The notes under the pieces were generated by a model that was not told the origin of the DNA, searched no databases, and saw only the letters and a program-made list of their open reading frames with translations. This document shows positions 1-64,000 of a DNA stretch of 64,000 nucleotides, piece by piece; the first letter of the stretch is position 1; each line of letters starts with the position of its first letter. A program made the translations under genes and the position numbers. The stretch comes from Deferribacter desulfuricans SSM1 (GTDB lineage: Bacteria; Chrysiogenota; Deferribacteres; Deferribacterales; Deferribacteraceae). The DNA lies in assembly GCF_000010985.1 (NCBI RefSeq), contig NC_013940.1, positions 1 through 64,000 of the forward strand, written 5' to 3'.

Positions 1-82
1 TATAGTAATAGTCGTAATTGTATACAATAGAAAAGATGTATCTTTTTAGTTTTATAAGTCTTTAATTTTAAAAGAGTTTTAT

Positions 83-101
83 GCCGCACACCGGCTTTTT
101 T
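83..101 (+). terminator. possible weak rho-independent terminator
   Basis: A 4-bp GC stem (GCCG at 83-86, CGGC at 92-95) with a CACAC loop is followed by six T. No gene end is visible just upstream within the window, so it may end a transcript entering from the left. The stem is short, so the call is weak. Confidence 0.3.
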
Positions 102-106
102 GAAAA

Positions 107-294
107 GAATATTTTATAACTTTCAAAAAACTGTTTAATTTATTATCAAGAATACTAAAATTTTAAACATAGACAATAACAGGAATATCTTATAATTTAA
201 AAAGAATTCTTTACATTATAATTTTAGATAATTTAGTGGAATATTTTATAAGTTACAAGTATTACATTATGTATTAGATAGAATATTTTAAATA
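107..294 (+). repeat. four spaced direct repeats, GAATATTTTATAA
   Basis: The 13-14 bp sequence GAATATTTTATAA occurs at 107, at 183 (one change: ATCTT), at 239 and, diverging at its end, at 281. A shorter inverted match (GAATATTTC on the minus strand) lies at about 311-319. The repeats fill the otherwise empty 1-349 stretch upstream of a consensus promoter. They could be operator sites or part of an iteron-like region; in DNA this AT-rich, chance similarity is also possible. No gene is seen in 1-399. Confidence 0.35.
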
Positions 295-349
295 GTTAAA
301 TGAAACTAACGAAATATTCAATAATACCATAAAGTAATTAAAAAAATAT

Positions 350-378
350 TTGACATTTTATATAATTAATTATATAAT
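350..378 (+). promoter_or_regulatory. consensus sigma-70 promoter
   Basis: TTGACA (350-355), a 17-bp spacer and TATAAT (373-378) form a perfect consensus promoter. It drives the gene starting at 400, which has the ribosome binding site AAGGAG at 388-393, six bases before ATG. Confidence 0.8.
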
Positions 379-399
379 ATAAAATAAAAGGAGATTTTT

Positions 400-520
400 A
401 TGATAGATAACTTAAATGGAATAATATGTTATTATATGTTTCAGACTTTTATGACTGAAAGGGCTTTTTTTGTTAAAACAAACGATATTAATGAAATTGT
501 TTTGTTAAAAGAGTTTTTAT
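400..520 (+). pseudogene. unknown small protein, 5' part, interrupted by IS copy 1
   Basis: An ORF with a consensus promoter and a good ribosome binding site runs 40 codons plus one base to the IS junction after TTTAT. Inside the element it meets a stop after about ten foreign residues. If 521-2366 is removed, the frame continues through 2367-2806 and gives a 186-residue protein. The product is not recognised: it begins MIDNLNGIICYYMF, is rich in aromatic residues near the junction and ends in a charged helical region. It is the first gene of a run of small unknown genes, and its strong promoter suggests a well-expressed transcript that the insertion now breaks. Confidence 0.7.
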
Positions 521-548
521 CCCTCCACCACCCACAAGACACATTCTT

Positions 549-974
549 TTAGGTAGGTGATGTAGTGGGTGTCTTCTGGGTTTCAATATATTGTTTGATA
601 ACCTCAAGCGGAGCTCCACCACAGGAACCTGCAAAATAGCTTGGAGACCATAAAGCGTTTTTCCAGTAATACTGCCTTAATTCAGGATGGATTTGTTTTA
701 GCTTTCTGGAAGAAACACCTTTTAGCGAATTTACCAGTTTTGAGACTGCCACCTTTGGCGGATAGTTTACAAGCAAATGGACATGGTCGCTTTCTCCATT
801 TAATTCTATCAGTTCTGCCTCAAAATCTTGACAGACTTTGGCGAAGATTTCCTTTAAGGTTTCTAAGTGTTTCTTTTGAAATACGCTCTTTCTGTATTTA
901 GTTACAAAGACCAAATGCACATGCAGAAGAAAAACACAATGCCTACCAGTTCTAATTTTACTTGACTTTTCCAT
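549..974 (-). CDS. tnpA: IS200/IS605 transposase TnpA (Y1 HUH)
   Basis: A 141-residue protein, the usual size for IS200/IS605 TnpA. The HUH motif is His64-Val65-His66 (DHVHLL) and the likely nucleophile is Tyr129 in VIKQYIE. The family acts as a dimer that excises and inserts single-stranded circles guided by subterminal hairpins. The gene's 3' end overlaps the left-end hairpin. Its 5' end faces tnpB with a 22-base gap, and the tnpB promoter -35 lies inside the start of tnpA. All motifs are intact, so the protein is probably active. Confidence 0.93.
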   Translation of the reverse strand: MEKSSKIRTGRHCVFLLHVHLVFVTKYRKSVFQKKHLETLKEIFAKVCQDFEAELIELNGESDHVHLLVNYPPKVAVSKLVNSLKGVSSRKLKQIHPELRQYYWKNALWSPSYFAGSCGGAPLEVIKQYIETQKTPTTSPT

Positions 975-990
975 AGACCAATACTATAAT
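962..990 (+). promoter_or_regulatory. tnpB promoter (leaderless transcript likely)
   Basis: TTGACT (962-967), a 17-bp spacer and TATAAT (985-990) precede the tnpB ATG at 997 by only six bases, so the transcript would start at or next to the start codon. The same promoter lies at 40015-40043, 45257-45285, 51428-51456 and 62835-62863 in the other copies. Confidence 0.7.
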
Positions 991-996
991 ATAACA

Positions 997-2328
997 ATGA
1001 TTACATGTCAAGCCTTTAAATTTAAACTCAAGACCAATGAAGAGTTAGAAAACAAGTTCGCCCAATTTGCCGGCTCTTGTAGGTTTGTATGGAATAAAGC
1101 TATTGCTTTAATAAAACAAAAGCTTGATATAAAAAAGGTAGATAAAATCATCAATATCCACTTGCCACAATATTACAAAAATACTGCTACTATACCTACC
1201 TATAACGAAATGGCGGGAATGCTTAAATTATGGAAACAATCCGAAGAATACGCTTTCTTAAAAGAAGCACATTCTCAAATTCTACAACAAACCTTAAAGG
1301 ATTTATACAAAGCCATAGACAGTGCTTTTACCAAAGGCAATGGTATATCTTTTCCAGACTTCAGGAAGAAAGGTAAATCGCCAGACAGCTTTAGATATCC
1401 TCAAGGCTTTAAGATAAATAACAATAGAATATTTTTACCTAAAATAGGATGGGTTAGGTTTTATAAATCAAGAAACATAGTTGGCAAACCAAAGAATGTA
1501 ACAGTTAAAAGATACGCCGATGGCTGGTATATAAGCGTAGTTACCGAAAAAGACACATCAATTAAAGAAAATCTATCCAACCCCGTGGGTATAGATGTAG
1601 GTGTAAAAAAGATAATCACACTATCCAACGGTTGTTACTTCGAGCCTCTTGATTTAAGTAAATATGAGAAAAAACTAATCAAACTCCAAAGGCAACTCTC
1701 GAGAAAACAACACCCTACCAAAAAAGGAGATAAGACACCGTTTTCTAATAATTACAAAAAACACCAAAGAAAAATAGCAAAGATGTGGCTTAAGATAGCA
1801 AATGTGAGAAACGATTACCTACATAAAATAACAACAGCCATAGCCAAAAAACACGGCTTTGTGGCTGTAGAGAATTTAAAGGTTAAGAACCTAACCAAAT
1901 CTGCAAAAGGCACAAAAGACAGCCCCGGACGTAATGTAAAAGCTAAATCAGGCTTAAACAGAAGCATTCTTTCTCGAGCGTGGGGTAGGTTCTTTGAACT
2001 GCTTGAGTATAAACTCCAGAGAAATGGGGGGAAACTGGTTAGAGTTGACGCTAAAAACACCTCTATAACCTGTCCTCTATGTGATTACACTAATAAGGAA
2101 AACCGCAAAAACCAAGCGGTATTTGTATGCAAAAAGTGTGGTTTTACGTCTAATGCTGATTTGGTAGGTGCGATAAATGTTTTAATGAGAGCGATGAGGA
2201 AGGAAAACCTTATAACCCTACCGCAGGGCTTGCGGGAAGTCACGCCTGTGGAGTATGCCAGAGAGTATACGCTGAAGCAGGAACCAGCGGGAAACCGTGA
2301 GGGATTACCGCTTCCATCGATAGCGTAG
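997..2328 (+). CDS. tnpB: TnpB, RNA-guided RuvC-type nuclease
   Basis: A 443-residue TnpB/OrfB protein. The N-terminal helix-turn-helix-like region (CRFVWNKAI near residue 28) is followed by a RuvC-like nuclease: Asp201 in GIDVG, Glu292 in VENLKVKNL and Asp388 in NADLVGAINVL. A four-cysteine zinc finger (Cys359, 362, 378, 381) lies between the last two. TnpB proteins of this family are guided by an RNA from the element's right end and cut DNA next to a motif equal to the insertion site, here TTTAT; cutting the empty donor site helps the element persist. All catalytic residues are present. No Shine-Dalgarno sequence precedes the ATG. Confidence 0.93.
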   Translation: MITCQAFKFKLKTNEELENKFAQFAGSCRFVWNKAIALIKQKLDIKKVDKIINIHLPQYYKNTATIPTYNEMAGMLKLWKQSEEYAFLKEAHSQILQQTLKDLYKAIDSAFTKGNGISFPDFRKKGKSPDSFRYPQGFKINNNRIFLPKIGWVRFYKSRNIVGKPKNVTVKRYADGWYISVVTEKDTSIKENLSNPVGIDVGVKKIITLSNGCYFEPLDLSKYEKKLIKLQRQLSRKQHPTKKGDKTPFSNNYKKHQRKIAKMWLKIANVRNDYLHKITTAIAKKHGFVAVENLKVKNLTKSAKGTKDSPGRNVKAKSGLNRSILSRAWGRFFELLEYKLQRNGGKLVRVDAKNTSITCPLCDYTNKENRKNQAVFVCKKCGFTSNADLVGAINVLMRAMRKENLITLPQGLREVTPVEYAREYTLKQEPAGNREGLPLPSIA

Positions 2329-2386
2329 ATGGGAATCCTCTTCCTTTAGGGAGAGGAGGAAGTCAATATCTAAAGGATATCCTTAC
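2230..2386 (+). ncRNA. predicted omega (right-end) RNA of IS copy 1 with flank-derived guide
   Basis: In the TnpB family the guide RNA scaffold comes from the 3' end of tnpB plus the right end, and the guide from the flanking host DNA. Here the last ~135 bases of the element contain the 9-bp hairpin 2336-2357, and the guide would begin at 2367 (TATCTAAAGG...). The 5' limit is approximate; the call rests on family knowledge and position. Confidence 0.42.
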
Positions 2387-2806
2387 TATACTTATATTTA
2401 CAGTATATTTTATTATAGTTTTAAAAACTTATATTATGTTAGAAATAATAATATGCTTTTACCTTATGAACTAAAAACAGAAAAAGCTGTTTCTATTTAT
2501 AGTAAATATGTTGAAGATTATAAAGTTAAATACAAAGATATATACAAAAAAATAATTACAGAACAAGAAAATTACTATGATTTTTTACATAAATTAATAC
2601 CTAAGTATCATAGTTATATTATGTCAAAATACCATCTTGATTTAAATACATATAATACTAAAGCTAGTGAAATTCGAAAATTCATAAATCAATATAAAAC
2701 TGATAATAAATTTAATCAGAAAGATTTTATCTTGATAAGTCAATATTTGTATTATACATATTACGATAAATTAATAAGAAATAAATTGAAAAAATTAGAA
2801 AACTAA
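2367..2806 (+). pseudogene. unknown small protein, 3' part, after IS copy 1
   Basis: This is the continuation of the gene starting at 400; the joined codon is T520 plus 2367-2368. An internal ATG at 2453 leaves a 117-residue ORF that could still be translated, but no good ribosome binding site precedes it. The C-terminal part is Lys/Tyr-rich and predicted helical, without a family I recognise. The next gene follows after about 60 bases. Confidence 0.65.
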
Positions 2807-2868
2807 AAATAATAATATAGCGATTAAATGAAGTTATTAAAATAGTTTAAAAGAGAAGGAGATTGAGT

Positions 2869-3534
2869 ATGAGTAAAAACTCAGCTGATATAAACAAAAA
2901 CGAATTAAATTCAATGCTATCTACTATAAAAGAATTATTACATAGTTTAGATAGAGAATTGGATAAATACGATTCGTATGAAAAGTTTTTTAATAAGGAT
3001 TTATATATGATATTATCAGCATCAGTTAATGTTGCACAAGAATTAAATGTTAGTCCTAATTTTATAAAAAAAGATTATTTCCAAAATATTTTTAAAAAGT
3101 ATCAAAAAATTTGTTATAATTTAAAGGAAATGTTACCTCATATTAATAATATTATTGAGGAGATAGAAATTGAAGCTAAGCAAGATGTAATGCAGAGTTT
3201 ATATAATTTATATCTTAGTATAGGAAAATTAATTTATGTAATGAATCTTATCAACGTTGAAATAATAAATCATATAAATAATTTTACATTTTATAAAAAA
3301 TATATTTATAATATGCTTTATAATCGTATGAAAGTATTAAAAACCGATACAGTAACAAAAGAAGGATTATCTTTACATACGGATATTTTTAGATTGGATA
3401 TGTGTATTCATAATTTTGAATTTTTACAAAAACTAATTGATTCATTAAAATCTTCACTTGAAACTTATTATTATTCTATGAAAGATATATTACAATTAAA
3501 AGGAATTGAATTAAAAGTAATACCTTATACATAA
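2869..3534 (+). CDS. unknown helical protein
   Basis: A 221-residue protein read from the ATG at 2869, chosen because AAGGAG (2856-2861) sits seven bases upstream; a TTG two codons earlier is less likely. The sequence is almost all helix-forming, with long amphipathic stretches (residues about 15-40, 95-125, 170-205), no signal peptide and no membrane span. It resembles no family I know. It lies in the same-strand run leading to the lipoprotein and ComFB-like genes. Confidence 0.7.
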   Translation: MSKNSADINKNELNSMLSTIKELLHSLDRELDKYDSYEKFFNKDLYMILSASVNVAQELNVSPNFIKKDYFQNIFKKYQKICYNLKEMLPHINNIIEEIEIEAKQDVMQSLYNLYLSIGKLIYVMNLINVEIINHINNFTFYKKYIYNMLYNRMKVLKTDTVTKEGLSLHTDIFRLDMCIHNFEFLQKLIDSLKSSLETYYYSMKDILQLKGIELKVIPYT

Positions 3535-3567
3535 GAGTAGAAGTAATGGTTAAGAAAATAAAGTAAT

Positions 3568-3630
3568 AAAAAGTTATAAAATAGTTTTAAGAAAAAAGTT
3601 TTAAAAAAAAAGTTGTAAAAAAAGTTGTAA
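3568..3630 (+). repeat. short tandem AAAAAGTTNTAA repeats
   Basis: Four imperfect copies of AAAAAGTTNTAA (AGTT at 3572, 3598, 3611 and 3623, the last three 12-13 bases apart) fill the gap before the lipoprotein gene at 3647. The last copy runs into its ribosome binding site (GGAAGGAG). They may arise by slippage or bind a regulator. Confidence 0.3.
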
Positions 3631-3646
3631 GGAAGGAGTTAATAAA

Positions 3647-4219
3647 ATGAAGAAAAGTTTAAAAATAAGTAATAAAAACCTTTCTGTTTTGTTATTTTTA
3701 ATGTTATTTTTAATATTTGGATGTGCATCTAAATCTAAAGTAAATCTACAGGAACAAAATTCTAATTTAATCAAAACAACATCTAAACAAGATAAAATTG
3801 ATTCAGCACTGCAAAAAGAATCCTCTGATTTAATAACCTCATTAAAATCACTAACGATAAAATACCCTCCAGAATTACTCTATACAGTAGTAATAAAATA
3901 TAATGGATATGATTATCATTTTAATATAAAAAAGAACAAGTTATATAAGTTACAATTTTTAGATAGCGGAGAATTTGTATTTAAAATGAGTAATGATATA
4001 GAGTTTCAAAAAGCTTCTAATAAATATGTATTTTTTAAATTATCGAATGATGGTACCAGTTTAAATGTATATACTGGAGGAAATCGTTATTATATTATGG
4101 TTGGAGATGCTTATAATTTAAAAGTGTTATTATCAGAGGTAGAAACTGTAATATTCGAAATTGCATATAACGGTTTAACAAATAACTTATATTATCAAAA
4201 ATCTATTTTAAATAATTAA
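3647..4219 (+). CDS. lipoprotein, unknown (possible TraV/VirB7 role)
   Basis: A 190-residue protein with a type II signal peptide ending in LIFGC, so Cys26 would be lipidated; the mature part starts CASKSK. A polar linker (about 27-65) leads to a beta-rich C-terminal domain (about 75-185). The lipobox and following residues (IFGCASK) match those of the lipoprotein at 11510, which suggests the same export route. Conjugation systems of the F type need a small outer-membrane lipoprotein (TraV/VirB7), and this could be one, but no TraV sequence signature is visible. Ribosome binding site GGAAGGAG lies upstream of the ATG. Confidence 0.7.
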   Translation: MKKSLKISNKNLSVLLFLMLFLIFGCASKSKVNLQEQNSNLIKTTSKQDKIDSALQKESSDLITSLKSLTIKYPPELLYTVVIKYNGYDYHFNIKKNKLYKLQFLDSGEFVFKMSNDIEFQKASNKYVFFKLSNDGTSLNVYTGGNRYYIMVGDAYNLKVLLSEVETVIFEIAYNGLTNNLYYQKSILNN

Positions 4220-4242
4220 ATTTATATTATGAGAGGTGGATC

Positions 4243-4461
4243 ATGGTAGAAGATAAAAATAAAAAAGATGTAGTAAATAATGATGAGGAAACCGTACTGA
4301 AAGTATCTATGTTAGACTATTTTTTATCTAAAAGAATAAAAGATATGGACGAATATGTTACGTTATTTAATAAGCAATTAAAAGAGGTTATGGATAAGCA
4401 GAAAGATCAAGAAAAAGTTGCAAGATACAAGAAAAATAAGAAATTTAAGAAAAATAGTTAA
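4243..4461 (+). CDS. unknown small charged protein
   Basis: A 72-residue protein with an acidic N-terminal half and a strongly basic C-terminal tail (KKNKKFKKN), predicted helical and cytoplasmic. A GAGAGGTGG ribosome binding site precedes the ATG. It is not recognised; the tail could bind nucleic acid. It lies between the lipoprotein and comFB-like genes, with gaps of 23 and 59 bases. Confidence 0.6.
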   Translation: MVEDKNKKDVVNNDEETVLKVSMLDYFLSKRIKDMDEYVTLFNKQLKEVMDKQKDQEKVARYKKNKKFKKNS

Positions 4462-4520
4462 TTAAAATTTGTTATATAAATTTTAGTAACTAATATTATT
4501 CACTTTTAAGAGGTGAGTAT

Positions 4521-4808
4521 ATGCTAAACACTAATATATCTCATAATTATTTTGTAAATTTAAATGAGCAACGAGTTGTAGCTTTAGTAAAAAGATATTT
4601 ATCAGCAAATCCTCAATATTGTTCCTGTGCTGGATGTGTTACAGACGTAATTGTTATGACATTAAACCAAATTCCACCTCACTATATTGTAAAAGACAGT
4701 GCTGCTGAATATGCTTATCAAAAAATAAGCGATTCAGAAATTATAAGACATATAGTCAATAATATAGAAATTGTAAAAAAAGAACCTAAGAACTGTCTTA
4801 GGAAATAA
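4521..4808 (+). CDS. ComFB-family protein (probable cyclic-dinucleotide receptor)
   Basis: A 95-residue protein covering the full ComFB domain. It has the family's Cys motif CSCAGC (Cys34, Cys36, Cys39), then DVIVMTLNQIPPHYIV, which matches the conserved D-x-x-x-x-x-L-N-x-x-P-P-x-Y-V segment. ComFB was named from competence operons; cyanobacterial homologues have been reported to bind c-di-GMP or c-di-AMP and to influence pili, competence or cell size. Here it precedes topoisomerase I and lies upstream of pilus and conjugation genes, so a regulatory role in DNA transfer or pilus activity is a reasonable inference. RBS AGAGGTG precedes the ATG. Confidence 0.82.
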   Translation: MLNTNISHNYFVNLNEQRVVALVKRYLSANPQYCSCAGCVTDVIVMTLNQIPPHYIVKDSAAEYAYQKISDSEIIRHIVNNIEIVKKEPKNCLRK

Positions 4809-4861
4809 ATTAAATATATACATAGAATTAAAAACTAATATTTATTTAAGAAAGGGATTAT

Positions 4862-6979
4862 ATGTCATATTATTTGGTAATTATAGAGTCACCTAATAAA
4901 AAACAAGCTGTAACAAAATATTTAAAAAAAAGTTTTCCTGATAAGAATTTTATAGTTGAATCTACTATAGGACATTTTCGAGATTTACCAAAGAAAGAGT
5001 TAGGTGTTGATTTAAAAACATTTATTCCTAAATATGAACTGGATAAGTCAAAAAAACCAATAATAAATAAAATAATAGAAAAAGCTAAATCAGCTACTGA
5101 AATATATATAGCAACTGACCCGGATAGAGAAGGGGAAGCAATAGGATGGCATATTGATACTGTATTAAAGCAGAATAAAATTGATTCATCTAAAATTTAT
5201 CGTATTAGATATAATGAAATTACACCAAAAGCTTTAAGTGATGCTATTAAAAACAAAACTTCTTTAGATTTAAATCTTATCAAAGCTCAAGAAACAAGAC
5301 GTATTCTTGATCGGCTTGTTGGATGGTATCTATCTGCACTATTAATGCAAGAATTTGGTAAAGATTTAGGTTTAAATTTATCAGCTGGAAGGGTACAAAC
5401 ACCAGCTGTTTATTTGGTATATGAGCGTGATAAAAAGATAGAAAACTTTAAACCTGAACCTTATTTTAAGACTACATTAAATTTAATAAAAGATAATATA
5501 GAATTTAAAGCTACAAAAAAATACAAAATAAATGATTTTGATACGCCTGAAAAAGACTACCAAAAATATAATAAATTAAAAAAGATAAAGGTTATAGATG
5601 TAAAAAAGAAAAATAAAAAAGAACCAGCACCTTTGCCTTATATTACAAGAACTGTGCTATCAGATATAACGAAAAATTATAAAATTAACAGTAAAGTTGC
5701 TATGAATATCCTTCAAAAACTCTTTGAAAAAGGTTTAATTACATACCATAGGACAGACTCTGCACGTGTTAGTGACGATGGTATTAAATTAGCAAAATCT
5801 ATTTGTAATAAACTAAATATCACACATCTATTTCAAGGAAATCCTGGGAAAAAAGGGGACCAAGATGGGCATGAATGTATTAGGCCAACAAAGATTTTGT
5901 TACCTAATGATTTAGAAAAAAATTCAGATTTAACAGATTTAGATAAAAAAGTTTATAAATTAATTTTTAATCGCTTTATTGAAAGTCAATTGATACCAGC
6001 TGAAGTTTTTGTAACTACTATTGTATTTGAAGATGATTTTAAAACTTCTGGAAAAGTTATAATTAAAGAGGGTTATTTAGAATTTAGAAAGAGATTTGCA
6101 GCAGCAAACACAAGTAATAATGTTAATAAAAGTAATAATAAAGATGAAAATAAAGATGATACAGAACAAGAAAATTTACCTGATATAAAAAAAGGAGATA
6201 TTATTGATATAACAAAAATCAACAAAGAAAAATTAATGACTAAACCTCCTGCTCATTATACACAACCAACTTTATTAAAAAAGTTAGAACAAGAGAAAAT
6301 AGGACGTCCATCTACTTATGCTTCTATTTTAAATAAAATTATAGATATTAGAAAATATATTATAGAAAAAAAGGAAAAGAATTCAGATTATCTGTTTATT
6401 ACAGACAAAGGGATTAAAATGGTAGAATTTTTTATGACTAAAAAAGACTATAATTGGATTATAAATGTTAACTTTACTAAAGAAATGGAAGGTTTTTTAG
6501 ATAAGATAGCTAAAGGAAATGTTAACGAATCAGAAAGAAAAAACTATTTAAGAAAATTTTTGGATATTCTAAAAAATATTAATTTAAATTTTCGAGAAGA
6601 TGTAGAATCAACAAATAAAATGTTGAATCTTGCAAAAGATATAAGTCAAACATTAAATATAAACTTACCTGATAATATTAATAAATTTAATGTTTGTAAT
6701 AACTTTATAAAGAAACATTATGATGAATATATCAAAGCAAAAAAACCAACAACTAAAATGATAGAAGTTGCTCAAAAATTTTTTGAAAAAGATACAGAAA
6801 TCAGTGAAGAAGAGAAAGAAAAAATATTAAATAGTTATGTTTTATGTTCTAAATATATTGATAATAAAATAAAAGCTATTAATTCTAAAAACAAATCTAA
6901 AAATAAATATAATAAAAAATCTAAGAAGAATATGGCACATCTATCTAAAAAACAATCTAAAAAATATAACTATAAATAA
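4862..6979 (+). CDS. topA: DNA topoisomerase I (type IA)
   Basis: A 705-residue type IA topoisomerase. The Toprim domain shows Glu9 (IIESPNKKQ) and the acidic triad DPDREGE (residues 86-92). The catalytic tyrosine is Tyr295 in TYHRTDS, and the later GRPSTYASI motif is conserved. It relaxes negative supercoils by single-strand passage. The C-terminus lacks the four-cysteine zinc fingers of chromosomal TopA and is instead Lys/Asn-rich, ending in a very basic tail, as in some plasmid topoisomerases such as RP4 TraE. An Asn/Lys/Asp-rich low-complexity insertion lies near residues 418-440. A second, divergent type IA enzyme lies at 14461. Confidence 0.93.
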   Translation: MSYYLVIIESPNKKQAVTKYLKKSFPDKNFIVESTIGHFRDLPKKELGVDLKTFIPKYELDKSKKPIINKIIEKAKSATEIYIATDPDREGEAIGWHIDTVLKQNKIDSSKIYRIRYNEITPKALSDAIKNKTSLDLNLIKAQETRRILDRLVGWYLSALLMQEFGKDLGLNLSAGRVQTPAVYLVYERDKKIENFKPEPYFKTTLNLIKDNIEFKATKKYKINDFDTPEKDYQKYNKLKKIKVIDVKKKNKKEPAPLPYITRTVLSDITKNYKINSKVAMNILQKLFEKGLITYHRTDSARVSDDGIKLAKSICNKLNITHLFQGNPGKKGDQDGHECIRPTKILLPNDLEKNSDLTDLDKKVYKLIFNRFIESQLIPAEVFVTTIVFEDDFKTSGKVIIKEGYLEFRKRFAAANTSNNVNKSNNKDENKDDTEQENLPDIKKGDIIDITKINKEKLMTKPPAHYTQPTLLKKLEQEKIGRPSTYASILNKIIDIRKYIIEKKEKNSDYLFITDKGIKMVEFFMTKKDYNWIINVNFTKEMEGFLDKIAKGNVNESERKNYLRKFLDILKNINLNFREDVESTNKMLNLAKDISQTLNINLPDNINKFNVCNNFIKKHYDEYIKAKKPTTKMIEVAQKFFEKDTEISEEEKEKILNSYVLCSKYIDNKIKAINSKNKSKNKYNKKSKKNMAHLSKKQSKKYNYK

Positions 6980-7020
6980 AAAATTATTTTAAAAATAATT
7001 TTATAACGATTTAATAAATT

Positions 7021-7049
7021 TTTAAAACTTAATATTTTTTTGTTATATT
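7021..7049 (+). promoter_or_regulatory. extended -10 promoter for traB-like gene
   Basis: TTTAAA (7021-7026), a 17-bp spacer and TATATT (7044-7049) with the extended-ten TG at 7041-7042. It belongs to the window-wide TGTTATAWT promoter family. The ATG follows at 7092 with TAAGGAG at 7075-7081. Confidence 0.6.
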
Positions 7050-7091
7050 AGAATTGATTATTAATAAAATCAACTAAGGAGTAATATAAGT

Positions 7092-10000
7092 ATGAATATT
7101 ATATTAAAAAGATTAGAAAAATTTATTAAACAGATAGGTATTGCTAAATTAATATTCATATTTGTAGCAACAATAGTTTCTATAAGTTTAATTATTGCTA
7201 TAGTTACTTCTGAACAGAATAAATCAACTATAAAAGATAATGGAAGGTTAATTTTACAAGAGAAAGAAGACAGTGTATTAAAAGGTATTTTATTAGAAAT
7301 ACAAAAATTAAAAAAAGAAAATCAAGAACTCAGAAATCAAATACAAATGGGTTATACTACTAAAGAAGGGCAAAAATCACCATATAAAGTTTACATGTAC
7401 AAAGACAAAAATATTTTAGCTAAAATAATTTCTGAAGGGGATGGTTTTGTTATTTTAGTAGATAAAAATAATAATTATTATATATCAGTTAATGGTAAAT
7501 TATATTTAATGCCTAGAAGATTATATATTAAAAAAGTTATTTTAAAAACAGATAATTATTATGCCATTGATGATTTAGGTGTATATTATTTATTAGATAC
7601 TACTGATTATAAAGTAAAATATGTAAGTGTTATTATAGATCCAAAAACCGGTAATTTAATAGTTTTAACTCAAGATACTAAAAATAATCCTGTTGCAGCA
7701 AAGATTGACAATGTTGTTTTTGAAGATGGAACTAGTTATAAAATAAAAGACGGTAAGATAATAAAAGTTAATCCAGATGGTACTGAAGAAGTAATAGGGG
7801 AAGGGTATATACAGGAACTACCTGATGGAACTATTAAGATTGTAGATAGTAATGGTAATACTGTCTTAGAAAAGAAAGGACATGTGGTTGCAAAAACTTA
7901 TTCAGGAGATACTTTTACAAGCACAACCGATAATCCAGTTGGACAAATTACTGTTGATGGTAAAAAATACGACATTCTTAAAGATGATAAAGGTTATTAT
8001 TATGTTGATGAAAATGGAAATAAACATTATGTAAAAGACAAACAATTATTAAATAATTTTCCAATTAATACACATGCAAAAGTAGCTTCAGCATTAATAG
8101 AGGGTAAAAAAAGAGATATCTATAAAGATGAAAATGGTTATTACTACTTAGATGAAAATGGAAATAAGAAATATATATCAGAAGAAGATCTGGTAAACAA
8201 TCTAATACCAGAAAATAATAAAAAACCTGTTTTTACAGTTACTACTTCTGATGGAAAACAACATAAAATATATAAAGACGCTAATGGTTATTATTATATT
8301 GATGAGAATGGAAATAAAGTTCGTTTAAGTAACGATGATGTAAAAAATATTTTAAAGAAGGCTAACAACCCTAATTCTGGTGTTAAGGTAAAAGTAATAA
8401 AAGATGTAATAGATAAAAATTCTTATTTATTAGGTTTAATAAATGGTAAAGTAGTTAGAATATACAAAGATAATAAGGGATTTTATTATTTAGATGGTAA
8501 TAGAAAAATAAGATTAACTTATAGCGAGGTTCAAAAAGCTATAAATGATTATTTAAAATATATGCAAAAAGCAAAAATAATGATTAAATTGATTGATGGT
8601 ATGGTATATATAGATAAAAATCATAACAAATATTTTGTTAATAATAAAAACTATGTAATTAAAACTAACAAATTAGGTGATATTAAAAATCTAGGTAAAG
8701 GTGATTTATTTGTGATTAATAAAGCTTTATATATGAAAGAGTATAAAACTGGTAAATTCAAAAAATTAGCAGATGAAGGGCGAGTGGAGCTGCAAAAAAC
8801 TAAAGTATATCAAACAGCAGATGGTAAATTAATATATAAAGACAAAGATGGTAATTTAATAGTTTATAATCCTAAAACAGGTAAAGCTAAAGTTTATGGT
8901 AAAAATGCAGAACTAGTAACGGATAATAAAGGAAATGCTTACATTAAAAAAGGTAATAAAGTAATTGAGTTAGGAAGAGTGAAATTTGTTTTTAATAAAG
9001 ATAAATCATTAGATAATCTAGGTACTAACAAACCTAAAGTGGTTTTTGAAACGGAACAAGAAGAAACCAAAAATAATAAAGTAGTACAATCATTTCTAAA
9101 TACTAATAATGCTAACAACAAGGCTAATAAGAAGAAAACATCTGATAGTTCAAACTTATTAACTAAACTTAAAAAACCAAAATCAAATAACAGTTCTAAT
9201 GAAACTTTAGCTCCTAATAATTTATTAGCAAAATTAAAGAAACCTAGTTCAAACAAGAAAAACAGAAGTTGGAATATGTTAAATAATTTAGAATCAGGAG
9301 AAGTTAGTAATACAGCAACTGCTCCTGTTAGTATAAAAGCTACATTAGAAGTAACGAAAATATTAGGTGATGAACAGGTTGCTGAAATACAACAGGCAAG
9401 AGAACAGGAGAATATTTATCAATTAACTAAATATAGCTCAATAACATTTCCACCAGGTACTACATTTGAAGGGTATTTAATGAATGGAGTAATAGCTCCT
9501 ACAGCACCTGGCAAATATTCTTACGTATTTATTAAAATAAGCAAAGATACATTTTTACAGAAAAATATACATATAGGTACTTATAATGGATATATTATTG
9601 CAAAAGCTACTGGTGATTTAACATCAGAAAGAGTTATGCTCCAACCTGAGAGAATAGTATTTTATGATCCGAAGAAACGTTTTGATGCTTATTATGAAGG
9701 AGACATAAAAATAGATTCTGCAGGTACTGTTGTTTCTATGTTTGATGGGTTACCAGGGTTGCAAGGTATTTCAATCACAAATTTTGATGAATTAACAAAA
9801 TGGGCAATGGAATCTCAAATATTGAAAAATATAGGTGAATTTTTGAAAAACATGTCAAACCCAATGGGTGCTATTATGACAACAAGTTCAACTGGAGAAA
9901 CTCAACAGTTAGGTACATTATCAGATGCAACAAAGCAGGGGGCAATTTCTGGTTTTGCTGATACTGTAGATATGATTGCTCAATTTAAGTTGGACCTTAT

Positions 10001-10115
10001 GAAAAATCAGATGCCTGTTGTTGTAGCTAAAGGGGGTACTAATGATATTACGTCGAAAGTTGTAATTAGAATACCTGAATCAGTAACTGTACAACGTATG
10101 AATATTTTAGAATAA
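7092..10115 (+). CDS. traB: TraB/VirB10-like conjugation protein with internal repeats
   Basis: A 1007-residue protein. A single membrane span (about 18-41) is followed by a short coiled coil (about 65-88), as in F-type TraB. The C-terminal domain (about 785-920) has the TraB/TrbI pattern: a GTTFEGYLMNGVIAPT segment, then GDLTSERVMLQPERI, then a glycine-rich stretch (LPGLQGI). TraB/VirB10 spans the periplasm from the inner membrane to the outer-membrane pore. Unusually, residues about 288-482 hold four imperfect repeats built on K-D/E-x-x-G-Y-Y-Y-x-D-E-N-G-N-K, and more loosely related strands continue to about 630. This makes the protein about twice the usual TraB length. A Lys/Asn/Ser linker (about 650-740) follows. 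Confidence 0.82.
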   Translation: MNIILKRLEKFIKQIGIAKLIFIFVATIVSISLIIAIVTSEQNKSTIKDNGRLILQEKEDSVLKGILLEIQKLKKENQELRNQIQMGYTTKEGQKSPYKVYMYKDKNILAKIISEGDGFVILVDKNNNYYISVNGKLYLMPRRLYIKKVILKTDNYYAIDDLGVYYLLDTTDYKVKYVSVIIDPKTGNLIVLTQDTKNNPVAAKIDNVVFEDGTSYKIKDGKIIKVNPDGTEEVIGEGYIQELPDGTIKIVDSNGNTVLEKKGHVVAKTYSGDTFTSTTDNPVGQITVDGKKYDILKDDKGYYYVDENGNKHYVKDKQLLNNFPINTHAKVASALIEGKKRDIYKDENGYYYLDENGNKKYISEEDLVNNLIPENNKKPVFTVTTSDGKQHKIYKDANGYYYIDENGNKVRLSNDDVKNILKKANNPNSGVKVKVIKDVIDKNSYLLGLINGKVVRIYKDNKGFYYLDGNRKIRLTYSEVQKAINDYLKYMQKAKIMIKLIDGMVYIDKNHNKYFVNNKNYVIKTNKLGDIKNLGKGDLFVINKALYMKEYKTGKFKKLADEGRVELQKTKVYQTADGKLIYKDKDGNLIVYNPKTGKAKVYGKNAELVTDNKGNAYIKKGNKVIELGRVKFVFNKDKSLDNLGTNKPKVVFETEQEETKNNKVVQSFLNTNNANNKANKKKTSDSSNLLTKLKKPKSNNSSNETLAPNNLLAKLKKPSSNKKNRSWNMLNNLESGEVSNTATAPVSIKATLEVTKILGDEQVAEIQQAREQENIYQLTKYSSITFPPGTTFEGYLMNGVIAPTAPGKYSYVFIKISKDTFLQKNIHIGTYNGYIIAKATGDLTSERVMLQPERIVFYDPKKRFDAYYEGDIKIDSAGTVVSMFDGLPGLQGISITNFDELTKWAMESQILKNIGEFLKNMSNPMGAIMTTSSTGETQQLGTLSDATKQGAISGFADTVDMIAQFKLDLMKNQMPVVVAKGGTNDITSKVVIRIPESVTVQRMNILE

Positions 10116-10141
10116 TAAATTAATATTTATAAGAGGTTAAA

Positions 10142-11395
10142 ATGTCCGATAGACATTACGATGCTAGACAAGCTTTAATAAAAACCAATTTATATTTTAA
10201 AGTATTTGGTTTATTTTTTGTATTTACACTTTTATATTTCGCATTGTTTTTTGTCTATCCTGGTTATTTTTATGATTTTATAGTTAATCCTCTATTGTCT
10301 ATATATTTTAAAGAGATTAAATTATTATATAGTGTATTAAGTGATTTTGTTTATAAAATACCTTTTATTAATAAGTTTATTTATTATTATACTGAAAAAC
10401 AATATCCTTTGTATGTTAATGAATATAATGAATTAGTAAAAGGAACATTTGCTAATTTAATCGATTTTATAAATAAGTATGGTAAATATCCTCCGAAATT
10501 TACTGAGTTTGATTTTTTAACTGTTTTCTTTGCTATGAATTTTTACATGAATTTAGGTAATACTTTATTATTTTCTCCTTTATTAGTTTTTATTGGTTTT
10601 AAAATAATAAAAAATAAACAAATTAAAGATGATGTTTATGAGAAATCGTATAAAGAAGAATTAAAAAAATTAAAAAAGTATAAAAAGGAAAGATTAAATT
10701 TAAAACTAGATGATATTAGTGAATATGAAATAGGTTTGATTAAAGGTACAAAAGAGGTTCCAGGAATACATAACTTAAGAGAATTAGATTTTTATCTAAA
10801 GACAATATATTTAGAGAATTATAATGTACAAGATTTAAAACTTTTACTTAATAAATTTAAAATTAATATTTCTAAAACATTAAAAGAATTTCAAATATTT
10901 GGTTCCTTTATAGAAGATGTACTCAACCAAAATAAAGATTTATGGACTAAAGTTGCTAATAAAGATGCTGATTTGTTGAAAAAAAACTTTTTAGCAAGAA
11001 AATTTTATCCTTATATATTATTAGACACTAAGCAATTTGTTACAAAATATAAAGATTCAACAGGCAAAACCTGTAAAGTGGAATATACAGAACATGAATT
11101 AAGTTTGTTTAAATTTATTCCTTATTGGATGCTTTTATTTAAATTAGCTAAACTTTCAAGAAACTTTCCTCAAGCGTTATTATCCGAAATACTATATAAA
11201 AATACTGGACATGATGGGTTATCAAAAGTTGTCAAATGGATGGAAAGTAATAATATTCCTATGGATTTAGGTATTTATTATTATTATTATGATTTAATAT
11301 TTAATTTTAAGATATATGATTTATTAAAAGATATTTTAGGTGAAGATGTTTTTGATGAATATATAAAATATAAAAAAAAGTATAATAATTTTTGA
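10142..11395 (+). CDS. inner-membrane protein of the transfer region, unknown
   Basis: A 417-residue protein with one strong N-terminal membrane span (about 20-43), a second hydrophobic region near 128-158, then a long charged, mostly helical cytoplasmic part (about 160-417). It follows the traB-like gene by 26 bases and has its own GAGG ribosome binding site, so it is probably co-transcribed. The layout of two membrane segments plus a cytoplasmic domain recalls DotM/TrbA, a coupling-protein partner, but I see no sequence motif supporting that. Left as unknown. Confidence 0.65.
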   Translation: MSDRHYDARQALIKTNLYFKVFGLFFVFTLLYFALFFVYPGYFYDFIVNPLLSIYFKEIKLLYSVLSDFVYKIPFINKFIYYYTEKQYPLYVNEYNELVKGTFANLIDFINKYGKYPPKFTEFDFLTVFFAMNFYMNLGNTLLFSPLLVFIGFKIIKNKQIKDDVYEKSYKEELKKLKKYKKERLNLKLDDISEYEIGLIKGTKEVPGIHNLRELDFYLKTIYLENYNVQDLKLLLNKFKINISKTLKEFQIFGSFIEDVLNQNKDLWTKVANKDADLLKKNFLARKFYPYILLDTKQFVTKYKDSTGKTCKVEYTEHELSLFKFIPYWMLLFKLAKLSRNFPQALLSEILYKNTGHDGLSKVVKWMESNNIPMDLGIYYYYYDLIFNFKIYDLLKDILGEDVFDEYIKYKKKYNNF

Positions 11396-11420
11396 AAATT
11401 ATTATTTTTTATGTTATAAT
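11392..11420 (+). promoter_or_regulatory. extended -10 promoter
   Basis: TTGAAA (11392-11397) overlaps the end of the preceding gene; a 17-bp spacer leads to TATAAT (11415-11420) preceded by TGT. It is one of the best matches to the shared promoter pattern and would drive the lipoprotein and replication-initiator genes. Confidence 0.7.
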
Positions 11421-11509
11421 AATATTGGAATGAGTTATTATTAAAGTTTTTAAACTTATTAAATATAAAAAAATTTATATAATAATATAATAAAAACATG
11501 GGGTTTAAT

Positions 11510-11881
11510 ATGTTTAATAAAAAGATATTTAATAAAATTTTAAAACTTATATTAATAACTATATTAATTGTATCTATATTTGGATGTGCATCTAAAAAAC
11601 AAGATATATTAAAACAGGTATCAACTCCTTATAAAGAAACAAAATTTACATTAAATCCAGATGATAGGTATAAAATATTAATTAATAAAGATATTAATGC
11701 TATTATTGCTTTAAAGGATAGTGATGGGTTGGTTTATAAGGATATTACATATTTTGATGTTTATACCAGACCTATGAGAATTAATTATGATGATGGTTAT
11801 TTTATAGTAATTCCTGAAGGGTGGCAAAAGCTTTATGTTGATACCACAGGTATTTATTTAAATTATATACCAATAAAATAA
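11510..11881 (+). CDS. small lipoprotein, unknown (possible TraV/VirB7 role)
   Basis: A 123-residue lipoprotein. The ATG at 11510 is preferred over the one at 11498 because the GGGG at 11500-11503 then serves as ribosome binding site six bases upstream. The signal peptide ends in SIFGC, with Cys26 the lipidated residue, and the next residues ASKK match the lipoprotein at 3647. The mature part is a compact beta-rich domain of about 90 residues ending in NYIPIK. Its size and place next to the traB-like gene fit a VirB7/TraV-type pore lipoprotein, but there is no sequence proof. Confidence 0.65.
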   Translation: MFNKKIFNKILKLILITILIVSIFGCASKKQDILKQVSTPYKETKFTLNPDDRYKILINKDINAIIALKDSDGLVYKDITYFDVYTRPMRINYDDGYFIVIPEGWQKLYVDTTGIYLNYIPIK

Positions 11882-11906
11882 TAAAAATAATTAAAGAGGT
11901 TGTAAT

Positions 11907-13721
11907 ATGAATACTTATATTGAGTTATTACATGATGTACATTTTAAAAATGGTATTTATATATTACAAAATATTAATTTTATAAAATTTCCTTTATGGT
12001 TTCCTACAAGAAAAAAAAGTGATTTGAAGGAATATGTAAATAAATTTACGAAAGATATATATTATAGAGTTTATTGTGAGAAAGGGTTACCTAGACAAAA
12101 GGATTTTGAAATTTTAAATACTTTATTATGGTTCTATTTAAAATCTTTAAATGAAATTTATTATTCTACTGTTACTAATTTTCCAGGGGATAAATTTTCT
12201 GAAAATGAAGTTTTTGAATATAAGACAAAAGGGCAGCATAACAAATATGTAGAGAAAAAATTAAGATTTGATAGGTTTAAATTACTAAAAAATGGATTGG
12301 GTATAACATGTAATTTAATAGATTTATCAAATAATATAGGTTATAATAATGCAATATATAAACAGATAATAGAAGAATCTCTAGATAAATGGGCAAATAT
12401 TGAAATTGAATATAGTAATTGTTATTACATAGATAAAGGAAAAGTAACATCTAAAACATTTAAAAACATAATTCAAAAATATGTAGTTAATAAGAATAAG
12501 GTTGTTATTATATTTAACCAAGATTTTATTAAAGAATTTTTACAGGATAAATCTTGGTGTGTTATTGATTATTCTGAATATATTAAGTTAAGTAATACAT
12601 CAAGAAGATTATACGAATATTTAATATTAGCCAATAATGTAATATCCATGAATATAAAACTATTTTATCGTCAATTAGGTTTAACAGGAGATTATAGTAT
12701 TTCAAAAATGGTTAGAATTCTTAATAAAGCTATCGAAGAGATTAATAATCATACTAAATTAAAAGTTATTAAAACTAATTTAAATGAGTTAAAAGGGAAA
12801 AATAATAAACTTTATATAAAAACAGAAAAAACTCATGTATTGTATGATAAAATTATAGATTATTATGATCAGATCATAGAAGAAATATTAAAATTTTATG
12901 GTATTTATTTTGATGACATCAAAGGTTTTGATAAGATCACTAAAGATAAAAAAGATGTAAGAAAGAACTTTATAGAAGATATTGAATTCAAGAGTTATTA
13001 TGAAACTAAAATACAAGAATTTAAACAATTGAGTAAAGTTAAACCTACAAAAGAACATACAAATGAAAAACTTAAAAAGAAAAAGATTAAAGCAATAAAT
13101 AAACTTCAAAAGTTTAGTCGTTCGCTTTTATATGTATTAAATAATCAAGATAAAATAAAAAATAAAACTTCCTATTTAAACGCTTGTTTAAGAGAAAAAT
13201 CATTCGATAAAATGTTATCTAATTCTGGTTTTTCAGGTGTAATAATGAAGAGATTTTATACTGAATTATTACAAGATTTTATTTCTAATTCAGTATTAGA
13301 AAAATTTGGTGAAGTGAATTTTGCTGAGAGAATAGTATTGGATGTGTTGAATAAGTATGAAGATTATTACAAAGAGGATTATAACAAATATTTAGCTGAA
13401 TTTTTAATGGTAGGAGATAATTTTTCAGCACCATTAGTAAAATTATTATGTACGATTAAATATTTGATTACTGAAGTTACGTCGATTAAAAATAATTTAG
13501 TTTCATTCTATTATTTTGAAAAATTAGTAGATTTATTATTACTTTTAAAATTTATTAATTCGACTAAACAAAAAAGTCTTTTTATATGTTTATTAAATGA
13601 TTCTGTATGTAGAACTTTAAACTATGAAAGCTTTGTGTATCTTTATGATTTATTTGAGCAGGATGATGATGTTTATGAATTTTTAGAAAATAATACTATT
13701 AATACAGGAGAAGTAGCATGA
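11907..13721 (+). CDS. probable plasmid replication initiator (RPA-like)
   Basis: A 604-residue cytoplasmic protein. Residues about 60-300 follow the layout of the replication initiator protein A family: a GLPRQKDFEILNTLLWF segment, a winged-helix-like region, then SRRLYEYLILAN (about 235) and a second winged-helix pattern ending in a run of charged helix. Such proteins bind origin DNA of plasmids. The C-terminal ~250 residues are Lys/Leu-rich helices without a recognised family. No iterons are visible next to it, so the origin may lie elsewhere. It overlaps the next gene by four bases (ATGA), so the two are translationally coupled. The assignment rests on pattern, not on a diagnostic motif. 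Confidence 0.45.
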   Translation: MNTYIELLHDVHFKNGIYILQNINFIKFPLWFPTRKKSDLKEYVNKFTKDIYYRVYCEKGLPRQKDFEILNTLLWFYLKSLNEIYYSTVTNFPGDKFSENEVFEYKTKGQHNKYVEKKLRFDRFKLLKNGLGITCNLIDLSNNIGYNNAIYKQIIEESLDKWANIEIEYSNCYYIDKGKVTSKTFKNIIQKYVVNKNKVVIIFNQDFIKEFLQDKSWCVIDYSEYIKLSNTSRRLYEYLILANNVISMNIKLFYRQLGLTGDYSISKMVRILNKAIEEINNHTKLKVIKTNLNELKGKNNKLYIKTEKTHVLYDKIIDYYDQIIEEILKFYGIYFDDIKGFDKITKDKKDVRKNFIEDIEFKSYYETKIQEFKQLSKVKPTKEHTNEKLKKKKIKAINKLQKFSRSLLYVLNNQDKIKNKTSYLNACLREKSFDKMLSNSGFSGVIMKRFYTELLQDFISNSVLEKFGEVNFAERIVLDVLNKYEDYYKEDYNKYLAEFLMVGDNFSAPLVKLLCTIKYLITEVTSIKNNLVSFYYFEKLVDLLLLLKFINSTKQKSLFICLLNDSVCRTLNYESFVYLYDLFEQDDDVYEFLENNTINTGEVA

Positions 13722-14437
13722 ATCAGGTAAGTAAATTAATTATTATAATTGCAGTTATGTTTGTTATAACAAGTAAATTAGGCATAACAGCTTCTATTAA
13801 TAGTAATTCTCTTCCTATTGATATTATCACTGTAGACTCTTACGACGACGCTGAGTATATGAAAAAGGAAAAAGAAAAGCAAGTTATACCTAAGAATCAA
13901 GAAGTAGTTACACCAGCAGCAACCGCACATGAACGTGTAAAAGAATTTACAAAACAATATACTGGTGATGAGTTAGAAGAACAGAAACATATGGAAGAAC
14001 AGTTTGAAAAATATGTAAGAGAAAAAAAGAAATCATCTATGTTTATTATGTTAGGTATAAATGAATTTATTAGTGGAGATTCTATAGATGATGCTTTTGC
14101 TTTAGGTGCTCGATTTGAACACAGAAATGATACTTTCTTAATAGCTTTACCTCATATTTATCCTCAAGCAATTATAGGTTCGAAAGGTATGACTATGAAC
14201 TTATTTAGTTATGCTTTTATGGATACAGAATTTTTAAAACTTTATTTAGATCCAATAGTTCCTTTTATCCAGTGGGATGGAAGTATTAGTTTAGCTTCCG
14301 GTGGTAGTGTAGGTATTTATGGTAAAAGATTTGGTATAGAGTTTAATTACAAACATTTATGGACAAATCCATATAAAGACGATGATGATAAGGAATATAG
14401 TGATTTCTGGGGGTTATTCTTTGTTTATAGATATTAA
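13718..14437 (+). CDS. exported protein with probable outer-membrane beta-barrel
   Basis: A 239-residue protein. An N-terminal hydrophobic signal (about 6-26) is followed by a charged helical segment (about 45-112) and a C-terminal half (about 113-239) of alternating hydrophobic and polar strands ending in VYRY. A terminal aromatic residue is typical of outer-membrane barrels. It overlaps the upstream gene by four bases. It may be a transfer- or pilus-associated outer-membrane component, but I do not recognise the family. Confidence 0.6.
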   Translation: MNQVSKLIIIIAVMFVITSKLGITASINSNSLPIDIITVDSYDDAEYMKKEKEKQVIPKNQEVVTPAATAHERVKEFTKQYTGDELEEQKHMEEQFEKYVREKKKSSMFIMLGINEFISGDSIDDAFALGARFEHRNDTFLIALPHIYPQAIIGSKGMTMNLFSYAFMDTEFLKLYLDPIVPFIQWDGSISLASGGSVGIYGKRFGIEFNYKHLWTNPYKDDDDKEYSDFWGLFFVYRY

Positions 14438-14460
14438 AAATAAAAATAAAGGTAAATACA

Positions 14461-16104
14461 ATGGGTAAAAATACTTTAATTATAGTAGAATCATCACCTA
14501 AAATAGATGCAATAGAAAAAATTTTAAGTGATTCTGAATTAGATAAAAGTTTACCTAATAGAGATTATATTGCTACTAATGGTCACTTATTTGACTTAAC
14601 AAATGCTGATATAGGGGTATCTTTTTCAAATTCAGGGAACATTATTTTAGAAAATGTATTTATTAATGGTAAATACAAATTATTAGAAGGTTTAAAAAAT
14701 AAAGCTGCTCAAGCAGGAGATATCTATATTTTTACTGATGCAGATATTGAAGGTGAACGTATCGCTTATGATGTGGTTAATTATTTAATAAAAACATGTA
14801 ATGTTGAAAAGAATCAAATTCATAGAGTAGTTTCTAGTTCTATTACGAAAAAGGCTGTAATTAATGCTTTTTTAAATTGCGAGAAAATAGATAACACACA
14901 TAAAAATAAATATGTAAGAGCACAAAGTATAAGAAGAGCTTTTGATAAATTAGTTGGCCATGTATTAAGTAGTTTATTATTAAGCCAAGGATATGATAAG
15001 GGACTGGGACGAAGTCAGTTAGCTATATTGTTTTCAGTTAATAATATAGAGTTAATATCTTATTATGATAGAAAAAAAGAAATAAATATTCCTTTAACTA
15101 TAAAAGGATATTCTACAGATACAGGAATTACTGTACGTACAAATACGAATTATTCATTACCTACGATGTATAATATAGTATCATCAGCATCAGGGAATTT
15201 ATTTACTACATACCAGATATTACAAGCATTATATAATAAAGGATGTATTACTTATTTAAGAACAAAAAATATTTTAATGAGCGAAGATTATTCTGATTAT
15301 TTAAAAGCATATAATATTAAGGTACCTAAAAGTTTTATAATGCCTACTGACGAAGCTATCACAGCTCATGAAGGGTTGAGATTTACACTAGAATTTATCG
15401 AATTATTCAGAGAATATTACGAATCAGGTAAATTAATAGATTTTTTTGAAGATTATGATATTGTTATTAAAAATAAGACTTCATTATATGAATTAATACA
15501 TATTATTTCTTTATATTCTTATTTAAATAAATTTAAGAATTTACCTTATATAGAAGTGTATAATAATTTATCTGATATTATAGAACATTTAACTATTTAT
15601 TATTCGTTTGATGATTTTGATATAGATAATAATTTAAAATCAAATAAAGTAACAAGTTTAAGAGATTTATTTTTTGTTAGTGACTTTTTTAGTATATGTA
15701 CTCCATCATCTTTTTTTAGTATAGTTGAAAAAACTATTTCAAAATATTTTAAAATAGATTTCTCAAGTAATGGATTAATATTGAATAATGAAGGAGAGGA
15801 GTTAGTAGAGTTAATAAAGAACAAAGTTGATATTTCTAGCTTTTATTTTCCTTACTTTAAATATGTGTTATATGAGAAAATATTAAATAAAGAAGAATCA
15901 GAAATTGAAGATACTGATTTGGATATTTTACAGGAAATTTTAAATTTTTATAATATTACTCTACAATTAGATTCTAATAAACATAAAATAAATAATATAA
16001 GTATTAAACAATCTACTTCTCATGAAATAGATTCTAAAATTAATAATATGTTATTAGAACATGGGGATATTATAGATGATACTATTTACAAAGCTGAAAT
16101 TTAA
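14461..16104 (+). CDS. divergent type IA topoisomerase-like protein
   Basis: A 547-residue protein. The Toprim residues are kept: Glu10 (IIVESSPK) and DADIEGE (93-99). The following ARG-type segment RAQSIRRAFDKLVGH and GLGRSQLA match type IA enzymes, and Tyr265 in TYLRT occupies the catalytic position. The usual RTDS has become RTKN, and AHEGLRFT replaces HEAIRPT. The C-terminal ~200 residues are strongly diverged and no zinc fingers are present. It is thus a second type IA topoisomerase in this element, probably with an altered role (for instance in transfer or replication). It overlaps the thioredoxin-fold gene by 29 bases. Confidence 0.82.
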   Translation: MGKNTLIIVESSPKIDAIEKILSDSELDKSLPNRDYIATNGHLFDLTNADIGVSFSNSGNIILENVFINGKYKLLEGLKNKAAQAGDIYIFTDADIEGERIAYDVVNYLIKTCNVEKNQIHRVVSSSITKKAVINAFLNCEKIDNTHKNKYVRAQSIRRAFDKLVGHVLSSLLLSQGYDKGLGRSQLAILFSVNNIELISYYDRKKEINIPLTIKGYSTDTGITVRTNTNYSLPTMYNIVSSASGNLFTTYQILQALYNKGCITYLRTKNILMSEDYSDYLKAYNIKVPKSFIMPTDEAITAHEGLRFTLEFIELFREYYESGKLIDFFEDYDIVIKNKTSLYELIHIISLYSYLNKFKNLPYIEVYNNLSDIIEHLTIYYSFDDFDIDNNLKSNKVTSLRDLFFVSDFFSICTPSSFFSIVEKTISKYFKIDFSSNGLILNNEGEELVELIKNKVDISSFYFPYFKYVLYEKILNKEESEIEDTDLDILQEILNFYNITLQLDSNKHKINNISIKQSTSHEIDSKINNMLLEHGDIIDDTIYKAEI

Positions 16105-16606
16105 TAAATTTTTAATAATATTATCACTTATAATATTTATTGTAAGTATTAATATAAGAACAGGTTTTAGTAATAATGATGCTTCTATTTTTGGCATAGG
16201 GGATAATTTTTATGATGAAATTAATTTACAAGTGGGTTTAAGAGGTATTAAAATACCTGATATAACTCAAGAATTACGTGGTAAACCTACAGTTGCTGTA
16301 GGTGTAACCACAACATGTCCTTTTTGTAGAGAATATGTTAAAACATTGAGTCAATTATATCCTAATTATAAAGGTTTAATAAATGTTATGTTATGTGTAG
16401 TAGATTTTAGAAATGCTAAGAAATATATAGATCAATATCCGGAATTTGTGATATTTCCTGCGTCTTTAACAGGTTTTACAAGACTTACAAGTGTACCTTA
16501 TACTGTAATACTAGATAGAGAAGGTAACGTACTGGCTCAATATAAAGGGGGACTTTCAGGAGCCTACTTAAAACAGATATTAGATTATTTAGTAAAAAAT
16601 TATTAA
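16076..16606 (+). CDS. periplasmic thioredoxin-fold protein (TrbB/TraF-like)
   Basis: A 176-residue protein with an N-terminal signal/anchor (about 10-26) and a thioredoxin fold carrying the active site CPFC (Cys81-Cys84) and a cis-proline segment SVPYTVI. F-type conjugation systems encode such thiol oxidoreductases (TrbB, TraF, DsbC-like) to handle disulfides in periplasmic subunits. The ATG lies inside the end of the topoisomerase gene, so translation is probably coupled. Immediately downstream begins the pilus operon, whose prepilin has a cysteine pair that could be a client. Confidence 0.82.
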   Translation: MILFTKLKFNKFLIILSLIIFIVSINIRTGFSNNDASIFGIGDNFYDEINLQVGLRGIKIPDITQELRGKPTVAVGVTTTCPFCREYVKTLSQLYPNYKGLINVMLCVVDFRNAKKYIDQYPEFVIFPASLTGFTRLTSVPYTVILDREGNVLAQYKGGLSGAYLKQILDYLVKNY

Positions 16607-16621
16607 TTTTTTTAAACAATT

Positions 16622-16651
16622 TTTAAAATTTTTTGGTGTGTTTGTTATATT
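16622..16651 (+). promoter_or_regulatory. extended -10 promoter for pilus operon
   Basis: TTTAAA (16622-16627), an 18-bp spacer and TATATT (16646-16651) preceded by TGT. It opens the type IV pilus operon, whose first ATG is at 16690 with GGGAGG upstream. Confidence 0.6.
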
Positions 16652-16689
16652 AATTATACAAGATAATAATATTTAGGGAGGTATACAAT

Positions 16690-17178
16690 ATGTGGTTTAG
16701 AAAAAAATATGGAAAACAACAAAAAAAGAAAAAATTTTTTAATAACAAAGGATTTACATTAATGGAATTAATTATAGTATTAGGTATATTATTAATTTTA
16801 TATGCTGCATTTAAACCTAACAAGCAAGCTAAAGATAGTGCTATTGCTCAATCTATCGTTCAACAGATTGAAGCTTTAAATAGTGCGTTTGAAATTTGCG
16901 TACAGGCTCAAGGTTCCATGGATTATTCTGCATGTACTGATTCAGTACTACAAAATTATGTACCTAATAATGACTTAAACGCACTTAAAAATACTCAAAT
17001 CAAAACAACTATTACTTATTCTTTTTCTTCAGATGGTACTTCTATAACATATACAATACCATTAAATACATTATCAGGAAATAGATTCACTAGTATGCAA
17101 ACTATGATCGCTAATATGTTAAAAAACAAAGCTCGTAGTGTAACAACAACAAGTTCAGGTGTTCAAGCTACATTTTAA
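16690..17178 (+). CDS. type IV prepilin (PilS-like)
   Basis: A 162-residue prepilin. A basic 21-residue leader ends in KG, and mature residues FTLMELIIVLGILLI carry the conserved Glu5 (Glu26 of the precursor) and the hydrophobic helix. Two cysteines in the globular domain (FEICVQAQ and SACTDSV) could form a disulfide, as in R64 PilS-type pilins. The leader is longer than in type IVa pilins, which suits the type IVb class. It would be cut by a prepilin peptidase, which is not found in this window. It heads the pilus operon 16690-24944. Confidence 0.88.
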   Translation: MWFRKKYGKQQKKKKFFNNKGFTLMELIIVLGILLILYAAFKPNKQAKDSAIAQSIVQQIEALNSAFEICVQAQGSMDYSACTDSVLQNYVPNNDLNALKNTQIKTTITYSFSSDGTSITYTIPLNTLSGNRFTSMQTMIANMLKNKARSVTTTSSGVQATF

Positions 17179-17225
17179 TATAATAAATATAATAATTATT
17201 ATTGGTATTAAAAAAGAGGTGTTAA

Positions 17226-18821
17226 ATGAAAATAAGATTTTATAAATTTAGTTTAGGTATTTTAATAATATCATTATTATTTATGGGCGGATGTGCTAGA
17301 AAGAAAACATATATACCAAAAGATATTACAAAAAAATCTACGAAACCTATTGTAAAAAAAGAAAGAACCGTAGATGAAGAAATGAAAACTGCTCATAAGT
17401 TAATAAATAATTATTATGTATTAAATATTAATAAAAATAAAAAATCAAAAACTGTAGATAATTCAGTAGATAGAAAATTTGTAGAGTTAAAAAATAAAGA
17501 TTCACGTTTTGCAATGCTTGTAACAGTTGTTCCATCTAATAAAACACCTATAGAAACATTAAGTAATTTATTATCGAATATAGGTTTGTTATTAGAAGTT
17601 AAAAATAGTGTTCAATTAGTTCATAATATACCATACACTTTCAAAGGCAGTTTATATGATTATTTAGTTACACTTTGTAATTTAAATGGTATTGGTTTTG
17701 ATTATAAAACTCCTGGTAAAGTAGTTTTAAAAGCATTTGAAACTAAAACATATGATGTTAGTTATATCAATGTAATTCAAAAATATAATATTACTATGTC
17801 TTCAAGTACTTCTGGTGATAGTAGTACACAAGCTACAACAAGTCAAAATCTTGAATTAAAAACAGAAATGAAAGATTCTGACCTATGGCAGCAGATACAA
17901 AACGATTTAAGTGTTATAGCTAGTAATAAAGGGTATTTTACAATAAACAAGGCTTTAGGTACAGTAACTATTACTGATAGAATTCCATTTTTCGAAAAGT
18001 ATGATAATTATTTTAAAAAATTAAAAGAAAGATTATCAAAAGAAGTATTTCTTGATGTTAAAGTATTAGAAGTGACATATGACAGTAATAAAGAACAAGG
18101 TATAGATTGGAATGCTTTAGCTTTAGGAAAATATAATGGTAACAAATTAGGTATTAGGACAAATTTTGTTTCTGGTTCACCAGATGTTTTTGATACACAA
18201 CCACCTGGATTTAGTAGTTTATCATTACCTGTTTTAACAGTTTCTGATGCAGATGATGTAATTAAATTTATAGCTGGTTTTGTTAAAGGAAAAGGAAAAT
18301 TGACAGTTAAATCACAACCACGTCAATTAGTACTCAATGGACAACCTGCAGTTATTCCAGTGGGACAGATTATTAAATATATTTCTAATATTTCATCAGA
18401 TTCAGGTAGTGATTCTTCTTTAACTGGTGGGGATTTATCTTATTCTGTAGAAACTGGTACTTTACAAACAGGTGTAGTTTTACAATTTTTACCAAAAGTA
18501 ACTGATGACAATAATATTGTGTTAAATTTAGGTGTAACAATTAACAGATTGGACAAAATGGATGAAAAAAGTTTGAATGGTATAATTTTGCAATTACCTC
18601 AAACATCTGTTAGAGCTGTAAGTTCTACAGTAAAGATGAAATCTGGGCAAACAATTGTTATTGGTGGTATCCTTTCGGATAATACTAATGAAATTGAAAA
18701 TAAAGTACCTTTAGTTGGAGATATTCCTATTTTAGGGAATTTGTTTAAATATAAAAAGAAAGAAAAAACTAAGACAGAAATGATAGTTATTATTACAGCA
18801 CATGTAGTAGAATTAACTTAA
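17226..18821 (+). CDS. pilN: lipoprotein secretin (PilN/BfpB-like)
   Basis: A 531-residue outer-membrane pore protein. A lipobox FMGGC lipidates Cys23. The N-terminal domain (about 95-185) resembles the STN/N0 fold, an N1-like domain follows, and the secretin domain (about 265-530) ends with the signature VPLVGDIPILGNLFKYK and then a conserved TEMIVIITAHVV strand. Lipoprotein secretins are typical of type IVb pili (R64 PilN, BfpB). It follows the prepilin gene by 47 bases and would form the gate for the thin pilus. Confidence 0.9.
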   Translation: MKIRFYKFSLGILIISLLFMGGCARKKTYIPKDITKKSTKPIVKKERTVDEEMKTAHKLINNYYVLNINKNKKSKTVDNSVDRKFVELKNKDSRFAMLVTVVPSNKTPIETLSNLLSNIGLLLEVKNSVQLVHNIPYTFKGSLYDYLVTLCNLNGIGFDYKTPGKVVLKAFETKTYDVSYINVIQKYNITMSSSTSGDSSTQATTSQNLELKTEMKDSDLWQQIQNDLSVIASNKGYFTINKALGTVTITDRIPFFEKYDNYFKKLKERLSKEVFLDVKVLEVTYDSNKEQGIDWNALALGKYNGNKLGIRTNFVSGSPDVFDTQPPGFSSLSLPVLTVSDADDVIKFIAGFVKGKGKLTVKSQPRQLVLNGQPAVIPVGQIIKYISNISSDSGSDSSLTGGDLSYSVETGTLQTGVVLQFLPKVTDDNNIVLNLGVTINRLDKMDEKSLNGIILQLPQTSVRAVSSTVKMKSGQTIVIGGILSDNTNEIENKVPLVGDIPILGNLFKYKKKEKTKTEMIVIITAHVVELT

Positions 18822-18880
18822 TGTAGTAAAAAAATATGAAAAATAAAAATGTTTAAAAAAATATTTAAAGGTAGAGCTAT

Positions 18881-20134
18881 ATGAACGTTTACTTGGAAAT
18901 ACAAGGTAATTTTTATAGATTAATGGGTAATGTTATAGATTTGGTAGATCCAAATATAATTAATGAAAATGATTATGTTATATTTACCGGTAACTCTAAT
19001 AAAATAGAAAATATTAATTTTAAAAATTATGATGATGTAAAACAGTTACAAGAATTAGGTAGTTTACCTGCATTGTTTGTACCTGATGTTATATCAACAA
19101 AAGAATTAGGTACTATTACCAGTTTAACATCTATAGAGCAAGATGATTTTGAATTGGTGAATAAATACCAGTTCAAAAATATTTATTCTTATGAATCTAT
19201 TGTATGGAATTATTTTTATAATAATACAACATATAAAAGTAGTCAGGAAACAGTAATTTTTTTAGATTATATTAACAATTATTTATGTTTTACTTTATTA
19301 GATACGAATAATTTATTTAAGTTTAATGCTATACCTGTTACTAAAGAGGAATTAAGCAGTTCTATAAAAGAATTATTTGAGACTTTTATAGCAAGTACAA
19401 TAGGAATTACTTTACTAAAAAATAATAATATAAAAGTGTATATAAATACATATTATTCAAATTCAGACTTAGTCTATCAAATTAAAAGTGAATTAAATTC
19501 TATTATTAATGAATCAAATGTTAAATTAATAAATTTTGATTTAGTACAAGTAATAAAAACAGATATTAATATAGGTAAATTTTATACATATGTTGAATAT
19601 AATAAATTACTTACTAATTTAACATCAAAAAAATATAAAAAATATTTATTTGGAGCAATATTATTACTTATTATGAGTGTAATTTTAAATTTTTATATTA
19701 AAACATATAATAAAAATATAAATGATCAAGTTATTTACTATCAAAATCAAATAAATAATTATAATAATAAATTAAACACTTTAATTGCTACTAATAGTCA
19801 TTATATTTTATTAAATGAATTGAAATCTCAAAATAATAAAATTTTTAAATTAATTGAAAGTATGTTAATTTTTAATATAAAGAATTATAAATTACATTCT
19901 TTCAAATATGATAGAAAAACGAATTTGCTGCATTTATATTATACTCAAATACAAGATATAATAAATCCTTTATTAATGGAAGATTTTGGAAAAATTATAC
20001 AAAAATATTTAAAAAGTATTTTTAAACAACCTATAACCTTACGTATAAATACAGTTTTTGCTGATAAAAACAAACAATTAATTGAAGTAACAATTCCAGT
20101 ATCAATGTTATTAATAGATAGCGAAAAAAGTTGA
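18881..20134 (+). CDS. type IV pilus inner-membrane protein (R64 PilO / GspL-like)
   Basis: A 417-residue bitopic protein: a cytoplasmic domain (1-250), one membrane span (about 254-274), a short coiled coil (about 280-320) and a small periplasmic domain. This layout matches GspL/BfpC and the PilO accessory protein of R64 thin pili, which connect the assembly ATPase to the envelope. Placement between secretin and PilP-like genes supports this; no diagnostic motif is visible. Confidence 0.6.
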   Translation: MNVYLEIQGNFYRLMGNVIDLVDPNIINENDYVIFTGNSNKIENINFKNYDDVKQLQELGSLPALFVPDVISTKELGTITSLTSIEQDDFELVNKYQFKNIYSYESIVWNYFYNNTTYKSSQETVIFLDYINNYLCFTLLDTNNLFKFNAIPVTKEELSSSIKELFETFIASTIGITLLKNNNIKVYINTYYSNSDLVYQIKSELNSIINESNVKLINFDLVQVIKTDINIGKFYTYVEYNKLLTNLTSKKYKKYLFGAILLLIMSVILNFYIKTYNKNINDQVIYYQNQINNYNNKLNTLIATNSHYILLNELKSQNNKIFKLIESMLIFNIKNYKLHSFKYDRKTNLLHLYYTQIQDIINPLLMEDFGKIIQKYLKSIFKQPITLRINTVFADKNKQLIEVTIPVSMLLIDSEKS

Positions 20135-20157
20135 CTAATAAAAGAGGGTTATGAAAC

Positions 20158-20784
20158 ATGCAAGGACAAATAAACAGAATAAAAATGGTAGTATTAATAT
20201 TAATACTTGTTTCTATCTATTTTTTAAAAACAGCAAAGGAAACTTATGATTCTATTAATGTATCTATGTTACAACAGCTTGAACAACAATACACTCAATT
20301 AGTTAATATATATAATGAGCAATATAAAAAAATAGAATCCTGGAAGAAAAAATATAATAATAATAATAATATAATTTTTAAGAATATAATTTTATTAAAC
20401 AATATATTTGATATTGATATGTTAAGGTTAACATTATTATCTCCTGTAAAAATTTTAAAAAAATATAATAAAGAAGATAAAAAACTTATTTCTCCTCAAA
20501 CCAAAAAATCTCAAGTAATAGACAATTATATTGATTTCTACAAAATAAATAATAAACCTACTAATGTGAGAATACTATCTGAGTCATTTATGTTAAAAAT
20601 AAAAAAAGAAGATAGTTCTATTTCTCAAGTAGAAACTCCAGAATCTAAGTTAACTGAAAATGGTATAATTATAATGGAATATTTAAAATCTCTTTTAAAT
20701 AAGTATTTATTAACATATGATATTATAAAATATAACAGTTTAGATAATACATTTACTATTTCACTTACATTATATGGAAAATAA
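20158..20784 (+). CDS. bitopic pilus alignment protein (PilO/GspM-like)
   Basis: A 208-residue protein with one N-terminal membrane span (about 9-23), a coiled coil (about 30-65) and a C-terminal domain in the periplasm. Size and topology match GspM or type IVa PilO, partners of the preceding GspL-like protein. It starts 24 bases after the previous gene with AGAGGG upstream. The assignment is by topology and operon order only. Confidence 0.5.
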   Translation: MQGQINRIKMVVLILILVSIYFLKTAKETYDSINVSMLQQLEQQYTQLVNIYNEQYKKIESWKKKYNNNNNIIFKNIILLNNIFDIDMLRLTLLSPVKILKKYNKEDKKLISPQTKKSQVIDNYIDFYKINNKPTNVRILSESFMLKIKKEDSSISQVETPESKLTENGIIIMEYLKSLLNKYLLTYDIIKYNSLDNTFTISLTLYGK

Positions 20785-20801
20785 TTATAGGGGGTTAATA
20801 T

Positions 20802-21962
20802 ATGCCTAAGTTTAATTTTAAATTACCAAAATTTAAAATTCCAAAACTTGCTTTTAAAGTTCCAAAGTTTAGTTTTAAAATTCCAAAAATGAATATAAAA
20901 GCACCTAAGATGAAAGTTTCTTCTTCTAAAGGTTTAGGAAATAAACGTGTATTTATTTTATTAGGTGTTTTTGTTATAGTTCTTGTTGGGGTAAAATTAT
21001 ATAAGAATAACCCTAATATGATAAATAATATTTCAAATTTTACTAATAATTATACAGCACCATCACAGGTTAAACCAACTCAAAAACCACAATTAGTAGT
21101 ACAACAAAAAAAATTGGCACAGGATACAAAACAAAACTTACTAAACACTTCTTTAATTAAGAAAAAACAAACAAAATTACCTTTTACCAGAACTAATACA
21201 ACTAATGAAAAATATGATTACTCTATAAGAAATAAATCAAATGATGAAATAGATGAAATTGTACGAAATATTTTATATGCTAAACAAAAAGAATTAAATA
21301 CCAAAAAAGATTTAATTGAGCTAACTTCAACAAAATATCAAATTTTAAAAGCTATATTGAATGCTACACCTAAATATATAAAGCAGGATAAAACATTACA
21401 AAAAAGTTTAGTTTTAGCAATTATTGAAAAAGAATTAGGTTTAGAAGTTGATAAAGAGTTACTAAAGAGCGAATATTCAAATCAATCCAACAATACCACC
21501 TCTCAGTCTACTACTGTTGTTTCTGAGCCAGCACCTTCATTGCCAGAAGGTATGCAAAATACAACAACCCTAGCTACAACTTCTTCACCTATTGAAACAG
21601 TAAATAACGACAAGTTACTACATTCTAATAATTCTGATTCTGTAATAATTGACCCTGAAAAACAACCATCTATAGATGACATACCTTATATTGTTAGGGT
21701 TAAAAATGACCTTACAATAAATGATATTTATGCTATAGGTTCTACTTGGTATACAGAATTATCTTATAGAAATATACCTTTAAAAGCTACTGTAGGTACC
21801 TATATTGACCCGTCTAAGAGAATTTATATTAGTAAAATTACTAGCCGTGGAATAATATTAAAAGATAAAAAACATAAAAATAGACAATTATTTATTAGTT
21901 ATAATACAGGTACAGAATCTGTTGGATTACAAACTGTAGATTTATACACTAAAGCAAAGTAA
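20802..21962 (+). CDS. pilP: PilP-like pilus protein with basic N-terminal repeats
   Basis: A 386-residue protein. The first ~45 residues, on the cytoplasmic side, are six short repeats of P-K-[F/L/M] followed by alternating hydrophobic and Lys residues. A membrane span follows (about 50-68), then a long polar linker and a C-terminal domain (about 295-380) with the GspC/PilP-like pattern VGTYIDPSKRIYISKI...GIILKD. PilP/GspC proteins link the inner-membrane platform to the secretin. The repeat segment is not typical and could bind lipid, DNA or the ATPase. Confidence 0.65.
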   Translation: MPKFNFKLPKFKIPKLAFKVPKFSFKIPKMNIKAPKMKVSSSKGLGNKRVFILLGVFVIVLVGVKLYKNNPNMINNISNFTNNYTAPSQVKPTQKPQLVVQQKKLAQDTKQNLLNTSLIKKKQTKLPFTRTNTTNEKYDYSIRNKSNDEIDEIVRNILYAKQKELNTKKDLIELTSTKYQILKAILNATPKYIKQDKTLQKSLVLAIIEKELGLEVDKELLKSEYSNQSNNTTSQSTTVVSEPAPSLPEGMQNTTTLATTSSPIETVNNDKLLHSNNSDSVIIDPEKQPSIDDIPYIVRVKNDLTINDIYAIGSTWYTELSYRNIPLKATVGTYIDPSKRIYISKITSRGIILKDKKHKNRQLFISYNTGTESVGLQTVDLYTKAK

Positions 21963-22008
21963 TAAAGGTAAGAATGTTTTATAATATAGTTTAAGGAGTA
22001 GTTATAAT

Positions 22009-23793
22009 ATGATTGCTCAAGGAAGTGAGAAAACAAAAATAGATTTATTTTTAGAAAACCTGATTAATTTTGGTCAAGGTGAGGTTAGTGAAAACTTAAT
22101 AGTTCAGAACAGACTAAATGAAAAATCATTTACTAATATTATTTCTATATTATTAGAATATAAAGTACCAAAATTTTTAATTAATAAAACTTTAGCTTAT
22201 ACTTATAATACTTTATATATTAATGATTCTTTATTAAGTACAGATTTAATAGATGTTGATTTGTTTAACAATGAAGATTTAAATAAACAATTAAACGCAT
22301 TAAATGTGTTGCCTATAAATAAAGAAAAATTAAAACAATTGTTAGATTTTGGGAAAATTGATACTAATATAAGTAAAGATTTTTTACATGATAAAATTAA
22401 TACAAGTAAATATATTATAGCAGTAAGTTATAATGTTTTATATAATTTACATATTTTAGGTAAAATAAAAACAATTTTAAAGAGTAATGATATATTTTTT
22501 GTTTTGGTTAATGGGGATTTAATTCCTCGTTTTTACACGGAACAGTCAGACTCAAATAAATTGGTTGATAACTTTTTAAATATTAGAGATATATTAAATA
22601 AACTATTAAATGCTGCTATTTATGAATATAATGCTTCTGATATACATTTTGAACCTAGCAAAGACAGAGTTAGTATAAGGTTTAGGGTTGATGGTTCTTT
22701 AGTCAAATATACAGAATGGACTATTTCTACTTATTCTCAAATTGCCAGAATCCTATTTTTAGAAGCTCAATTATCATATGATAAAGATACTGAAATACAA
22801 GATGCAAAAATTATGTATACAGAAGATACCACTGGAAAAACTCATGATATTCGTTTTTCATCAGTGCCAACACCTTATGGTCCTACAATTGTTTTAAGGT
22901 TATATTCGTCAAATGGTACAGATGTACTTAATTTAAAAGATTTAGGTTTTTTACAATATGAATTGGATAAAATAGTTAAATTGATTAACAACCCATATGG
23001 AATTATTTTTGTTACTGGTGCTACAGGTTCTGGTAAATCAACAACTCTTTATTCTATTTTAACTGATTTAGGTAGGGATATTTCAAAGAAAATTTTGAGT
23101 ATAGAAGATCCTATAGAAGTAGATATTCCGACAATACAACAAGTCGAATATGATCCACATTTTAAAGTTACATTTGCAACAGCTATAAAAGCTTTTCTTC
23201 GTCAGGACCCTGACATTATAATGGTTGGTGAAATTAGGGATTTAGATACAGCAAAAGAAGCAGTTACAGCTGCAATTACAGGACACTTAGTATTTTCAAC
23301 GTTACATACTAACACTGCTATAGATGCTATAATGAGGTTAAGGTCCCTAGGTTTAGAAAACTGGCAAATATCTTCTTCTTTATTAGGTGTAATTGGACAA
23401 AGATTGGTTAAAAAATTATGTCCTAACTGCAAATTAAGAGTTTCGAAAGAGGAATATATAAGAAATTTTAATACTAAACATATTAATATAAAACAAATAG
23501 AACTATTAAGAGATATAGATTATGTATTTACACATTCTTTAGAGGGGTGTTCATATTGTAGAAATACTGGTTATGTAAGCAGAACAGTAGTAGCTGAAGT
23601 ATTAGATGTAGATGATTTTATAAAAGAGTTAATTGATAATAATGCTTCTATATTAGACATAAGAAACAGAGCTATTCAAAATGGTTTTAGAAGTATGGTT
23701 AAATCAGGAATAGAGTTAATGACAAAAGGTGTAACATCAATTGATGAATTATTTAAAGTGTTTGGTTCCCAGATGTATACTATTAATTATTAA
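22009..23793 (+). CDS. pilQ: type IV pilus assembly ATPase (PilQ/GspE family)
   Basis: A 594-residue AAA-type secretion ATPase. The Walker A GATGSGKST lies near residues 337-345, the Asp box and Walker B (IIMVGEIRD) near 404-412, and the His box (GHLVFSTLHT) near 425-434. A four-cysteine zinc module (CPNC about 471 and CSYC about 514) is typical of extension ATPases of the GspE/PilB class. The N-terminal ~180 residues are less conserved. It powers pilus extension together with the platform protein encoded next. In the R64 thin-pilus order this is PilQ, which is not the secretin of the same name. Confidence 0.93.
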   Translation: MIAQGSEKTKIDLFLENLINFGQGEVSENLIVQNRLNEKSFTNIISILLEYKVPKFLINKTLAYTYNTLYINDSLLSTDLIDVDLFNNEDLNKQLNALNVLPINKEKLKQLLDFGKIDTNISKDFLHDKINTSKYIIAVSYNVLYNLHILGKIKTILKSNDIFFVLVNGDLIPRFYTEQSDSNKLVDNFLNIRDILNKLLNAAIYEYNASDIHFEPSKDRVSIRFRVDGSLVKYTEWTISTYSQIARILFLEAQLSYDKDTEIQDAKIMYTEDTTGKTHDIRFSSVPTPYGPTIVLRLYSSNGTDVLNLKDLGFLQYELDKIVKLINNPYGIIFVTGATGSGKSTTLYSILTDLGRDISKKILSIEDPIEVDIPTIQQVEYDPHFKVTFATAIKAFLRQDPDIIMVGEIRDLDTAKEAVTAAITGHLVFSTLHTNTAIDAIMRLRSLGLENWQISSSLLGVIGQRLVKKLCPNCKLRVSKEEYIRNFNTKHINIKQIELLRDIDYVFTHSLEGCSYCRNTGYVSRTVVAEVLDVDDFIKELIDNNASILDIRNRAIQNGFRSMVKSGIELMTKGVTSIDELFKVFGSQMYTINY

Positions 23794-23816
23794 AAATATA
23801 GTAAGAGGTAATTAAA

Positions 23817-24944
23817 GTGATAGAAAATTTGCTAAAAGATTTAGGAATAGCAAATGTTAAAAGGAAATTGAAATTAGAAGAATTATATGAATTTTTTAAT
23901 TTTTTAAATAGTTTAATGGCTTTAGGTTATGGTATGGAAACATCTATAAATTTTATATTAAGTAGTTTAGACAAAAAACAAGCTTATTTGAAACAGGTAT
24001 TTACTGAATTAAAGTTATATTTGAGTCGAGGTCAAGCTTTAAGTGATTTTATAGATAAAACTAATTATATAGATAAATCTTATTTACCTTTGATACTTAC
24101 TGGAGAAAAAACAGGTACATTAGCTTTACCTAAAAATAACAGAGAACCAGGGCAACAATCTATTTTTGAAATTATAATTAATGATTTAAAAGAAAAAATT
24201 GAATTATATAAAAAAGTAAAATCTGCTATGACTTATCCAATAATTATTATTACAGTTTTATTTTTATTGATTATAGCTTTAACTTATAAAATTTTACCTC
24301 AAATTATGAAAACATTAATGGATATGGCTGGTGGAGATGTTTCTAAGTTTCCGCCTCAGACTTATTATATGTATAAATACCTTGAATTTATGAAGGCACA
24401 TGGTACTGAAGTTTGGATTGGCTTTGCTGGTGTTATTGGTAGTATAGTTTATTTATTCAAATCAGGTAAAATATTTGAATACCTACAGGATAATTTTTTT
24501 AAAATACCAATAATAGGAAATATATATAAATTAAAATTTTATATGTCATTTTTTGATAATTTAAATACATTTTATTCTGTTGGTTATGATACTGTTACTG
24601 CGTTGAAATTTCTGAAACAAAATGAAAAAAATGTATTTTTAAGAAAATATTATACTGATGCAGTTTTTAAACTAGAGCAAGGTTTACCTTTACATAAAAT
24701 ATTAGACCCAAGATTATTTGAACATATAGCAATAACATTAGTAAAACAAGGTGAAAAAGGTAATTTAGGAGAACAATTCAAATATTTAATTGAACATTAT
24801 AAAGATAAATTATTAAAAACTTTTGAACAGGTTCAGAGTCTTATTCAGCCTATATTATTGTTAGTAGTTGGTACTTTAATGGGTAGTATTATGGTAAGTT
24901 TAGTAAAAGGTATTTATGGATTTATGGCTTTACTTGGGCAATAA
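23817..24944 (+). CDS. pilR: type IV pilus platform protein (PilR/GspF family)
   Basis: A 375-residue inner-membrane protein starting at GTG with AAGAGG upstream. It has the duplicated GspF/PilC layout: cytoplasmic helical domain (about 20-135), first span (about 138-160), second span (about 194-215), second cytoplasmic domain, and last span (about 345-370) after LIQPILLLVVGTLMG, which is the family signature. It is the rotor platform for the ATPase. It ends the pilus operon; the TraL-like gene follows after 38 bases, so the two machines may share a transcript. Confidence 0.9.
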   Translation: MIENLLKDLGIANVKRKLKLEELYEFFNFLNSLMALGYGMETSINFILSSLDKKQAYLKQVFTELKLYLSRGQALSDFIDKTNYIDKSYLPLILTGEKTGTLALPKNNREPGQQSIFEIIINDLKEKIELYKKVKSAMTYPIIIITVLFLLIIALTYKILPQIMKTLMDMAGGDVSKFPPQTYYMYKYLEFMKAHGTEVWIGFAGVIGSIVYLFKSGKIFEYLQDNFFKIPIIGNIYKLKFYMSFFDNLNTFYSVGYDTVTALKFLKQNEKNVFLRKYYTDAVFKLEQGLPLHKILDPRLFEHIAITLVKQGEKGNLGEQFKYLIEHYKDKLLKTFEQVQSLIQPILLLVVGTLMGSIMVSLVKGIYGFMALLGQ

Positions 24945-24982
24945 ATAAATGAAATAAAATAAATAGTATTTGAGGGATAACT

Positions 24983-25378
24983 ATGGTAAGTGGTTTCAAT
25001 AATAGAGATTATGCTTTATTTCAAGAAAAAGATCTTGATAATATTATTGATTTATTTGATTGGTTTAGACCAGAAGATGTAATATTTCTTTATGTTTACT
25101 ATAGTGGTATAGTAGGGTTATCAATAGGTGTTTATGTTACATTTAAGTTTGATCCATTCTTTTTATTCGGGAAAAACGGAATTATAGGTGAAATTCCAGG
25201 TGGATGGTATGCATTATTTTTATTATTAGGAATTCCATTTTTATATTTTAATATTATTACTCGAATTAGAAAAAAATATACAAAAGGGTATTTAGGTAGA
25301 AAACTATTCAGGCTAACTAAATCTAAAATAGGTAAAATTTATTCTCCTTTTGAAAAGTATCGTTTTGATGACTTATAA
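24983..25378 (+). CDS. traL: TraL/VirB3-like conjugation protein
   Basis: A 131-residue protein with two membrane spans (about 38-56 and 75-96) and a basic cytoplasmic tail (KKYTKGYLGRKLFRL). F-type TraL has the same layout: a short N-terminus, two adjacent spans and a basic tail with an aromatic/leucine motif. TraL/VirB3 works with the TraC/VirB4 ATPase at the inner membrane. The assignment rests on topology and on the TraE, TraK and TraC homologues nearby. Confidence 0.55.
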   Translation: MVSGFNNRDYALFQEKDLDNIIDLFDWFRPEDVIFLYVYYSGIVGLSIGVYVTFKFDPFFLFGKNGIIGEIPGGWYALFLLLGIPFLYFNIITRIRKKYTKGYLGRKLFRLTKSKIGKIYSPFEKYRFDDL

Positions 25379-25411
25379 GATTAAAATATAATAATATTAT
25401 TATAATGAGTT

Positions 25412-25453
25412 AAAGCAAGCTGTGCATTTTTTACACAGCTTGCTTTTTATTTT
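25412..25453. terminator. bidirectional rho-independent terminator
   Basis: A perfect 13-bp stem (AAAGCAAGCTGTG at 25412-25424, CACAGCTTGCTTT at 25434-25446) with a 9-base loop is followed by a T-rich run to 25457 and preceded by an AT-rich stretch. It separates the convergent TraL-like gene and the minus-strand gene that ends at 25464. Confidence 0.85.
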
Positions 25454-25463
25454 TTTAAAATTT

Positions 25464-26315
25464 TTAAAATTCTGGTTCAGGATCAAATTCACTATTATCA
25501 AATTGAAGATTAGTGTTTATAAGTTCTGGTTCTGCTGAAGTGGCAGATGAAGTAGTATCTGTATTGAAATCAAATTCTGATTCATCAATAGCATTAATTT
25601 CTGAAACTTCTTCATTAAAATCTAATTTTTCATCATCTATTACGCTATTAGAATGTTCTGTTGTAGAATTATTATTAAATTCTGTTTGTTGGTTTTGATA
25701 TTGGTTAGCTTGAAGTTTTCTTTCAAGCATTTGCTGATATTGTGGTGTTGCTAATATTTGTGTTTTGATTAATGGTATATTATCATATGTACTTTGAATT
25801 GTGTCAATTATACACTTTAATTCATTCATATTGAGAGAAATTCCTGCAAACTGAGGTTTATCACCGTTTTCGCTAGCTACAGAATACCTGATAGATACGT
25901 TTTTTACAGGTGTATTAGTTCTATTATCTACGTAAATATTAGGATAAATACTTAATCTTTTTTTCTTCGCTGGGTTATTATATTCTACAATAGGTTTAAC
26001 ATCTTTAGGTGTTGGTTGATTAGCAGCTTCAATTTGCTTATAAGCTTTTTTCAATCCATTAAGAATATCATAGATTTCTTTTCTATCTCTAAAAAAGTAA
26101 GCAGAATCAATCCATTTATATCTTCTTTCGTTATTATTAGTTTCCATCCTGTGTCCCAAAGCAAATACAACTTGTAATTCAGGAGCATTAGTTAAACTTT
26201 TACCAATAGCAAATTTAGTTAATACAGACATAATAGCGTTGGTTTTAGCTATCTTAACTTCTTCAATTACGTTAAAGCTATTAATATACTTTTTAGTTTT
26301 GCCATTTCCAACCAT
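25464..26315 (-). CDS. possible ssDNA-binding protein (PC4-like, acidic tail)
   Basis: A 283-residue protein and the only non-transposon gene on the minus strand. Residues about 55-95 and 115-185 each run as several beta strands followed by a helix; the second ends GISLNMNELKCIIDTIQ, which resembles the PC4-type ssDNA-binding core. After a Gln/Asn linker the last ~65 residues are strongly acidic and end EFDPEPEF, recalling the acidic tip of SSB proteins (DDDIPF). An SSB-like role in transfer or replication is inferred, not shown. It is bounded by a strong terminator and its own promoter, and so is regulated apart from the transfer genes. Confidence 0.55.
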   Translation of the reverse strand: MVGNGKTKKYINSFNVIEEVKIAKTNAIMSVLTKFAIGKSLTNAPELQVVFALGHRMETNNNERRYKWIDSAYFFRDRKEIYDILNGLKKAYKQIEAANQPTPKDVKPIVEYNNPAKKKRLSIYPNIYVDNRTNTPVKNVSIRYSVASENGDKPQFAGISLNMNELKCIIDTIQSTYDNIPLIKTQILATPQYQQMLERKLQANQYQNQQTEFNNNSTTEHSNSVIDDEKLDFNEEVSEINAIDESEFDFNTDTTSSATSAEPELINTNLQFDNSEFDPEPEF

Positions 26316-26374
26316 TTCGGAATACCTCCATAAAATTATTATATTATATAACTTAGATTAATTACCTATTATAT

Positions 26375-26383
26375 AATATAACA
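26375..26383 (-). promoter_or_regulatory. extended -10 promoter, minus strand
   Basis: On the minus strand TGTTATATT (26383-26375), within TTTTTTGTTATATTATA, matches the shared extended -10 element. No good -35 is seen. It would drive the minus-strand gene starting at 26315, which has GGAGGTATTCCG just upstream of its ATG. Confidence 0.5.
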
Positions 26384-26434
26384 AAAAAGTATAAAACAAA
26401 TTGTAAAAAAAAATACTAGAATTTTATAATAAAT

Positions 26435-26464
26435 TTTAAAATTTTTAAAATAATTTGTTATATA
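26435..26464 (+). promoter_or_regulatory. extended -10 promoter
   Basis: TTTAAA (26435-26440), an 18-bp spacer and TATATA (26459-26464) preceded by TGT. It opens the operon of the periplasmic, TraE-like and TraK-like proteins (first ATG 26515, RBS AAAGGAG). Confidence 0.6.
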
Positions 26465-26514
26465 TCAATTTGAATTAAGATATTAATTTTATAATTATGA
26501 AAGGAGTTTAGTTA

Positions 26515-27015
26515 ATGAAAAAATATTTAATATTATTTTTTGTATTATTATTAAATTTTAATATATTTGCTAGTGATGATTCTTATTTATATAAAAAAGA
26601 AGATTTACCTGGAACTAATATGACTTTATGGGAACAGCAAACTAAAATTAATAGAGCAATAAGATATTTACAATTAGCTAGTGTATTATTAAAAGACAAA
26701 CCAGAAATTTATAAAGAAGTGAATAATATAATTAAATATTTATCTTATACTAACTTAAATGGAGATACTTTTAGTCAATATGCAAGAGAATCTACTAATC
26801 AATTTATTAAACAGGTAAAAAAAGAATATTTTACAGTTAATACTCGTAAATATAATAATCATGTAATTTTTGATAGTAGTATTAGAAAAAATATAAAATC
26901 TACAGTCAATAATAAAACTCGGGAGCCTGTAAATAAACCGTCTCCTCAAAATAATTCTAATAATAATGCAGATTTAAATCAGATGTTATTTAATTTATTA
27001 AATAAACAACAATAA
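26515..27015 (+). CDS. small exported protein, unknown
   Basis: A 166-residue protein with a clear signal peptide (1-19, ending FNIFAS). The mature part is helical to about residue 110, with a polar Asn/Pro/Gln-rich tail ending NLLNKQQ. It leads the operon with the TraE- and TraK-like genes, so it is probably a periplasmic accessory of the conjugation pore. I do not recognise the family. Confidence 0.65.
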   Translation: MKKYLILFFVLLLNFNIFASDDSYLYKKEDLPGTNMTLWEQQTKINRAIRYLQLASVLLKDKPEIYKEVNNIIKYLSYTNLNGDTFSQYARESTNQFIKQVKKEYFTVNTRKYNNHVIFDSSIRKNIKSTVNNKTREPVNKPSPQNNSNNNADLNQMLFNLLNKQQ

Positions 27016-27044
27016 ATTTATAATAATAACATCAGGAGAGTGTA

Positions 27045-27758
27045 ATGGAAGAATCTATTAAAAATGATAATATTAAAAATAGTAAAGAAAATAAACTAAA
27101 AGAAGCTTTTAAAGAGCTTAATCAATTAGATGAAATATTTACTAATCAATTATTAAGGTATAAGTTTAGTTTTAAAATTTTATTAGTTACTTTTATATTA
27201 AGTATATTAATTTCTTTTTTAGCATCTATTTATATGTTTTCTATTTTAAAGACAGCTATTAATCAAGTAAATCACCGCCCATATTTAGTATTAAGTGATA
27301 CAGTATATATGGGAGCTAAAGCAAATGCTAATCTTGAAAAGTATATACAATCGTCTGTGCAAAATATCGTATCAAATTTGTTAACTATAGTACCTAAAAA
27401 TAGTTATTACAATTTAAAATATATTACTTCATTTACCAATTCATCTCAAATAGTAACTACATATAAAAAATGGTTAGAAAATAAATTATATTATTTAAAT
27501 ACAATTAATGGGGTAATGTTATTTGTTCCGGATCCTAACTCATTTAATTACAAAATTACGAATAATTCTTTAAGCAAAGGTGGAGATTTATCATTTCTAA
27601 CTCAAATTGAAGGAGATGCTTATATTTTAAGTAATGAAAAACATCAAAAAGCTCGTTATGTTATTAAAATGGCTGTAGTTGTAGGTGATGTACATAAAGG
27701 AGAAAATCAAATAGGTTATAATATAAATGATATTATTATAGAGGAAATAGGGGGTTAA
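27045..27758 (+). CDS. traE: TraE/VirB8-like conjugation protein
   Basis: A 237-residue bitopic protein: a charged cytoplasmic N-terminus (1-42), one membrane span (about 44-68) and a periplasmic domain of about 165 residues. The periplasmic part has the pattern of TraE/VirB8 (helices with NIVSNLLTIVPKNSYY, then a beta-sheet). TraE links the inner-membrane complex with TraK and TraB. Position directly before the TraK-like gene (5-base gap) matches the F order traL-E-K. Confidence 0.65.
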   Translation: MEESIKNDNIKNSKENKLKEAFKELNQLDEIFTNQLLRYKFSFKILLVTFILSILISFLASIYMFSILKTAINQVNHRPYLVLSDTVYMGAKANANLEKYIQSSVQNIVSNLLTIVPKNSYYNLKYITSFTNSSQIVTTYKKWLENKLYYLNTINGVMLFVPDPNSFNYKITNNSLSKGGDLSFLTQIEGDAYILSNEKHQKARYVIKMAVVVGDVHKGENQIGYNINDIIIEEIGG

Positions 27759-27763
27759 TATAT

Positions 27764-28696
27764 ATGAAAAGAAATAGAGTATTAAAAAATAAATTATTTT
27801 TTATTTTATTATTAATTTTATTAAATTTTAATATATTATATGCCCAACAATTGGTTTTACCGGATCCTATTCCAATACAAAATAATAAATCACAATCATT
27901 TTCAGATTTACCTTTAAAATATCCTTATTTAGTTGAATATTATGGTCAGGTTATTCCTATAGTAGTACCTTTTTCTATTCCTATTATAATTGAGTTACCT
28001 GATATCGTAGCTGAAAAAACTGTAGAAAGTTCGTTATCAGGTTTAGAAGTTTACCCTAAAAGCCGAGAAGAAACTAAAATTATTAAATTAATGGCCACAA
28101 CAAATGTTAATAGAGAAACGGTATTACATGTAAAATTAGTATCTGGAATGGTTTTAACTTTTGCTGTTAAGATTGTTAAAATTAATAAAAATACTGATGT
28201 TTTTCAGTTTAATACAAGATATAAAGTAATTGATAAGATACACACTAAACAAAACCAACCTATGGGTTATATAAAACAAATAAGAGTAGATTCACCAGAT
28301 GTTGTAAATTATGCTGTAGACAGATTAGCATATCAGCAATTATTAGCATTAGCCGGTTTAAATGAAGATATACCAGTTAAAGATACTGATTATACTGTAT
28401 CTGAAGATAAAAATAGGGTAATTAAGATAAAAAAATATACTGTTGCTTCTACTATAATAACTATTAAAAGTGCACTTAAAGGAAATGATAAAAGAGTACC
28501 TGTTATGTTATTTGGTTTAAAAACATATTTTTGTAACAAAAAAACAACTCCTTATTGGGTATTAAATGTAGATTATATTAAAAATATATTTCCTGAATAT
28601 TATAAAATTTCTTACAATAAAGAAGTTGATAGTATTATAGAACCTAACAAGTGTGTTCCTGTGTATGTTATTATATGGGAAAATATTAAAAATTAA
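27764..28696 (+). CDS. traK: TraK/VirB9-like outer-membrane pore protein
   Basis: A 310-residue exported protein with a signal peptide (about 1-28, ending LYAQ). The mature part is beta-rich: a domain about 85-150 and a C-terminal domain about 210-305 with paired strands (KRVPVMLFGLKTYFCNKK, PYWVLNVDYI). F TraK is a secreted beta-domain protein forming the outer-membrane ring with TraV and TraB. Order after the TraE-like gene supports this; sequence evidence alone is weak. The gene start overlaps the GGGG ribosome binding site region at the end of traE. Confidence 0.6.
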   Translation: MKRNRVLKNKLFFILLLILLNFNILYAQQLVLPDPIPIQNNKSQSFSDLPLKYPYLVEYYGQVIPIVVPFSIPIIIELPDIVAEKTVESSLSGLEVYPKSREETKIIKLMATTNVNRETVLHVKLVSGMVLTFAVKIVKINKNTDVFQFNTRYKVIDKIHTKQNQPMGYIKQIRVDSPDVVNYAVDRLAYQQLLALAGLNEDIPVKDTDYTVSEDKNRVIKIKKYTVASTIITIKSALKGNDKRVPVMLFGLKTYFCNKKTTPYWVLNVDYIKNIFPEYYKISYNKEVDSIIEPNKCVPVYVIIWENIKN

Positions 28697-28711
28697 AATT
28701 ATTACTTAAGA

Positions 28712-28741
28712 TTTAAAAAATTAAACATTATTTGTTATATA
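28712..28741 (+). promoter_or_regulatory. extended -10 promoter for pilin gene
   Basis: TTTAAA (28712-28717), an 18-bp spacer and TATATA (28736-28741) preceded by TGT. It drives the conjugative pilin gene, which has a strong AAAGGAGG ribosome binding site before ATG 28805. Confidence 0.6.
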
Positions 28742-28804
28742 TATAATAAATAAACTATTAAATGTAATAATAATTTTAATAATAATTAAAGGAGGTAAAA
28801 CAAT

Positions 28805-29176
28805 ATGAAAAAATTTTGTTCAAAACTTAATTATTTAATATTAACTGGAGTAAACTATTTTCTTATTGGTTTAACAATGGCATATGCAGAAGAACCTGAT
28901 TATTCTGGATTAGTAAGTGGTACTGATAAGAATGTTTCACCAGTTAAAAAATTTTTTGGAGCTTTATTAAATGAAGGTGTAACTGGTACTGCTGTAACTA
29001 TTCTTTGTTGGTTAGCCATTATGTATGGATCATTCAAAGCAATTGGAGAATTCTTTTTTGCAAACGATGACGATGCTAGAAGAGAATCAGCTTTTAAAAG
29101 GCTTTTAAAAGCTTCATCACCAGCAATAGGTGGAGCTGTTATTCTTCTTTTAAGAACACAATTTACGGTAAAATAA
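28805..29176 (+). CDS. traA: conjugative pilin (TraA/VirB2-like)
   Basis: A 123-residue prepilin. A long signal sequence ends at about residue 28 (AYA, then EEP). The mature ~95 residues have two hydrophobic helices (about 58-78 and 105-118) separated by a short charged loop (DDDARRES), the VirB2/TraA layout in which both termini face the periplasm. It has its own promoter, a strong AAAGGAGG ribosome binding site and a terminator immediately after, as expected for a major subunit made in excess over the machinery. Confidence 0.78.
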   Translation: MKKFCSKLNYLILTGVNYFLIGLTMAYAEEPDYSGLVSGTDKNVSPVKKFFGALLNEGVTGTAVTILCWLAIMYGSFKAIGEFFFANDDDARRESAFKRLLKASSPAIGGAVILLLRTQFTVK

Positions 29177-29190
29177 TAAATATTAATATA

Positions 29191-29215
29191 AAAAAAGGGG
29201 GTATTCCCCTTTTTT
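29191..29215 (+). terminator. terminator/attenuator after pilin gene
   Basis: AAAAAAGGGG (29191-29200), loop GTATT and CCCCTTTTTT (29206-29215): a 10-bp hairpin ending in a T run. It lies between the pilin gene and the TraD-like gene without a new promoter visible, so read-through may set a high pilin-to-machine ratio. Confidence 0.8.
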
Positions 29216-29249
29216 ATTTATATAATTAAAACAGCTTAGGGGAAATATC

Positions 29250-31229
29250 TTGGCTAAAAAAAATCGTAACTTTGATCCAGAAGAACGTGTAAAACAAACT
29301 TACGAAAGAGAAGTTAAGAAGTTACGTTATAAACTTAAAGGTCAGGAGAAAAGGCTTTATTTCTTTTTATTATATGTTGTTTTATTATCTTCATTAGCAT
29401 CATTTTTATTTTTTACTGTATTATTAAGTTTTGTATTTGTTGCACTTATACCTTTTATTGTTAAAAAAATTGCACAAATTGATTATAGTCCGGTAGAATT
29501 ATTAGGTGTTCCTGATATGCCTTGGTATTTAAGAATAGGAGAGGATGAATTTGAATTACCTGTAGCATTTCCTGATAATGAGATTAAGAGACACATGTTA
29601 TGTCCTGGTACAACTGGTTCCGGTAAAACATCAAGTATTATGTATTTATGTAAAAATCAGATAGAGCGTGGTGGTGGGGTTTTAATGGTTGATGGTAAAT
29701 CTGAAAACCCTACATGGATGGATTTTTATAGTTTAGCTAAAATATATAATAGAGATGATGAAATCTTTTTGTTATCATTTAAATCTGGTGCTTTTGCATC
29801 TTCATCTACCTGGAATTTTCTAATGGAAGGTAGCTCACCTGAAATTGCTGATATGATTATAAACCTTGCTATTGGTGATACGTCGAGTGCAGGTGATAAC
29901 AAAGTATTTATGATGAGAGCTATGAACTTAATTAAGGTTGCTTTATCGGCCTTAACCTATTTAAGAGATGTGAAAGGTGAAGTTATTACTTTGGATGATT
30001 TAATAGAAATTATACACTTAGAAGCTTTAATAGCTGTAGCTTCTCCTTCTATAGAACAGATACCTGAATCAAGTAAACAATATGCAAAATATTGGATACC
30101 TAATGATTACATAGAGAAAGGTTTAACTGTTCCAGCTAAAATACCTGTTATTACATATTTAAAGTCTATTGGGGGTGATTTAGATATTAATCGTCCACTT
30201 GAATTAGATAAAATGGATAGGCAATTAGTTGAAAGTATGAAAAGACAGCATTCTTATGCTGAAATGCAGTTTACAGAAGCACTTAACGATTTTTCTAACA
30301 TTTATGGTAAAGTGTTTAAAGCTAAATATTCAGATGTATTTTTAAGTGATATTATTAAAAATAATAATTTATTATATGTATTAGTTCCATCTCTTGAAAA
30401 AGGTGAAGAAACAAAACGTTCAATAGGTATGATGGTTGTAACTGCGATAAGAATTGCATGTGCTAAGATGCTTGGGGATTCACCAGAAGGTTTAAGAGAA
30501 CAATTAAAAAAAGAGGAATTAAGAAAAAGAGCAAGACCTGCATTTCTTGTTATATTAGATGAGTATGGTAGTTATAAGACACCTGGTTTAAATGATATTG
30601 CAGCTCAAGCAAGGTCTTTAGGAATTTCGCTTTTAATTGCTGTTCAGGAGTTTGCATCACTTGAAGTAAAAGGTGATGCTGAACAAAAGAACAGAATATT
30701 AGGTAACACAGTTATTAAGTTAGTGCTTAGATTAGAAGATAGTAAAACTATAAAAGAAATTATAGAAGCTGCTGGTAAAGAAGTAATGATGGTAGAACAG
30801 AGTAAACAAGAATCCAATATTAGAATATTAGATAATGTAGCAACAAAATATCGTGAATATAGTTTAAGGGAAGTTGATAAATTAAAAGTAGAAGATTTAA
30901 GACAATTGCATGATGGTTATGGTTATATCATGTATAATGAAAAGATTCGAAAAATAAGAACAGGTTATGTAAAACCTAAACATCCTGCTACATTTAGATT
31001 ACCTAAAATGACACCTAAGATTTTATTAAAAAATGTAATTTATAATGAATTTCATATTAATAATTATAAAGATGTGGATTTATTATCTATTGAAAATTTA
31101 TCATTACAAAATTTGAAAGAATCTAATGATATAAATACTATAAAAGATGAAGATCCTAAAAATACTCCTTTTAGTCGTATACGTAATATAAAAAACAGAA
31201 ACCGTGGTCGTAGAACTAATGTTATATAA
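29250..31229 (+). CDS. traD: type IV coupling protein (TraD/VirD4-like)
   Basis: A 659-residue ATPase starting at TTG (GGGGAA upstream; no better start nearby). Two membrane spans (about 30-72) precede the motor domain. Walker A GTTGSGKTSS lies at about 119-128 and Walker B FLVILDEYGSY at about 431-441. A conserved GNTVIKLVLRLEDSKT segment lies near 492. These are features of VirD4/TraD coupling proteins, which bring the relaxase-DNA complex to the secretion channel. The C-terminus is short and basic. Its end overlaps the next gene, a type IV prepilin. Confidence 0.9.
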   Translation: MAKKNRNFDPEERVKQTYEREVKKLRYKLKGQEKRLYFFLLYVVLLSSLASFLFFTVLLSFVFVALIPFIVKKIAQIDYSPVELLGVPDMPWYLRIGEDEFELPVAFPDNEIKRHMLCPGTTGSGKTSSIMYLCKNQIERGGGVLMVDGKSENPTWMDFYSLAKIYNRDDEIFLLSFKSGAFASSSTWNFLMEGSSPEIADMIINLAIGDTSSAGDNKVFMMRAMNLIKVALSALTYLRDVKGEVITLDDLIEIIHLEALIAVASPSIEQIPESSKQYAKYWIPNDYIEKGLTVPAKIPVITYLKSIGGDLDINRPLELDKMDRQLVESMKRQHSYAEMQFTEALNDFSNIYGKVFKAKYSDVFLSDIIKNNNLLYVLVPSLEKGEETKRSIGMMVVTAIRIACAKMLGDSPEGLREQLKKEELRKRARPAFLVILDEYGSYKTPGLNDIAAQARSLGISLLIAVQEFASLEVKGDAEQKNRILGNTVIKLVLRLEDSKTIKEIIEAAGKEVMMVEQSKQESNIRILDNVATKYREYSLREVDKLKVEDLRQLHDGYGYIMYNEKIRKIRTGYVKPKHPATFRLPKMTPKILLKNVIYNEFHINNYKDVDLLSIENLSLQNLKESNDINTIKDEDPKNTPFSRIRNIKNRNRGRRTNVI

Positions 31230-31809
31230 GAAAAACAATAATAGATTTATTAGAAATAATATATGTATAAATAAGAATATTAATAATAAAATTAGCAATA
31301 ACAGAGGCTATACATTTATTGAATTAATTATAGTTTTAACAATTTTAGCTATTTTAATTGGTACGATAATGGGTTCGTATCATGAAAGAAAAATGATAGC
31401 AATATGCAATGCAGTAACAAAAGAATTAGAAAATTTTGCTGAAGCATCATTAATGTTTTATTCTCAAAAGGGTAGGGGTCCAAATAATGCTTCTGAATTA
31501 TATGGCACTTATTTAAAAAAAGTAGGTAATACAAATGTAAGTGGTAAAAGTTATATAGTATCTTCATCTGGTGATGTAATTACTATAACAACTGATGTCC
31601 CATCTGGAGTTGGTACATGTGTACAAAATAATACAAGATTAAGTACTCAAGTAACTGCTTTAAGTGGTGTAGATAGGATTACGTTAACAATTAATGGTGT
31701 TTTGGGAAAGTATTACTTTGATAATAACGCTGATTGGAGTAATTACGAAAAAACTATTATATATAGAGAGATATATAATTTTACAACTGATACAAATACA
31801 AATTATTAA
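31219..31809 (+). CDS. second type IV prepilin/pseudopilin
   Basis: Read from the ATG at 31219 (196 residues), inside the end of the TraD-like gene; a GTG at 31204 is also possible. A long Asn/Lys-rich leader ends RG at residue 30, and the mature helix YTFIELIIVLTILAILIG carries Glu5. The globular part has two cysteines (IAICNAV near the helix end, GTCVQNN) and a major-pilin-like alpha-beta pattern. It is encoded inside the conjugation block, away from the pilus operon, and overlaps the coupling-protein gene, so its product may serve as an adhesin/minor pilin or a mating-pair component. Confidence 0.8.
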   Translation: MLYKKNNNRFIRNNICINKNINNKISNNRGYTFIELIIVLTILAILIGTIMGSYHERKMIAICNAVTKELENFAEASLMFYSQKGRGPNNASELYGTYLKKVGNTNVSGKSYIVSSSGDVITITTDVPSGVGTCVQNNTRLSTQVTALSGVDRITLTINGVLGKYYFDNNADWSNYEKTIIYREIYNFTTDTNTNY

Positions 31810-31821
31810 TTTTTATTATTT

Positions 31822-31850
31822 TTTAAAAATTAGATTTTTTTTGTTATAAT
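31822..31850 (+). promoter_or_regulatory. extended -10 promoter
   Basis: TTTAAA (31822-31827), a 17-bp spacer and TATAAT (31845-31850) preceded by TGT. It drives the PilZ and VirB4-like genes. Confidence 0.68.
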
Positions 31851-31908
31851 AATACATATAAACGATAAAAATATATGTTAATTAAAATATTTTTGTTAAG
31901 GGGTATGT

Positions 31909-32316
31909 ATGATTGGATTTTTAAAAAGTATTTTTAATAATCAAAAAGATAAAGAAAAAATAAAATATCAAATTAAGAATGATAATTTAATAAAAAAAGT
32001 TATTAAAGAAAGAAGAAGAGAACCAAGAATTAAGTACAAAGATGATGTAATAATTAAAGTTTATGATAATGTTATTCATTGTAATAGTTTTGATATTAGT
32101 TATCACGGAATGGGTATAACATTAGATTCAGAATTAAATGCAGCCTTTTTTCATGTTAATCAAATGGTTATGATTAAATTAGATTCTTATAAAGAATATA
32201 TGCATGGAGAAATTAAGTATATTATTAGTAATGATGAATCATTATGTATAGGAGTTCATTTATTAAATCCTACAAGCGAGCATATAGGTTTTGTAAAAAA
32301 ACTAGAAAATAAATAA
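31909..32316 (+). CDS. PilZ-domain protein (c-di-GMP receptor)
   Basis: A 135-residue protein. A basic N-terminal segment (1-34) precedes a PilZ domain with both binding motifs: RRREPR (residues 35-40, supplying the RxxxR pair Arg36/Arg40) and DISYHG (62-67, matching D/N-x-S-x-x-G). PilZ domains bind c-di-GMP and often act on pilus, flagellar or secretion ATPases. It is the first gene of the VirB4-like transcript (35-base gap), so c-di-GMP control of the conjugation ATPase or of pilus extension is a direct inference from context. Confidence 0.88.
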   Translation: MIGFLKSIFNNQKDKEKIKYQIKNDNLIKKVIKERRREPRIKYKDDVIIKVYDNVIHCNSFDISYHGMGITLDSELNAAFFHVNQMVMIKLDSYKEYMHGEIKYIISNDESLCIGVHLLNPTSEHIGFVKKLENK

Positions 32317-32350
32317 TAATAAAATAAATAATAATTGAGGGATAAATAAT

Positions 32351-35300
32351 ATGTTAGACTTATTTAATATAGCAGACATAAAAGATTTTAAATTAGATAG
32401 ATTTGTAGGGTTAGATCATAGAGATGCACATTCTACTTTAGGGTTATTTTTCTTTACGGATGGTAGTATAGGTTTTGCTTTAAAAGTAAAAGGTGCTTAT
32501 CAAGTTATACATAATTTAGATCAATTAGAAAGTAATTACCAGAAAATTGTATCTTTTTATGATAAATTAGTATTTCCTTTTTCAAAGAATACAGGAGCAA
32601 CTTATCAGTATATTTATACTCCTGATTTTGATTACAGTGATTTAGAGCGTAAATTATTAAATAGTAACTTTTTTAAGACAGACAAGGAAGCTTATGAAAG
32701 TTATGCTAAAAATTATGGAGATAAAATAGACGAAATTAAACGTGCTTTAGATGAATTAAATATTAATATTAATTATGGTGATTTTGATGAGCAAGAAAAA
32801 GCTCAAATGAAAAAAGAAATTGCTCAGTTAAGATATGAGTATGATACACTTTTAAAAAACTTTATTAGTTCAACTGGATTTGTAAATTATTTAGAAAAGT
32901 TTTATAATGCTCTTAATTTAAGAACCGTAGAGTTATTAAGAGATAAAATAATAGGAAAAGCTAGAAGACACAGATATTATTTATTTGTAAGATATTATCC
33001 TAATTATAAGGAATTTAATTTTTCTCAAAATGATTTAATAGAAGACATAAATTTAAATTATTTTGATGAAGATAAATTATTAAACCAAACTACATATCAG
33101 ATATTAAAAAATGTAATAACTCATGCGATAGCTGCAAAAAGTAGTTTACCTTTTGGTGGTGAGTTGTTAGATGCAAATCAAACTATAAGTGTTTTGTACA
33201 GGTTTTTAGGATTACCTGCAATGGAATATAATTCACTTACACCAACTACAAGGTTGTTTCCTTATAAAATGGAATTATTACCTGACAAATTAATTGTTTA
33301 TGATGTACCTTCACCTAATATGCCTGTTTTTGATAATAATGGTCATATGATAAATCATAAATTGAAAGACAAAACTTGCGATATATTATTAAAGCTCTAT
33401 TCTTTAACATCTTTACCTGATCCTGGACAAGCAAATTATATGTTACCAACAGATTTTCTAGCAAGGTTAAAAGGGGATTACTCTGTAACGTGGAGTATTT
33501 TTAGAGAAGATAGAAAAGAAACAAGAAAACGTATAAACATGAATAGAAGAACATTTGAATTTTTAGTTGATATTCCATTTCTAGGTAAAAGGTTATTTTC
33601 AGAAGAAGCTGTTGAAATAAAGAGAAAAATGTTTAAATTTGCTGAATTAAATACACAACTTGGAAGTTTTGGTGATTTATTTAGAGTTGCGACTCATGTG
33701 ACATTACGTAAAGCCATTCCTCACGAACATATAACTGAAACATATATTTCTTTAAAAAAAGATAACAGTATTACAATTAATACTAAAGCTGAAGATGTAA
33801 AATTAAATAAAGAGTATGTTAAAATAGCTAGAGAAGATAAAGATATTAGAAATATTGTTTATAAAGATGAGAGAGTTTTCACAATACAAACTGATTATTT
33901 TAGAAAAATTGGTGGTGGTGTTAGTGCATTAGAAGAAACTGATTCTATGCCTGAAATTTTCTTTAATAGTGCTTATCCTTTTACATTTAGAGCGTGGGAT
34001 TTATTAGAAAGATATCAACCTATGTATTCAGCATCTATAGGTGCATTTTTACCTATGTACGAGGAACCAGAAGGCATGACTGAACCAGGTTTAATAGTAG
34101 AAACTTATTCAGGTATATATAATTTAAATCATTTTGCATTACCAGGTGCTAAAAACTATGCTGTAATTGGTGCTACGGGTTCTGGTAAGACATTTTTCCA
34201 AGTAAACAGGAATATAGTAGGATATGGTAAAGGTGTAAGAATTATTTTCGTAGATAGAGGTGGAGCTCTTTTTAGAGCTGTTAAATTCTTAAATGGACAG
34301 AATATAAAATTACGTACATCTTACAATTATGAAGCTATTAAGGACAAACTAAATCCATTTGTTTTAGCTGCACCTGATGTTTTTGAAAGAACAGATGATT
34401 ATGATGAATATAAACAGTCTATTAGAGAGTTTATGGTAACATTGCTTTGTTCGATATGTCAGATGGAAAATGAAAATATAGCTATTAGATATTTTACTGA
34501 ATTATTGGATGACTTATTATTTATAGATTTTAACAAAAATAAGGTAATTAGTGAAACTACAGGTGAAGCTTCTGCTCAAGTAACATTTAGTGATATATAT
34601 AATTATTTACTGAATAAAAGAAATGAACCAGGGTGGAGTGAGTTTTTAAGTAATGATAAAGTATTATCCTCTATTAAGTTATTTACTAAAGGACAATTAT
34701 ATGGTTCATTATTTGATGGTATAGTAAGGAAACCATTAATTACTTCACCTGCTGTGGCAATAGATTTTGAAGGTTTAGAATCTGAATTAGTTTCACAAAT
34801 TTCATTGGCAATTATTAATAGTTATATATGGAATGTTGTGCTGGGGACAGGTGGATTCATTCCAGCCCTCAGCAAGAAATTTCGCTTTACTGACATAGCT
34901 TTAGATGAAGTCTGGTCAACGCTAAAGTCATTATTGGGACAGCGTGTAATTGAGACTGGTATGAGGACTTTGAGGAAGCATGGAGCAGGCATGGGTTTAC
35001 TGACACAAACGGCAGCAGATATAGGTAATTCACCTATTAGAGATGCTGTTGTAAACAATATTCAGAACTTATATGTGTTAGCATCAAACGAAGCTGACGT
35101 AATAAACTACAAAGAAGTTTTTGGTTTTAATGATGTAGAACTTGAACATATTAAACATTTGAAGAGTGAATTTGGTTATTACAATGATATTTATTATAAA
35201 TATTTAGGAAATGCGTATAGACATTTATCAAGTTTTGTTAAATTACGTCCTCTGCCATTAACATATGCAATTGTAACATCAGATGCAGATGATAAGACTG

Positions 35301-35575
35301 TTATTAACATATTACAACAGGAATTTGCTGAAAGATGTGGTGATTCTGAAAATATTAGTTATATGAAAGCAGTATTATTATTTAGTAAATTATTTCCAAA
35401 TAGTGTTAGAAGATATCCGAGATATGCTGAAATAATGGAGAAAGTAGGTAATAATTTAAATAATTTTGTAAAACATGTATTAAACGAAATAAATTTTAGA
35501 TTCGAAGAATTCAATTTAGAGAAGGAATTATTGGATATTAATTTAGATGTAGAAGCTTTACTGGATAATAGTTAA
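32351..35575 (+). CDS. traC: conjugation ATPase TraC/VirB4-like
   Basis: A 1074-residue protein, larger than F TraC (about 875). The N-terminal ~560 residues follow the VirB4/TraC_F layout; Walker A GATGSGKTFF lies at about 605-614 and Walker B DIALDEVW at about 846-853, with a GMGLLTQ segment (conserved TQ) near 878. It is the main inner-membrane-associated ATPase for pilus biogenesis and substrate transfer. The Walker B region (about 34840-35030) has visibly less AT-rich codon use than the rest of the gene. Confidence 0.9.
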   Translation: MLDLFNIADIKDFKLDRFVGLDHRDAHSTLGLFFFTDGSIGFALKVKGAYQVIHNLDQLESNYQKIVSFYDKLVFPFSKNTGATYQYIYTPDFDYSDLERKLLNSNFFKTDKEAYESYAKNYGDKIDEIKRALDELNININYGDFDEQEKAQMKKEIAQLRYEYDTLLKNFISSTGFVNYLEKFYNALNLRTVELLRDKIIGKARRHRYYLFVRYYPNYKEFNFSQNDLIEDINLNYFDEDKLLNQTTYQILKNVITHAIAAKSSLPFGGELLDANQTISVLYRFLGLPAMEYNSLTPTTRLFPYKMELLPDKLIVYDVPSPNMPVFDNNGHMINHKLKDKTCDILLKLYSLTSLPDPGQANYMLPTDFLARLKGDYSVTWSIFREDRKETRKRINMNRRTFEFLVDIPFLGKRLFSEEAVEIKRKMFKFAELNTQLGSFGDLFRVATHVTLRKAIPHEHITETYISLKKDNSITINTKAEDVKLNKEYVKIAREDKDIRNIVYKDERVFTIQTDYFRKIGGGVSALEETDSMPEIFFNSAYPFTFRAWDLLERYQPMYSASIGAFLPMYEEPEGMTEPGLIVETYSGIYNLNHFALPGAKNYAVIGATGSGKTFFQVNRNIVGYGKGVRIIFVDRGGALFRAVKFLNGQNIKLRTSYNYEAIKDKLNPFVLAAPDVFERTDDYDEYKQSIREFMVTLLCSICQMENENIAIRYFTELLDDLLFIDFNKNKVISETTGEASAQVTFSDIYNYLLNKRNEPGWSEFLSNDKVLSSIKLFTKGQLYGSLFDGIVRKPLITSPAVAIDFEGLESELVSQISLAIINSYIWNVVLGTGGFIPALSKKFRFTDIALDEVWSTLKSLLGQRVIETGMRTLRKHGAGMGLLTQTAADIGNSPIRDAVVNNIQNLYVLASNEADVINYKEVFGFNDVELEHIKHLKSEFGYYNDIYYKYLGNAYRHLSSFVKLRPLPLTYAIVTSDADDKTVINILQQEFAERCGDSENISYMKAVLLFSKLFPNSVRRYPRYAEIMEKVGNNLNNFVKHVLNEINFRFEEFNLEKELLDINLDVEALLDNS

Positions 35576-35604
35576 TTACTAATAAATTTAATTATATGTT
35601 GTAG

Positions 35605-35631
35605 TTGAAAAAACAGAAAAATAATTATAAT
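35605..35631 (+). promoter_or_regulatory. possible sigma-70 promoter
   Basis: TTGAAA (35605-35610) and TATAAT (35626-35631) are 15 bases apart, slightly short; a second TATAAT begins at 35631. It would drive the EcsC-family gene. Confidence 0.45.
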
Positions 35632-35690
35632 ATAATTATTAAATAATTAGTAAGCTAAGTTATTAAAAAAATTAAAAAAGAGGATTAGAT

Positions 35691-36338
35691 ATGAGTGAAA
35701 AAGAAAGTGTTCTTACCACAAGTATTATAATGGATGCACTAGAATGGGCATATGAAAAATCTTTAAATCCTGGAATTGCAGGTTTGGATTCTGCTTATGA
35801 GTTAGCAGAAAGCTATTTAAAAGAAAAGGGAACTTTAGAAGAGAAAGTTGATTCTTTAATTCGTTGGCAAATTGCAAAAGCAGGTACAGCCGGTTTTATT
35901 ACAGGATTGGGTGGGGTTCTTACATTACCTGCAACAATTCCTGCTAACCTAGCATCTGTTTATTTTATTCATATTAGAATGGTAGCAGCTATTGCAATTA
36001 TGGGTGGATATGACCTTAAAGATGATAAAGTACAGAGTTTGGTTTTTGCTTGTTTGTGTGGAAATGCTTTTTTAGAAGTTTTAAGACAAGCTGGAATTAG
36101 AATTGGAAATAAAATAGCTGAGAAAGTAGTAATAAAAATTTCAGGTGATGTAATAAAAGATATAAATAAAAAAGTAGGTTTCCGTTTACTTACAAAATTT
36201 GGTGAGAAAGGATTTATTAATTTAGGTAAAGCAATCCCAATCGTAGGAGGAATTGTTGGTGGTTGTGTTGATGCTATTTCAACAAATGCAATAGGAGAAG
36301 CAGCCAAAAAAGTATTTATAACTGGTAAAATAGAATAA
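35691..36338 (+). CDS. EcsC-family protein
   Basis: A 215-residue protein matching the EcsC family: an N-terminal helical part, then AKAGTAGFITGLGGVLTLP followed by TIPANLASVYFIHIRMVAAIA and a GYDLKDD segment, all hallmarks of EcsC proteins. The molecular function of the family is not settled; members sit with transporters or stress genes and associate with membranes through hydrophobic helices, which are present here (about 60-105 and 170-200). It stands alone with its own promoter. Confidence 0.8.
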   Translation: MSEKESVLTTSIIMDALEWAYEKSLNPGIAGLDSAYELAESYLKEKGTLEEKVDSLIRWQIAKAGTAGFITGLGGVLTLPATIPANLASVYFIHIRMVAAIAIMGGYDLKDDKVQSLVFACLCGNAFLEVLRQAGIRIGNKIAEKVVIKISGDVIKDINKKVGFRLLTKFGEKGFINLGKAIPIVGGIVGGCVDAISTNAIGEAAKKVFITGKIE

Positions 36339-36434
36339 TATATTATTAGAAAGTTAATATAATAAAAATATTATAATTATTCCAGTATATTTAAAATACT
36401 AAATAAGAAATATAATAATAACAATATTAATAAA

Positions 36435-36895
36435 GGTTATTGCATAATTTCTATATTTTTCAATTTTCACCATTTTTCTTAAATTTTGCTCAATTTTTTA
36501 CTCAGTTTTTATTACTTTTTAGCTTTTTATCCCTTGTTCACCTCCTCAAATAACTCAAAATCATCTAAAATCCTTAATTTTGGGCGCAATACACCCTTAA
36601 AAACATAATCTAATTGCTTTTGTTACGTTGAAACATATCGATTTCATCAGAAATTCATATAACACCTTACGCAGACCCATATATCTCGATCTATTTAGGC
36701 CATACTGACTCTTCAATGTACCAAAACTACGCTCAATTTTATATCTTACCTGTTTACACAAATTATTTAGCTCTTTCTGTAACTCATTTAATTTCCCGCC
36801 CTTTGCCTTTTTATGCATAATAAAATCTTCTATATCTTTTGACTTCAACATATCTCGATTCTTCTTGCTACTATATCCCTTATCTGCAAATAACA
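36435..36895 (-). mobile_element. IS5-type insertion sequence remnant
   Basis: A piece of an insertion sequence in opposite orientation to the genes. A possible terminal repeat GGTTATTGCATAATTTC begins near 36435. The transposase 5' part is missing, and the DNA changes directly into coding sequence of another gene near 36895, so a deletion joined the two. The non-coding left part (36435-36596) shows no gene. Confidence 0.65.
36597..36895 (-). pseudogene. truncated IS5-family DDE transposase
   Basis: About 100 C-terminal residues remain: FADKGYSSKKNRD (second catalytic Asp region), then a basic linker and YKIERSFGTLKSQYGLNRSRY, which holds the Y-R-E-K-type signature with the catalytic Glu. 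The N-terminal half with the first Asp is absent, so the protein cannot be active. The reading frame upstream of about 36895 (LVPM and before) is not transposase. Confidence 0.8.
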
Positions 36896-36898
36896 TTG

Positions 36899-37138
36899 GA
36901 ACAAGGTAAATTATCAAATAAACAATTAGCATTGTTTGCTGCCGGTGGTATATTAACTCAAATGACAGTTAATACATTTTTACTAACTGTACTACCTGAT
37001 TCTAGTTATAATAATACATTTGTACGTAGTTATATGTTATATAATTGTTTACATCCTATTGCTTATGCTACAGTGAATTTATTAAATTTTAAATACATTT
37101 TAAAAAACAAAAGGTTGAATAGAAACCAGCTTTTTTAA
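36899..37138 (+). pseudogene. 3' remnant of a membrane-protein gene
   Basis: About 79 residues of coding sequence begin abruptly at the IS junction (EQGKLSNKQLALFAAGG) and end normally at 37138. Two hydrophobic stretches suggest a membrane protein; the first (ALFAAGGILTQMTVNTFLL) distantly recalls an M50 peptidase segment, but this is too weak to name it. The start of the gene was lost in the IS-mediated deletion; the ATG at 36839 lies in IS DNA and is not genuine. Confidence 0.55.
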
Positions 37139-37167
37139 ATGAAACTTTTATTTATTTTTGTTATATT
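37139..37167 (+). promoter_or_regulatory. extended -10 promoter for helicase gene
   Basis: ATGAAA (37139-37144), a 17-bp spacer and TATATT (37162-37167) preceded by TGT, with TATAAT continuing at 37167. The helicase ATG is at 37210 after TTGGAG. Confidence 0.58.
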
Positions 37168-37209
37168 ATAATTAGGTTTTTATAGTTATTAATATTGGAG
37201 TAGAACTGA

Positions 37210-39102
37210 ATGAAAATAGTAGTGTATGAAAATAGATTTTTTGTTTATGTATATGATAATCACATATTTAATAAATTAATGCGTGAGTTTTTTGAACAAT
37301 ATTGTATCTATGAGAACCCAAATTTTAAATACATGAACAGTAATTTAGATTTTGTAACTAATAATAATAAAATATATGACGGTATTAATAGATATTATTC
37401 TTTTATTAAAAATAAAGAAAACAAATATATAGGATTTACAGCCGGAATTGGCTTTTATAAGATTTTTATAAAATATTTAGAAAGTAATAATATTTCATAT
37501 GAACTAATAGATAAAAGAAGCGAAGAATATTTAAACTTTTACATTGATGAGAATACTGAATATAAATTTCCTTTAAAAACGGAATTAACTTTTAGAGATT
37601 CTGTAAAAGAGCATTTAAAATTAATATATAGAAATAGAAGAGGATTAGTAGCAGCTGCAGTTAATTATGGTAAGAGTTATGTAGCTTTAGATTTATTAGG
37701 TAAAGCCGGTGAGGGTACTTATATAGTAGCTCAAAAAGGTTTATTGAAGCAATTTCGTGATTTAGTGTTGAATGTATTTGAATTAAAACCAAGAAAAGAC
37801 ATTTGTTACATGTTTAATTCTTTTAAAATTAATTGGAATGCAAAGATATATTTAATTAGTTCAGATATGTTTTATAATAATTATAAAAGAGCATTACAAA
37901 CAATTAAAAACAAAGATAAAGTAAGTAAAGAAGAATATGAGAAAGCAAAAGAAGTCATAAATTACATTCATCATGTTTTATCAAGAAAAGTTGTTTATTT
38001 TGATGAGATTCATGATATCTCCAGGCAGTCCATGTTTGAATTAGCTAAGCTTTGTAAAGCTCCTTATATGTTGGGTGTATCTGGTACCCTTGAAAAAAGG
38101 GGTAAGGAAACTGTAACACGAATGTATTGTTGTTTTGGATATAAAAATGTACTTTATCGAGTAAAAACATCTGATCTAGTAAAAGAAGGGGTATCTGCAG
38201 ATACAACTATAAATGTAATTTATTTTAATAACACATCATTTACTAATACATTATATAAGAAAAACCCATCTATATTAAACAATAAGGAAAAGCTTCTTAC
38301 AGCTTATAGAATTAATAGAAATTTTGCACCTGAAAGAATGTACTTAAGAGCGTATTTAAAAGTATACGATGATTACGTGATTTTTAATAAAGATTTGAAT
38401 ATAATAGCCTTAAATGTAGCTTTAAACAAAGCATTAAAAGAAGATAAAACTACAATTCTATACTCTAATAACATAGATCACTTATTATTACTTTATTTGT
38501 TATTAGATAGATTAAATACTATTAAATTGTTAAATATTATGGATAAAGTAACTGTTATCCATGGGAAAATATCACCTGTTAGACGTAATAGTTTAATTGA
38601 AGGTTTAAAAAACGATAAATATAAAATTGCATTAGTATCAGATGTTGCGACAACTGGATATAATATTCCTAATATACGTTGTATGTTATACCTGGCTAAC
38701 AAGGGTTCAGATTCACTAGTTACACCGTTACAATTTTTAGGTAGAGGACATAGGATTACTGAAACGAAGAAGTATTTTGAATATTATGACTTAACGGCAA
38801 AATTAGCATATATCAACAATGCTACTAGAAACAGAATTAAAGAGTATAAAAAAGAGGGGTATAAAATAAAAGAAACGTTTGTAAATGTAACTGAGAATGT
38901 AAGAATTATGTTTGATGATTTATTTAAATATATAAAAGACAATGCTAATGATTATATTAATAATCCAGAATTAAACAATGTATTTGGAACACATATGCAG
39001 GAATGTTTTTTACACAAATTTATAAAAAAACCTTCACCAGGTACAAAAACAAAAGAAAATATAGTGAGACAGAATAATAATATTCAATTTGAGTTATTAT
39101 AA
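37210..39102 (+). CDS. SF2 DNA helicase (UvsW-like)
   Basis: A 630-residue superfamily 2 helicase. Motif I is a degenerate but usable AAVNYGKSY (about 149-157, Lys155), motif II is DEIH (265-268), motif III lies in GVSGTLEK, and the C-terminal RecA domain shows VIHGKISPVRR, SDVATTGYNIPN and QFLGRGHRI (motif VI). Order and spacing, with an N-terminal accessory domain of about 130 residues, resemble phage T4 UvsW, a fork-remodelling/recombination helicase. With the Mre11-Rad50 fusion nearby it suggests an element-encoded recombination system. Confidence 0.82.
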   Translation: MKIVVYENRFFVYVYDNHIFNKLMREFFEQYCIYENPNFKYMNSNLDFVTNNNKIYDGINRYYSFIKNKENKYIGFTAGIGFYKIFIKYLESNNISYELIDKRSEEYLNFYIDENTEYKFPLKTELTFRDSVKEHLKLIYRNRRGLVAAAVNYGKSYVALDLLGKAGEGTYIVAQKGLLKQFRDLVLNVFELKPRKDICYMFNSFKINWNAKIYLISSDMFYNNYKRALQTIKNKDKVSKEEYEKAKEVINYIHHVLSRKVVYFDEIHDISRQSMFELAKLCKAPYMLGVSGTLEKRGKETVTRMYCCFGYKNVLYRVKTSDLVKEGVSADTTINVIYFNNTSFTNTLYKKNPSILNNKEKLLTAYRINRNFAPERMYLRAYLKVYDDYVIFNKDLNIIALNVALNKALKEDKTTILYSNNIDHLLLLYLLLDRLNTIKLLNIMDKVTVIHGKISPVRRNSLIEGLKNDKYKIALVSDVATTGYNIPNIRCMLYLANKGSDSLVTPLQFLGRGHRITETKKYFEYYDLTAKLAYINNATRNRIKEYKKEGYKIKETFVNVTENVRIMFDDLFKYIKDNANDYINNPELNNVFGTHMQECFLHKFIKKPSPGTKTKENIVRQNNNIQFELL

Positions 39103-39126
39103 ATACATTAGAGAGGTGTATAATAT

Positions 39127-39573
39127 ATGATTGGTTTTTTATCTTTTGAAACTACAAATGTATTAGATACATCATCAATAGTTGCTTTATCAGTAATAGA
39201 TGAAAATGGAAAGGTTGTAGAATACCGTATTTTTAGCCTTGAAGATGAAAATGAATTTACGATTAAAGCAAAAAAGGTGAATAAATTACAGGTATCGTCT
39301 TCTGATAGGTATAGTTACGAATCTTTTGTTAATTACATTTTAAAAAATAAAAAGAATATTTTTAATAGTAATGATTTTTCTCAGTTTTATTTATTTTTAT
39401 ACGATTTGTTTAATAATATTATGCGAAATTGCATTTTTGATAAAAACATATTTGATAAAATAAATCAGAAATTAATAAACTTACAGGAGCTTGCTTATAA
39501 AAATTATATTGCAAAAGATGAGCAACTAGACTCAACAAGATATTTTGCTTTAAGAGATTCTTATCCATTTTAT
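39127..39573 (+). pseudogene. protein with DnaQ-like start, 5' part, interrupted by IS copy 2
   Basis: 149 codons run to the IS junction. Removing 39574-41419 continues the frame at 41420 and gives a 556-residue protein. The N-terminus (FLSFETTNV, then IVALSVIDENGKVVEYRIF) follows the first strands of DEDD exonucleases such as DnaQ, but the expected catalytic Asp (D-x-E-T) is Ser, so it is probably non-catalytic if homologous. It starts 24 bases after the helicase gene and is probably co-transcribed. The inserted element adds a stop 12 codons past the junction. Confidence 0.62.
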
Positions 39574-39601
39574 CCCTCCACCACCCACAAGACACATTCT
39601 T

Positions 39602-40027
39602 TTAGGTAGGTGATGTAGTGGGTGTCTTCTGGGTTTCAATATATTGTTTGATAACCTCAAGCGGAGCTCCACCACAGGAACCTGCAAAATAGCTTGGAGA
39701 CCATAAAGCGTTTTTCCAGTAATACTGCCTTAATTCAGGATGGATTTGTTTTAGCTTTCTGGAAGAAACACCTTTTAGCGAATTTACCAGTTTTGAGACT
39801 GCCACCTTTGGCGGATAGTTTACAAGCAAATGGACATGGTCGCTTTCTCCATTTAATTCTATCAGTTCTGCCTCAAAATCTTGACAGACTTTGGCGAAGA
39901 TTTCCTTTAAGGTTTCTAAGTGTTTCTTTTGAAATACGCTCTTTCTGTATTTAGTTACAAAGACCAAATGCACATGCAGAAGAAAAACACAATGCCTACC
40001 AGTTCTAATTTTACTTGACTTTTCCAT
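39602..40027 (-). CDS. tnpA: IS200/IS605 transposase TnpA, copy 2
   Basis: The protein is identical to the TnpA encoded at 549-974, with His64/His66 and Tyr129 intact. This copy can supply transposase for all five elements. Confidence 0.93.
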   Translation of the reverse strand: MEKSSKIRTGRHCVFLLHVHLVFVTKYRKSVFQKKHLETLKEIFAKVCQDFEAELIELNGESDHVHLLVNYPPKVAVSKLVNSLKGVSSRKLKQIHPELRQYYWKNALWSPSYFAGSCGGAPLEVIKQYIETQKTPTTSPT

Positions 40028-40049
40028 AGACCAATACTATAATATAACA

Positions 40050-41381
40050 ATGATTACATGTCAAGCCTTTAAATTTAAACTCAAGACCAATGAAGAGTTA
40101 GAAAACAAGTTCGCCCAATTTGCCGGCTCTTGTAGGTTTGTATGGAATAAAGCTATTGCTTTAATAAAACAAAAGCTTGATATAAAAAAGGTAGATAAAA
40201 TCATCAATATCCACTTGCCACAATATTACAAAAATACTGCTACTATACCTACCTATAACGAAATGGCGGGAATGCTTAAATTATGGAAACAATCCGAAGA
40301 ATACGCTTTCTTAAAAGAAGCACATTCTCAAATTCTACAACAAACCTTAAAGGATTTATACAAAGCCATAGACAGTGCTTTTACCAAAGGCAATGGTATA
40401 TCTTTTCCAGACTTCAGGAAGAAAGGTAAATCGCCAGACAGCTTTAGATATCCTCAAGGCTTTAAGATAAATAACAATAGAATATTTTTACCTAAAATAG
40501 GATGGGTTAGGTTTTATAAATCAAGAAACATAGTTGGCAAACCAAAGAATGTAACAGTTAAAAGATACGCCGATGGCTGGTATATAAGCGTAGTTACCGA
40601 AAAAGACACATCAATTAAAGAAAATCTATCCAACCCCGTGGGTATAGATGTAGGTGTAAAAAAGATAATCACACTATCCAACGGTTGTTACTTCGAGCCT
40701 CTTGATTTAAGTAAATATGAGAAAAAACTAATCAAACTCCAAAGGCAACTCTCGAGAAAACAACACCCTACCAAAAAAGGAGATAAGACACCGTTTTCTA
40801 ATAATTACAAAAAACACCAAAGAAAAATAGCAAAGATGTGGCTTAAGATAGCAAATGTGAGAAACGATTACCTACATAAAATAACAACAGCCATAGCCAA
40901 AAAACACGGCTTTGTGGCTGTAGAGAATTTAAAGGTTAAGAACCTAACCAAATCTGCAAAAGGCACAAAAGACAGCCCCGGACGTAATGTAAAAGCTAAA
41001 TCAGGCTTAAACAGAAGCATTCTTTCTCGAGCGTGGGGTAGGTTCTTTGAACTGCTTGAGTATAAACTCCAGAGAAATGGGGGGAAACTGGTTAGAGTTG
41101 ACGCTAAAAACACCTCTATAACCTGTCCTCTATGTGATTACACTAATAAGGAAAACCGCAAAAACCAAGCGGTATTTGTATGCAAAAAGTGTGGTTTTAC
41201 GTCTAATGCTGATTTGGTAGGTGCGATAAATGTTTTAATGAGAGCGATGAGGAAGGAAAACCTTATAACCCTACCGCAGGGCTTGCGGGAAGTCACGCCT
41301 GTGGAGTATGCCAGAGAGTATACGCTGAAGCAGGAACCAGCGGGAAACCGTGAGGGATTACCGCTTCCATCGATAGCGTAG
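40050..41381 (+). CDS. tnpB: TnpB RNA-guided nuclease, copy 2
   Basis: The protein is identical to the one encoded at 997-2328; RuvC residues Asp201, Glu292, Asp388 and the zinc finger are intact. The promoter at 40015-40043 predicts a leaderless transcript. Confidence 0.93.
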   Translation: MITCQAFKFKLKTNEELENKFAQFAGSCRFVWNKAIALIKQKLDIKKVDKIINIHLPQYYKNTATIPTYNEMAGMLKLWKQSEEYAFLKEAHSQILQQTLKDLYKAIDSAFTKGNGISFPDFRKKGKSPDSFRYPQGFKINNNRIFLPKIGWVRFYKSRNIVGKPKNVTVKRYADGWYISVVTEKDTSIKENLSNPVGIDVGVKKIITLSNGCYFEPLDLSKYEKKLIKLQRQLSRKQHPTKKGDKTPFSNNYKKHQRKIAKMWLKIANVRNDYLHKITTAIAKKHGFVAVENLKVKNLTKSAKGTKDSPGRNVKAKSGLNRSILSRAWGRFFELLEYKLQRNGGKLVRVDAKNTSITCPLCDYTNKENRKNQAVFVCKKCGFTSNADLVGAINVLMRAMRKENLITLPQGLREVTPVEYAREYTLKQEPAGNREGLPLPSIA

Positions 41382-41439
41382 ATGGGAATCCTCTTCCTTT
41401 AGGGAGAGGAGGAAGTCAATATGATATAAATTCGATATT
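41283..41439 (+). ncRNA. predicted omega RNA of IS copy 2
   Basis: The right-end scaffold is the same as in copy 1 (hairpin at 41389-41410); the guide begins at 41420 with TATGATATAAATTCG, so it targets the empty site of the gene starting at 39127. The 5' limit is approximate. Confidence 0.42.
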
Positions 41440-42643
41440 AGAAAACTATACTAATATACCTATTTTATTAAAAAATTATCATTATTTGTTTTTGTATAAA
41501 TACTTACAGGGAGATTTAGATAGGATTTCGAATTATAAAGATTTAAAAAAATATGTAGAAAGTAAAATAGATAAAGAGTCTTTAAAGAAAGCGAATAATC
41601 ATTTTAAAGCTCATGCAAAAATATGGAATGGTAAGTTTGTAGTTAATAGTTTTCAATCTGAGAATAGTGATGATTTTTCATGCCATTTAGAGAGTACATT
41701 TCCTGTAAATTTTTCGGAGAAAAAAGAATACTCACTGTTATCGTTTGTAAATATAGATAAAATAAAAAAGGACTCTGAAAAATATGAAGAGTTCAGCACA
41801 TTCATTAATTGTTTGATTATAGATCCTAATATTGTAAATCTTGTTAATGTTAATAATATAAGTCATGTTTTGTATTTTACGGATGTTAAGAGAATCAAAA
41901 GTAAATTAGCTGGGTTTGCATTTATAGATGAAGATTTAAAGTACAATATATTTTTAATAGATGATTGGTATAATTCTAAACATAGGCAATTAGAATATTT
42001 CAGTAATATTAAATATTATGTAATGGATATTAAGCAAAACAGCATATCAAATGATGCATTTAAAGCTCAAGAAAATAAATATATTTTTAAAGACAATAAA
42101 CGTACTTATTTTATATTATATGAAACACCTTATTTACAGAAAAAATTTAAAGGTAAAGTTATTGAACAACACGATAATCAACATAAGATGGTAGATGTAA
42201 AATGTGTTAAATCTACGGATCCATTAAAATTTAATGAATATTATATCGTTGAGGACAATCCTTCAAATGGTAAAGAACATCAAAAAGTATATGGTGTTTT
42301 ATGGATAAATTATAATGCCCATGGTAATTGGACCTTAAGTGTTAAGTTTAAAGCTGATAATCAGGAAAAATTTTTAGTAATACCTTATAAGCCACTGCAA
42401 CTAAATGCTATTATATCACATATCCATACATTTCACTTTAATCCTTTTGAAATTCAAAATATATGGAGCAATGTGTCTAATTTAGAATCTATTAATCCTT
42501 ATTTTGATAATGCAATTGATTTAACTGAACCAGTCTTAATAGATTTAGATTTTACTATTGAAGAATCATCTGTAGATACTAAACAACAATCAAATAAAGA
42601 TTTAGATAAAAAAATGTTAGATACTGGTATAGAACCAACTTAG
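41420..42643 (+). pseudogene. protein with DnaQ-like start, 3' part, after IS copy 2
   Basis: In-frame continuation of the gene starting at 39127, 407 residues. A TTG at 41486 could start a shorter product, but no ribosome binding site supports it. The segment is mixed alpha-beta, with several Trp/Tyr-rich strands (GVLWINYNAHGNW, about 60 codons before the polar C-terminal tail). I recognise no domain here. Confidence 0.6.
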
Positions 42644-42657
42644 GCAATAAAATAAAC

Positions 42658-42686
42658 TTGACAATCACAATAAATAACTGTATAAT
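42658..42686 (+). promoter_or_regulatory. consensus sigma-70 promoter
   Basis: TTGACA (42658-42663), a 17-bp spacer and TATAAT (42681-42686): perfect hexamers and spacing, like the promoter at 350. It drives the large interrupted gene starting at 42727. Confidence 0.8.
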
Positions 42687-42726
42687 AATTTAAAATAGAT
42701 AAAAATAAGGTTTATAAGGTTTTTGT

Positions 42727-44815
42727 ATGTTATTAGAAGAAAGAACATTAGATGAAATAATTCCTTTAGGAACACCATTTCAGATATATGTTCCGTTGTA
42801 TTATAATAAATATTTTTTAAAAGTAGATTTCAAAGAAAGAATCCAGAATATAAAACAAAATGTAAAATTAGATAGATTATTACTTAATGGTTTAATAAAA
42901 CATGAAAATTTAAATGATATTCTTTATAATGTATTAATGGATTATGTTACAAATTCTGAGAAAAAGGATATTCTTGATCCTGAATCGGTTTTAAAATTGT
43001 CCTCTGCATCTGGTTATATCTCTAATATTTCTGACATAAATGTATATTTATATATTTTACAGTTACAACCTGTTTTTATTAAAAATGATAATAGTTATGA
43101 GATTGGGTTTGCAGTTTATAGCAATGAAAGCAAAAATAGTTGTTATTTTTTATTAGTAAATAGATTGGTTCCTGAAAATAACAAAGAAGTAGTAATTGCT
43201 CCTACAAAGAATAAATATATAATAACTAATAATGACCCTATTAATTTCAATAAAAACGTTAATTCTTTTACTAATTTAGGTTTATTTTATACAGTAGATG
43301 ATGGTAATTCCACATATTTATTGTTAAATGGAACTCTTATAGGTGAATTCCCTGGTAATACTCATATTAGTATTGATGCTATAAATAGTTTAGATGAAAA
43401 GGGTAGTTATGTTCCTGTAATTATTATACATGATAAAAAAGAAAATAAATTACAATTTAATTTATTATATTATAGCAGTTTAGGTACTGAAGACCCTGTG
43501 ATTCAAAGTGAATATGCTACTTATAGTTTAGTAGATACTAATGTAGATTTTAATAAAGTTTTAATCACCAAATTAGATCCTGTTATGCAGTTAAAATTAG
43601 GGCAAGAGTTTGAAAATCAACAAATAAATAAAATAAAAATATTTAATTATTTCAGTTTAAAAAATGTAATTGATTTTATAAGTAGAAATAAAAATATAAT
43701 ACATCAAAAGAGCAATTCTCAGCTTTTAGATGAATTAAAAAATGTAATTAATCATTGTTTAGATTTAAAATATGGAAATAAAAATATTTATAAAAAAATT
43801 GAATCTGATATTTTTGTTCTGAAGGATATTGAAGATTTTACAGGTTATTATAAAAATGAAATTTATTTTAATGACTATGAATATTTTAATGCTTTCAATT
43901 CAATAAGATCATTAACTGAAAATAAATATTTTACGTTTAGTGATATAGCTGTTGTTACAGATAAAAACAGTTATATTTATAGTCTTTATGGTGATAATAT
44001 TATAAATACTAAAAAAATTTATGGAGAAGTATTACATTTTGATAATCATTTTGTTTTAGCTAGGACTAATTCATATTTTAACATATATAAATGGGATAAT
44101 TTAAAATTAGAACGTTTAGATAAATTAAATATTTACGATAGTATTGTATCTAGCAGTTTAAAAAATAAATTTTTGAATATGTCTAATAATAGTTTTCAAG
44201 TATTAAATAATAATTCTGTAATTACTTTTAATAGTGTTTATGATCTATATAGTAAATCTTATGTATTTAAATTAGGTGTTAGCACACAAAATGCTTATAT
44301 TTTTGATATGTTATTACCTTATGATGCTTATACATTACTTAATTACAATAAATATTATTTTAATTCTGTTTTACAGCGTAATTATGTTGAATATATAAAT
44401 GCTATTTATGACACATCTAGTTATACATTAAAACGGATTATAAATTTTAATAATTTATTATATACTTTAGATATTGAGAATTTATTTGAAGATTATGAAT
44501 TACTTGAAAGTCTTCCATTAAAAAATTATTTAGATAGTTTAGCTAATGAAGAAAAGGAAAAATTTATATTAAAATTAAGATTATTAGTTGTATATATTTT
44601 GAATTATTATTATAGAGTATTTTTTAATACTAAAACTGATGAAGTATTACTTTTTGCTAATTATGACTTAATTAAAAAAGTCAATAAATTACCTATTGAT
44701 ATGTTTACAGTAAGTCAGTTATTAAATATTGATGATGTTAACATATTAAAGCACATAACCAATGCATTTCAGATGTTGAGTTTATATATATTAGGTGTAA
44801 CTGATGATAATTTAT
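42727..44815 (+). pseudogene. large unknown protein, 5' part, interrupted by IS copy 3
   Basis: 696 codons plus one base run to the IS junction; joining to 46662-47035 gives an 820-residue protein. The N-terminal ~110 residues are helical, the middle is rich in short beta strands (about 110-300 and 380-560) and the rest is helical. No signal peptide or long membrane span is seen, so it is probably cytoplasmic. I do not recognise the family. The strong promoter suggests high or constitutive expression before the insertion. Confidence 0.65.
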
Positions 44816-44843
44816 CCCTCCACCACCCACAAGACACATTCTT

Positions 44844-45269
44844 TTAGGTAGGTGATGTAGTGGGTGTCTTCTGGGTTTCAATATATTGTTTGATAACCTC
44901 AAGCGGAGCTCCACCACAGGAACCTGCAAAATAGCTTGGAGACCATAAAGCGTTTTTCCAGTAATACTGCCTTAATTCAGGATGGATTTGTTTTAGCTTT
45001 CTGGAAGAAACACCTTTTAGCGAATTTACCAGTTTTGAGACTGCCACCTTTGGCGGATAGTTTACAAGCAAATGGACATGGTCGCTTTCTCCATTTAATT
45101 CTATCAGTTCTGCCTCAAAATCTTGACAGACTTTGGCGAAGATTTCCTTTAAGGTTTCTAAGTGTTTCTTTTGAAATACGCTCTTTCTGTATTTAGTTAC
45201 AAAGACCAAATGCACATGCAGAAGAAAAACACAATGCCTACCAGTTCTAATTTTACTTGACTTTTCCAT
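44844..45269 (-). CDS. tnpA: IS200/IS605 transposase TnpA, copy 3
   Basis: The protein is identical to the TnpA encoded at 549-974; the HUH motif and catalytic tyrosine are intact. Confidence 0.93.
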   Translation of the reverse strand: MEKSSKIRTGRHCVFLLHVHLVFVTKYRKSVFQKKHLETLKEIFAKVCQDFEAELIELNGESDHVHLLVNYPPKVAVSKLVNSLKGVSSRKLKQIHPELRQYYWKNALWSPSYFAGSCGGAPLEVIKQYIETQKTPTTSPT

Positions 45270-45291
45270 AGACCAATACTATAATATAACA

Positions 45292-46623
45292 ATGATTACA
45301 TGTCAAGCCTTTAAATTTAAACTCAAGACCAATGAAGAGTTAGAAAACAAGTTCGCCCAATTTGCCGGCTCTTGTAGGTTTGTATGGAATAAAGCTATTG
45401 CTTTAATAAAACAAAAGCTTGATATAAAAAAGGTAGATAAAATCATCAATATCCACTTGCCACAATATTACAAAAATACTGCTACTATACCTACCTATAA
45501 CGAAATGGCGGGAATGCTTAAATTATGGAAACAATCCGAAGAATACGCTTTCTTAAAAGAAGCACATTCTCAAATTCTACAACAAACCTTAAAGGATTTA
45601 TACAAAGCCATAGACAGTGCTTTTACCAAAGGCAATGGTATATCTTTTCCAGACTTCAGGAAGAAAGGTAAATCGCCAGACAGCTTTAGATATCCTCAAG
45701 GCTTTAAGATAAATAACAATAGAATATTTTTACCTAAAATAGGATGGGTTAGGTTTTATAAATCAAGAAACATAGTTGGCAAACCAAAGAATGTAACAGT
45801 TAAAAGATACGCCGATGGCTGGTATATAAGCGTAGTTACCGAAAAAGACACATCAATTAAAGAAAATCTATCCAACCCCGTGGGTATAGATGTAGGTGTA
45901 AAAAAGATAATCACACTATCCAACGGTTGTTACTTCGAGCCTCTTGATTTAAGTAAATATGAGAAAAAACTAATCAAACTCCAAAGGCAACTCTCGAGAA
46001 AACAACACCCTACCAAAAAAGGAGATAAGACACCGTTTTCTAATAATTACAAAAAACACCAAAGAAAAATAGCAAAGATGTGGCTTAAGATAGCAAATGT
46101 GAGAAACGATTACCTACATAAAATAACAACAGCCATAGCCAAAAAACACGGCTTTGTGGCTGTAGAGAATTTAAAGGTTAAGAACCTAACCAAATCTGCA
46201 AAAGGCACAAAAGACAGCCCCGGACGTAATGTAAAAGCTAAATCAGGCTTAAACAGAAGCATTCTTTCTCGAGCGTGGGGTAGGTTCTTTGAACTGCTTG
46301 AGTATAAACTCCAGAGAAATGGGGGGAAACTGGTTAGAGTTGACGCTAAAAACACCTCTATAACCTGTCCTCTATGTGATTACACTAATAAGGAAAACCG
46401 CAAAAACCAAGCGGTATTTGTATGCAAAAAGTGTGGTTTTACGTCTAATGCTGATTTGGTAGGTGCGATAAATGTTTTAATGAGAGCGATGAGGAAGGAA
46501 AACCTTATAACCCTACCGCAGGGCTTGCGGGAAGTCACGCCTGTGGAGTATGCCAGAGAGTATACGCTGAAGCAGGAACCAGCGGGAAACCGTGAGGGAT
46601 TACCGCTTCCATCGATAGCGTAG
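45292..46623 (+). CDS. tnpB: TnpB RNA-guided nuclease, copy 3
   Basis: The protein is identical to the one encoded at 997-2328, with RuvC residues and zinc finger intact. Its promoter lies at 45257-45285. Confidence 0.93.
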   Translation: MITCQAFKFKLKTNEELENKFAQFAGSCRFVWNKAIALIKQKLDIKKVDKIINIHLPQYYKNTATIPTYNEMAGMLKLWKQSEEYAFLKEAHSQILQQTLKDLYKAIDSAFTKGNGISFPDFRKKGKSPDSFRYPQGFKINNNRIFLPKIGWVRFYKSRNIVGKPKNVTVKRYADGWYISVVTEKDTSIKENLSNPVGIDVGVKKIITLSNGCYFEPLDLSKYEKKLIKLQRQLSRKQHPTKKGDKTPFSNNYKKHQRKIAKMWLKIANVRNDYLHKITTAIAKKHGFVAVENLKVKNLTKSAKGTKDSPGRNVKAKSGLNRSILSRAWGRFFELLEYKLQRNGGKLVRVDAKNTSITCPLCDYTNKENRKNQAVFVCKKCGFTSNADLVGAINVLMRAMRKENLITLPQGLREVTPVEYAREYTLKQEPAGNREGLPLPSIA

Positions 46624-46681
46624 ATGGGAATCCTCTTCCTTTAGGGAGAGGAGGAAGTCAATAACGAAAAAAGCTTATTAT
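46525..46681 (+). ncRNA. predicted omega RNA of IS copy 3
   Basis: Same right-end scaffold as the other copies (hairpin 46631-46652); the guide starts at 46662 with TAACGAAAAAAGC. The 5' limit is approximate. Confidence 0.42.
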
Positions 46682-47035
46682 TTAGATTTTTTTAAAACAT
46701 TATCTATAACTGATATTATAAAAACTAAAGGTCCAGCTAAAGCATTAGAAAATATATATGTTTGTGACATATCATCAAATCAAAAAGTAAATTTAAATCA
46801 AAATTATATGTTACTTAAAGTTTTGCAAAATCCTGAAGATTTTAAAACTCCTGAAGCAATGTTATATGAGATTAATCCATTATTATTTAGGTATCGTGGG
46901 TATAAATTACCTGAAGAAAAATATGATTTTGTTAAGATCAATAGTAATATAATTACACAAGTTTTTGAATTATTAAATGGGGAAAATAGTTTAGATTTTA
47001 TCCCTGATAATATAAATGGCAACAACAATACTTAA
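46662..47035 (+). pseudogene. large unknown protein, 3' part, after IS copy 3
   Basis: In-frame continuation (joined codon T44815 plus 46662-46663) of the gene starting at 42727, adding the last 123 residues. An internal ATG at 46808 opens a 75-residue ORF that is merely the tail of this gene. The tail contains PLLFRYRGYKLPEEKYDF and ends in an Asn-rich stretch; nothing is recognised. Confidence 0.62.
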
Positions 47036-47066
47036 TTAGTATATTTAGCATATTAGTTTTAAATAT

Positions 47067-47077
47067 TTTGTTATAAT
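47067..47077 (+). promoter_or_regulatory. extended -10 promoter for Mre11-Rad50 fusion gene
   Basis: TTTGTTATAAT with TATAAT at 47072-47077 and extended TG at 47069-47070. No -35 hexamer is seen at the usual distance. The ATG is at 47122 after TAGGAG. Confidence 0.55.
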
Positions 47078-47121
47078 AACATTGAATAATAATATAATAA
47101 ACAGTTTTTAGGAGTATTAAT

Positions 47122-50100
47122 ATGAAATGTTTAATAATAGGCGATAGACATGTTTATATTGATACATATGATATTTATTTGGAACAGAGATCAGCTTTAT
47201 TATCATGGTTACGAGAAAATACTGATATTGATTTTATTGTTGAAACAGGTGATTTTTTCCATTTAAGAAAAACAGTTTCTAAAAAATTCATAAGTGATGT
47301 ATTACAAAAAGAATTTGAATTTTTTACTGAACTAAAGAATATAAATCCTGAATTAATATATTATAAAATACTAGGTAACCATGATATATTATCAGAAAAT
47401 ATGGATTCATTATTAAAAGTATTTAATTATTTAGATAATGTAGAGATAATAGACCATACGAAAGAAGTGGATTTTAGTTATAAACATAAAGGAGTTTTTG
47501 TACCTTATTTAAATTCATTAGATTCTATAGATTATAAGGAATTAGAAAACATAACAAGTAATTTAGATACCAAAAATATAAATATTTTATTTAGCCACAA
47601 TTTTCCTTATTTCATAGGTGGAAATGATATAGTTTTACCTAAAAAAGTATTAAATAAATATCAAAGAGTATTTTTAGGACATTATCATAATTATATACAA
47701 AAGGATAATGTAGTTATAGTTGGTTCAACACATCAAGTAAGAATAGATGAATATAATGTAAACAAGTATGTTTTTGTTTATGATTTGGACACTAATCAGT
47801 TTACTAAATTTGAATTACCTTATACAAAGTATAAAGAAATTATTATTCAGAATGAACATGATCTTCAGGCTATATTAAGTGATCCAACAAAACGTGAACA
47901 GTTTGAAAAAGATGTAAGGGATAATTATGTAATATTAAAAGTGTCTGATTTAAATTTATATAATCAAATAGAATCATCATTTAATGTAGTAAATGCTCAT
48001 TTGAAGTTGGACCAGAATATTATAGATAATACTTTGGATAATTTAGAAGATGGGGAATCAGATGAAAGATTATTAAATATAGAAGAAGTAGTAACTCAAG
48101 AGGTTGAAAATAAGATACCTTTATATTTTAGTGATTTAACAGAACAAGACAAAGAAGAGTTAAAGAATGAGATATTACAGATAATTTATCAAAACTTACA
48201 AATTCCTCATAAATCTATTATGGATAAACAATTAGTTTTTGATAAATTGGAATTAAAAAATTTTATTATTGCTGATGATATTACAATTGATTTTAATGAA
48301 TTAAAAAATGACTTATATTTTGTTAAAGGATTAAAATTAGATGATGTAAAAAGTGATTCTAATGGAGCTGGTAAGAGCTTATTATTTGTTAAGAGCATTC
48401 TTTACTGTTTATATGGTAAAAGTAGGTTAGTTTCAGACAAGCAATTATTTAATGAAAGATCAGGTTATGTAAAACTTACTATTAGAAATAATTATACAGG
48501 GGATGTTTATGAGATTGAAAGGGGTATAAAAAAAGAAAAAGGAAGAAACAAAGATAAATTAGTTTATTATGTTCAGATTTTTAAGAATGGAGTTAATATA
48601 TCTCATAAAGAAAAACAAGCGACTCAAAAAATTATAGAAGATGAAATTTTAAATAAGCGTCTTTTAACTAATCTTTATATTTTGGATGGTAGTAGTTTTA
48701 CTGAAAACTTTTTTAATTTGGAACCATCTAAACAGATTGAATTTTTATCAGAGCTGACGTTATTAGACTTTATAGATACGGTTAATGAAACACTTACTGA
48801 AATTCTTAAAGGTTCTAACAAGAAATCAAGTGATAACTCTTTAGGTATATTAGGTAAGAAAGAACAATTACAATCTCAATTACAATTGTTGAGAACACAG
48901 TTAGAAGAAGAAAATGAAGAAACAATACAGAAGCAGATGACTGAAATAAATAAGCAAATTGAGATTTATCATAAAGAAAAGCAAAAACAACTTGAAGAAT
49001 TAAGTAAGGAAGCAGAGAGTTATAAAAAAACTGGACTTCAGAAGAAACAAGAGCTTCAGATAATACAACAGAATCTTTCAAAACTTGATCATAATTTAAA
49101 AGAATTTTTACAACAAGCTAAAATATCCATATTAAGTCATATAGAAAAAAATGTAGACAGTATAGAAAACATTCAGAATAAATATAAAAATTTACAAGAT
49201 GATTATAATAAGCAATTAAAAGAAGCAGATACAAAATGGACAGCTTATTATAATAATACAAATAGTAAAATTCAGAAGTTTAAAAAAGAATTAAATGAAA
49301 AAATAGCTTTAATATCTAAGAATAAAGCTACAATTCAAAGTAATAATAAATTAATCCAGCAATATTTAAATAAAATAAAAGAATTTGAACAGAAAAAGTT
49401 TAAAGAAGGAGATTTATGTAATACATGTAAAACGGAATTAAAAGGTAATGCTTTAAAAAATGCTAATAGTTATTTAGAACAGGAAATAGTAAATTATACT
49501 AAGGAAGTAAATACATTACAGGAGCAAAATGTTGCATTAGAAAATCAAATTCCTGTTTTAGAAGCGGATATTAGAAAACTTGAATCATTGATTAAAGAAG
49601 GTGAAGATCGTATAAATACAGCCAAAGAGAGATACATCTTAAAGAAAGAATCTTTAAAAAATGAGTTTAATGAGAAAGGTAAGTTTTATAAATTAATTTT
49701 TAATTATATAGATAAAGTGAACAATATTTTTTATAATTTTAGTGGTATCTTACAATATCCTCAAGATATAGTAGGATTAGATACTGTAATATCGGATTTA
49801 AATAATCAATATAATAAATTACAACAGGACATATTGAAAGGAAAAGAACTTTATACTAATAAGAAATCTGAGTTGGATATTATTCATAATAAATATGCAG
49901 CTATAATCAATCAAATAAATATTGTTAAAAACCAGGAAAACCCTCATGACAGAAGTTTAAAATTATTAAAGCGAAGTTTAGATGTTGTTAAACAGAAAAG
50001 AGAGCAAGTGAAAAAGCTTGAAAAGGAATTAACAAAAATTATAAGAGAAGAAACTAAGATAAGGCTTTTACTGGATATTTTCAGTAAAAAAGGTCTAAAA

Positions 50101-50715
50101 CAGAAGTTATTAAGGAGATATTTGAATGCCTTAAGTAATATTTTTAAACAACAGATATTGTCTTATGGTAGTGGTAGCATAGAATTTACCGAAAGAAATG
50201 GAAAATTAAATGTTTTATTATACCACAGAGGTAAATTAAAGAATTTTAATGATTTGTCTAGTGGTGAAAAAGTCAGATATATAATGGCTTTTCATGAGTC
50301 AATAGCAATACTATTTCAAAAGATATATAATTTATCATGTAATATACGTACTTATGATGAAATTTTAGCCAATTTAGATACTATAGGTACTAGTGAGATA
50401 TTAAAATCTATTAGAAAGGCTATAAAAAATGAAAATATTAAAGTATTTTTAATAGATCATACAGGCTTAAAAGACATATTTAATGAAAATATTATATATG
50501 TTTGTAATTATAATAATAAAGTACATTATATTAATAATAAAGAAAACTTTATTGCTTGGGTATATCCTTATTATAGAGACAATAAAATATTAAATAATGA
50601 AGTAAAATTTTATATTAATAATTTACTACAAAATATTGATAATTTAGATGAATATGTTAAGAATAACAAAAATAATACTTTGGAAGCTGGACCAGATTTA
50701 ATGCAAATTTTTTAA
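47122..50715 (+). CDS. single-chain Mre11-Rad50 (SbcD-SbcC) fusion nuclease/ATPase
   Basis: A 1197-residue protein joining two normally separate subunits. Residues 1-~250 are an Mre11/SbcD metallophosphatase: GDRH (7-10), GDFFH (43-47), GNHD (85-88), His159 and GHYH (186-189). After an acidic linker (about 290-360), a Rad50/SbcC ATPase begins: Walker A SNGAGKSLL (about 412-420), two coiled-coil arms of roughly 190-220 residues, a zinc hook CNTC (about 765), the ABC signature LSSGEKVR (about 1044-1051) and Walker B YDEILANLD (about 1078-1086). Phage T4 gp47/gp46 and bacterial SbcD/SbcC do this job as two proteins: end processing of DNA breaks for recombination. There is no stop or frameshift between the halves. 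It has its own promoter. Confidence 0.92.
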   Translation: MKCLIIGDRHVYIDTYDIYLEQRSALLSWLRENTDIDFIVETGDFFHLRKTVSKKFISDVLQKEFEFFTELKNINPELIYYKILGNHDILSENMDSLLKVFNYLDNVEIIDHTKEVDFSYKHKGVFVPYLNSLDSIDYKELENITSNLDTKNINILFSHNFPYFIGGNDIVLPKKVLNKYQRVFLGHYHNYIQKDNVVIVGSTHQVRIDEYNVNKYVFVYDLDTNQFTKFELPYTKYKEIIIQNEHDLQAILSDPTKREQFEKDVRDNYVILKVSDLNLYNQIESSFNVVNAHLKLDQNIIDNTLDNLEDGESDERLLNIEEVVTQEVENKIPLYFSDLTEQDKEELKNEILQIIYQNLQIPHKSIMDKQLVFDKLELKNFIIADDITIDFNELKNDLYFVKGLKLDDVKSDSNGAGKSLLFVKSILYCLYGKSRLVSDKQLFNERSGYVKLTIRNNYTGDVYEIERGIKKEKGRNKDKLVYYVQIFKNGVNISHKEKQATQKIIEDEILNKRLLTNLYILDGSSFTENFFNLEPSKQIEFLSELTLLDFIDTVNETLTEILKGSNKKSSDNSLGILGKKEQLQSQLQLLRTQLEEENEETIQKQMTEINKQIEIYHKEKQKQLEELSKEAESYKKTGLQKKQELQIIQQNLSKLDHNLKEFLQQAKISILSHIEKNVDSIENIQNKYKNLQDDYNKQLKEADTKWTAYYNNTNSKIQKFKKELNEKIALISKNKATIQSNNKLIQQYLNKIKEFEQKKFKEGDLCNTCKTELKGNALKNANSYLEQEIVNYTKEVNTLQEQNVALENQIPVLEADIRKLESLIKEGEDRINTAKERYILKKESLKNEFNEKGKFYKLIFNYIDKVNNIFYNFSGILQYPQDIVGLDTVISDLNNQYNKLQQDILKGKELYTNKKSELDIIHNKYAAIINQINIVKNQENPHDRSLKLLKRSLDVVKQKREQVKKLEKELTKIIREETKIRLLLDIFSKKGLKQKLLRRYLNALSNIFKQQILSYGSGSIEFTERNGKLNVLLYHRGKLKNFNDLSSGEKVRYIMAFHESIAILFQKIYNLSCNIRTYDEILANLDTIGTSEILKSIRKAIKNENIKVFLIDHTGLKDIFNENIIYVCNYNNKVHYINNKENFIAWVYPYYRDNKILNNEVKFYINNLLQNIDNLDEYVKNNKNNTLEAGPDLMQIF

Positions 50716-50745
50716 AAAAAATGTATTAATATTTTTGAAAAATTA

Positions 50746-50754
50746 TGTTATAAT
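50746..50754 (+). promoter_or_regulatory. extended -10 promoter for sigma-like gene
   Basis: TGTTATAAT (50746-50754), a perfect extended -10 element; the -35 region is poor. The gene's RBS GGAGG is at 50812-50816. Confidence 0.55.
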
Positions 50755-50823
50755 GGTTATATTAATAAAAATGGTATATTTTATAAATTAAATAATAAAA
50801 TATTACATTCTGGAGGTATGTTT

Positions 50824-50986
50824 ATGTGGACAGATGTATTTCCTATGGCTAAAAGTATTTCTGCCGCTGAACAGGAAAATTTAGAGGATTATGTAGTTAG
50901 AAAAAATGCCCAGGAACTACTTCAAAAATTATTTGATTACTTAGATGAAGAGGAAAAATTTATTATTGGCCATAGGTATGGTTTAT
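50824..50986 (+). pseudogene. sigma-70 region 4-like protein, 5' part, interrupted by IS copy 4
   Basis: The ATG at 50824 is chosen because GGAGG (50812-50816) sits seven bases upstream; the ATG at 50818 is too close. Joining to 52833-53005 after removal of the element gives 111 residues. Residues 39-~100 follow sigma region 4: LDEEEKFIIGHRYGLFGYEQLSLDVM corresponds to the LDEREREILRLRYGL..E.LTLEEI pattern, then a recognition-helix-like segment. There is no region 2, so it is not a complete sigma factor; T4 gp33, of the same size, is a precedent for a region-4-like coactivator. The insertion cuts directly inside the domain. Confidence 0.68.
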
Positions 50987-51014
50987 CCCTCCACCACCCA
51001 CAAGACACATTCTT

Positions 51015-51440
51015 TTAGGTAGGTGATGTAGTGGGTGTCTTCTGGGTTTCAATATATTGTTTGATAACCTCAAGCGGAGCTCCACCACAGGAACCTGCAA
51101 AATAGCTTGGAGACCATAAAGCGTTTTTCCAGTAATACTGCCTTAATTCAGGATGGATTTGTTTTAGCTTTCTGGAAGAAACACCTTTTAGCGAATTTAC
51201 CAGTTTTGAGACTGCCACCTTTGGCGGATAGTTTACAAGCAAATGGACATGGTCGCTTTCTCCATTTAATTCTATCAGTTCTGCCTCAAAATCTTGACAG
51301 ACTTTGGCGAAGATTTCCTTTAAGGTTTCTAAGTGTTTCTTTTGAAATACGCTCTTTCTGTATTTAGTTACAAAGACCAAATGCACATGCAGAAGAAAAA
51401 CACAATGCCTACCAGTTCTAATTTTACTTGACTTTTCCAT
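51015..51440 (-). CDS. tnpA: IS200/IS605 transposase TnpA, copy 4
   Basis: The protein is identical to the TnpA encoded at 549-974; the HUH motif and catalytic tyrosine are intact. Confidence 0.93.
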   Translation of the reverse strand: MEKSSKIRTGRHCVFLLHVHLVFVTKYRKSVFQKKHLETLKEIFAKVCQDFEAELIELNGESDHVHLLVNYPPKVAVSKLVNSLKGVSSRKLKQIHPELRQYYWKNALWSPSYFAGSCGGAPLEVIKQYIETQKTPTTSPT

Positions 51441-51462
51441 AGACCAATACTATAATATAACA

Positions 51463-52794
51463 ATGATTACATGTCAAGCCTTTAAATTTAAACTCAAGAC
51501 CAATGAAGAGTTAGAAAACAAGTTCGCCCAATTTGCCGGCTCTTGTAGGTTTGTATGGAATAAAGCTATTGCTTTAATAAAACAAAAGCTTGATATAAAA
51601 AAGGTAGATAAAATCATCAATATCCACTTGCCACAATATTACAAAAATACTGCTACTATACCTACCTATAACGAAATGGCGGGAATGCTTAAATTATGGA
51701 AACAATCCGAAGAATACGCTTTCTTAAAAGAAGCACATTCTCAAATTCTACAACAAACCTTAAAGGATTTATACAAAGCCATAGACAGTGCTTTTACCAA
51801 AGGCAATGGTATATCTTTTCCAGACTTCAGGAAGAAAGGTAAATCGCCAGACAGCTTTAGATATCCTCAAGGCTTTAAGATAAATAACAATAGAATATTT
51901 TTACCTAAAATAGGATGGGTTAGGTTTTATAAATCAAGAAACATAGTTGGCAAACCAAAGAATGTAACAGTTAAAAGATACGCCGATGGCTGGTATATAA
52001 GCGTAGTTACCGAAAAAGACACATCAATTAAAGAAAATCTATCCAACCCCGTGGGTATAGATGTAGGTGTAAAAAAGATAATCACACTATCCAACGGTTG
52101 TTACTTCGAGCCTCTTGATTTAAGTAAATATGAGAAAAAACTAATCAAACTCCAAAGGCAACTCTCGAGAAAACAACACCCTACCAAAAAAGGAGATAAG
52201 ACACCGTTTTCTAATAATTACAAAAAACACCAAAGAAAAATAGCAAAGATGTGGCTTAAGATAGCAAATGTGAGAAACGATTACCTACATAAAATAACAA
52301 CAGCCATAGCCAAAAAACACGGCTTTGTGGCTGTAGAGAATTTAAAGGTTAAGAACCTAACCAAATCTGCAAAAGGCACAAAAGACAGCCCCGGACGTAA
52401 TGTAAAAGCTAAATCAGGCTTAAACAGAAGCATTCTTTCTCGAGCGTGGGGTAGGTTCTTTGAACTGCTTGAGTATAAACTCCAGAGAAATGGGGGGAAA
52501 CTGGTTAGAGTTGACGCTAAAAACACCTCTATAACCTGTCCTCTATGTGATTACACTAATAAGGAAAACCGCAAAAACCAAGCGGTATTTGTATGCAAAA
52601 AGTGTGGTTTTACGTCTAATGCTGATTTGGTAGGTGCGATAAATGTTTTAATGAGAGCGATGAGGAAGGAAAACCTTATAACCCTACCGCAGGGCTTGCG
52701 GGAAGTCACGCCTGTGGAGTATGCCAGAGAGTATACGCTGAAGCAGGAACCAGCGGGAAACCGTGAGGGATTACCGCTTCCATCGATAGCGTAG
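51463..52794 (+). CDS. tnpB: TnpB RNA-guided nuclease, copy 4
   Basis: The protein is identical to the one encoded at 997-2328, with RuvC residues and zinc finger intact. Its promoter lies at 51428-51456. Confidence 0.93.
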   Translation: MITCQAFKFKLKTNEELENKFAQFAGSCRFVWNKAIALIKQKLDIKKVDKIINIHLPQYYKNTATIPTYNEMAGMLKLWKQSEEYAFLKEAHSQILQQTLKDLYKAIDSAFTKGNGISFPDFRKKGKSPDSFRYPQGFKINNNRIFLPKIGWVRFYKSRNIVGKPKNVTVKRYADGWYISVVTEKDTSIKENLSNPVGIDVGVKKIITLSNGCYFEPLDLSKYEKKLIKLQRQLSRKQHPTKKGDKTPFSNNYKKHQRKIAKMWLKIANVRNDYLHKITTAIAKKHGFVAVENLKVKNLTKSAKGTKDSPGRNVKAKSGLNRSILSRAWGRFFELLEYKLQRNGGKLVRVDAKNTSITCPLCDYTNKENRKNQAVFVCKKCGFTSNADLVGAINVLMRAMRKENLITLPQGLREVTPVEYAREYTLKQEPAGNREGLPLPSIA

Positions 52795-52852
52795 ATGGGA
52801 ATCCTCTTCCTTTAGGGAGAGGAGGAAGTCAATTGGTTATGAACAATTATCT
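52696..52852 (+). ncRNA. predicted omega RNA of IS copy 4
   Basis: Same right-end scaffold (hairpin 52802-52823); the guide starts at 52833 with TTGGTTATGAACAA, matching the sigma-like gene's empty site. The 5' limit is approximate. Confidence 0.42.
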
Positions 52853-53005
52853 CTAGATGTAATGATAAATAAATTAAATGAAAAATTTAATAAAAATTAT
52901 AATTCATTAGCAATTTTACATTATTTAGAAAAAAATATATTTAAAAAAATAAGACGTATATTAAAATGTAAATATTCAATTAAAGAATTAAGTGATTGCA
53001 TTTAA
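52833..53005 (+). pseudogene. sigma-70 region 4-like protein, 3' part, after IS copy 4
   Basis: In-frame continuation (joined codon T50986 plus 52833-52834, Phe) of the gene starting at 50824: FGYEQLSLDVMINKLN, then a helical segment IFKKIRRILKCKYSIKEL ending at TAA 53003-53005. The basic helix fits the last helix of region 4. No start codon with a ribosome binding site precedes it, so it is not expected to be translated alone. Confidence 0.62.
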
Positions 53006-53024
53006 TTTGTAATATATAAATATT

Positions 53025-53786
53025 ATGTTAGATTATAGTTTTATATGTGATAAATTATATAAATTTAAAACTGATTTATCTAAAGTATTAAATATATATA
53101 GTGATATTAAAGAGCTTTTACTTAATTATAAAGAATTATATAATTTTAACGTTAAAACCAGTTATTCTTTAGACGCTTTAATGAATCTTTATTGTTTAGA
53201 TGCTATTAATGTAAAAAAATCTAAAATCTATTTAAAGGATATTAAAGGGGTATGTTCTGATAAAGTAAGTTATTTAGATATAAGTGGTTTATTTCTTTAT
53301 ATAAATGACAATAGAGATTTAATTAATTATTTTGATTATATATGTCAAAATAAAGAATTTAATATTTTTAAAGATAAAGAATTGTATCTTTATAAAATCC
53401 AAGGTGGTAAAAATTATTATATTGTTAATGTTGATCATAGTATATTAAATAAATTTCTTTTTTTGAAAATAATAAGTATATTTTTTGATGTACTTAATTA
53501 TTTAAGTATAAATTCTGTAATATATGAAATTAATTTTAATCAAGAATTAACAAGGGGTTATTATTTAATATTAGATACTTTAATGAAACTGAAATTAAAA
53601 AATAGAATTAATAATTTTAAATGTTATATAAATAACAATACTCTTATGATGAAAAATAATAATATTAATAGTTCAACTAAATTTTCACCTTCTATTATAT
53701 TAACTATTAATAATAAAAATTATGAATTTACTGAATTAAATAAAATAATATTATTAAATAAGTATTTTTTATCTGAAAAATATTAA
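53025..53786 (+). CDS. unknown protein
   Basis: A 253-residue protein starting 19 bases after the sigma-like gene, probably once co-transcribed with it; no clear ribosome binding site is visible. Lys, Asn, Tyr and Ile are very frequent. A helical N-terminal part (1-70) precedes a mixed alpha-beta middle (LYKIQGGKNYYIVNVDHS) and a C-terminal beta segment (SIILTINNKNYEFTEL). There is no signal peptide and no recognised family. The IS insertion upstream may reduce its expression. Confidence 0.6.
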   Translation: MLDYSFICDKLYKFKTDLSKVLNIYSDIKELLLNYKELYNFNVKTSYSLDALMNLYCLDAINVKKSKIYLKDIKGVCSDKVSYLDISGLFLYINDNRDLINYFDYICQNKEFNIFKDKELYLYKIQGGKNYYIVNVDHSILNKFLFLKIISIFFDVLNYLSINSVIYEINFNQELTRGYYLILDTLMKLKLKNRINNFKCYINNNTLMMKNNNINSSTKFSPSIILTINNKNYEFTELNKIILLNKYFLSEKY

Positions 53787-53801
53787 AAAATTTGTTATAT
53801 T
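53773..53801 (+). promoter_or_regulatory. extended -10 promoter
   Basis: CTGAAA (53773-53778, inside the end of the previous gene), a 17-bp spacer and TATATT (53796-53801) preceded by TGT. It drives the three unknown genes 53866-56026. Confidence 0.58.
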
Positions 53802-53865
53802 AATATTAAAGCTATAATTTAGTAACAAAAATATATTAAATAAATAAAATAAAAAGGGTATTAAT

Positions 53866-54570
53866 GTGTTATTAAAAGGTAATTTAGTTAATTTTTACAA
53901 AAAACTTCCTGAAAATGGTATATTTTGTATGTTAACACCAAAATATTATGAACCTAAAAATTTTGGTTACAATTATGAACACCCTGTTTTAATTGATCGA
54001 CATTATGTTTCATTGGTTGAATATGTTCAATTATTAAATCCTGATATTAAAATGAAAGATTTTATTTGCAATTCTTTAAAAAATAATAGTAGTAAAGTTA
54101 CTTATGTAATTGATAAATTAGTTTTATTTCCTAACCGCCCAGCTGTTTGCGATAAGAGTAGTTTACTAAAAAAATATAAAAAAAATAATAGATATAAAGA
54201 AAGATTATTATTCCCTGGTTATAAAAGTAAAGCAAATATGGATATTATTATAGATTCTTTTGGTCAATTATTTAATTTTTGTAGAAATAATAAAATAGAA
54301 CATGTATGTTTACCAATTCCAGCATTATATTCATTATATGAATTAGGTTTTAATGAATTAAAAGATTTCTTTATAGATGCTAATTTAATATTTTTAGAAA
54401 ACAATATAAAATTATATTATATATTTGATCCTGAAATTATGAAATGTACTAAAATAGAATCTAAAGCATTTAATGAATATGCTGAAGTTATGAATACTCA
54501 AATAAATAAATTTGTTATCAAAAACAAATCTGTACAAATTAATGATTATAATTTGCAACTTGCTATTTAA
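53866..54570 (+). CDS. unknown protein
   Basis: A 234-residue cytoplasmic protein with a GTG start (AAAAAGGG upstream). It has an alpha-beta pattern: strands GIFCMLTPKYY, KVTYVIDKLVLFPN, EHVCLPIPALYSL and IKLYYIFDPE alternate with helices. The order of a long middle segment (ERLLFPGYKSKANMDIII), a helix and then LYYIFD loosely recalls macro domains, but the ligand-binding glycines are not visible, so no name is given. It may be co-transcribed with the next two genes. Confidence 0.62.
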   Translation: MLLKGNLVNFYKKLPENGIFCMLTPKYYEPKNFGYNYEHPVLIDRHYVSLVEYVQLLNPDIKMKDFICNSLKNNSSKVTYVIDKLVLFPNRPAVCDKSSLLKKYKKNNRYKERLLFPGYKSKANMDIIIDSFGQLFNFCRNNKIEHVCLPIPALYSLYELGFNELKDFFIDANLIFLENNIKLYYIFDPEIMKCTKIESKAFNEYAEVMNTQINKFVIKNKSVQINDYNLQLAI

Positions 54571-54599
54571 AAAAATACAATAAAAAGGAGTATGTAATT

Positions 54600-54812
54600 A
54601 TGAGTTGGGCTGAATCTATTAAAATTAGAAAAAATGTCAGAAAAAATGTAAATATGTGTAGTAATAAGAAGAAAGCAAAACGTAAATATTTAAAAACTGC
54701 ACGTGATTTTGATAAAAGATATCAACAAAAGTATAAGAATAAAGTATTAGAGTTGTTTGACCTTAATTATGAAACAAATTTTGATACTTATGAAATGGAT
54801 TTTAATAGATAA
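54600..54812 (+). CDS. small basic protein, unknown
   Basis: A 70-residue protein, strongly basic in its first 50 residues (KKKAKRKYLKTARDFDKRYQQK) with an acidic end. AAAAAGGAG precedes the ATG at good spacing, which supports real translation. The charge pattern suggests nucleic-acid binding; no family is recognised. Confidence 0.62.
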   Translation: MSWAESIKIRKNVRKNVNMCSNKKKAKRKYLKTARDFDKRYQQKYKNKVLELFDLNYETNFDTYEMDFNR

Positions 54813-54838
54813 TTATATTTAATTATATATGAAGAATT

Positions 54839-56026
54839 ATGTTAACGGTAATTGATAAAAAAATAACTTCTGATAATTTAATAATAGCTGATAAAATATG
54901 TACTTATATTGATGCGTCTACACATGTAGTTAGATTATATAACTCTTACAGTATTGAATTTTTAGAAGATGACAAAGTTTATAGGGACACATGTTTTATT
55001 ATATCAGGTTTAGGTTCTCAGATTGCTTGCTATTCAGATAGAGAGCTTGTTGGTTCGTTTTATAAAATAAATTCTTTTATCCATTTAGGACTGGAAATAT
55101 TAGGTCTTTATGGTTACGATAAAAAAGAATATGATAAAATTTATACTTATTACAAAACATGGAGAAAATTAAAACAAAATACTAATCCGCTTAATTTAGG
55201 TGAATTGCTTTATGAGTATTATAATAATAAATATGAATTAGAATCATTATCATGGGGTATATCATCGCTTAAACGTTTAATTGAACAAGATGTTTTTAGA
55301 GTAAATCCTAATTTTAAATGTGTTGAATTTTATTCAGATAATTTATTAAATATTAAAGTATTGAAGTACTATAGTGATATTATAAGAAGTGTAGTAAATG
55401 TTAAAAAAAATAATAATAATCAAATAAAAACTGCAACTTCTGTTTATAAAAGTCATTATTATTATTTTAAAGACCACTTTGAAACAATAATGAATAAATT
55501 ACAGATGGGTTTTTTCTTTAAAGATAATGTCTTAGAGCGTCCTCGTAAAGTTAATTATTTAATAGACTACATTGCAAGAGATTTTAATAATAGATCTGAT
55601 AGTTTAGCTAAATTTAGTAATATTATAGGATTATATGCTATTAATAATTATATTTTTAATAATCTTGGACTTTTAGGAAAGTATATTTTACAATATATAA
55701 ATGATGTAAAATGGGATAAAACTATTCTTGATATAATGAAAGATTGTAGAATGAGAAATGAAAGTATTTTTGACAATGATAAATGGTATGACATTTATAA
55801 ACGTAAATATAGTGTTTATACTAAATTAAATAAAGCTATTAGAAATTTTATATATGATAACGAGAATAATATAAGATTAGTAGTTATAAAAACTTTAAAC
55901 AGATTAAATCAACAGAATTTACTAAATATTTTAAACATAGCAACTCATACAAATTGTTGTTTTGATGATATAGATTATTTATTAATTAGTGATAACAATT
56001 ATAACAATGATTTAGATCTAAGATAA
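54839..56026 (+). CDS. unknown protein
   Basis: A 395-residue protein, apparently cytoplasmic. Residues 1-75 are strand-rich (CTYIDASTHVVRLYNSYSIEF, then DTCFIISGLGSQIACYSD); the rest is mainly helical with many Asn, Tyr and Lys. A Cys-Cys pair lies close to the C-terminus (THTNCCFDD). The start ATG has AAGAA upstream, only a weak ribosome binding site. No family is recognised. Confidence 0.62.
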   Translation: MLTVIDKKITSDNLIIADKICTYIDASTHVVRLYNSYSIEFLEDDKVYRDTCFIISGLGSQIACYSDRELVGSFYKINSFIHLGLEILGLYGYDKKEYDKIYTYYKTWRKLKQNTNPLNLGELLYEYYNNKYELESLSWGISSLKRLIEQDVFRVNPNFKCVEFYSDNLLNIKVLKYYSDIIRSVVNVKKNNNNQIKTATSVYKSHYYYFKDHFETIMNKLQMGFFFKDNVLERPRKVNYLIDYIARDFNNRSDSLAKFSNIIGLYAINNYIFNNLGLLGKYILQYINDVKWDKTILDIMKDCRMRNESIFDNDKWYDIYKRKYSVYTKLNKAIRNFIYDNENNIRLVVIKTLNRLNQQNLLNILNIATHTNCCFDDIDYLLISDNNYNNDLDLR

Positions 56027-56028
56027 AT

Positions 56029-56057
56029 TTTAATAATTTAATTATTTTTGTTATATT
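56029..56057 (+). promoter_or_regulatory. extended -10 promoter for TraG-like genes
   Basis: TTTAAT (56029-56034), a 17-bp spacer and TATATT (56052-56057) preceded by TGT. It drives the two large membrane-protein genes. Confidence 0.55.
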
Positions 56058-56097
56058 ATTTTATAGATTATAAATATAATTGAGGGGATTATTTATT

Positions 56098-58455
56098 ATG
56101 AATATTTATATTTATGATTCTTGGTTTAGTTTTGTATATGAAATAGCTCTATATATATCTGATAGTATTTATTCATTTTTTGGCTCTGATTTTCTTTTTA
56201 TTGCATCGATGTTTCTTATGTTTGTAATGCTTAATGTTGCAGTCAGATATGTTACGTTAACTGCATCTACAAATGGTCCTGGATTGAGGGAATTTTTTGA
56301 TAACTTAATGAAAAAAGATTTAATATATAAGTTAATATTAGGTGGTGTTTTATTTGCTATTACTTTATTACCGGTAAAAGTAAATGTTATATATTCGGGA
56401 AACAAGTTAATTCCAGCAGATGTTATTAATCTTGCTATGAAAGATTTATTTACTTCTTTAACTAGTAGTTCTGATTCGACTGGTACATCAACTTCAAGTA
56501 AAACTACTTTTGCTGATGCTTCCTTTACTAGCACACACAAGTTACCATGGGTAATAGCAATATCAGCTTATACTATAGATGAATTTTTATTTGGTAAATA
56601 TGGTATTTTACAAAATACAATGAAACCTTTTTATGAAAAATATAAAAATGATACATCTGCAATTATTAATTCATACATAGATTTTAAAAAAGAATCAGAT
56701 ACAGTAATTCAATTAACTGATGGAATTTTTAATAAAGAAGTAGATGTCTTTAAAAAGATACCTACATATTATGTGGAAACATTTAATGTATTTAATAATA
56801 TAAAACTAAAAAATAGTAGTAGTAAGATACAAAAAGACATAGAAAAACTTATAATAATACTATCAGGTTTACAGGCGGGTTATACTAAAGAAACTATGGC
56901 TATTATAGATAAATTAATTAATACAGATGATATATCTAGTGTTTTAAATGATCCTGACGTAATTAAATTTTATAATACTATGATTAAAACATTTAATATT
57001 GAATTAGAAACAGAAGGTGATGTTACAACTATTATACGTAAAAAATCTACCCCTTATACAGCTAATTCTTCAGATGCTGCTGGATTAACTATAGATAGGC
57101 AACTATTTTTAAGTTTTTTATATAATAGTCTTAATCAAAAAAATACTGGTCCGGATGATATATTTTTTAATACATTTTACAAGTCGTTAGCACTAATATA
57201 TTTAACAGGTTTAAACAATACAACCGACAATGTATTACAAACATTAAAAGATAAATATGAAACAGTAATAGCTTGTGTAGAAAAGAAAGAAACAAACTGT
57301 GATGCTGTAACACTAGATATGAACAGTTTTTTAAAAGATATAGCTACTACTCGTTATTCAAATTCTTCGGATGATATTGTTTTAAAAAATATAACTGATG
57401 AATATGAATATTTATTATTAATAATAAATAATAATGAATTATTAAATATACCTTTTGTCAGTAAACTTGCTGCTAAGTTATATACTTCATTAGAAAAAGA
57501 TATATCAAATTTTAATGATAATTATATAGTTAAGTTAAGTCAATTAAGAAGCAAAATAGCAAATATGGATGGGGCATATAATTTATCAGCAGTTGTGACT
57601 TATATTGACAGTTTATTACAATTTTTTAATAAATCTTATTCTGTTTATAATGATGTCTTAAATAATTATAAATATTATCATGATAATGCTTTAACTCTCA
57701 AATCTGAAGAGTATTTTGATGATATTATTAATTCCGGAAGTATTTTTAAAGTAATGAAATTATTAGATAGTGACGGATTATCATTAAAAGGTACAGCAGC
57801 ACTTATATTTAGGGCTTTAGCATGGTTTTTATCATGGGCTATTTTGATATTTTCATACTTAGGTTTACTTTATTTTTTAGTTATTAGAGCAATAAATTTT
57901 TTGGTGTATGTAGTATTGTGGTTTATGTACTTTTTTAAAGCTTTTATATTATCAGATATTAGAATTTTAAAATCACTAATTATAGATTGGATTACTTTTA
58001 GAGCTTATGATGTTGCATTAGTAGTAGGTATAGCATTTTCTTATGCTTTTCAGATTTTGTTGTATACTTTAATAAGTTATGGTCAATATTTATTAACAAG
58101 TAATAGTGCACGTAGTGTAATGGTAAATTTAGTTTTAGCTTTATGTGTATTCTTGAATCTTCAGATAATGAGATTTGTATATCAAAATATTGGACGTATA
58201 GTTGCTCAGTCTGACAATGTATTTGCTGATAGTTTAAAGAGGGTAATTGATACTGGTGTTGCAGGTGTAGGTGCTGTTACCAGCGTATTAGGTGGTGTAA
58301 TTGGATTAAGTCAGACACTTGGTGGTTTATTTGGTAGAGAAAGTGTAGTAGGGAAAACAGTAAGTAAAACATCTGAAGTATCTCAACAGAACATAGCTAG
58401 TAATCCTAATGTAAAAGAACAAGTTAACACGAAAGATAAACTTAAACGAGATTAA
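56098..58455 (+). CDS. TraG-N/VirB6-like polytopic membrane protein 1
   Basis: A 785-residue protein; the ATG at 56098 is chosen because GAGGGG (56082-56087) lies about ten bases upstream. Two N-terminal membrane segments (about 12-50 and 80-100) are followed by a long, mostly helical periplasmic region (about 105-565), then four or five spans (about 570-705) and a Gly/Ser/Val-rich tail. This layout is that of the TraG N-terminal half or VirB6/TrbL, inner-membrane channel parts of conjugation machines that also act in mating-pair stabilisation. The next gene encodes a paralogue with the same start motif (Y-D-x-W-F). Confidence 0.68.
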   Translation: MNIYIYDSWFSFVYEIALYISDSIYSFFGSDFLFIASMFLMFVMLNVAVRYVTLTASTNGPGLREFFDNLMKKDLIYKLILGGVLFAITLLPVKVNVIYSGNKLIPADVINLAMKDLFTSLTSSSDSTGTSTSSKTTFADASFTSTHKLPWVIAISAYTIDEFLFGKYGILQNTMKPFYEKYKNDTSAIINSYIDFKKESDTVIQLTDGIFNKEVDVFKKIPTYYVETFNVFNNIKLKNSSSKIQKDIEKLIIILSGLQAGYTKETMAIIDKLINTDDISSVLNDPDVIKFYNTMIKTFNIELETEGDVTTIIRKKSTPYTANSSDAAGLTIDRQLFLSFLYNSLNQKNTGPDDIFFNTFYKSLALIYLTGLNNTTDNVLQTLKDKYETVIACVEKKETNCDAVTLDMNSFLKDIATTRYSNSSDDIVLKNITDEYEYLLLIINNNELLNIPFVSKLAAKLYTSLEKDISNFNDNYIVKLSQLRSKIANMDGAYNLSAVVTYIDSLLQFFNKSYSVYNDVLNNYKYYHDNALTLKSEEYFDDIINSGSIFKVMKLLDSDGLSLKGTAALIFRALAWFLSWAILIFSYLGLLYFLVIRAINFLVYVVLWFMYFFKAFILSDIRILKSLIIDWITFRAYDVALVVGIAFSYAFQILLYTLISYGQYLLTSNSARSVMVNLVLALCVFLNLQIMRFVYQNIGRIVAQSDNVFADSLKRVIDTGVAGVGAVTSVLGGVIGLSQTLGGLFGRESVVGKTVSKTSEVSQQNIASNPNVKEQVNTKDKLKRD

Positions 58456-58475
58456 TAAAATTAGAGGTATTAAAA

Positions 58476-60962
58476 ATGTTATCATTTGAGTTTACTATTC
58501 CAATACATATTTATGACAACTGGTTTGGATTTTTATATACATTTAGTTTAGCTCTTTGTGAGACTATTTATAAATATTTAACTGGTGGTTATAGTGCAAT
58601 TACTATAGCTACAATATCATTTTTTTTAGCGTTTTTAAATCCTTATCTTAGGTATATTACAAACTTTAGTGTTGTTTTTGGTAAAGATGCTGTTGGTATA
58701 AAAGAGTATGTAGATACAGTAATTAAACGTGATTTTTACATGAAAATATTTATTTCAGGTATTTTACTTGCATTATTATTAGCACCTGTAAAAATACAAT
58801 TAGTTACAAATAATTCATTATTAGTGCCGAAAGAAGTATTTCAAAAATATATTCAAAGTTTGGATATTAACGAATTTGATAAATATATAGATACAAGCGA
58901 TAATGAGTTTCAGTTACCTGTAATAATAGGTCTAGCTGTTTCAATTGTAGACACTGCCTTTAAAGCAGTAACTGGAACGCTTACAAGTTTAACAGGAACA
59001 ACTGATTTTACTAATTTAAATGTTGATATTATACAGAAATTTATGGATAGCTGGGATTTGAAAGATGCTGAGGATTCTATCCCTAACAAGATGGTATCGC
59101 ATTTGTACACATTAAAAGTGGATCCACCGAAATCTTATGTAGTTGATGTTAAGGCAAATGAAGATGTAAACAATTTAGATTACAGTTTAGCACTTTATTC
59201 AATTGTATTAAAATCATTGTATGGAATGGAGTATAAAGGTTCTATTGATTATTTATCATCTACAGATAATAAATTATATTTAGAATTTATTAATAACTTA
59301 ATGAGAATTTTTAGTGGTAAAGAAAAGAAGTTTAATTCGTATTTAAATTCAGGTGATCCAAATATAGATATTAAAATTAAATATAATACTGCTAATAATA
59401 TGTTTAATGAGGGTTATCAAACAGTTAGTTCGCTTGAAAATTTCTTATTAACACACCCAGAAGTAACAAAAGCTTTAACGCTTATGTTAAGTTGGTATAA
59501 AGTTAAATACAGTACTCTAGGTATATCATATAATTGGGCTTTAGCGAGTCAAAAAAAGATATATGATTTTAATAATTTAAAAGCAGTGATTAAGACTTTT
59601 GATAAAGATCTGGATAATAAAAAATTGCACCGAATTGTAGAGTTTATTTTTACCAGCAGTTCATCACCATATCAAAAATTACAAGATTTATTAGAAGACG
59701 GTGATAAAATACCAGTAAATACATTTACCGATAGTGCAACTGCATATGAATATTACAATACATTGGAAAAAGTATTAAAATATCAAAGAGATGAATTACA
59801 AGATGTTTTAGTTATAATGGATAATTACAGACGTTTATATCTTGGTATTATGTATGCATTAGATAATAATATTGATATGTTGGATAATTTAATTAATACT
59901 ACTAAAGATAGTACAGTAAAAGAAGTTTTAAAATATATTAAAACTAATAAAAATTTAGCAAAACTGGTACGATCTGAAGAAAGTAATTACATTAAGCGTG
60001 TAGCATTATTTTATACAAATTTGTATACTAAAGTAAATGGTTTTTTAAATTCTATTAATTTTAATTTAAGTAATATAGAATCAGTAAAATCATTGTACGA
60101 AAAAATTTTAGCTGAAGCTAATGCAGAAGGAGTAGATGTTAAAACAGTATTAAAAGACAGAAAAGAAGATTTTGTATTGTTTAGATTATTAAATATACCA
60201 GTTAATACTGTTAACGAAGAAGTCAAAGAACCTGGTATTAAAGATAAATTTCTTAGTAAGGCTGGTTTAATAACAAAAGAAGGGTTTATATATGCTTTAG
60301 TTGTTTTATTTTTCTATATTTTTTGTATTTTTACTATATTTCTTTTTATAATGTATTTAATTCAAAGATTTATAGCTTTTGTATTATATTTTATATTATC
60401 ACCACTTTATTTTATTAAAGCTATAGTGACACAAACTTTTAATCAAACTTTAACTGCTTATTTTGCAAGCTGGATAAATTTTCGAGCTTTTGATTTTGGT
60501 TTATTAATTGGCTTCATATTCTTAAAATTAGTAATAAAAATAGTTAATACATTTTCATTATATTTGGTTTATATATATCAGTCTAATTTGTTAGGAATAA
60601 AATTAGCATTTATGTCTATACTTGTATTAAGTATGTTTATATGTATTCAGGTTATGAAATTTATTTATTTGAAGATAACAAGGATAGTTAATAACAAATT
60701 TGATGTAGTAGCTGAGAGTCTCGCTAAAGTGAGTGACATGGCACTTGGACAAGCAATGGCATTAGCTAGTGCAGGTGTTGGTTTAGCTAAAACTGCATCC
60801 AGTCTTGGTTTTAAAGGTTTAGGTGGTTTAATTAATACAGTAGCTCCTGGAGTTGGTTCTATAGTATCAAAAGCTGGTTCTGCTGCTTCAGGTGCAGCTG
60901 GTGAAGTAGGTAAACAGGCAGTAGATGCTGCACAGAAATTAAATAATGAAAATAATAATTAA
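58476..60962 (+). CDS. TraG-N/VirB6-like polytopic membrane protein 2
   Basis: A 828-residue paralogue of the preceding protein, 20 bases downstream: it shares IYDNWFGFLY at the start, APVKIQLVTNNSLLVP after the N-terminal spans, a long helical periplasmic region (about 130-590), a cluster of spans (about 598-740) containing YFASWINFRAFDFGLLIGF (compare IDWITFRAYDVALVVGIAF in the first), and a Gly/Ala-rich tail. Two tandem VirB6/TraG-like proteins suggest a hetero-oligomeric channel or division of labour (transfer versus entry exclusion). Confidence 0.68.
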   Translation: MLSFEFTIPIHIYDNWFGFLYTFSLALCETIYKYLTGGYSAITIATISFFLAFLNPYLRYITNFSVVFGKDAVGIKEYVDTVIKRDFYMKIFISGILLALLLAPVKIQLVTNNSLLVPKEVFQKYIQSLDINEFDKYIDTSDNEFQLPVIIGLAVSIVDTAFKAVTGTLTSLTGTTDFTNLNVDIIQKFMDSWDLKDAEDSIPNKMVSHLYTLKVDPPKSYVVDVKANEDVNNLDYSLALYSIVLKSLYGMEYKGSIDYLSSTDNKLYLEFINNLMRIFSGKEKKFNSYLNSGDPNIDIKIKYNTANNMFNEGYQTVSSLENFLLTHPEVTKALTLMLSWYKVKYSTLGISYNWALASQKKIYDFNNLKAVIKTFDKDLDNKKLHRIVEFIFTSSSSPYQKLQDLLEDGDKIPVNTFTDSATAYEYYNTLEKVLKYQRDELQDVLVIMDNYRRLYLGIMYALDNNIDMLDNLINTTKDSTVKEVLKYIKTNKNLAKLVRSEESNYIKRVALFYTNLYTKVNGFLNSINFNLSNIESVKSLYEKILAEANAEGVDVKTVLKDRKEDFVLFRLLNIPVNTVNEEVKEPGIKDKFLSKAGLITKEGFIYALVVLFFYIFCIFTIFLFIMYLIQRFIAFVLYFILSPLYFIKAIVTQTFNQTLTAYFASWINFRAFDFGLLIGFIFLKLVIKIVNTFSLYLVYIYQSNLLGIKLAFMSILVLSMFICIQVMKFIYLKITRIVNNKFDVVAESLAKVSDMALGQAMALASAGVGLAKTASSLGFKGLGGLINTVAPGVGSIVSKAGSAASGAAGEVGKQAVDAAQKLNNENNN

Positions 60963-61018
60963 TATTAGTATATAATTTTATATAAATTTTATATAAAATT
61001 TATAAATTAATATTTTTT

Positions 61019-61048
61019 TTTAAAAAAAATAAAAAAATTTGTTATATA
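61019..61048 (+). promoter_or_regulatory. extended -10 promoter for DUF4402 gene
   Basis: TTTAAA (61019-61024), an 18-bp spacer and TATATA (61043-61048) preceded by TGT. It is followed by a strong GGAGGT site at 61086-61091. Confidence 0.6.
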
Positions 61049-61098
61049 ATAATTACAGACACACATTAATATATAATAATAATATGGAGGTATGACCA

Positions 61099-61548
61099 AT
61101 GAAGAAATTTGCAAAAGTACTTACTTTAGCTATGGTAATGTCTGTTTTAGCAACTGCGGCATTTGCTGCATCAGCTACTGGTACTGCAACACTTGATGTT
61201 ATTCAAGCTCTTACTATTACCAAAAATCAAGATTTGAATCTTGGGCAAGTAGTTCAAGGTGATGCTACTGGTGCAACTGTAGCCACAACTGACGCTAATG
61301 CTGCTAGTTTTACTGTAACTGGACAAGCTAATGCTGCACTATCTGTAACAGTAGATTCTTCAGTTACTCTTGATGATGGTTCAGGTAATACTATTAATGT
61401 TTCTTTAACAAATGATGCTACATCACCAGCACTTGATGCAACTGGTTCATACACTTTTCATGTAGGTGGTTCTACTGGTCCAATTGCTTCTTCACAACCA
61501 GTTGGAACATATACTGGTACATTTAATGTTACTGTAGATTATCAATAA
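61099..61548 (+). CDS. DUF4402 pilin-like surface protein
   Basis: A 149-residue exported protein: signal peptide 1-23 (ending AAFA), then an Ala/Thr/Gly-rich beta domain with the DUF4402 pattern (LTITKNQDLNLGQV near the start, ending YTGTFNVTVDYQ). The C-terminal hydrophobic strand is typical of chaperone-usher-type or spore-coat-U-like subunits. Strong GGAGGT RBS, own promoter, downstream terminator and biased codon use suggest an abundant protein. A chaperone-like gene follows at 62072, so it is probably a fibre subunit of an archaic-type pilus. Confidence 0.85.
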   Translation: MKKFAKVLTLAMVMSVLATAAFAASATGTATLDVIQALTITKNQDLNLGQVVQGDATGATVATTDANAASFTVTGQANAALSVTVDSSVTLDDGSGNTINVSLTNDATSPALDATGSYTFHVGGSTGPIASSQPVGTYTGTFNVTVDYQ

Positions 61549-61581
61549 TATAATAATTATAAACTATTATAATCTTTATTA

Positions 61582-61608
61582 GCCCTGCAAAATGCAGGGT
61601 TATTTTTT
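61582..61608 (+). terminator. rho-independent terminator
   Basis: CCCTGCA (61583-61589), loop AAA, TGCAGGG (61593-61599), then a T run to 61608. It ends the DUF4402 transcript; a new promoter follows directly. Confidence 0.85.
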
Positions 61609-61629
61609 TAATATTTTTTGGTATATATT

Positions 61630-61658
61630 TTTAAAAATTGAGAATAATTTGTTATATA
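61630..61658 (+). promoter_or_regulatory. extended -10 promoter, leaderless start
   Basis: TTTAAA (61630-61635), a 17-bp spacer and TATATA (61653-61658) preceded by TGT. The ATG at 61665 follows the -10 by six bases, so the mRNA would be leaderless. Confidence 0.6.
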
Positions 61659-61664
61659 TAAAAT

Positions 61665-62033
61665 ATGATTAAAAAAATATTAAAACAATTATTATTAATA
61701 TTATTAGTAGTTGTTATACAGCGTAGTTTATATTATAGAGTTCTTGTAGGAACAAGTTTTGATATTAGTCCTGCAAGTGCTGATTCTTTTCTTATTCATG
61801 TATATGATGGTACTCCAAATGGAACAGTTTATATTGATATACCTAAATTTGTAAGATTTTATTCAAATGGAAAACCTATAGTTTTTTGTAATACAATATC
61901 ATCTGTAGATACAAGTACTAACTTAGATTCTAAAGGGGAGTTGTTTTTTACGGTTGGATTATCATGTAAATTTGTAGATAAAACTTTTTCTGGTATTTTA
62001 AGTAGTAACTTAACTGTAGATGTAACTGAATAA
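61665..62033 (+). CDS. second small exported pilin-like protein
   Basis: A 122-residue protein with an N-terminal hydrophobic signal (about 5-19), then a beta-rich domain (FDISPASADSFLIHVYDG, ending SSNLTVDVTE) whose final hydrophobic strand resembles the DUF4402/spore-coat-U class. Two cysteines (FCNTIS and LSCKFV) could form a disulfide. There is no ribosome binding site, and the promoter -10 ends six bases before the ATG. It is probably a minor subunit encoded between the major subunit and the chaperone. Confidence 0.65.
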   Translation: MIKKILKQLLLILLVVVIQRSLYYRVLVGTSFDISPASADSFLIHVYDGTPNGTVYIDIPKFVRFYSNGKPIVFCNTISSVDTSTNLDSKGELFFTVGLSCKFVDKTFSGILSSNLTVDVTE

Positions 62034-62071
62034 ATATACACAAATATAAAAAACAAAGGAGGTATTTTAAA

Positions 62072-62393
62072 ATGTTTAAACATGTAAAATTTAACACAAT
62101 TAAAATTAGTAGAAAAAATATTTTAAGTTTTTTATTAATGTTTTTATTTTTTGTTTTCTTAGATAATAGTTTTGCTTTTGCATTTGTACGTGTTTATCCT
62201 CAATTGATTACTTTTGATTTAGACAAAAAGCAGACTACTTTTGCTGTAACATTAGAAAATGCAGGAAGTACAAATGAAACATATAAACTGTATATTGGTT
62301 TTTCTTATATAAATGATGAAGGTAAAGTTGTAGAAATAAAAGAAATAAGTAAAGTAGATAAATATGATCTGTCACTTAAGAAATCTCTTTTAT
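62072..62393 (+). pseudogene. pilus chaperone-like protein, interrupted by IS copy 5
   Basis: 107 codons plus one base run to the IS junction. A signal peptide (about 17-36, ending AFAF) precedes an immunoglobulin-like domain start (VRVYPQLITFDLDKKQTTFAV, LENAGSTNETYKLYI), matching the first strands of periplasmic chaperones of chaperone-usher systems. AAAGGAGG lies upstream. The insertion adds ten foreign residues and a stop. The rest of the gene lies beyond the right edge of the window, after the element. Confidence 0.65.
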
Positions 62394-62421
62394 CCCTCCA
62401 CCACCCACAAGACACATTCTT

Positions 62422-62847
62422 TTAGGTAGGTGATGTAGTGGGTGTCTTCTGGGTTTCAATATATTGTTTGATAACCTCAAGCGGAGCTCCACCACAGGAA
62501 CCTGCAAAATAGCTTGGAGACCATAAAGCGTTTTTCCAGTAATACTGCCTTAATTCAGGATGGATTTGTTTTAGCTTTCTGGAAGAAACACCTTTTAGCG
62601 AATTTACCAGTTTTGAGACTGCCACCTTTGGCGGATAGTTTACAAGCAAATGGACATGGTCGCTTTCTCCATTTAATTCTATCAGTTCTGCCTCAAAATC
62701 TTGACAGACTTTGGCGAAGATTTCCTTTAAGGTTTCTAAGTGTTTCTTTTGAAATACGCTCTTTCTGTATTTAGTTACAAAGACCAAATGCACATGCAGA
62801 AGAAAAACACAATGCCTACCAGTTCTAATTTTACTTGACTTTTCCAT
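62422..62847 (-). CDS. tnpA: IS200/IS605 transposase TnpA, copy 5
   Basis: The protein is identical to the TnpA encoded at 549-974; the HUH motif and catalytic tyrosine are intact. Confidence 0.93.
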   Translation of the reverse strand: MEKSSKIRTGRHCVFLLHVHLVFVTKYRKSVFQKKHLETLKEIFAKVCQDFEAELIELNGESDHVHLLVNYPPKVAVSKLVNSLKGVSSRKLKQIHPELRQYYWKNALWSPSYFAGSCGGAPLEVIKQYIETQKTPTTSPT

Positions 62848-62869
62848 AGACCAATACTATAATATAACA

Positions 62870-64000
62870 ATGATTACATGTCAAGCCTTTAAATTTAAAC
62901 TCAAGACCAATGAAGAGTTAGAAAACAAGTTCGCCCAATTTGCCGGCTCTTGTAGGTTTGTATGGAATAAAGCTATTGCTTTAATAAAACAAAAGCTTGA
63001 TATAAAAAAGGTAGATAAAATCATCAATATCCACTTGCCACAATATTACAAAAATACTGCTACTATACCTACCTATAACGAAATGGCGGGAATGCTTAAA
63101 TTATGGAAACAATCCGAAGAATACGCTTTCTTAAAAGAAGCACATTCTCAAATTCTACAACAAACCTTAAAGGATTTATACAAAGCCATAGACAGTGCTT
63201 TTACCAAAGGCAATGGTATATCTTTTCCAGACTTCAGGAAGAAAGGTAAATCGCCAGACAGCTTTAGATATCCTCAAGGCTTTAAGATAAATAACAATAG
63301 AATATTTTTACCTAAAATAGGATGGGTTAGGTTTTATAAATCAAGAAACATAGTTGGCAAACCAAAGAATGTAACAGTTAAAAGATACGCCGATGGCTGG
63401 TATATAAGCGTAGTTACCGAAAAAGACACATCAATTAAAGAAAATCTATCCAACCCCGTGGGTATAGATGTAGGTGTAAAAAAGATAATCACACTATCCA
63501 ACGGTTGTTACTTCGAGCCTCTTGATTTAAGTAAATATGAGAAAAAACTAATCAAACTCCAAAGGCAACTCTCGAGAAAACAACACCCTACCAAAAAAGG
63601 AGATAAGACACCGTTTTCTAATAATTACAAAAAACACCAAAGAAAAATAGCAAAGATGTGGCTTAAGATAGCAAATGTGAGAAACGATTACCTACATAAA
63701 ATAACAACAGCCATAGCCAAAAAACACGGCTTTGTGGCTGTAGAGAATTTAAAGGTTAAGAACCTAACCAAATCTGCAAAAGGCACAAAAGACAGCCCCG
63801 GACGTAATGTAAAAGCTAAATCAGGCTTAAACAGAAGCATTCTTTCTCGAGCGTGGGGTAGGTTCTTTGAACTGCTTGAGTATAAACTCCAGAGAAATGG
63901 GGGGAAACTGGTTAGAGTTGACGCTAAAAACACCTCTATAACCTGTCCTCTATGTGATTACACTAATAAGGAAAACCGCAAAAACCAAGCGGTATTTGTA
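62870..64000 (+). CDS. tnpB: TnpB RNA-guided nuclease, copy 5 (partial, runs off window)
   Basis: The first 377 codons of the 443-residue TnpB are present, matching the protein encoded at 997-2328, including Asp201, Glu292 and the first zinc-finger cysteines; the last part lies past the window edge. Its promoter lies at 62835-62863. Confidence 0.9.
   Translation, partial: MITCQAFKFKLKTNEELENKFAQFAGSCRFVWNKAIALIKQKLDIKKVDKIINIHLPQYYKNTATIPTYNEMAGMLKLWKQSEEYAFLKEAHSQILQQTLKDLYKAIDSAFTKGNGISFPDFRKKGKSPDSFRYPQGFKINNNRIFLPKIGWVRFYKSRNIVGKPKNVTVKRYADGWYISVVTEKDTSIKENLSNPVGIDVGVKKIITLSNGCYFEPLDLSKYEKKLIKLQRQLSRKQHPTKKGDKTPFSNNYKKHQRKIAKMWLKIANVRNDYLHKITTAIAKKHGFVAVENLKVKNLTKSAKGTKDSPGRNVKAKSGLNRSILSRAWGRFFELLEYKLQRNGGKLVRVDAKNTSITCPLCDYTNKENRKNQAVFV

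Follow-up and report, generated by a model that had tools for sequence, protein, structure and literature searches.

In Deferribacter desulfuricans SSM1, an operon for a type IV pilus (T4P) lies inside a locus of conjugative transfer genes on the megaplasmid. We consider it probable that this locus encodes a plasmid mating apparatus, in which the T4P would provide cell contact and a separate, mosaic type IV secretion machine would provide the passage of DNA. In the mechanism we propose, the plasmid-encoded T4P would bring donor and recipient together, using the two local prepilins plus two products encoded elsewhere on the plasmid, a PilT-family ATPase and a large prepilin of adhesin type, and the prepilins would be processed by the chromosomal prepilin peptidase. 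The DNA would then pass through a secretion machine whose VirB4 is F-type, whose VirB10 is TraB-like and whose coupling protein belongs to the DotL/TrbC type. The pilus would thus serve mating, and the plasmid would still be transmissible.

Type IV pilus operon within the transfer locus

The window analysed here, a stretch of 64,000 nucleotides, is the start of the 308,544-bp megaplasmid. D. desulfuricans is a deep-sea vent bacterium of a thermophilic, deeply branching phylum. The list of open reading frames holds one at every position where the preliminary description had placed a gene. As shown in Table 1, the T4P operon (16,690-24,944) runs from a prepilin through a secretin, three untyped genes and an ATPase to a platform protein, and has transfer genes on either side: a TraB-like gene at 7,092, which takes the locus further upstream than the 16,690 given in the preliminary description, and VirB4 downstream. 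The stretch 29,250-35,575 holds the coupling-protein gene, the second prepilin gene and the genes for a PilZ protein and for VirB4. All genes of the locus but one lie on the forward strand, the intergenic gaps are mostly below 120 nt (199 at most), and GC3 stays between 0.08 and 0.18 except in one 72-codon gene. From 2,453 to 36,338 every gene is uninterrupted and tightly packed, and there is no insertion sequence (IS) copy within this stretch or between the T4P and transfer genes. Tight spacing and uniform composition therefore do not indicate an origin from two islands.

Table 1. Features of the T4P and transfer systems on the plasmid
Feature	Coordinates	Strand	Evidence
TraB/VirB10-like protein, 1007 aa	7092..10115	+	Pfam TrbI 1.5e-7
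Small lipoprotein, possible TraV/DotD counterpart	11498..11881	+	lipobox
Exported thioredoxin-like protein	16076..16606	+	Pfam Thioredoxin_2 1.8e-6
Type IV prepilin 1, long leader, G|FTLME	16690..17178	+	Pfam N_methyl 7e-6; TIGR02532 1.4e-5
Lipoprotein secretin (PilN/MshL type)	17226..18821	+	Pfam Secretin 5e-38; NCBIfam MshL TIGR02519 2e-59; TIGR02520 PilN 2e-35
GspL/PilO-like inner-membrane protein	18881..20134	+	position and topology only; one hydrophobic segment 253-276
GspM/PilO-like small bitopic protein	20158..20784	+	position and topology only; N-terminal hydrophobic segment
GspC/PilP-like bitopic protein	20802..21962	+	position and topology only; hydrophobic segment 44-70
T4P extension ATPase (PilQ/PilB/GspE)	22009..23793	+	Pfam T2SSE 4e-102; IncP-2 PilQ 4e-53; R64 PilQ 3e-40
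T4P platform protein (PilR/PilC)	23817..24944	+	Pfam T2SSF 9e-23; GspF 1e-30
Small membrane protein, putative, TraL position	24983..25378	+	HHalign best of 57 families pQBR TraL, p 0.01
Candidate VirB8-type protein (TraE/TraM/DotI position)	27045..27758	+	low-confidence model; no sequence-family match
Exported protein, putative, VirB9 (TraK/DotH) position	27764..28696	+	position only
Small exported/membrane protein, candidate conjugative pilin	28805..29176	+	position only
Type IV coupling protein, DotL/TrbC (R64, Dot/Icm) type	29250..31229	+	NF041447 TrbC 1e-54; Pfam TraG-D_C 2e-13
Type IV prepilin 2	31204..31809	+	N_methyl 4e-7; TIGR02532 1.4e-5
PilZ-domain protein	31909..32316	+	Pfam PilZ 1.5e-8; both c-di-GMP motifs (RREPR, DISYHG) read from sequence
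VirB4 ATPase, F (TraC) type	32351..35575	+	TIGR02746 2e-28, below equivalog cut-off
PilT-family ATPase	plasmid 68,247-69,278		TIGR01420 1e-75, below its cut-off
Weak relaxase candidate, HLDEHHVHTH	plasmid 258,138-259,436		PF03432 0.003, below cut-off
Adhesin-like large prepilin	plasmid 282,956-284,584		IncP-2 counterpart 2e-11

The preliminary description had proposed a complete thin-pilus core. Prepilin, secretin, ATPase and platform were identified by Pfam and NCBIfam profiles, but the three GspL/M/C-like products matched no profile of either collection and fit by order and topology only; R64 PilO and PilP found no match among the plasmid proteins. The secretin is closer to MshL than to PilN, and scored 7e-25 against the IncP-2 secretin and 1e-19 against R64 PilN. 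The second prepilin gene does overlap the coupling-protein gene, as had been noted, by 26 nt with a GTG start or 11 nt with an in-frame ATG. The idea that the pilus is retractable gains support from the PilT-family ATPase, for which a DotB/TraJ identity was rejected on its scores (PilT 1e-75 versus TraJ 4e-40 and DotB 2e-27). A shufflon at the adhesin-type prepilin was rejected, as no repeat family supported it. A whole-genome search found a single prepilin peptidase gene, on the chromosome (122,387), and none on the plasmid. The PilZ protein beside VirB4 would gate the pilus via c-di-GMP.

A mosaic secretion core

Judged from sequence, the secretion core is a mosaic, with an F-type VirB4 and an F-like TraB but a coupling protein of the DotL/TrbC type. 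The VirB4-like gene proposed earlier was borne out: its product scored 1.1e-52 with a clean TraC profile, had no match to the DotO profile at E<=10, and was placed on the F side of the tree with support 97/96; forcing it into the DotO clade in a constrained tree gave a borderline result (p-AU 0.055). The TraB-like protein has a long repeat-rich insert ahead of its C-terminal VirB10-type domain, and matched both TraB of a Deferribacterota F-type system (phmmer, 4.6e-10) and the pQBR/F TraB profile (HHalign, 94%). In contrast, the gene previously called TraD-like belongs to another type. Its product scored 6.6e-95 with the DotL profile and only 0.03 with F TraD, its sole PDB match was IcmO/DotL (8e-47), and it grouped with DotL in the tree (support 96/99). 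Because constrained trees, with long branches, did not formally reject placement with F/R46 (p 0.25) or IncP-2 (p 0.08), this typing rests on the scores and the tree. The partner of the pilus is therefore F-like in its VirB4 and VirB10, but not in its coupling protein, nor in TraH and TraU, whose canonical forms are absent genome-wide.

For the genes that had been named TraL, TraE, TraK and TraA (24,983, 27,045, 27,764 and 28,805), no Pfam or NCBIfam profile matched, nor did our own profiles of TraL, TraE and TraK, so that none of these names was confirmed. When single proteins were run in HHalign against the 57 families, only TraB gave an informative result; the remaining top scores came mostly from signal peptides. 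The low-confidence model of the 27,045 product gave R64 TraM and DotI, which share the VirB8 fold, as top Foldseek matches (E 4e-3, prob 1.0), a weak VirB8-type structural match; on a second look (VIA), TraM/DotI did not stand out from unrelated folds, and this product was the best plasmid match to the DotI profile at only 0.015. The model of the 27,764 product was unusable (pLDDT 36). A hairpin followed by a T-run lies 3' of the 28,805 gene (29191-29215). The lipoprotein at 11,498 matched TraV (0.034) and DotD (0.002) profiles weakly, mostly over the signal region. The small membrane proteins among these would act as components of the secretion machine.

The absence of TraH and TraU, reported before for the window, extends to the whole genome: neither PF06122 nor PF06834 matched, whereas the positive controls (F and two Deferribacterota F-type systems, G010 and G016) did. 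TraW and TraN had no significant plasmid match with F profiles (for TraW also with G010/G016; the TraN profile is one sequence and weak). The coupling protein had raised the possibility of a complete Dot/Icm system, but this was rejected: DotO had no match, and DotG, DotH, DotM and DotC had no significant one on the plasmid with our own profiles (28-51 sequences), for which 69 Dot loci were fetched and combined with plasmids. Of three relaxase families searched, none exceeded its curated cut-off on the plasmid; besides the weak candidate in Table 1, TrwC gave no match and TraI_2 only a 38-residue chromosomal stretch. Neither VirB4 nor the coupling protein had relatives in viral contigs, phages gave one distant traC match, and the same phylum only remote F-type VirB4 relatives. 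Part of the secretion machine may therefore be missing, given that the genome has no canonical TraH or TraU and that no counterpart of TraL, TraE, TraK or TraA is supported at the sequence level.

Function of the locus

It is conceivable, but in our view unlikely, that the T4P is unrelated to mating and acts as an accessory host pilus in twitching, adhesion or DNA uptake, perhaps together with the chemotaxis genes of the plasmid. The PilT-family ATPase and these chemotaxis genes (CheA 7e-67 against IncP-2 CheA) would suit such a role, the T4P of the pQBR plasmids has been discussed in terms of adherence and motility (PMC13391042), and the T4P genes of the I-complex are dispensable for surface mating (PMC10286972). 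However, the host chromosome already encodes several other PilB/GspE- and PilT-type ATPases, and joint use is favored because a prepilin gene lies between transfer genes and overlaps one of them, and the T4P operon sits between the TraB-like and VirB4 genes. The same arrangement, with uniform base composition and no IS between the modules, speaks against two unrelated islands, a T4P and a secretion system, having been joined by chance; although the modules have separate relatives and lie ~96 kb apart in IncP-2/pQBR (PMC4989453), we hold this origin to be highly improbable.

If the locus does serve mating, the T4P might even replace the conjugative pilus, with a secretion part lacking any extracellular filament and T4P retraction pulling the cells together. 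The genome-wide absence of canonical TraH and TraU, the lack of TraW and TraN matches on the plasmid and the accompanying PilT are consistent with this, but an IncP-2 plasmid also lacks TraH/TraU Pfam matches with nothing indicating loss of its conjugative pilus, a small membrane protein remains at the pilin position (28,805), and F-type TraH/U/W/N could persist in unrecognizable form; we give replacement little credence. We are equally doubtful about a single hybrid machine, in which a retractile, c-di-GMP-gated T4P would be the only mating pilus of an F-type VirB4/VirB10 core with a Dot/Icm-type coupling protein and no TraH/U. Decay of the mating apparatus is possible, since the plasmid bears 17 identical IS copies, one of which splits a RecD2-like helicase gene. 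There is accordingly a small chance that the plasmid was transmissible once but has since lost a working relaxase or a complete secretion machine, leaving the locus as a remnant, as the relaxase search might suggest; the intact, IS-free genes of 2,453-36,338 argue otherwise.

Comparison with known systems

The preliminary description had seen here a different natural combination, but it is not new in kind, as the Pseudomonas megaplasmids of the IncP-2/pQBR group also carry a homologous T4P operon plus an F-related transfer system (PMC4989453, PMC7070040, PMC13391042). IncP-2/pBT2436 and pQBR103/pQBR57 share the operon order (secretin, three genes, ATPase, platform), a prepilin, a PilT-like ATPase and, on the same plasmid, chemotaxis genes, and they likewise have an F-related system with VirB4, TraB, TraE and TraV. 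IncP-2 pNY8709-IMP has the same order, a PilT-family ATPase and, again, no TraH/TraU Pfam match; its relatives p1 and pOZ176 conjugate (PMC7070040). The coupling protein of these plasmids also leans to DotL, but the Deferribacter one is much closer to it. Protein similarity is only remote, the TraE/K/L counterparts have no sequence match, replication and partition genes match only at ParA/ParB level plus a DnaA-like protein, and gene order differs. Their T4P lies ~96 kb from the transfer genes, whereas on the Deferribacter plasmid it lies within the transfer locus and not elsewhere, which strengthens the case for such pili serving conjugation in IncP-2 and pQBR as well.

R64 (IncI1), with a thin pilus and MPF_I, resembles the Deferribacter plasmid in its plasmid-borne T4P near the transfer genes, lipoprotein secretin, PilQ-like ATPase, TrbC/DotL-type coupling protein and DsbC-like protein, and its mating in liquid depends on the T4P (PMC10286972). 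It differs in that its VirB4 is TraU/DotO, whereas that of the Deferribacter plasmid is F-type and unaccompanied by DotO, DotG, DotH, DotM or DotC matches. Unlike R64, the Deferribacter plasmid has no prepilin peptidase (R64 PilU) and no shufflon was seen, while a PilT-family ATPase is present. The Deferribacterota systems G010 and G016 have related VirB4, TraB and DsbC-like proteins, but TraH and TraU, whose canonical forms D. desulfuricans lacks, are present in them, as are TraI_2 relaxases of the MOBH type. The pil2 type IVb pilus of PAPI-1, an integrated element with another secretion type (GI), is by description a conjugative T4P serving a non-MPF_I transfer system. Transfer of this P. 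aeruginosa ICE needs the pilus (PMC5297154).

That an F-type VirB4 is found beside a coupling protein of the Dot/Icm type shows that such components are recombined between secretion types. This has a bearing on the classification of transfer systems, given that MOB-suite typing in PLSDB calls pNY8709-IMP and pQBR57 non-mobilizable. In summary, a T4P joined to a non-I transfer system was already known, and the Deferribacter locus is a distant variant of the Pseudomonas megaplasmid and R64 combinations, extending plasmid-borne T4P with a transfer system to a deeply branching thermophilic phylum. It is distinguished from them by the interleaving of the two gene sets, the mosaic core, and an intact, predicted c-di-GMP-binding PilZ protein adjoining VirB4.

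Results

The preliminary description had read a type IV pilus (T4P) machine as interleaved with a conjugation machine, with separate neighbouring islands as the alternative. On C2, the 308,544-bp megaplasmid contig of the two-contig, 2,542,933-bp Deferribacter desulfuricans genome, transfer genes were found on both sides of the T4P operon, and prepilin 2 overlapped the coupling-protein gene by 11-26 nt. Throughout 2,453-36,338 all genes but one were on the plus strand, intergenic gaps were mostly <120 nt (largest 199), and third-position GC remained at 0.08-0.18, one 72-codon gene excepted. None of the 17 identical IS200/IS605-type tnpA/tnpB copies on the plasmid lay inside. The T4P and transfer genes thus read as a single locus rather than as a pair of islands.

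Prepilin, secretin, ATPase and platform were recognised by Pfam and NCBIfam, as were the second prepilin and the PilZ protein, whose sequence retains the two c-di-GMP motifs, RREPR and DISYHG. Neither library matched any of the three genes that separate the secretin gene from the ATPase gene. The only prepilin peptidase in the genome is chromosomal, and the plasmid T4P must therefore borrow it.

Coupling protein and VirB4 ATPase were likewise recognised by Pfam/NCBIfam. A TraC profile built without the D. desulfuricans VirB4 matched it at 1.1e-52, whereas a DotO profile gave no match at all. VirB4 fell on the F side of the tree (support 97/96), and forcing it into the DotO clade was borderline only (p 0.055, constrained-tree test). 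The coupling protein, earlier called TraD-like, proved instead to be DotL-type: NCBIfam assigned it to TrbC (1e-54), IcmO/DotL was its sole match among solved structures (8e-47), and it clustered with DotL (96/99), on a long branch for which constrained tests were indecisive. Its best plasmid relatives include members of Dot/Icm-type clusters. A pattern from this protein and two DotL-type relatives, scanned over 85,000 genomes, returned 69 loci; all 69 matched DotL, and no VirB4 in these loci gave a higher score with TraC than with DotO. DotG, DotH, DotM and DotC profiles found no match on the plasmid. Since VirB4 is F-type and the coupling protein of the DotL kind, the core of the system reads, by sequence, as a mosaic. 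TraH and TraU, already noted as missing from the window, were absent from the whole genome and present in two other Deferribacterota; the system is therefore not canonical F. The proposed F-like partner stands for VirB4 and the TraB-like protein, and not for the coupling protein or TraH/TraU.

The genes named TraL, TraE, TraK and TraA matched nothing in Pfam or NCBIfam, and the profile check suggested for the first three placed them in no family. A single-sequence model of the TraE-like protein (pLDDT 54) starts with an N-terminal helix, after which come further helices and a sheet that curves. R64 TraM and DotI were the top Foldseek matches (E 4e-3, probability 1.0), but in a VIA second look unrelated folds reached equal Z. 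The protein probably has a VirB8-type role. The repeat insert of the TraB-like protein recalls the repeat region of DotG. A hairpin with T-run, as after the small membrane protein gene, is common after strongly expressed pilin genes.

Features of megaplasmid C2 (C2: marks whole-plasmid coordinates, others the window)
Feature	Position	Remarks
tnpA/tnpB pairs	549-2328, 39602-41381, 44844-46623, 51015-52794, 62422-64000	twelve more on C2
Topoisomerase I, full	4862-6979	closest to TopA adjoining VirB4 of Myxococcus plasmid pYRE, 6e-86
TraB/VirB10-like	7,092-10,115	upstream of the locus start first described; long insert of repeated YKDENGYYYLDENGNK-type segments before VirB10 domain
Topoisomerase-like, shorter	14461-16104	with topoisomerase I, flanks TraB-like region
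Sole minus-strand gene in locus	25464-26315 (-)	283 aa, no family match; acidic tail ending DPEPEF, resembling that of single-strand DNA-binding proteins
Small membrane protein	28805-29176	
G+C-rich hairpin and T-run	29191-29215	directly 3' of preceding gene
Adjacent large membrane proteins	56080-58455, 58476-60962	791 and 828 aa, alike in layout, no family match; candidate TraG- or DotA-like mating proteins
Chaperone-like genes	C2:62,072-64,772	hold an IS copy
PilT-family ATPase	C2:68,247-69,278	TIGR01420 1e-75
DsbC-like	C2:71,039	2e-42 to proteins adjoining coupling gene in two F-type Deferribacterota relatives
CRISPR-Cas type I operon-like genes	C2:78608-85415	read by eye
Ankyrin-like repeat family	C2:130000-176000	many minus-strand genes of GWTVAHEQAxxGWxTxDKEILKLA-like repeats, expanded on plasmid
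RecD2-like helicase	C2:178,956-183,177	split by an IS copy; related to helix-hairpin-helix gene adjoining IncP-2 coupling protein
Chemotaxis genes	C2:200000-206000	CheA-, CheW-, CheY-like
Transglycosylase-like	C2:248,318	
Relaxase candidate	C2:258,138	HxDxxxHxH; PF03432 0.003
Adhesin-like prepilin	C2:282,956	

A fused Mre11/Rad50 gene between two IS200/IS605 sets was reported on the 308-kb megaplasmid of strain SSM1 (PMC3175470); the window, positions 1-64,000 of C2, shows a similar arrangement, a 1,197-aa ORF at 47,122 with IS copies at 44,844 and 51,015, and on this ground is taken as the first part of that megaplasmid.

Discussion

Our analysis establishes gene content and gene types, and we infer the rest of the mechanism. 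Judging from R64 and PAPI-1 as analogues, the T4P would probably make donor-recipient contact and, together with the PilT-like ATPase, probably shorten it. The DotL-type coupling protein would pass relaxase-bound DNA to the VirB4/TraB machine, and the PilZ protein may gate mating.

In R64 the T4P serves liquid mating and is paired with MPF_I (PMC10286972), and PAPI-1 requires a type IVb pilus for transfer (PMC5297154). T4P, chemotaxis and radical SAM genes are described as conserved, with purpose unknown, in IncP-2/pQBR megaplasmids (PMC4989453, PMC13391042, PMC7070040); an IncP-2 CheA matches the D. desulfuricans plasmid CheA at 7e-67. On IncP-2 pNY8709-IMP the T4P genes run secretin, three genes, ATPase, platform, prepilin, PilT-like ATPase, and the plasmid's transfer system has Pfam matches to TraE, TraV and TraC but none to TraH or TraU. 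In this plasmid (NZ_CP096823.1 26344-30043) incomplete ORFs that share repeated CQSGVW segments line up behind an adhesin-like prepilin, an arrangement resembling a shufflon. Its T4P and transfer genes are 96 kb apart, and those of pQBR57 are likewise distant (PMC4989453), whereas the D. desulfuricans T4P lies inside the transfer locus. Given the IncP-2/pQBR megaplasmids and PAPI-1, a T4P combined with a non-I transfer system is already known; new in D. desulfuricans are the phylum, the interleaving, and an F-type VirB4 alongside a strongly DotL-type coupling protein.

Follow-up and report, generated by a model that had tools for sequence, protein, structure and literature searches.

The question raised by this locus is whether one plasmid gene encodes both subunits of an Mre11-Rad50 (SbcD-SbcC) complex as a single polypeptide and, if so, where it came from and what it might do for its plasmid or host. 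The window, the first 64,000 nucleotides of the plasmid contig of Deferribacter desulfuricans SSM1 (NC_013940.1), carries at 47122-50715 (+) a single open frame of 1197 codons that runs from ATG to TAA with zero internal stops and is preceded by a ribosome-binding-like AGGAG (47110..47114, +) lying 7 bases 5' of the ATG. Third-position GC is low all along the gene (0.09-0.24 per 100 codons). The host is a deep-sea heat-loving bacterium, whose genome comprises 2,542,933 bases in two contigs; published sizes are 308,544 bases for the plasmid and 2,234,389 for the chromosome (PMC6896113, Table 1).

The gene has been described before. Yoshida, Claverie and Ogata reported thirteen Mre11/Rad50 fusions in 2011 (PMC3175470), among them D3PEM5_9BACT of D. 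desulfuricans, located on the 308-kb megaplasmid between IS200/IS605 transposases. We judge this protein to be the product of 47122-50715 from its genomic context, in which the megaplasmid size and the two flanking IS200/IS605 sets agree. Mimivirus R555 and the other eleven fusions likewise place the nuclease first and the ATPase behind it in one chain, as described in that paper (PMC3175470). Within the literature searched, no other paper on Deferribacter SbcC turned up. The fusion is real, its family assignment is correct and both are already known, so the presentation of the gene as an unusual new observation in an earlier note on this DNA does not hold, and its value as a discovery is small. 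The additions made here are the position of the seam, counts of the fused state among viruses and across the phylum, an insertion ahead of the P-loop and a split pair on the chromosome.

Domain searches, which the earlier note had proposed, place both halves in the same protein. Pfam Metallophos scores above its cut-off over residues 1-191, AAA_23 below its own over residues 375-619, and the PHROG SbcD-like (phrog_100, E 3.4e-24) and SbcC-like (phrog_77, E 1.7e-61) families both match the one chain. All nuclease and Rad50 motifs named in that note are present in the uninterrupted 1197-residue frame, and SHNFP besides: GDRH, GDFFH, GNHD, SHNFP and GHYH at residues 7, 43, 85, 158 and 186, followed by SNGAGKS, CNTC, LSSGEK and YDE at residues 413, 766, 1045 and 1078. 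The first half thus shows the metallophosphoesterase motifs (D-x-H, GD, GNHD, H, GHxH) and domain of Mre11/SbcD, and the second the split ABC head of Rad50/SbcC, with Walker A, signature, Walker B/D-loop and H-loop, together with a CxxC zinc hook between two antiparallel coiled coils (motif, alignment and predicted model); a capping domain and a C-terminal helix-loop-helix of the nuclease half are seen in the predicted model's secondary structure. This co-occurrence of domain matches and motifs is not due to chance, and both domains in one uninterrupted ORF are what Yoshida et al. (2011) count as a fusion. The reading as a single-polypeptide Mre11-Rad50 is therefore backed by Pfam, PHROG, motifs and model, and the fixed stoichiometry ascribed to it, 1:1, follows from the covalent link.

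The chain is a divergent member of its family. The canonical NCBIfam models score far under their cut-offs (sbcc TIGR00618, 7.3 bits against 478.5; Rad50 NF003034, 22.5 bits against 700), which argues for a phage-type protein rather than the canonical cellular one, and a PDB sequence search with the fusion protein returned nothing at E 0.01. For residue-level comparison we used an alignment of 86 rows (the fusion protein, two read-through phage rows, 41 nuclease rows and 42 Rad50 rows), drawn from 84 nuclease and 52 Rad50 filtered candidates. On the nuclease side, between 39 and 43 of the 43 nuclease rows share D8, H10, D44, N86, H87, H159, H187 and H189, the alignment not being clean at column 88, the Asp of GNHD; in the Rad50 half, G415, G417, K418, S419, both hook cysteines, S1046, G1048, E1049, D1079, E1080 and H1113 are kept in all 44 rows. 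The fusion also departs from its relatives: the signature reads LSSGE in the fusion versus FSEGE in 44/44 Rad50 rows, the position of the first Walker A glycine is occupied by Asp412, and His47, at the end of nuclease motif II, stands against Asp in 43/43 nuclease rows. Mimivirus R555 is described as having this Asp-to-His substitution in its second nuclease motif as well (PMC3175470).

An AlphaFold2 monomer model of the full chain, built on this alignment (mean pLDDT 74.3, pTM 0.49), together with the motifs and alignments, gives the order of parts along the plus strand. The Mre11-like phosphoesterase and capping region (residues 1-293; 47122..48000), also supported by Metallophos, phrog_100 and Foldseek matches to Mre11/SbcD chains, is followed at residues 314-359 (48061..48198) by two helices, 320-335 and 341-359, which the model predicts as the Mre11 helix-loop-helix, and by a seam of seven residues, 360-366 (48199..48219), of low confidence in the model. 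The Rad50 N-lobe runs from Met367 (48220..48846), with its P-loop at residues 413-419 behind a nine-residue insertion. Then come the predicted outgoing coiled-coil arm (residues 576-757; 48847..49392), the zinc hook with CNTC at residues 766-769 (49393..49446), the predicted returning arm (residues 776-986; 49447..50079), the C-lobe with LSSGEK, YDE and the H-loop His1113 (50080..50532) and a C-terminal extension, mostly of low confidence (50533..50712). The coil helices have short breaks, with the hook between them. With predicted lengths of ~180-210 residues, the arms are short, as the earlier note had it, only by comparison with a cellular-size SbcC (1042 aa, hook at 518); they are longer than four T4-like gp46 proteins, 560-579 aa in their entirety with the hook at 288-296, would allow.

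At the seam, residues 362-367 are modelled with low confidence and the Rad50 fold starts at the strand 371-379. In the alignments Met367 falls where phage gp46 proteins begin, and no Shine-Dalgarno-like word occurs over residues 330-400; together these point to a nearly seamless fusion in which a separately started Rad50 is not expected. In the known complex the end of the nuclease and the start of Rad50 lie ~28 Å apart, so that a short linker is enough, and the order of the fusion suits that complex (PMC3175470). The short link found here fits this spacing; the suggestion that the covalent connection may alter the clamp mechanism gains no support here, and we expect the link to be neutral to the clamp.

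How exceptional the fused state is was assessed in viral contigs by two alignment-based scans, one contributing the best 80 of 368 confirmed loci and the other at least 69 loci, for a total of 149 with at least one contig common to both. Among the tblastn matches listed, the nuclease half was found in 116/149 loci, the Rad50 half in 79/149 and both in 46/149; the two were separate genes in all 46 and shared one ORF in none (0/46), in keeping with the claim that the subunits are normally separate. A regex motif classification of the same loci, since superseded by tblastn, had found the nuclease in 63/149 and fused cases in 0. The separation can be very slight: in at least six loci (L037, L062, L120, L161, L163 and L174) Rad50 begins on the final sense base of the nuclease gene, and L147 keeps the two genes in frame with three bases plus a stop between them. 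In the phage collection, none of 195 matched records reaches 80% coverage of the query at a single location. Three of these, from the top of the list and chosen for their long matches, were opened and rejected as apparent fusions: tblastn pieces (single in a 'Listeria phage' contig and in EniLVp02, two in XG4) cross the stop between two in-frame adjacent genes, which in XG4 and EniLVp02 are 3 nt apart.

The plasmid collection yielded seven Aeromonas records only, with a match spanning 16% of the query, and single-protein scans of genome contigs and viral contigs confirmed no close relative. Within its own genome the fusion protein matches once; at E 1e-5, the 49 other genomes of the phylum, with up to 14 candidates scored in each, gave no match. 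The phrog_77 profile is positive in 40/50 phylum genomes and 13/14 controls, which indicates that it also catches cellular SMC/SbcC-type proteins; its sole match stronger than the fusion gene is a 648-codon frame in another of the genomes screened, unfused by its length. A search for homologues with the same fusion found none among the 46 viral loci with both halves, the three phage records opened and the 49 other phylum genomes; twelve others are on record (PMC3175470). Fused copies are thus rare, which matches the sporadic, non-monophyletic distribution given in that paper, and none of these counts contradicts the fusion.

Among relatives with separate subunits, SPO1-like phages share an insertion with the fusion. 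The nine extra residues between strand and P-loop in the Rad50 half, ending at Asp412, recur with equal length and place in 3/3 SPO1-like phage Rad50s opened (Bacillus P59 and Enterococcus A155, both Herelleviridae, and Mammaliicoccus MSShimriz1, unclassified in its record). In the other 85 alignment rows, 44 of them with Rad50, there is no letter in the residue-412 column, and four aligned T4-like gp46 proteins do not have the insertion. The SPO1-like SbcD and SbcC differ from the fusion in being encoded separately, two of the three phages having a small intervening ORF, and in an identity of 21-22%. T4-like gp47/gp46 share gene order, nuclease motifs and the CxxC hook with the fusion but are separate genes for shorter proteins. 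Identity to aligned relatives is only 19-26% overall, the range that also holds for the T4-like proteins. In trees of 25 rows, one per half, both halves sit on very long branches (3.3-3.6 changes per site) with no firm placement; the nuclease half groups with T4-like rows with support of 93/87, short of the starred level, and the Rad50 half has no placement. A phage origin is, on these trees, likely rather than proven, and the sequence comparisons suggest that the fusion is likely of mobile-element or phage type, with no closer placement. Viruses, plasmids and transposons have been argued to spread such fusions (PMC3175470).

The immediate surroundings of the gene bear on whether it is a real and working unit. 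An IS200/IS605-type element (family from PMC3175470) lies upstream at 44844..46623, the coordinates of its two ORFs, tnpA-like on the minus and tnpB-like on the plus strand; a second copy of this element, oriented alike and without a difference across the 1780 bases compared, stands downstream at 51015..52794. With such copies on both sides of the gene, and with the halves separate in every viral locus that has both, a single assembly or base-calling error that lost a stop in the deposited sequence could have joined two genes. We give this explanation hardly any credence: the junction, at ~48200-48220, is more than 1.5 kb away from each IS copy, no premature stop interrupts the 1197 codons, residues 330-400 hold no Shine-Dalgarno-like word of the sort a separate Rad50 gene might have retained, though coupled genes can manage without one, and fusions of the same kind are reported in twelve other sequences (PMC3175470). 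That the gene is a degenerate passenger, carried between two copies of one element with its function lost, would agree with its position and very long branch, yet is very improbable given catalytic and structural motifs intact across the whole frame and the ribosome-binding-like site; with ~17 IS copies on the plasmid, flanking by IS elements is unremarkable.

Structure and profile searches also raised a role in defence instead of repair. In Foldseek, the top two matches to the model are chains of one Mre11-Rad50-Nbs1 complex (E 6.5e-17 and 5.2e-16), ranks 3-14 are SMC-family chains and Mre11/SbcD and Rad50 chains follow separately; TM to the query does not exceed 0.24 among the matches listed, so the relative placement of domains in the model is not trustworthy. 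Lamassu structures appear at ranks 20, 21 and 34, and the PADLOC LmuB model matches residues 375-932 (E 3.7e-10), as an ATPase-nuclease of the Lamassu or a similar SMC-like class might. LmuB, however, is presumably SMC/Rad50-like itself, so this match is to be expected, and the phrog_77 match is far stronger. The nuclease here is moreover an Mre11-type metallophosphoesterase, and PADLOC matched 0/5 neighbouring proteins at E 0.01, with no Lamassu operon partners among them. We consider a defence function very unlikely and reject the Lamassu assignment in favour of Mre11-Rad50.

The chromosome offers a second, different pair. On the chromosome, canonical sbcC and sbcD models gave only sub-threshold matches (for SbcC, 12 of 40 first-look candidates scored), among them a 378-aa SbcD-like gene (TIGR00619, 62 bits, under the 77.65 cut-off) that overlaps a gene for an 817-aa coiled-coil ATPase with P-loop and signature present and no CxxC. 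A similar pair occurs in a genome of the same genus, and we take both pairs to be YhaO/YhaN-like. The chromosomal pair resembles the fusion in setting an Mre11-type nuclease beside a coiled-coil ATPase and differs in consisting of two overlapping genes, in having no hook and in its long branches apart from the fusion halves in both trees. Deferribacter is described as the one cellular host of a fusion in which a normal separate set was not found (PMC3175470), a remark that this divergent split pair qualifies. At E 1e-10, phrog_77 detects only the fusion in its own genome (13 of 97 first-look candidates scored). The gene very probably encodes a complete SbcCD-type DNA-end-processing machine as one chain on the megaplasmid, and belongs to a phage or mobile-element type instead of descending from the chromosomal pair.

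Beyond its domain content, we infer that this protein most likely acts as a cis-assembled Mre11-Rad50 processing plasmid DNA ends. Two chains would pair through their nuclease domains and ATPase heads, each helix-loop-helix binding in cis to the base of the Rad50 coil in its own chain. With ATP bound, the heads would close over the nuclease; binding of a DNA end and hydrolysis would then move the nuclease onto DNA, where it could cut hairpins or blocked ends and so start resection. The resulting 3' ends may pass to the host's chromosomal RecA, both RecA-family matches being on the chromosome and none on the plasmid, for repair or for recombination-dependent plasmid replication. The fusion itself is probably the outcome of a lost stop between neighbouring nuclease and Rad50 genes.

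Candidate partners are encoded on the plasmid. A DNA helicase gene (37210..39102, +; phrog_16 E 5.1e-32, Pfam Helicase_C) lies 8 kb upstream of the fusion gene and is, we assume by analogy, UvsW-like; in cyanophage S-ShM2, too, a helicase stands upstream, with uvsW ~1 kb upstream of gp47 and gp46 next but one. The plasmid also encodes a RecJ, which with the helicase might assist the fusion, two proteins resembling type IA topoisomerases (a strong match that stays below the equivalog cut-off and a partial one) and the A and B subunits of a gyrase/topoisomerase IV. A more speculative and rather doubtful proposal is that the fusion is the only hook-bearing Mre11-Rad50 in the cell, with a mobile element supplying the host's main end-processing machine or driving a T4-style, recombination-dependent mode of megaplasmid replication together with the plasmid's own helicase, RecJ and topoisomerases. 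With its split genes and missing hook, the chromosomal pair lets one ask whether the plasmid copy serves the host. A single-chain Mre11-Rad50 from a thermophile could, in addition, suit structural work, since its subunit ratio is fixed and it may be stable.

Yoshida, Claverie and Ogata (2011; PMC3175470) describe Deferribacter as being without a normal separate Mre11/Rad50 set. This statement is qualified by the D. desulfuricans SSM1 chromosome, on which locus L024 carries a split, divergent pair comprising an SbcD-like nuclease and a hookless coiled-coil ATPase (L024:3375-6951, chromosomal positions ~1399374-1402950). Among phage-collection records, OR846945.1, titled Listeria phage LM 4-11-1, resembles a cellular contig by eye: a cellular-size SbcD lies next to an SbcC of 1042 aa, and an SNF2-like helicase comes after them.

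Among the genes of the megaplasmid are those for both subunits, B and A, of a gyrase/topoisomerase IV of its own, together with a RecJ-like gene (L018:12270-14201, L019:577-3078 and L020:9258-11168), while a search of this replicon for RecA returned zero matches. Two topoisomerase IA-like proteins are encoded in the window, a near full-length topA-like protein (4862-6979) and a second, shortened one (14461-16104) whose best match spans residues 6-186 only. Genes for a conjugation-type coupling protein and a TraC/VirB4-like ATPase occupy 29250-35575, with scores under the equivalog cut-offs; near them, genes resembling those of type II secretion or type IV pili were noted by eye at 16690-24944.

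Five copies of a single IS200/IS605-type element, with no differences over the bases compared, lie in the window at 549, 39602, 44844, 51015 and 62422, the last being cut off by the window end. A 60-base probe placed ~17 copies on the whole megaplasmid (five within the window, plus 13 between positions 60001 and 308544, one being common to both counts). The ORFs at 42727-44847 and 62072-62425 have the look of genes truncated by IS insertion, since both read into the IS left end, from which they derive a common C-terminal SLHHPQDTFF; ORF 39127-39609 likewise extends into an IS copy.
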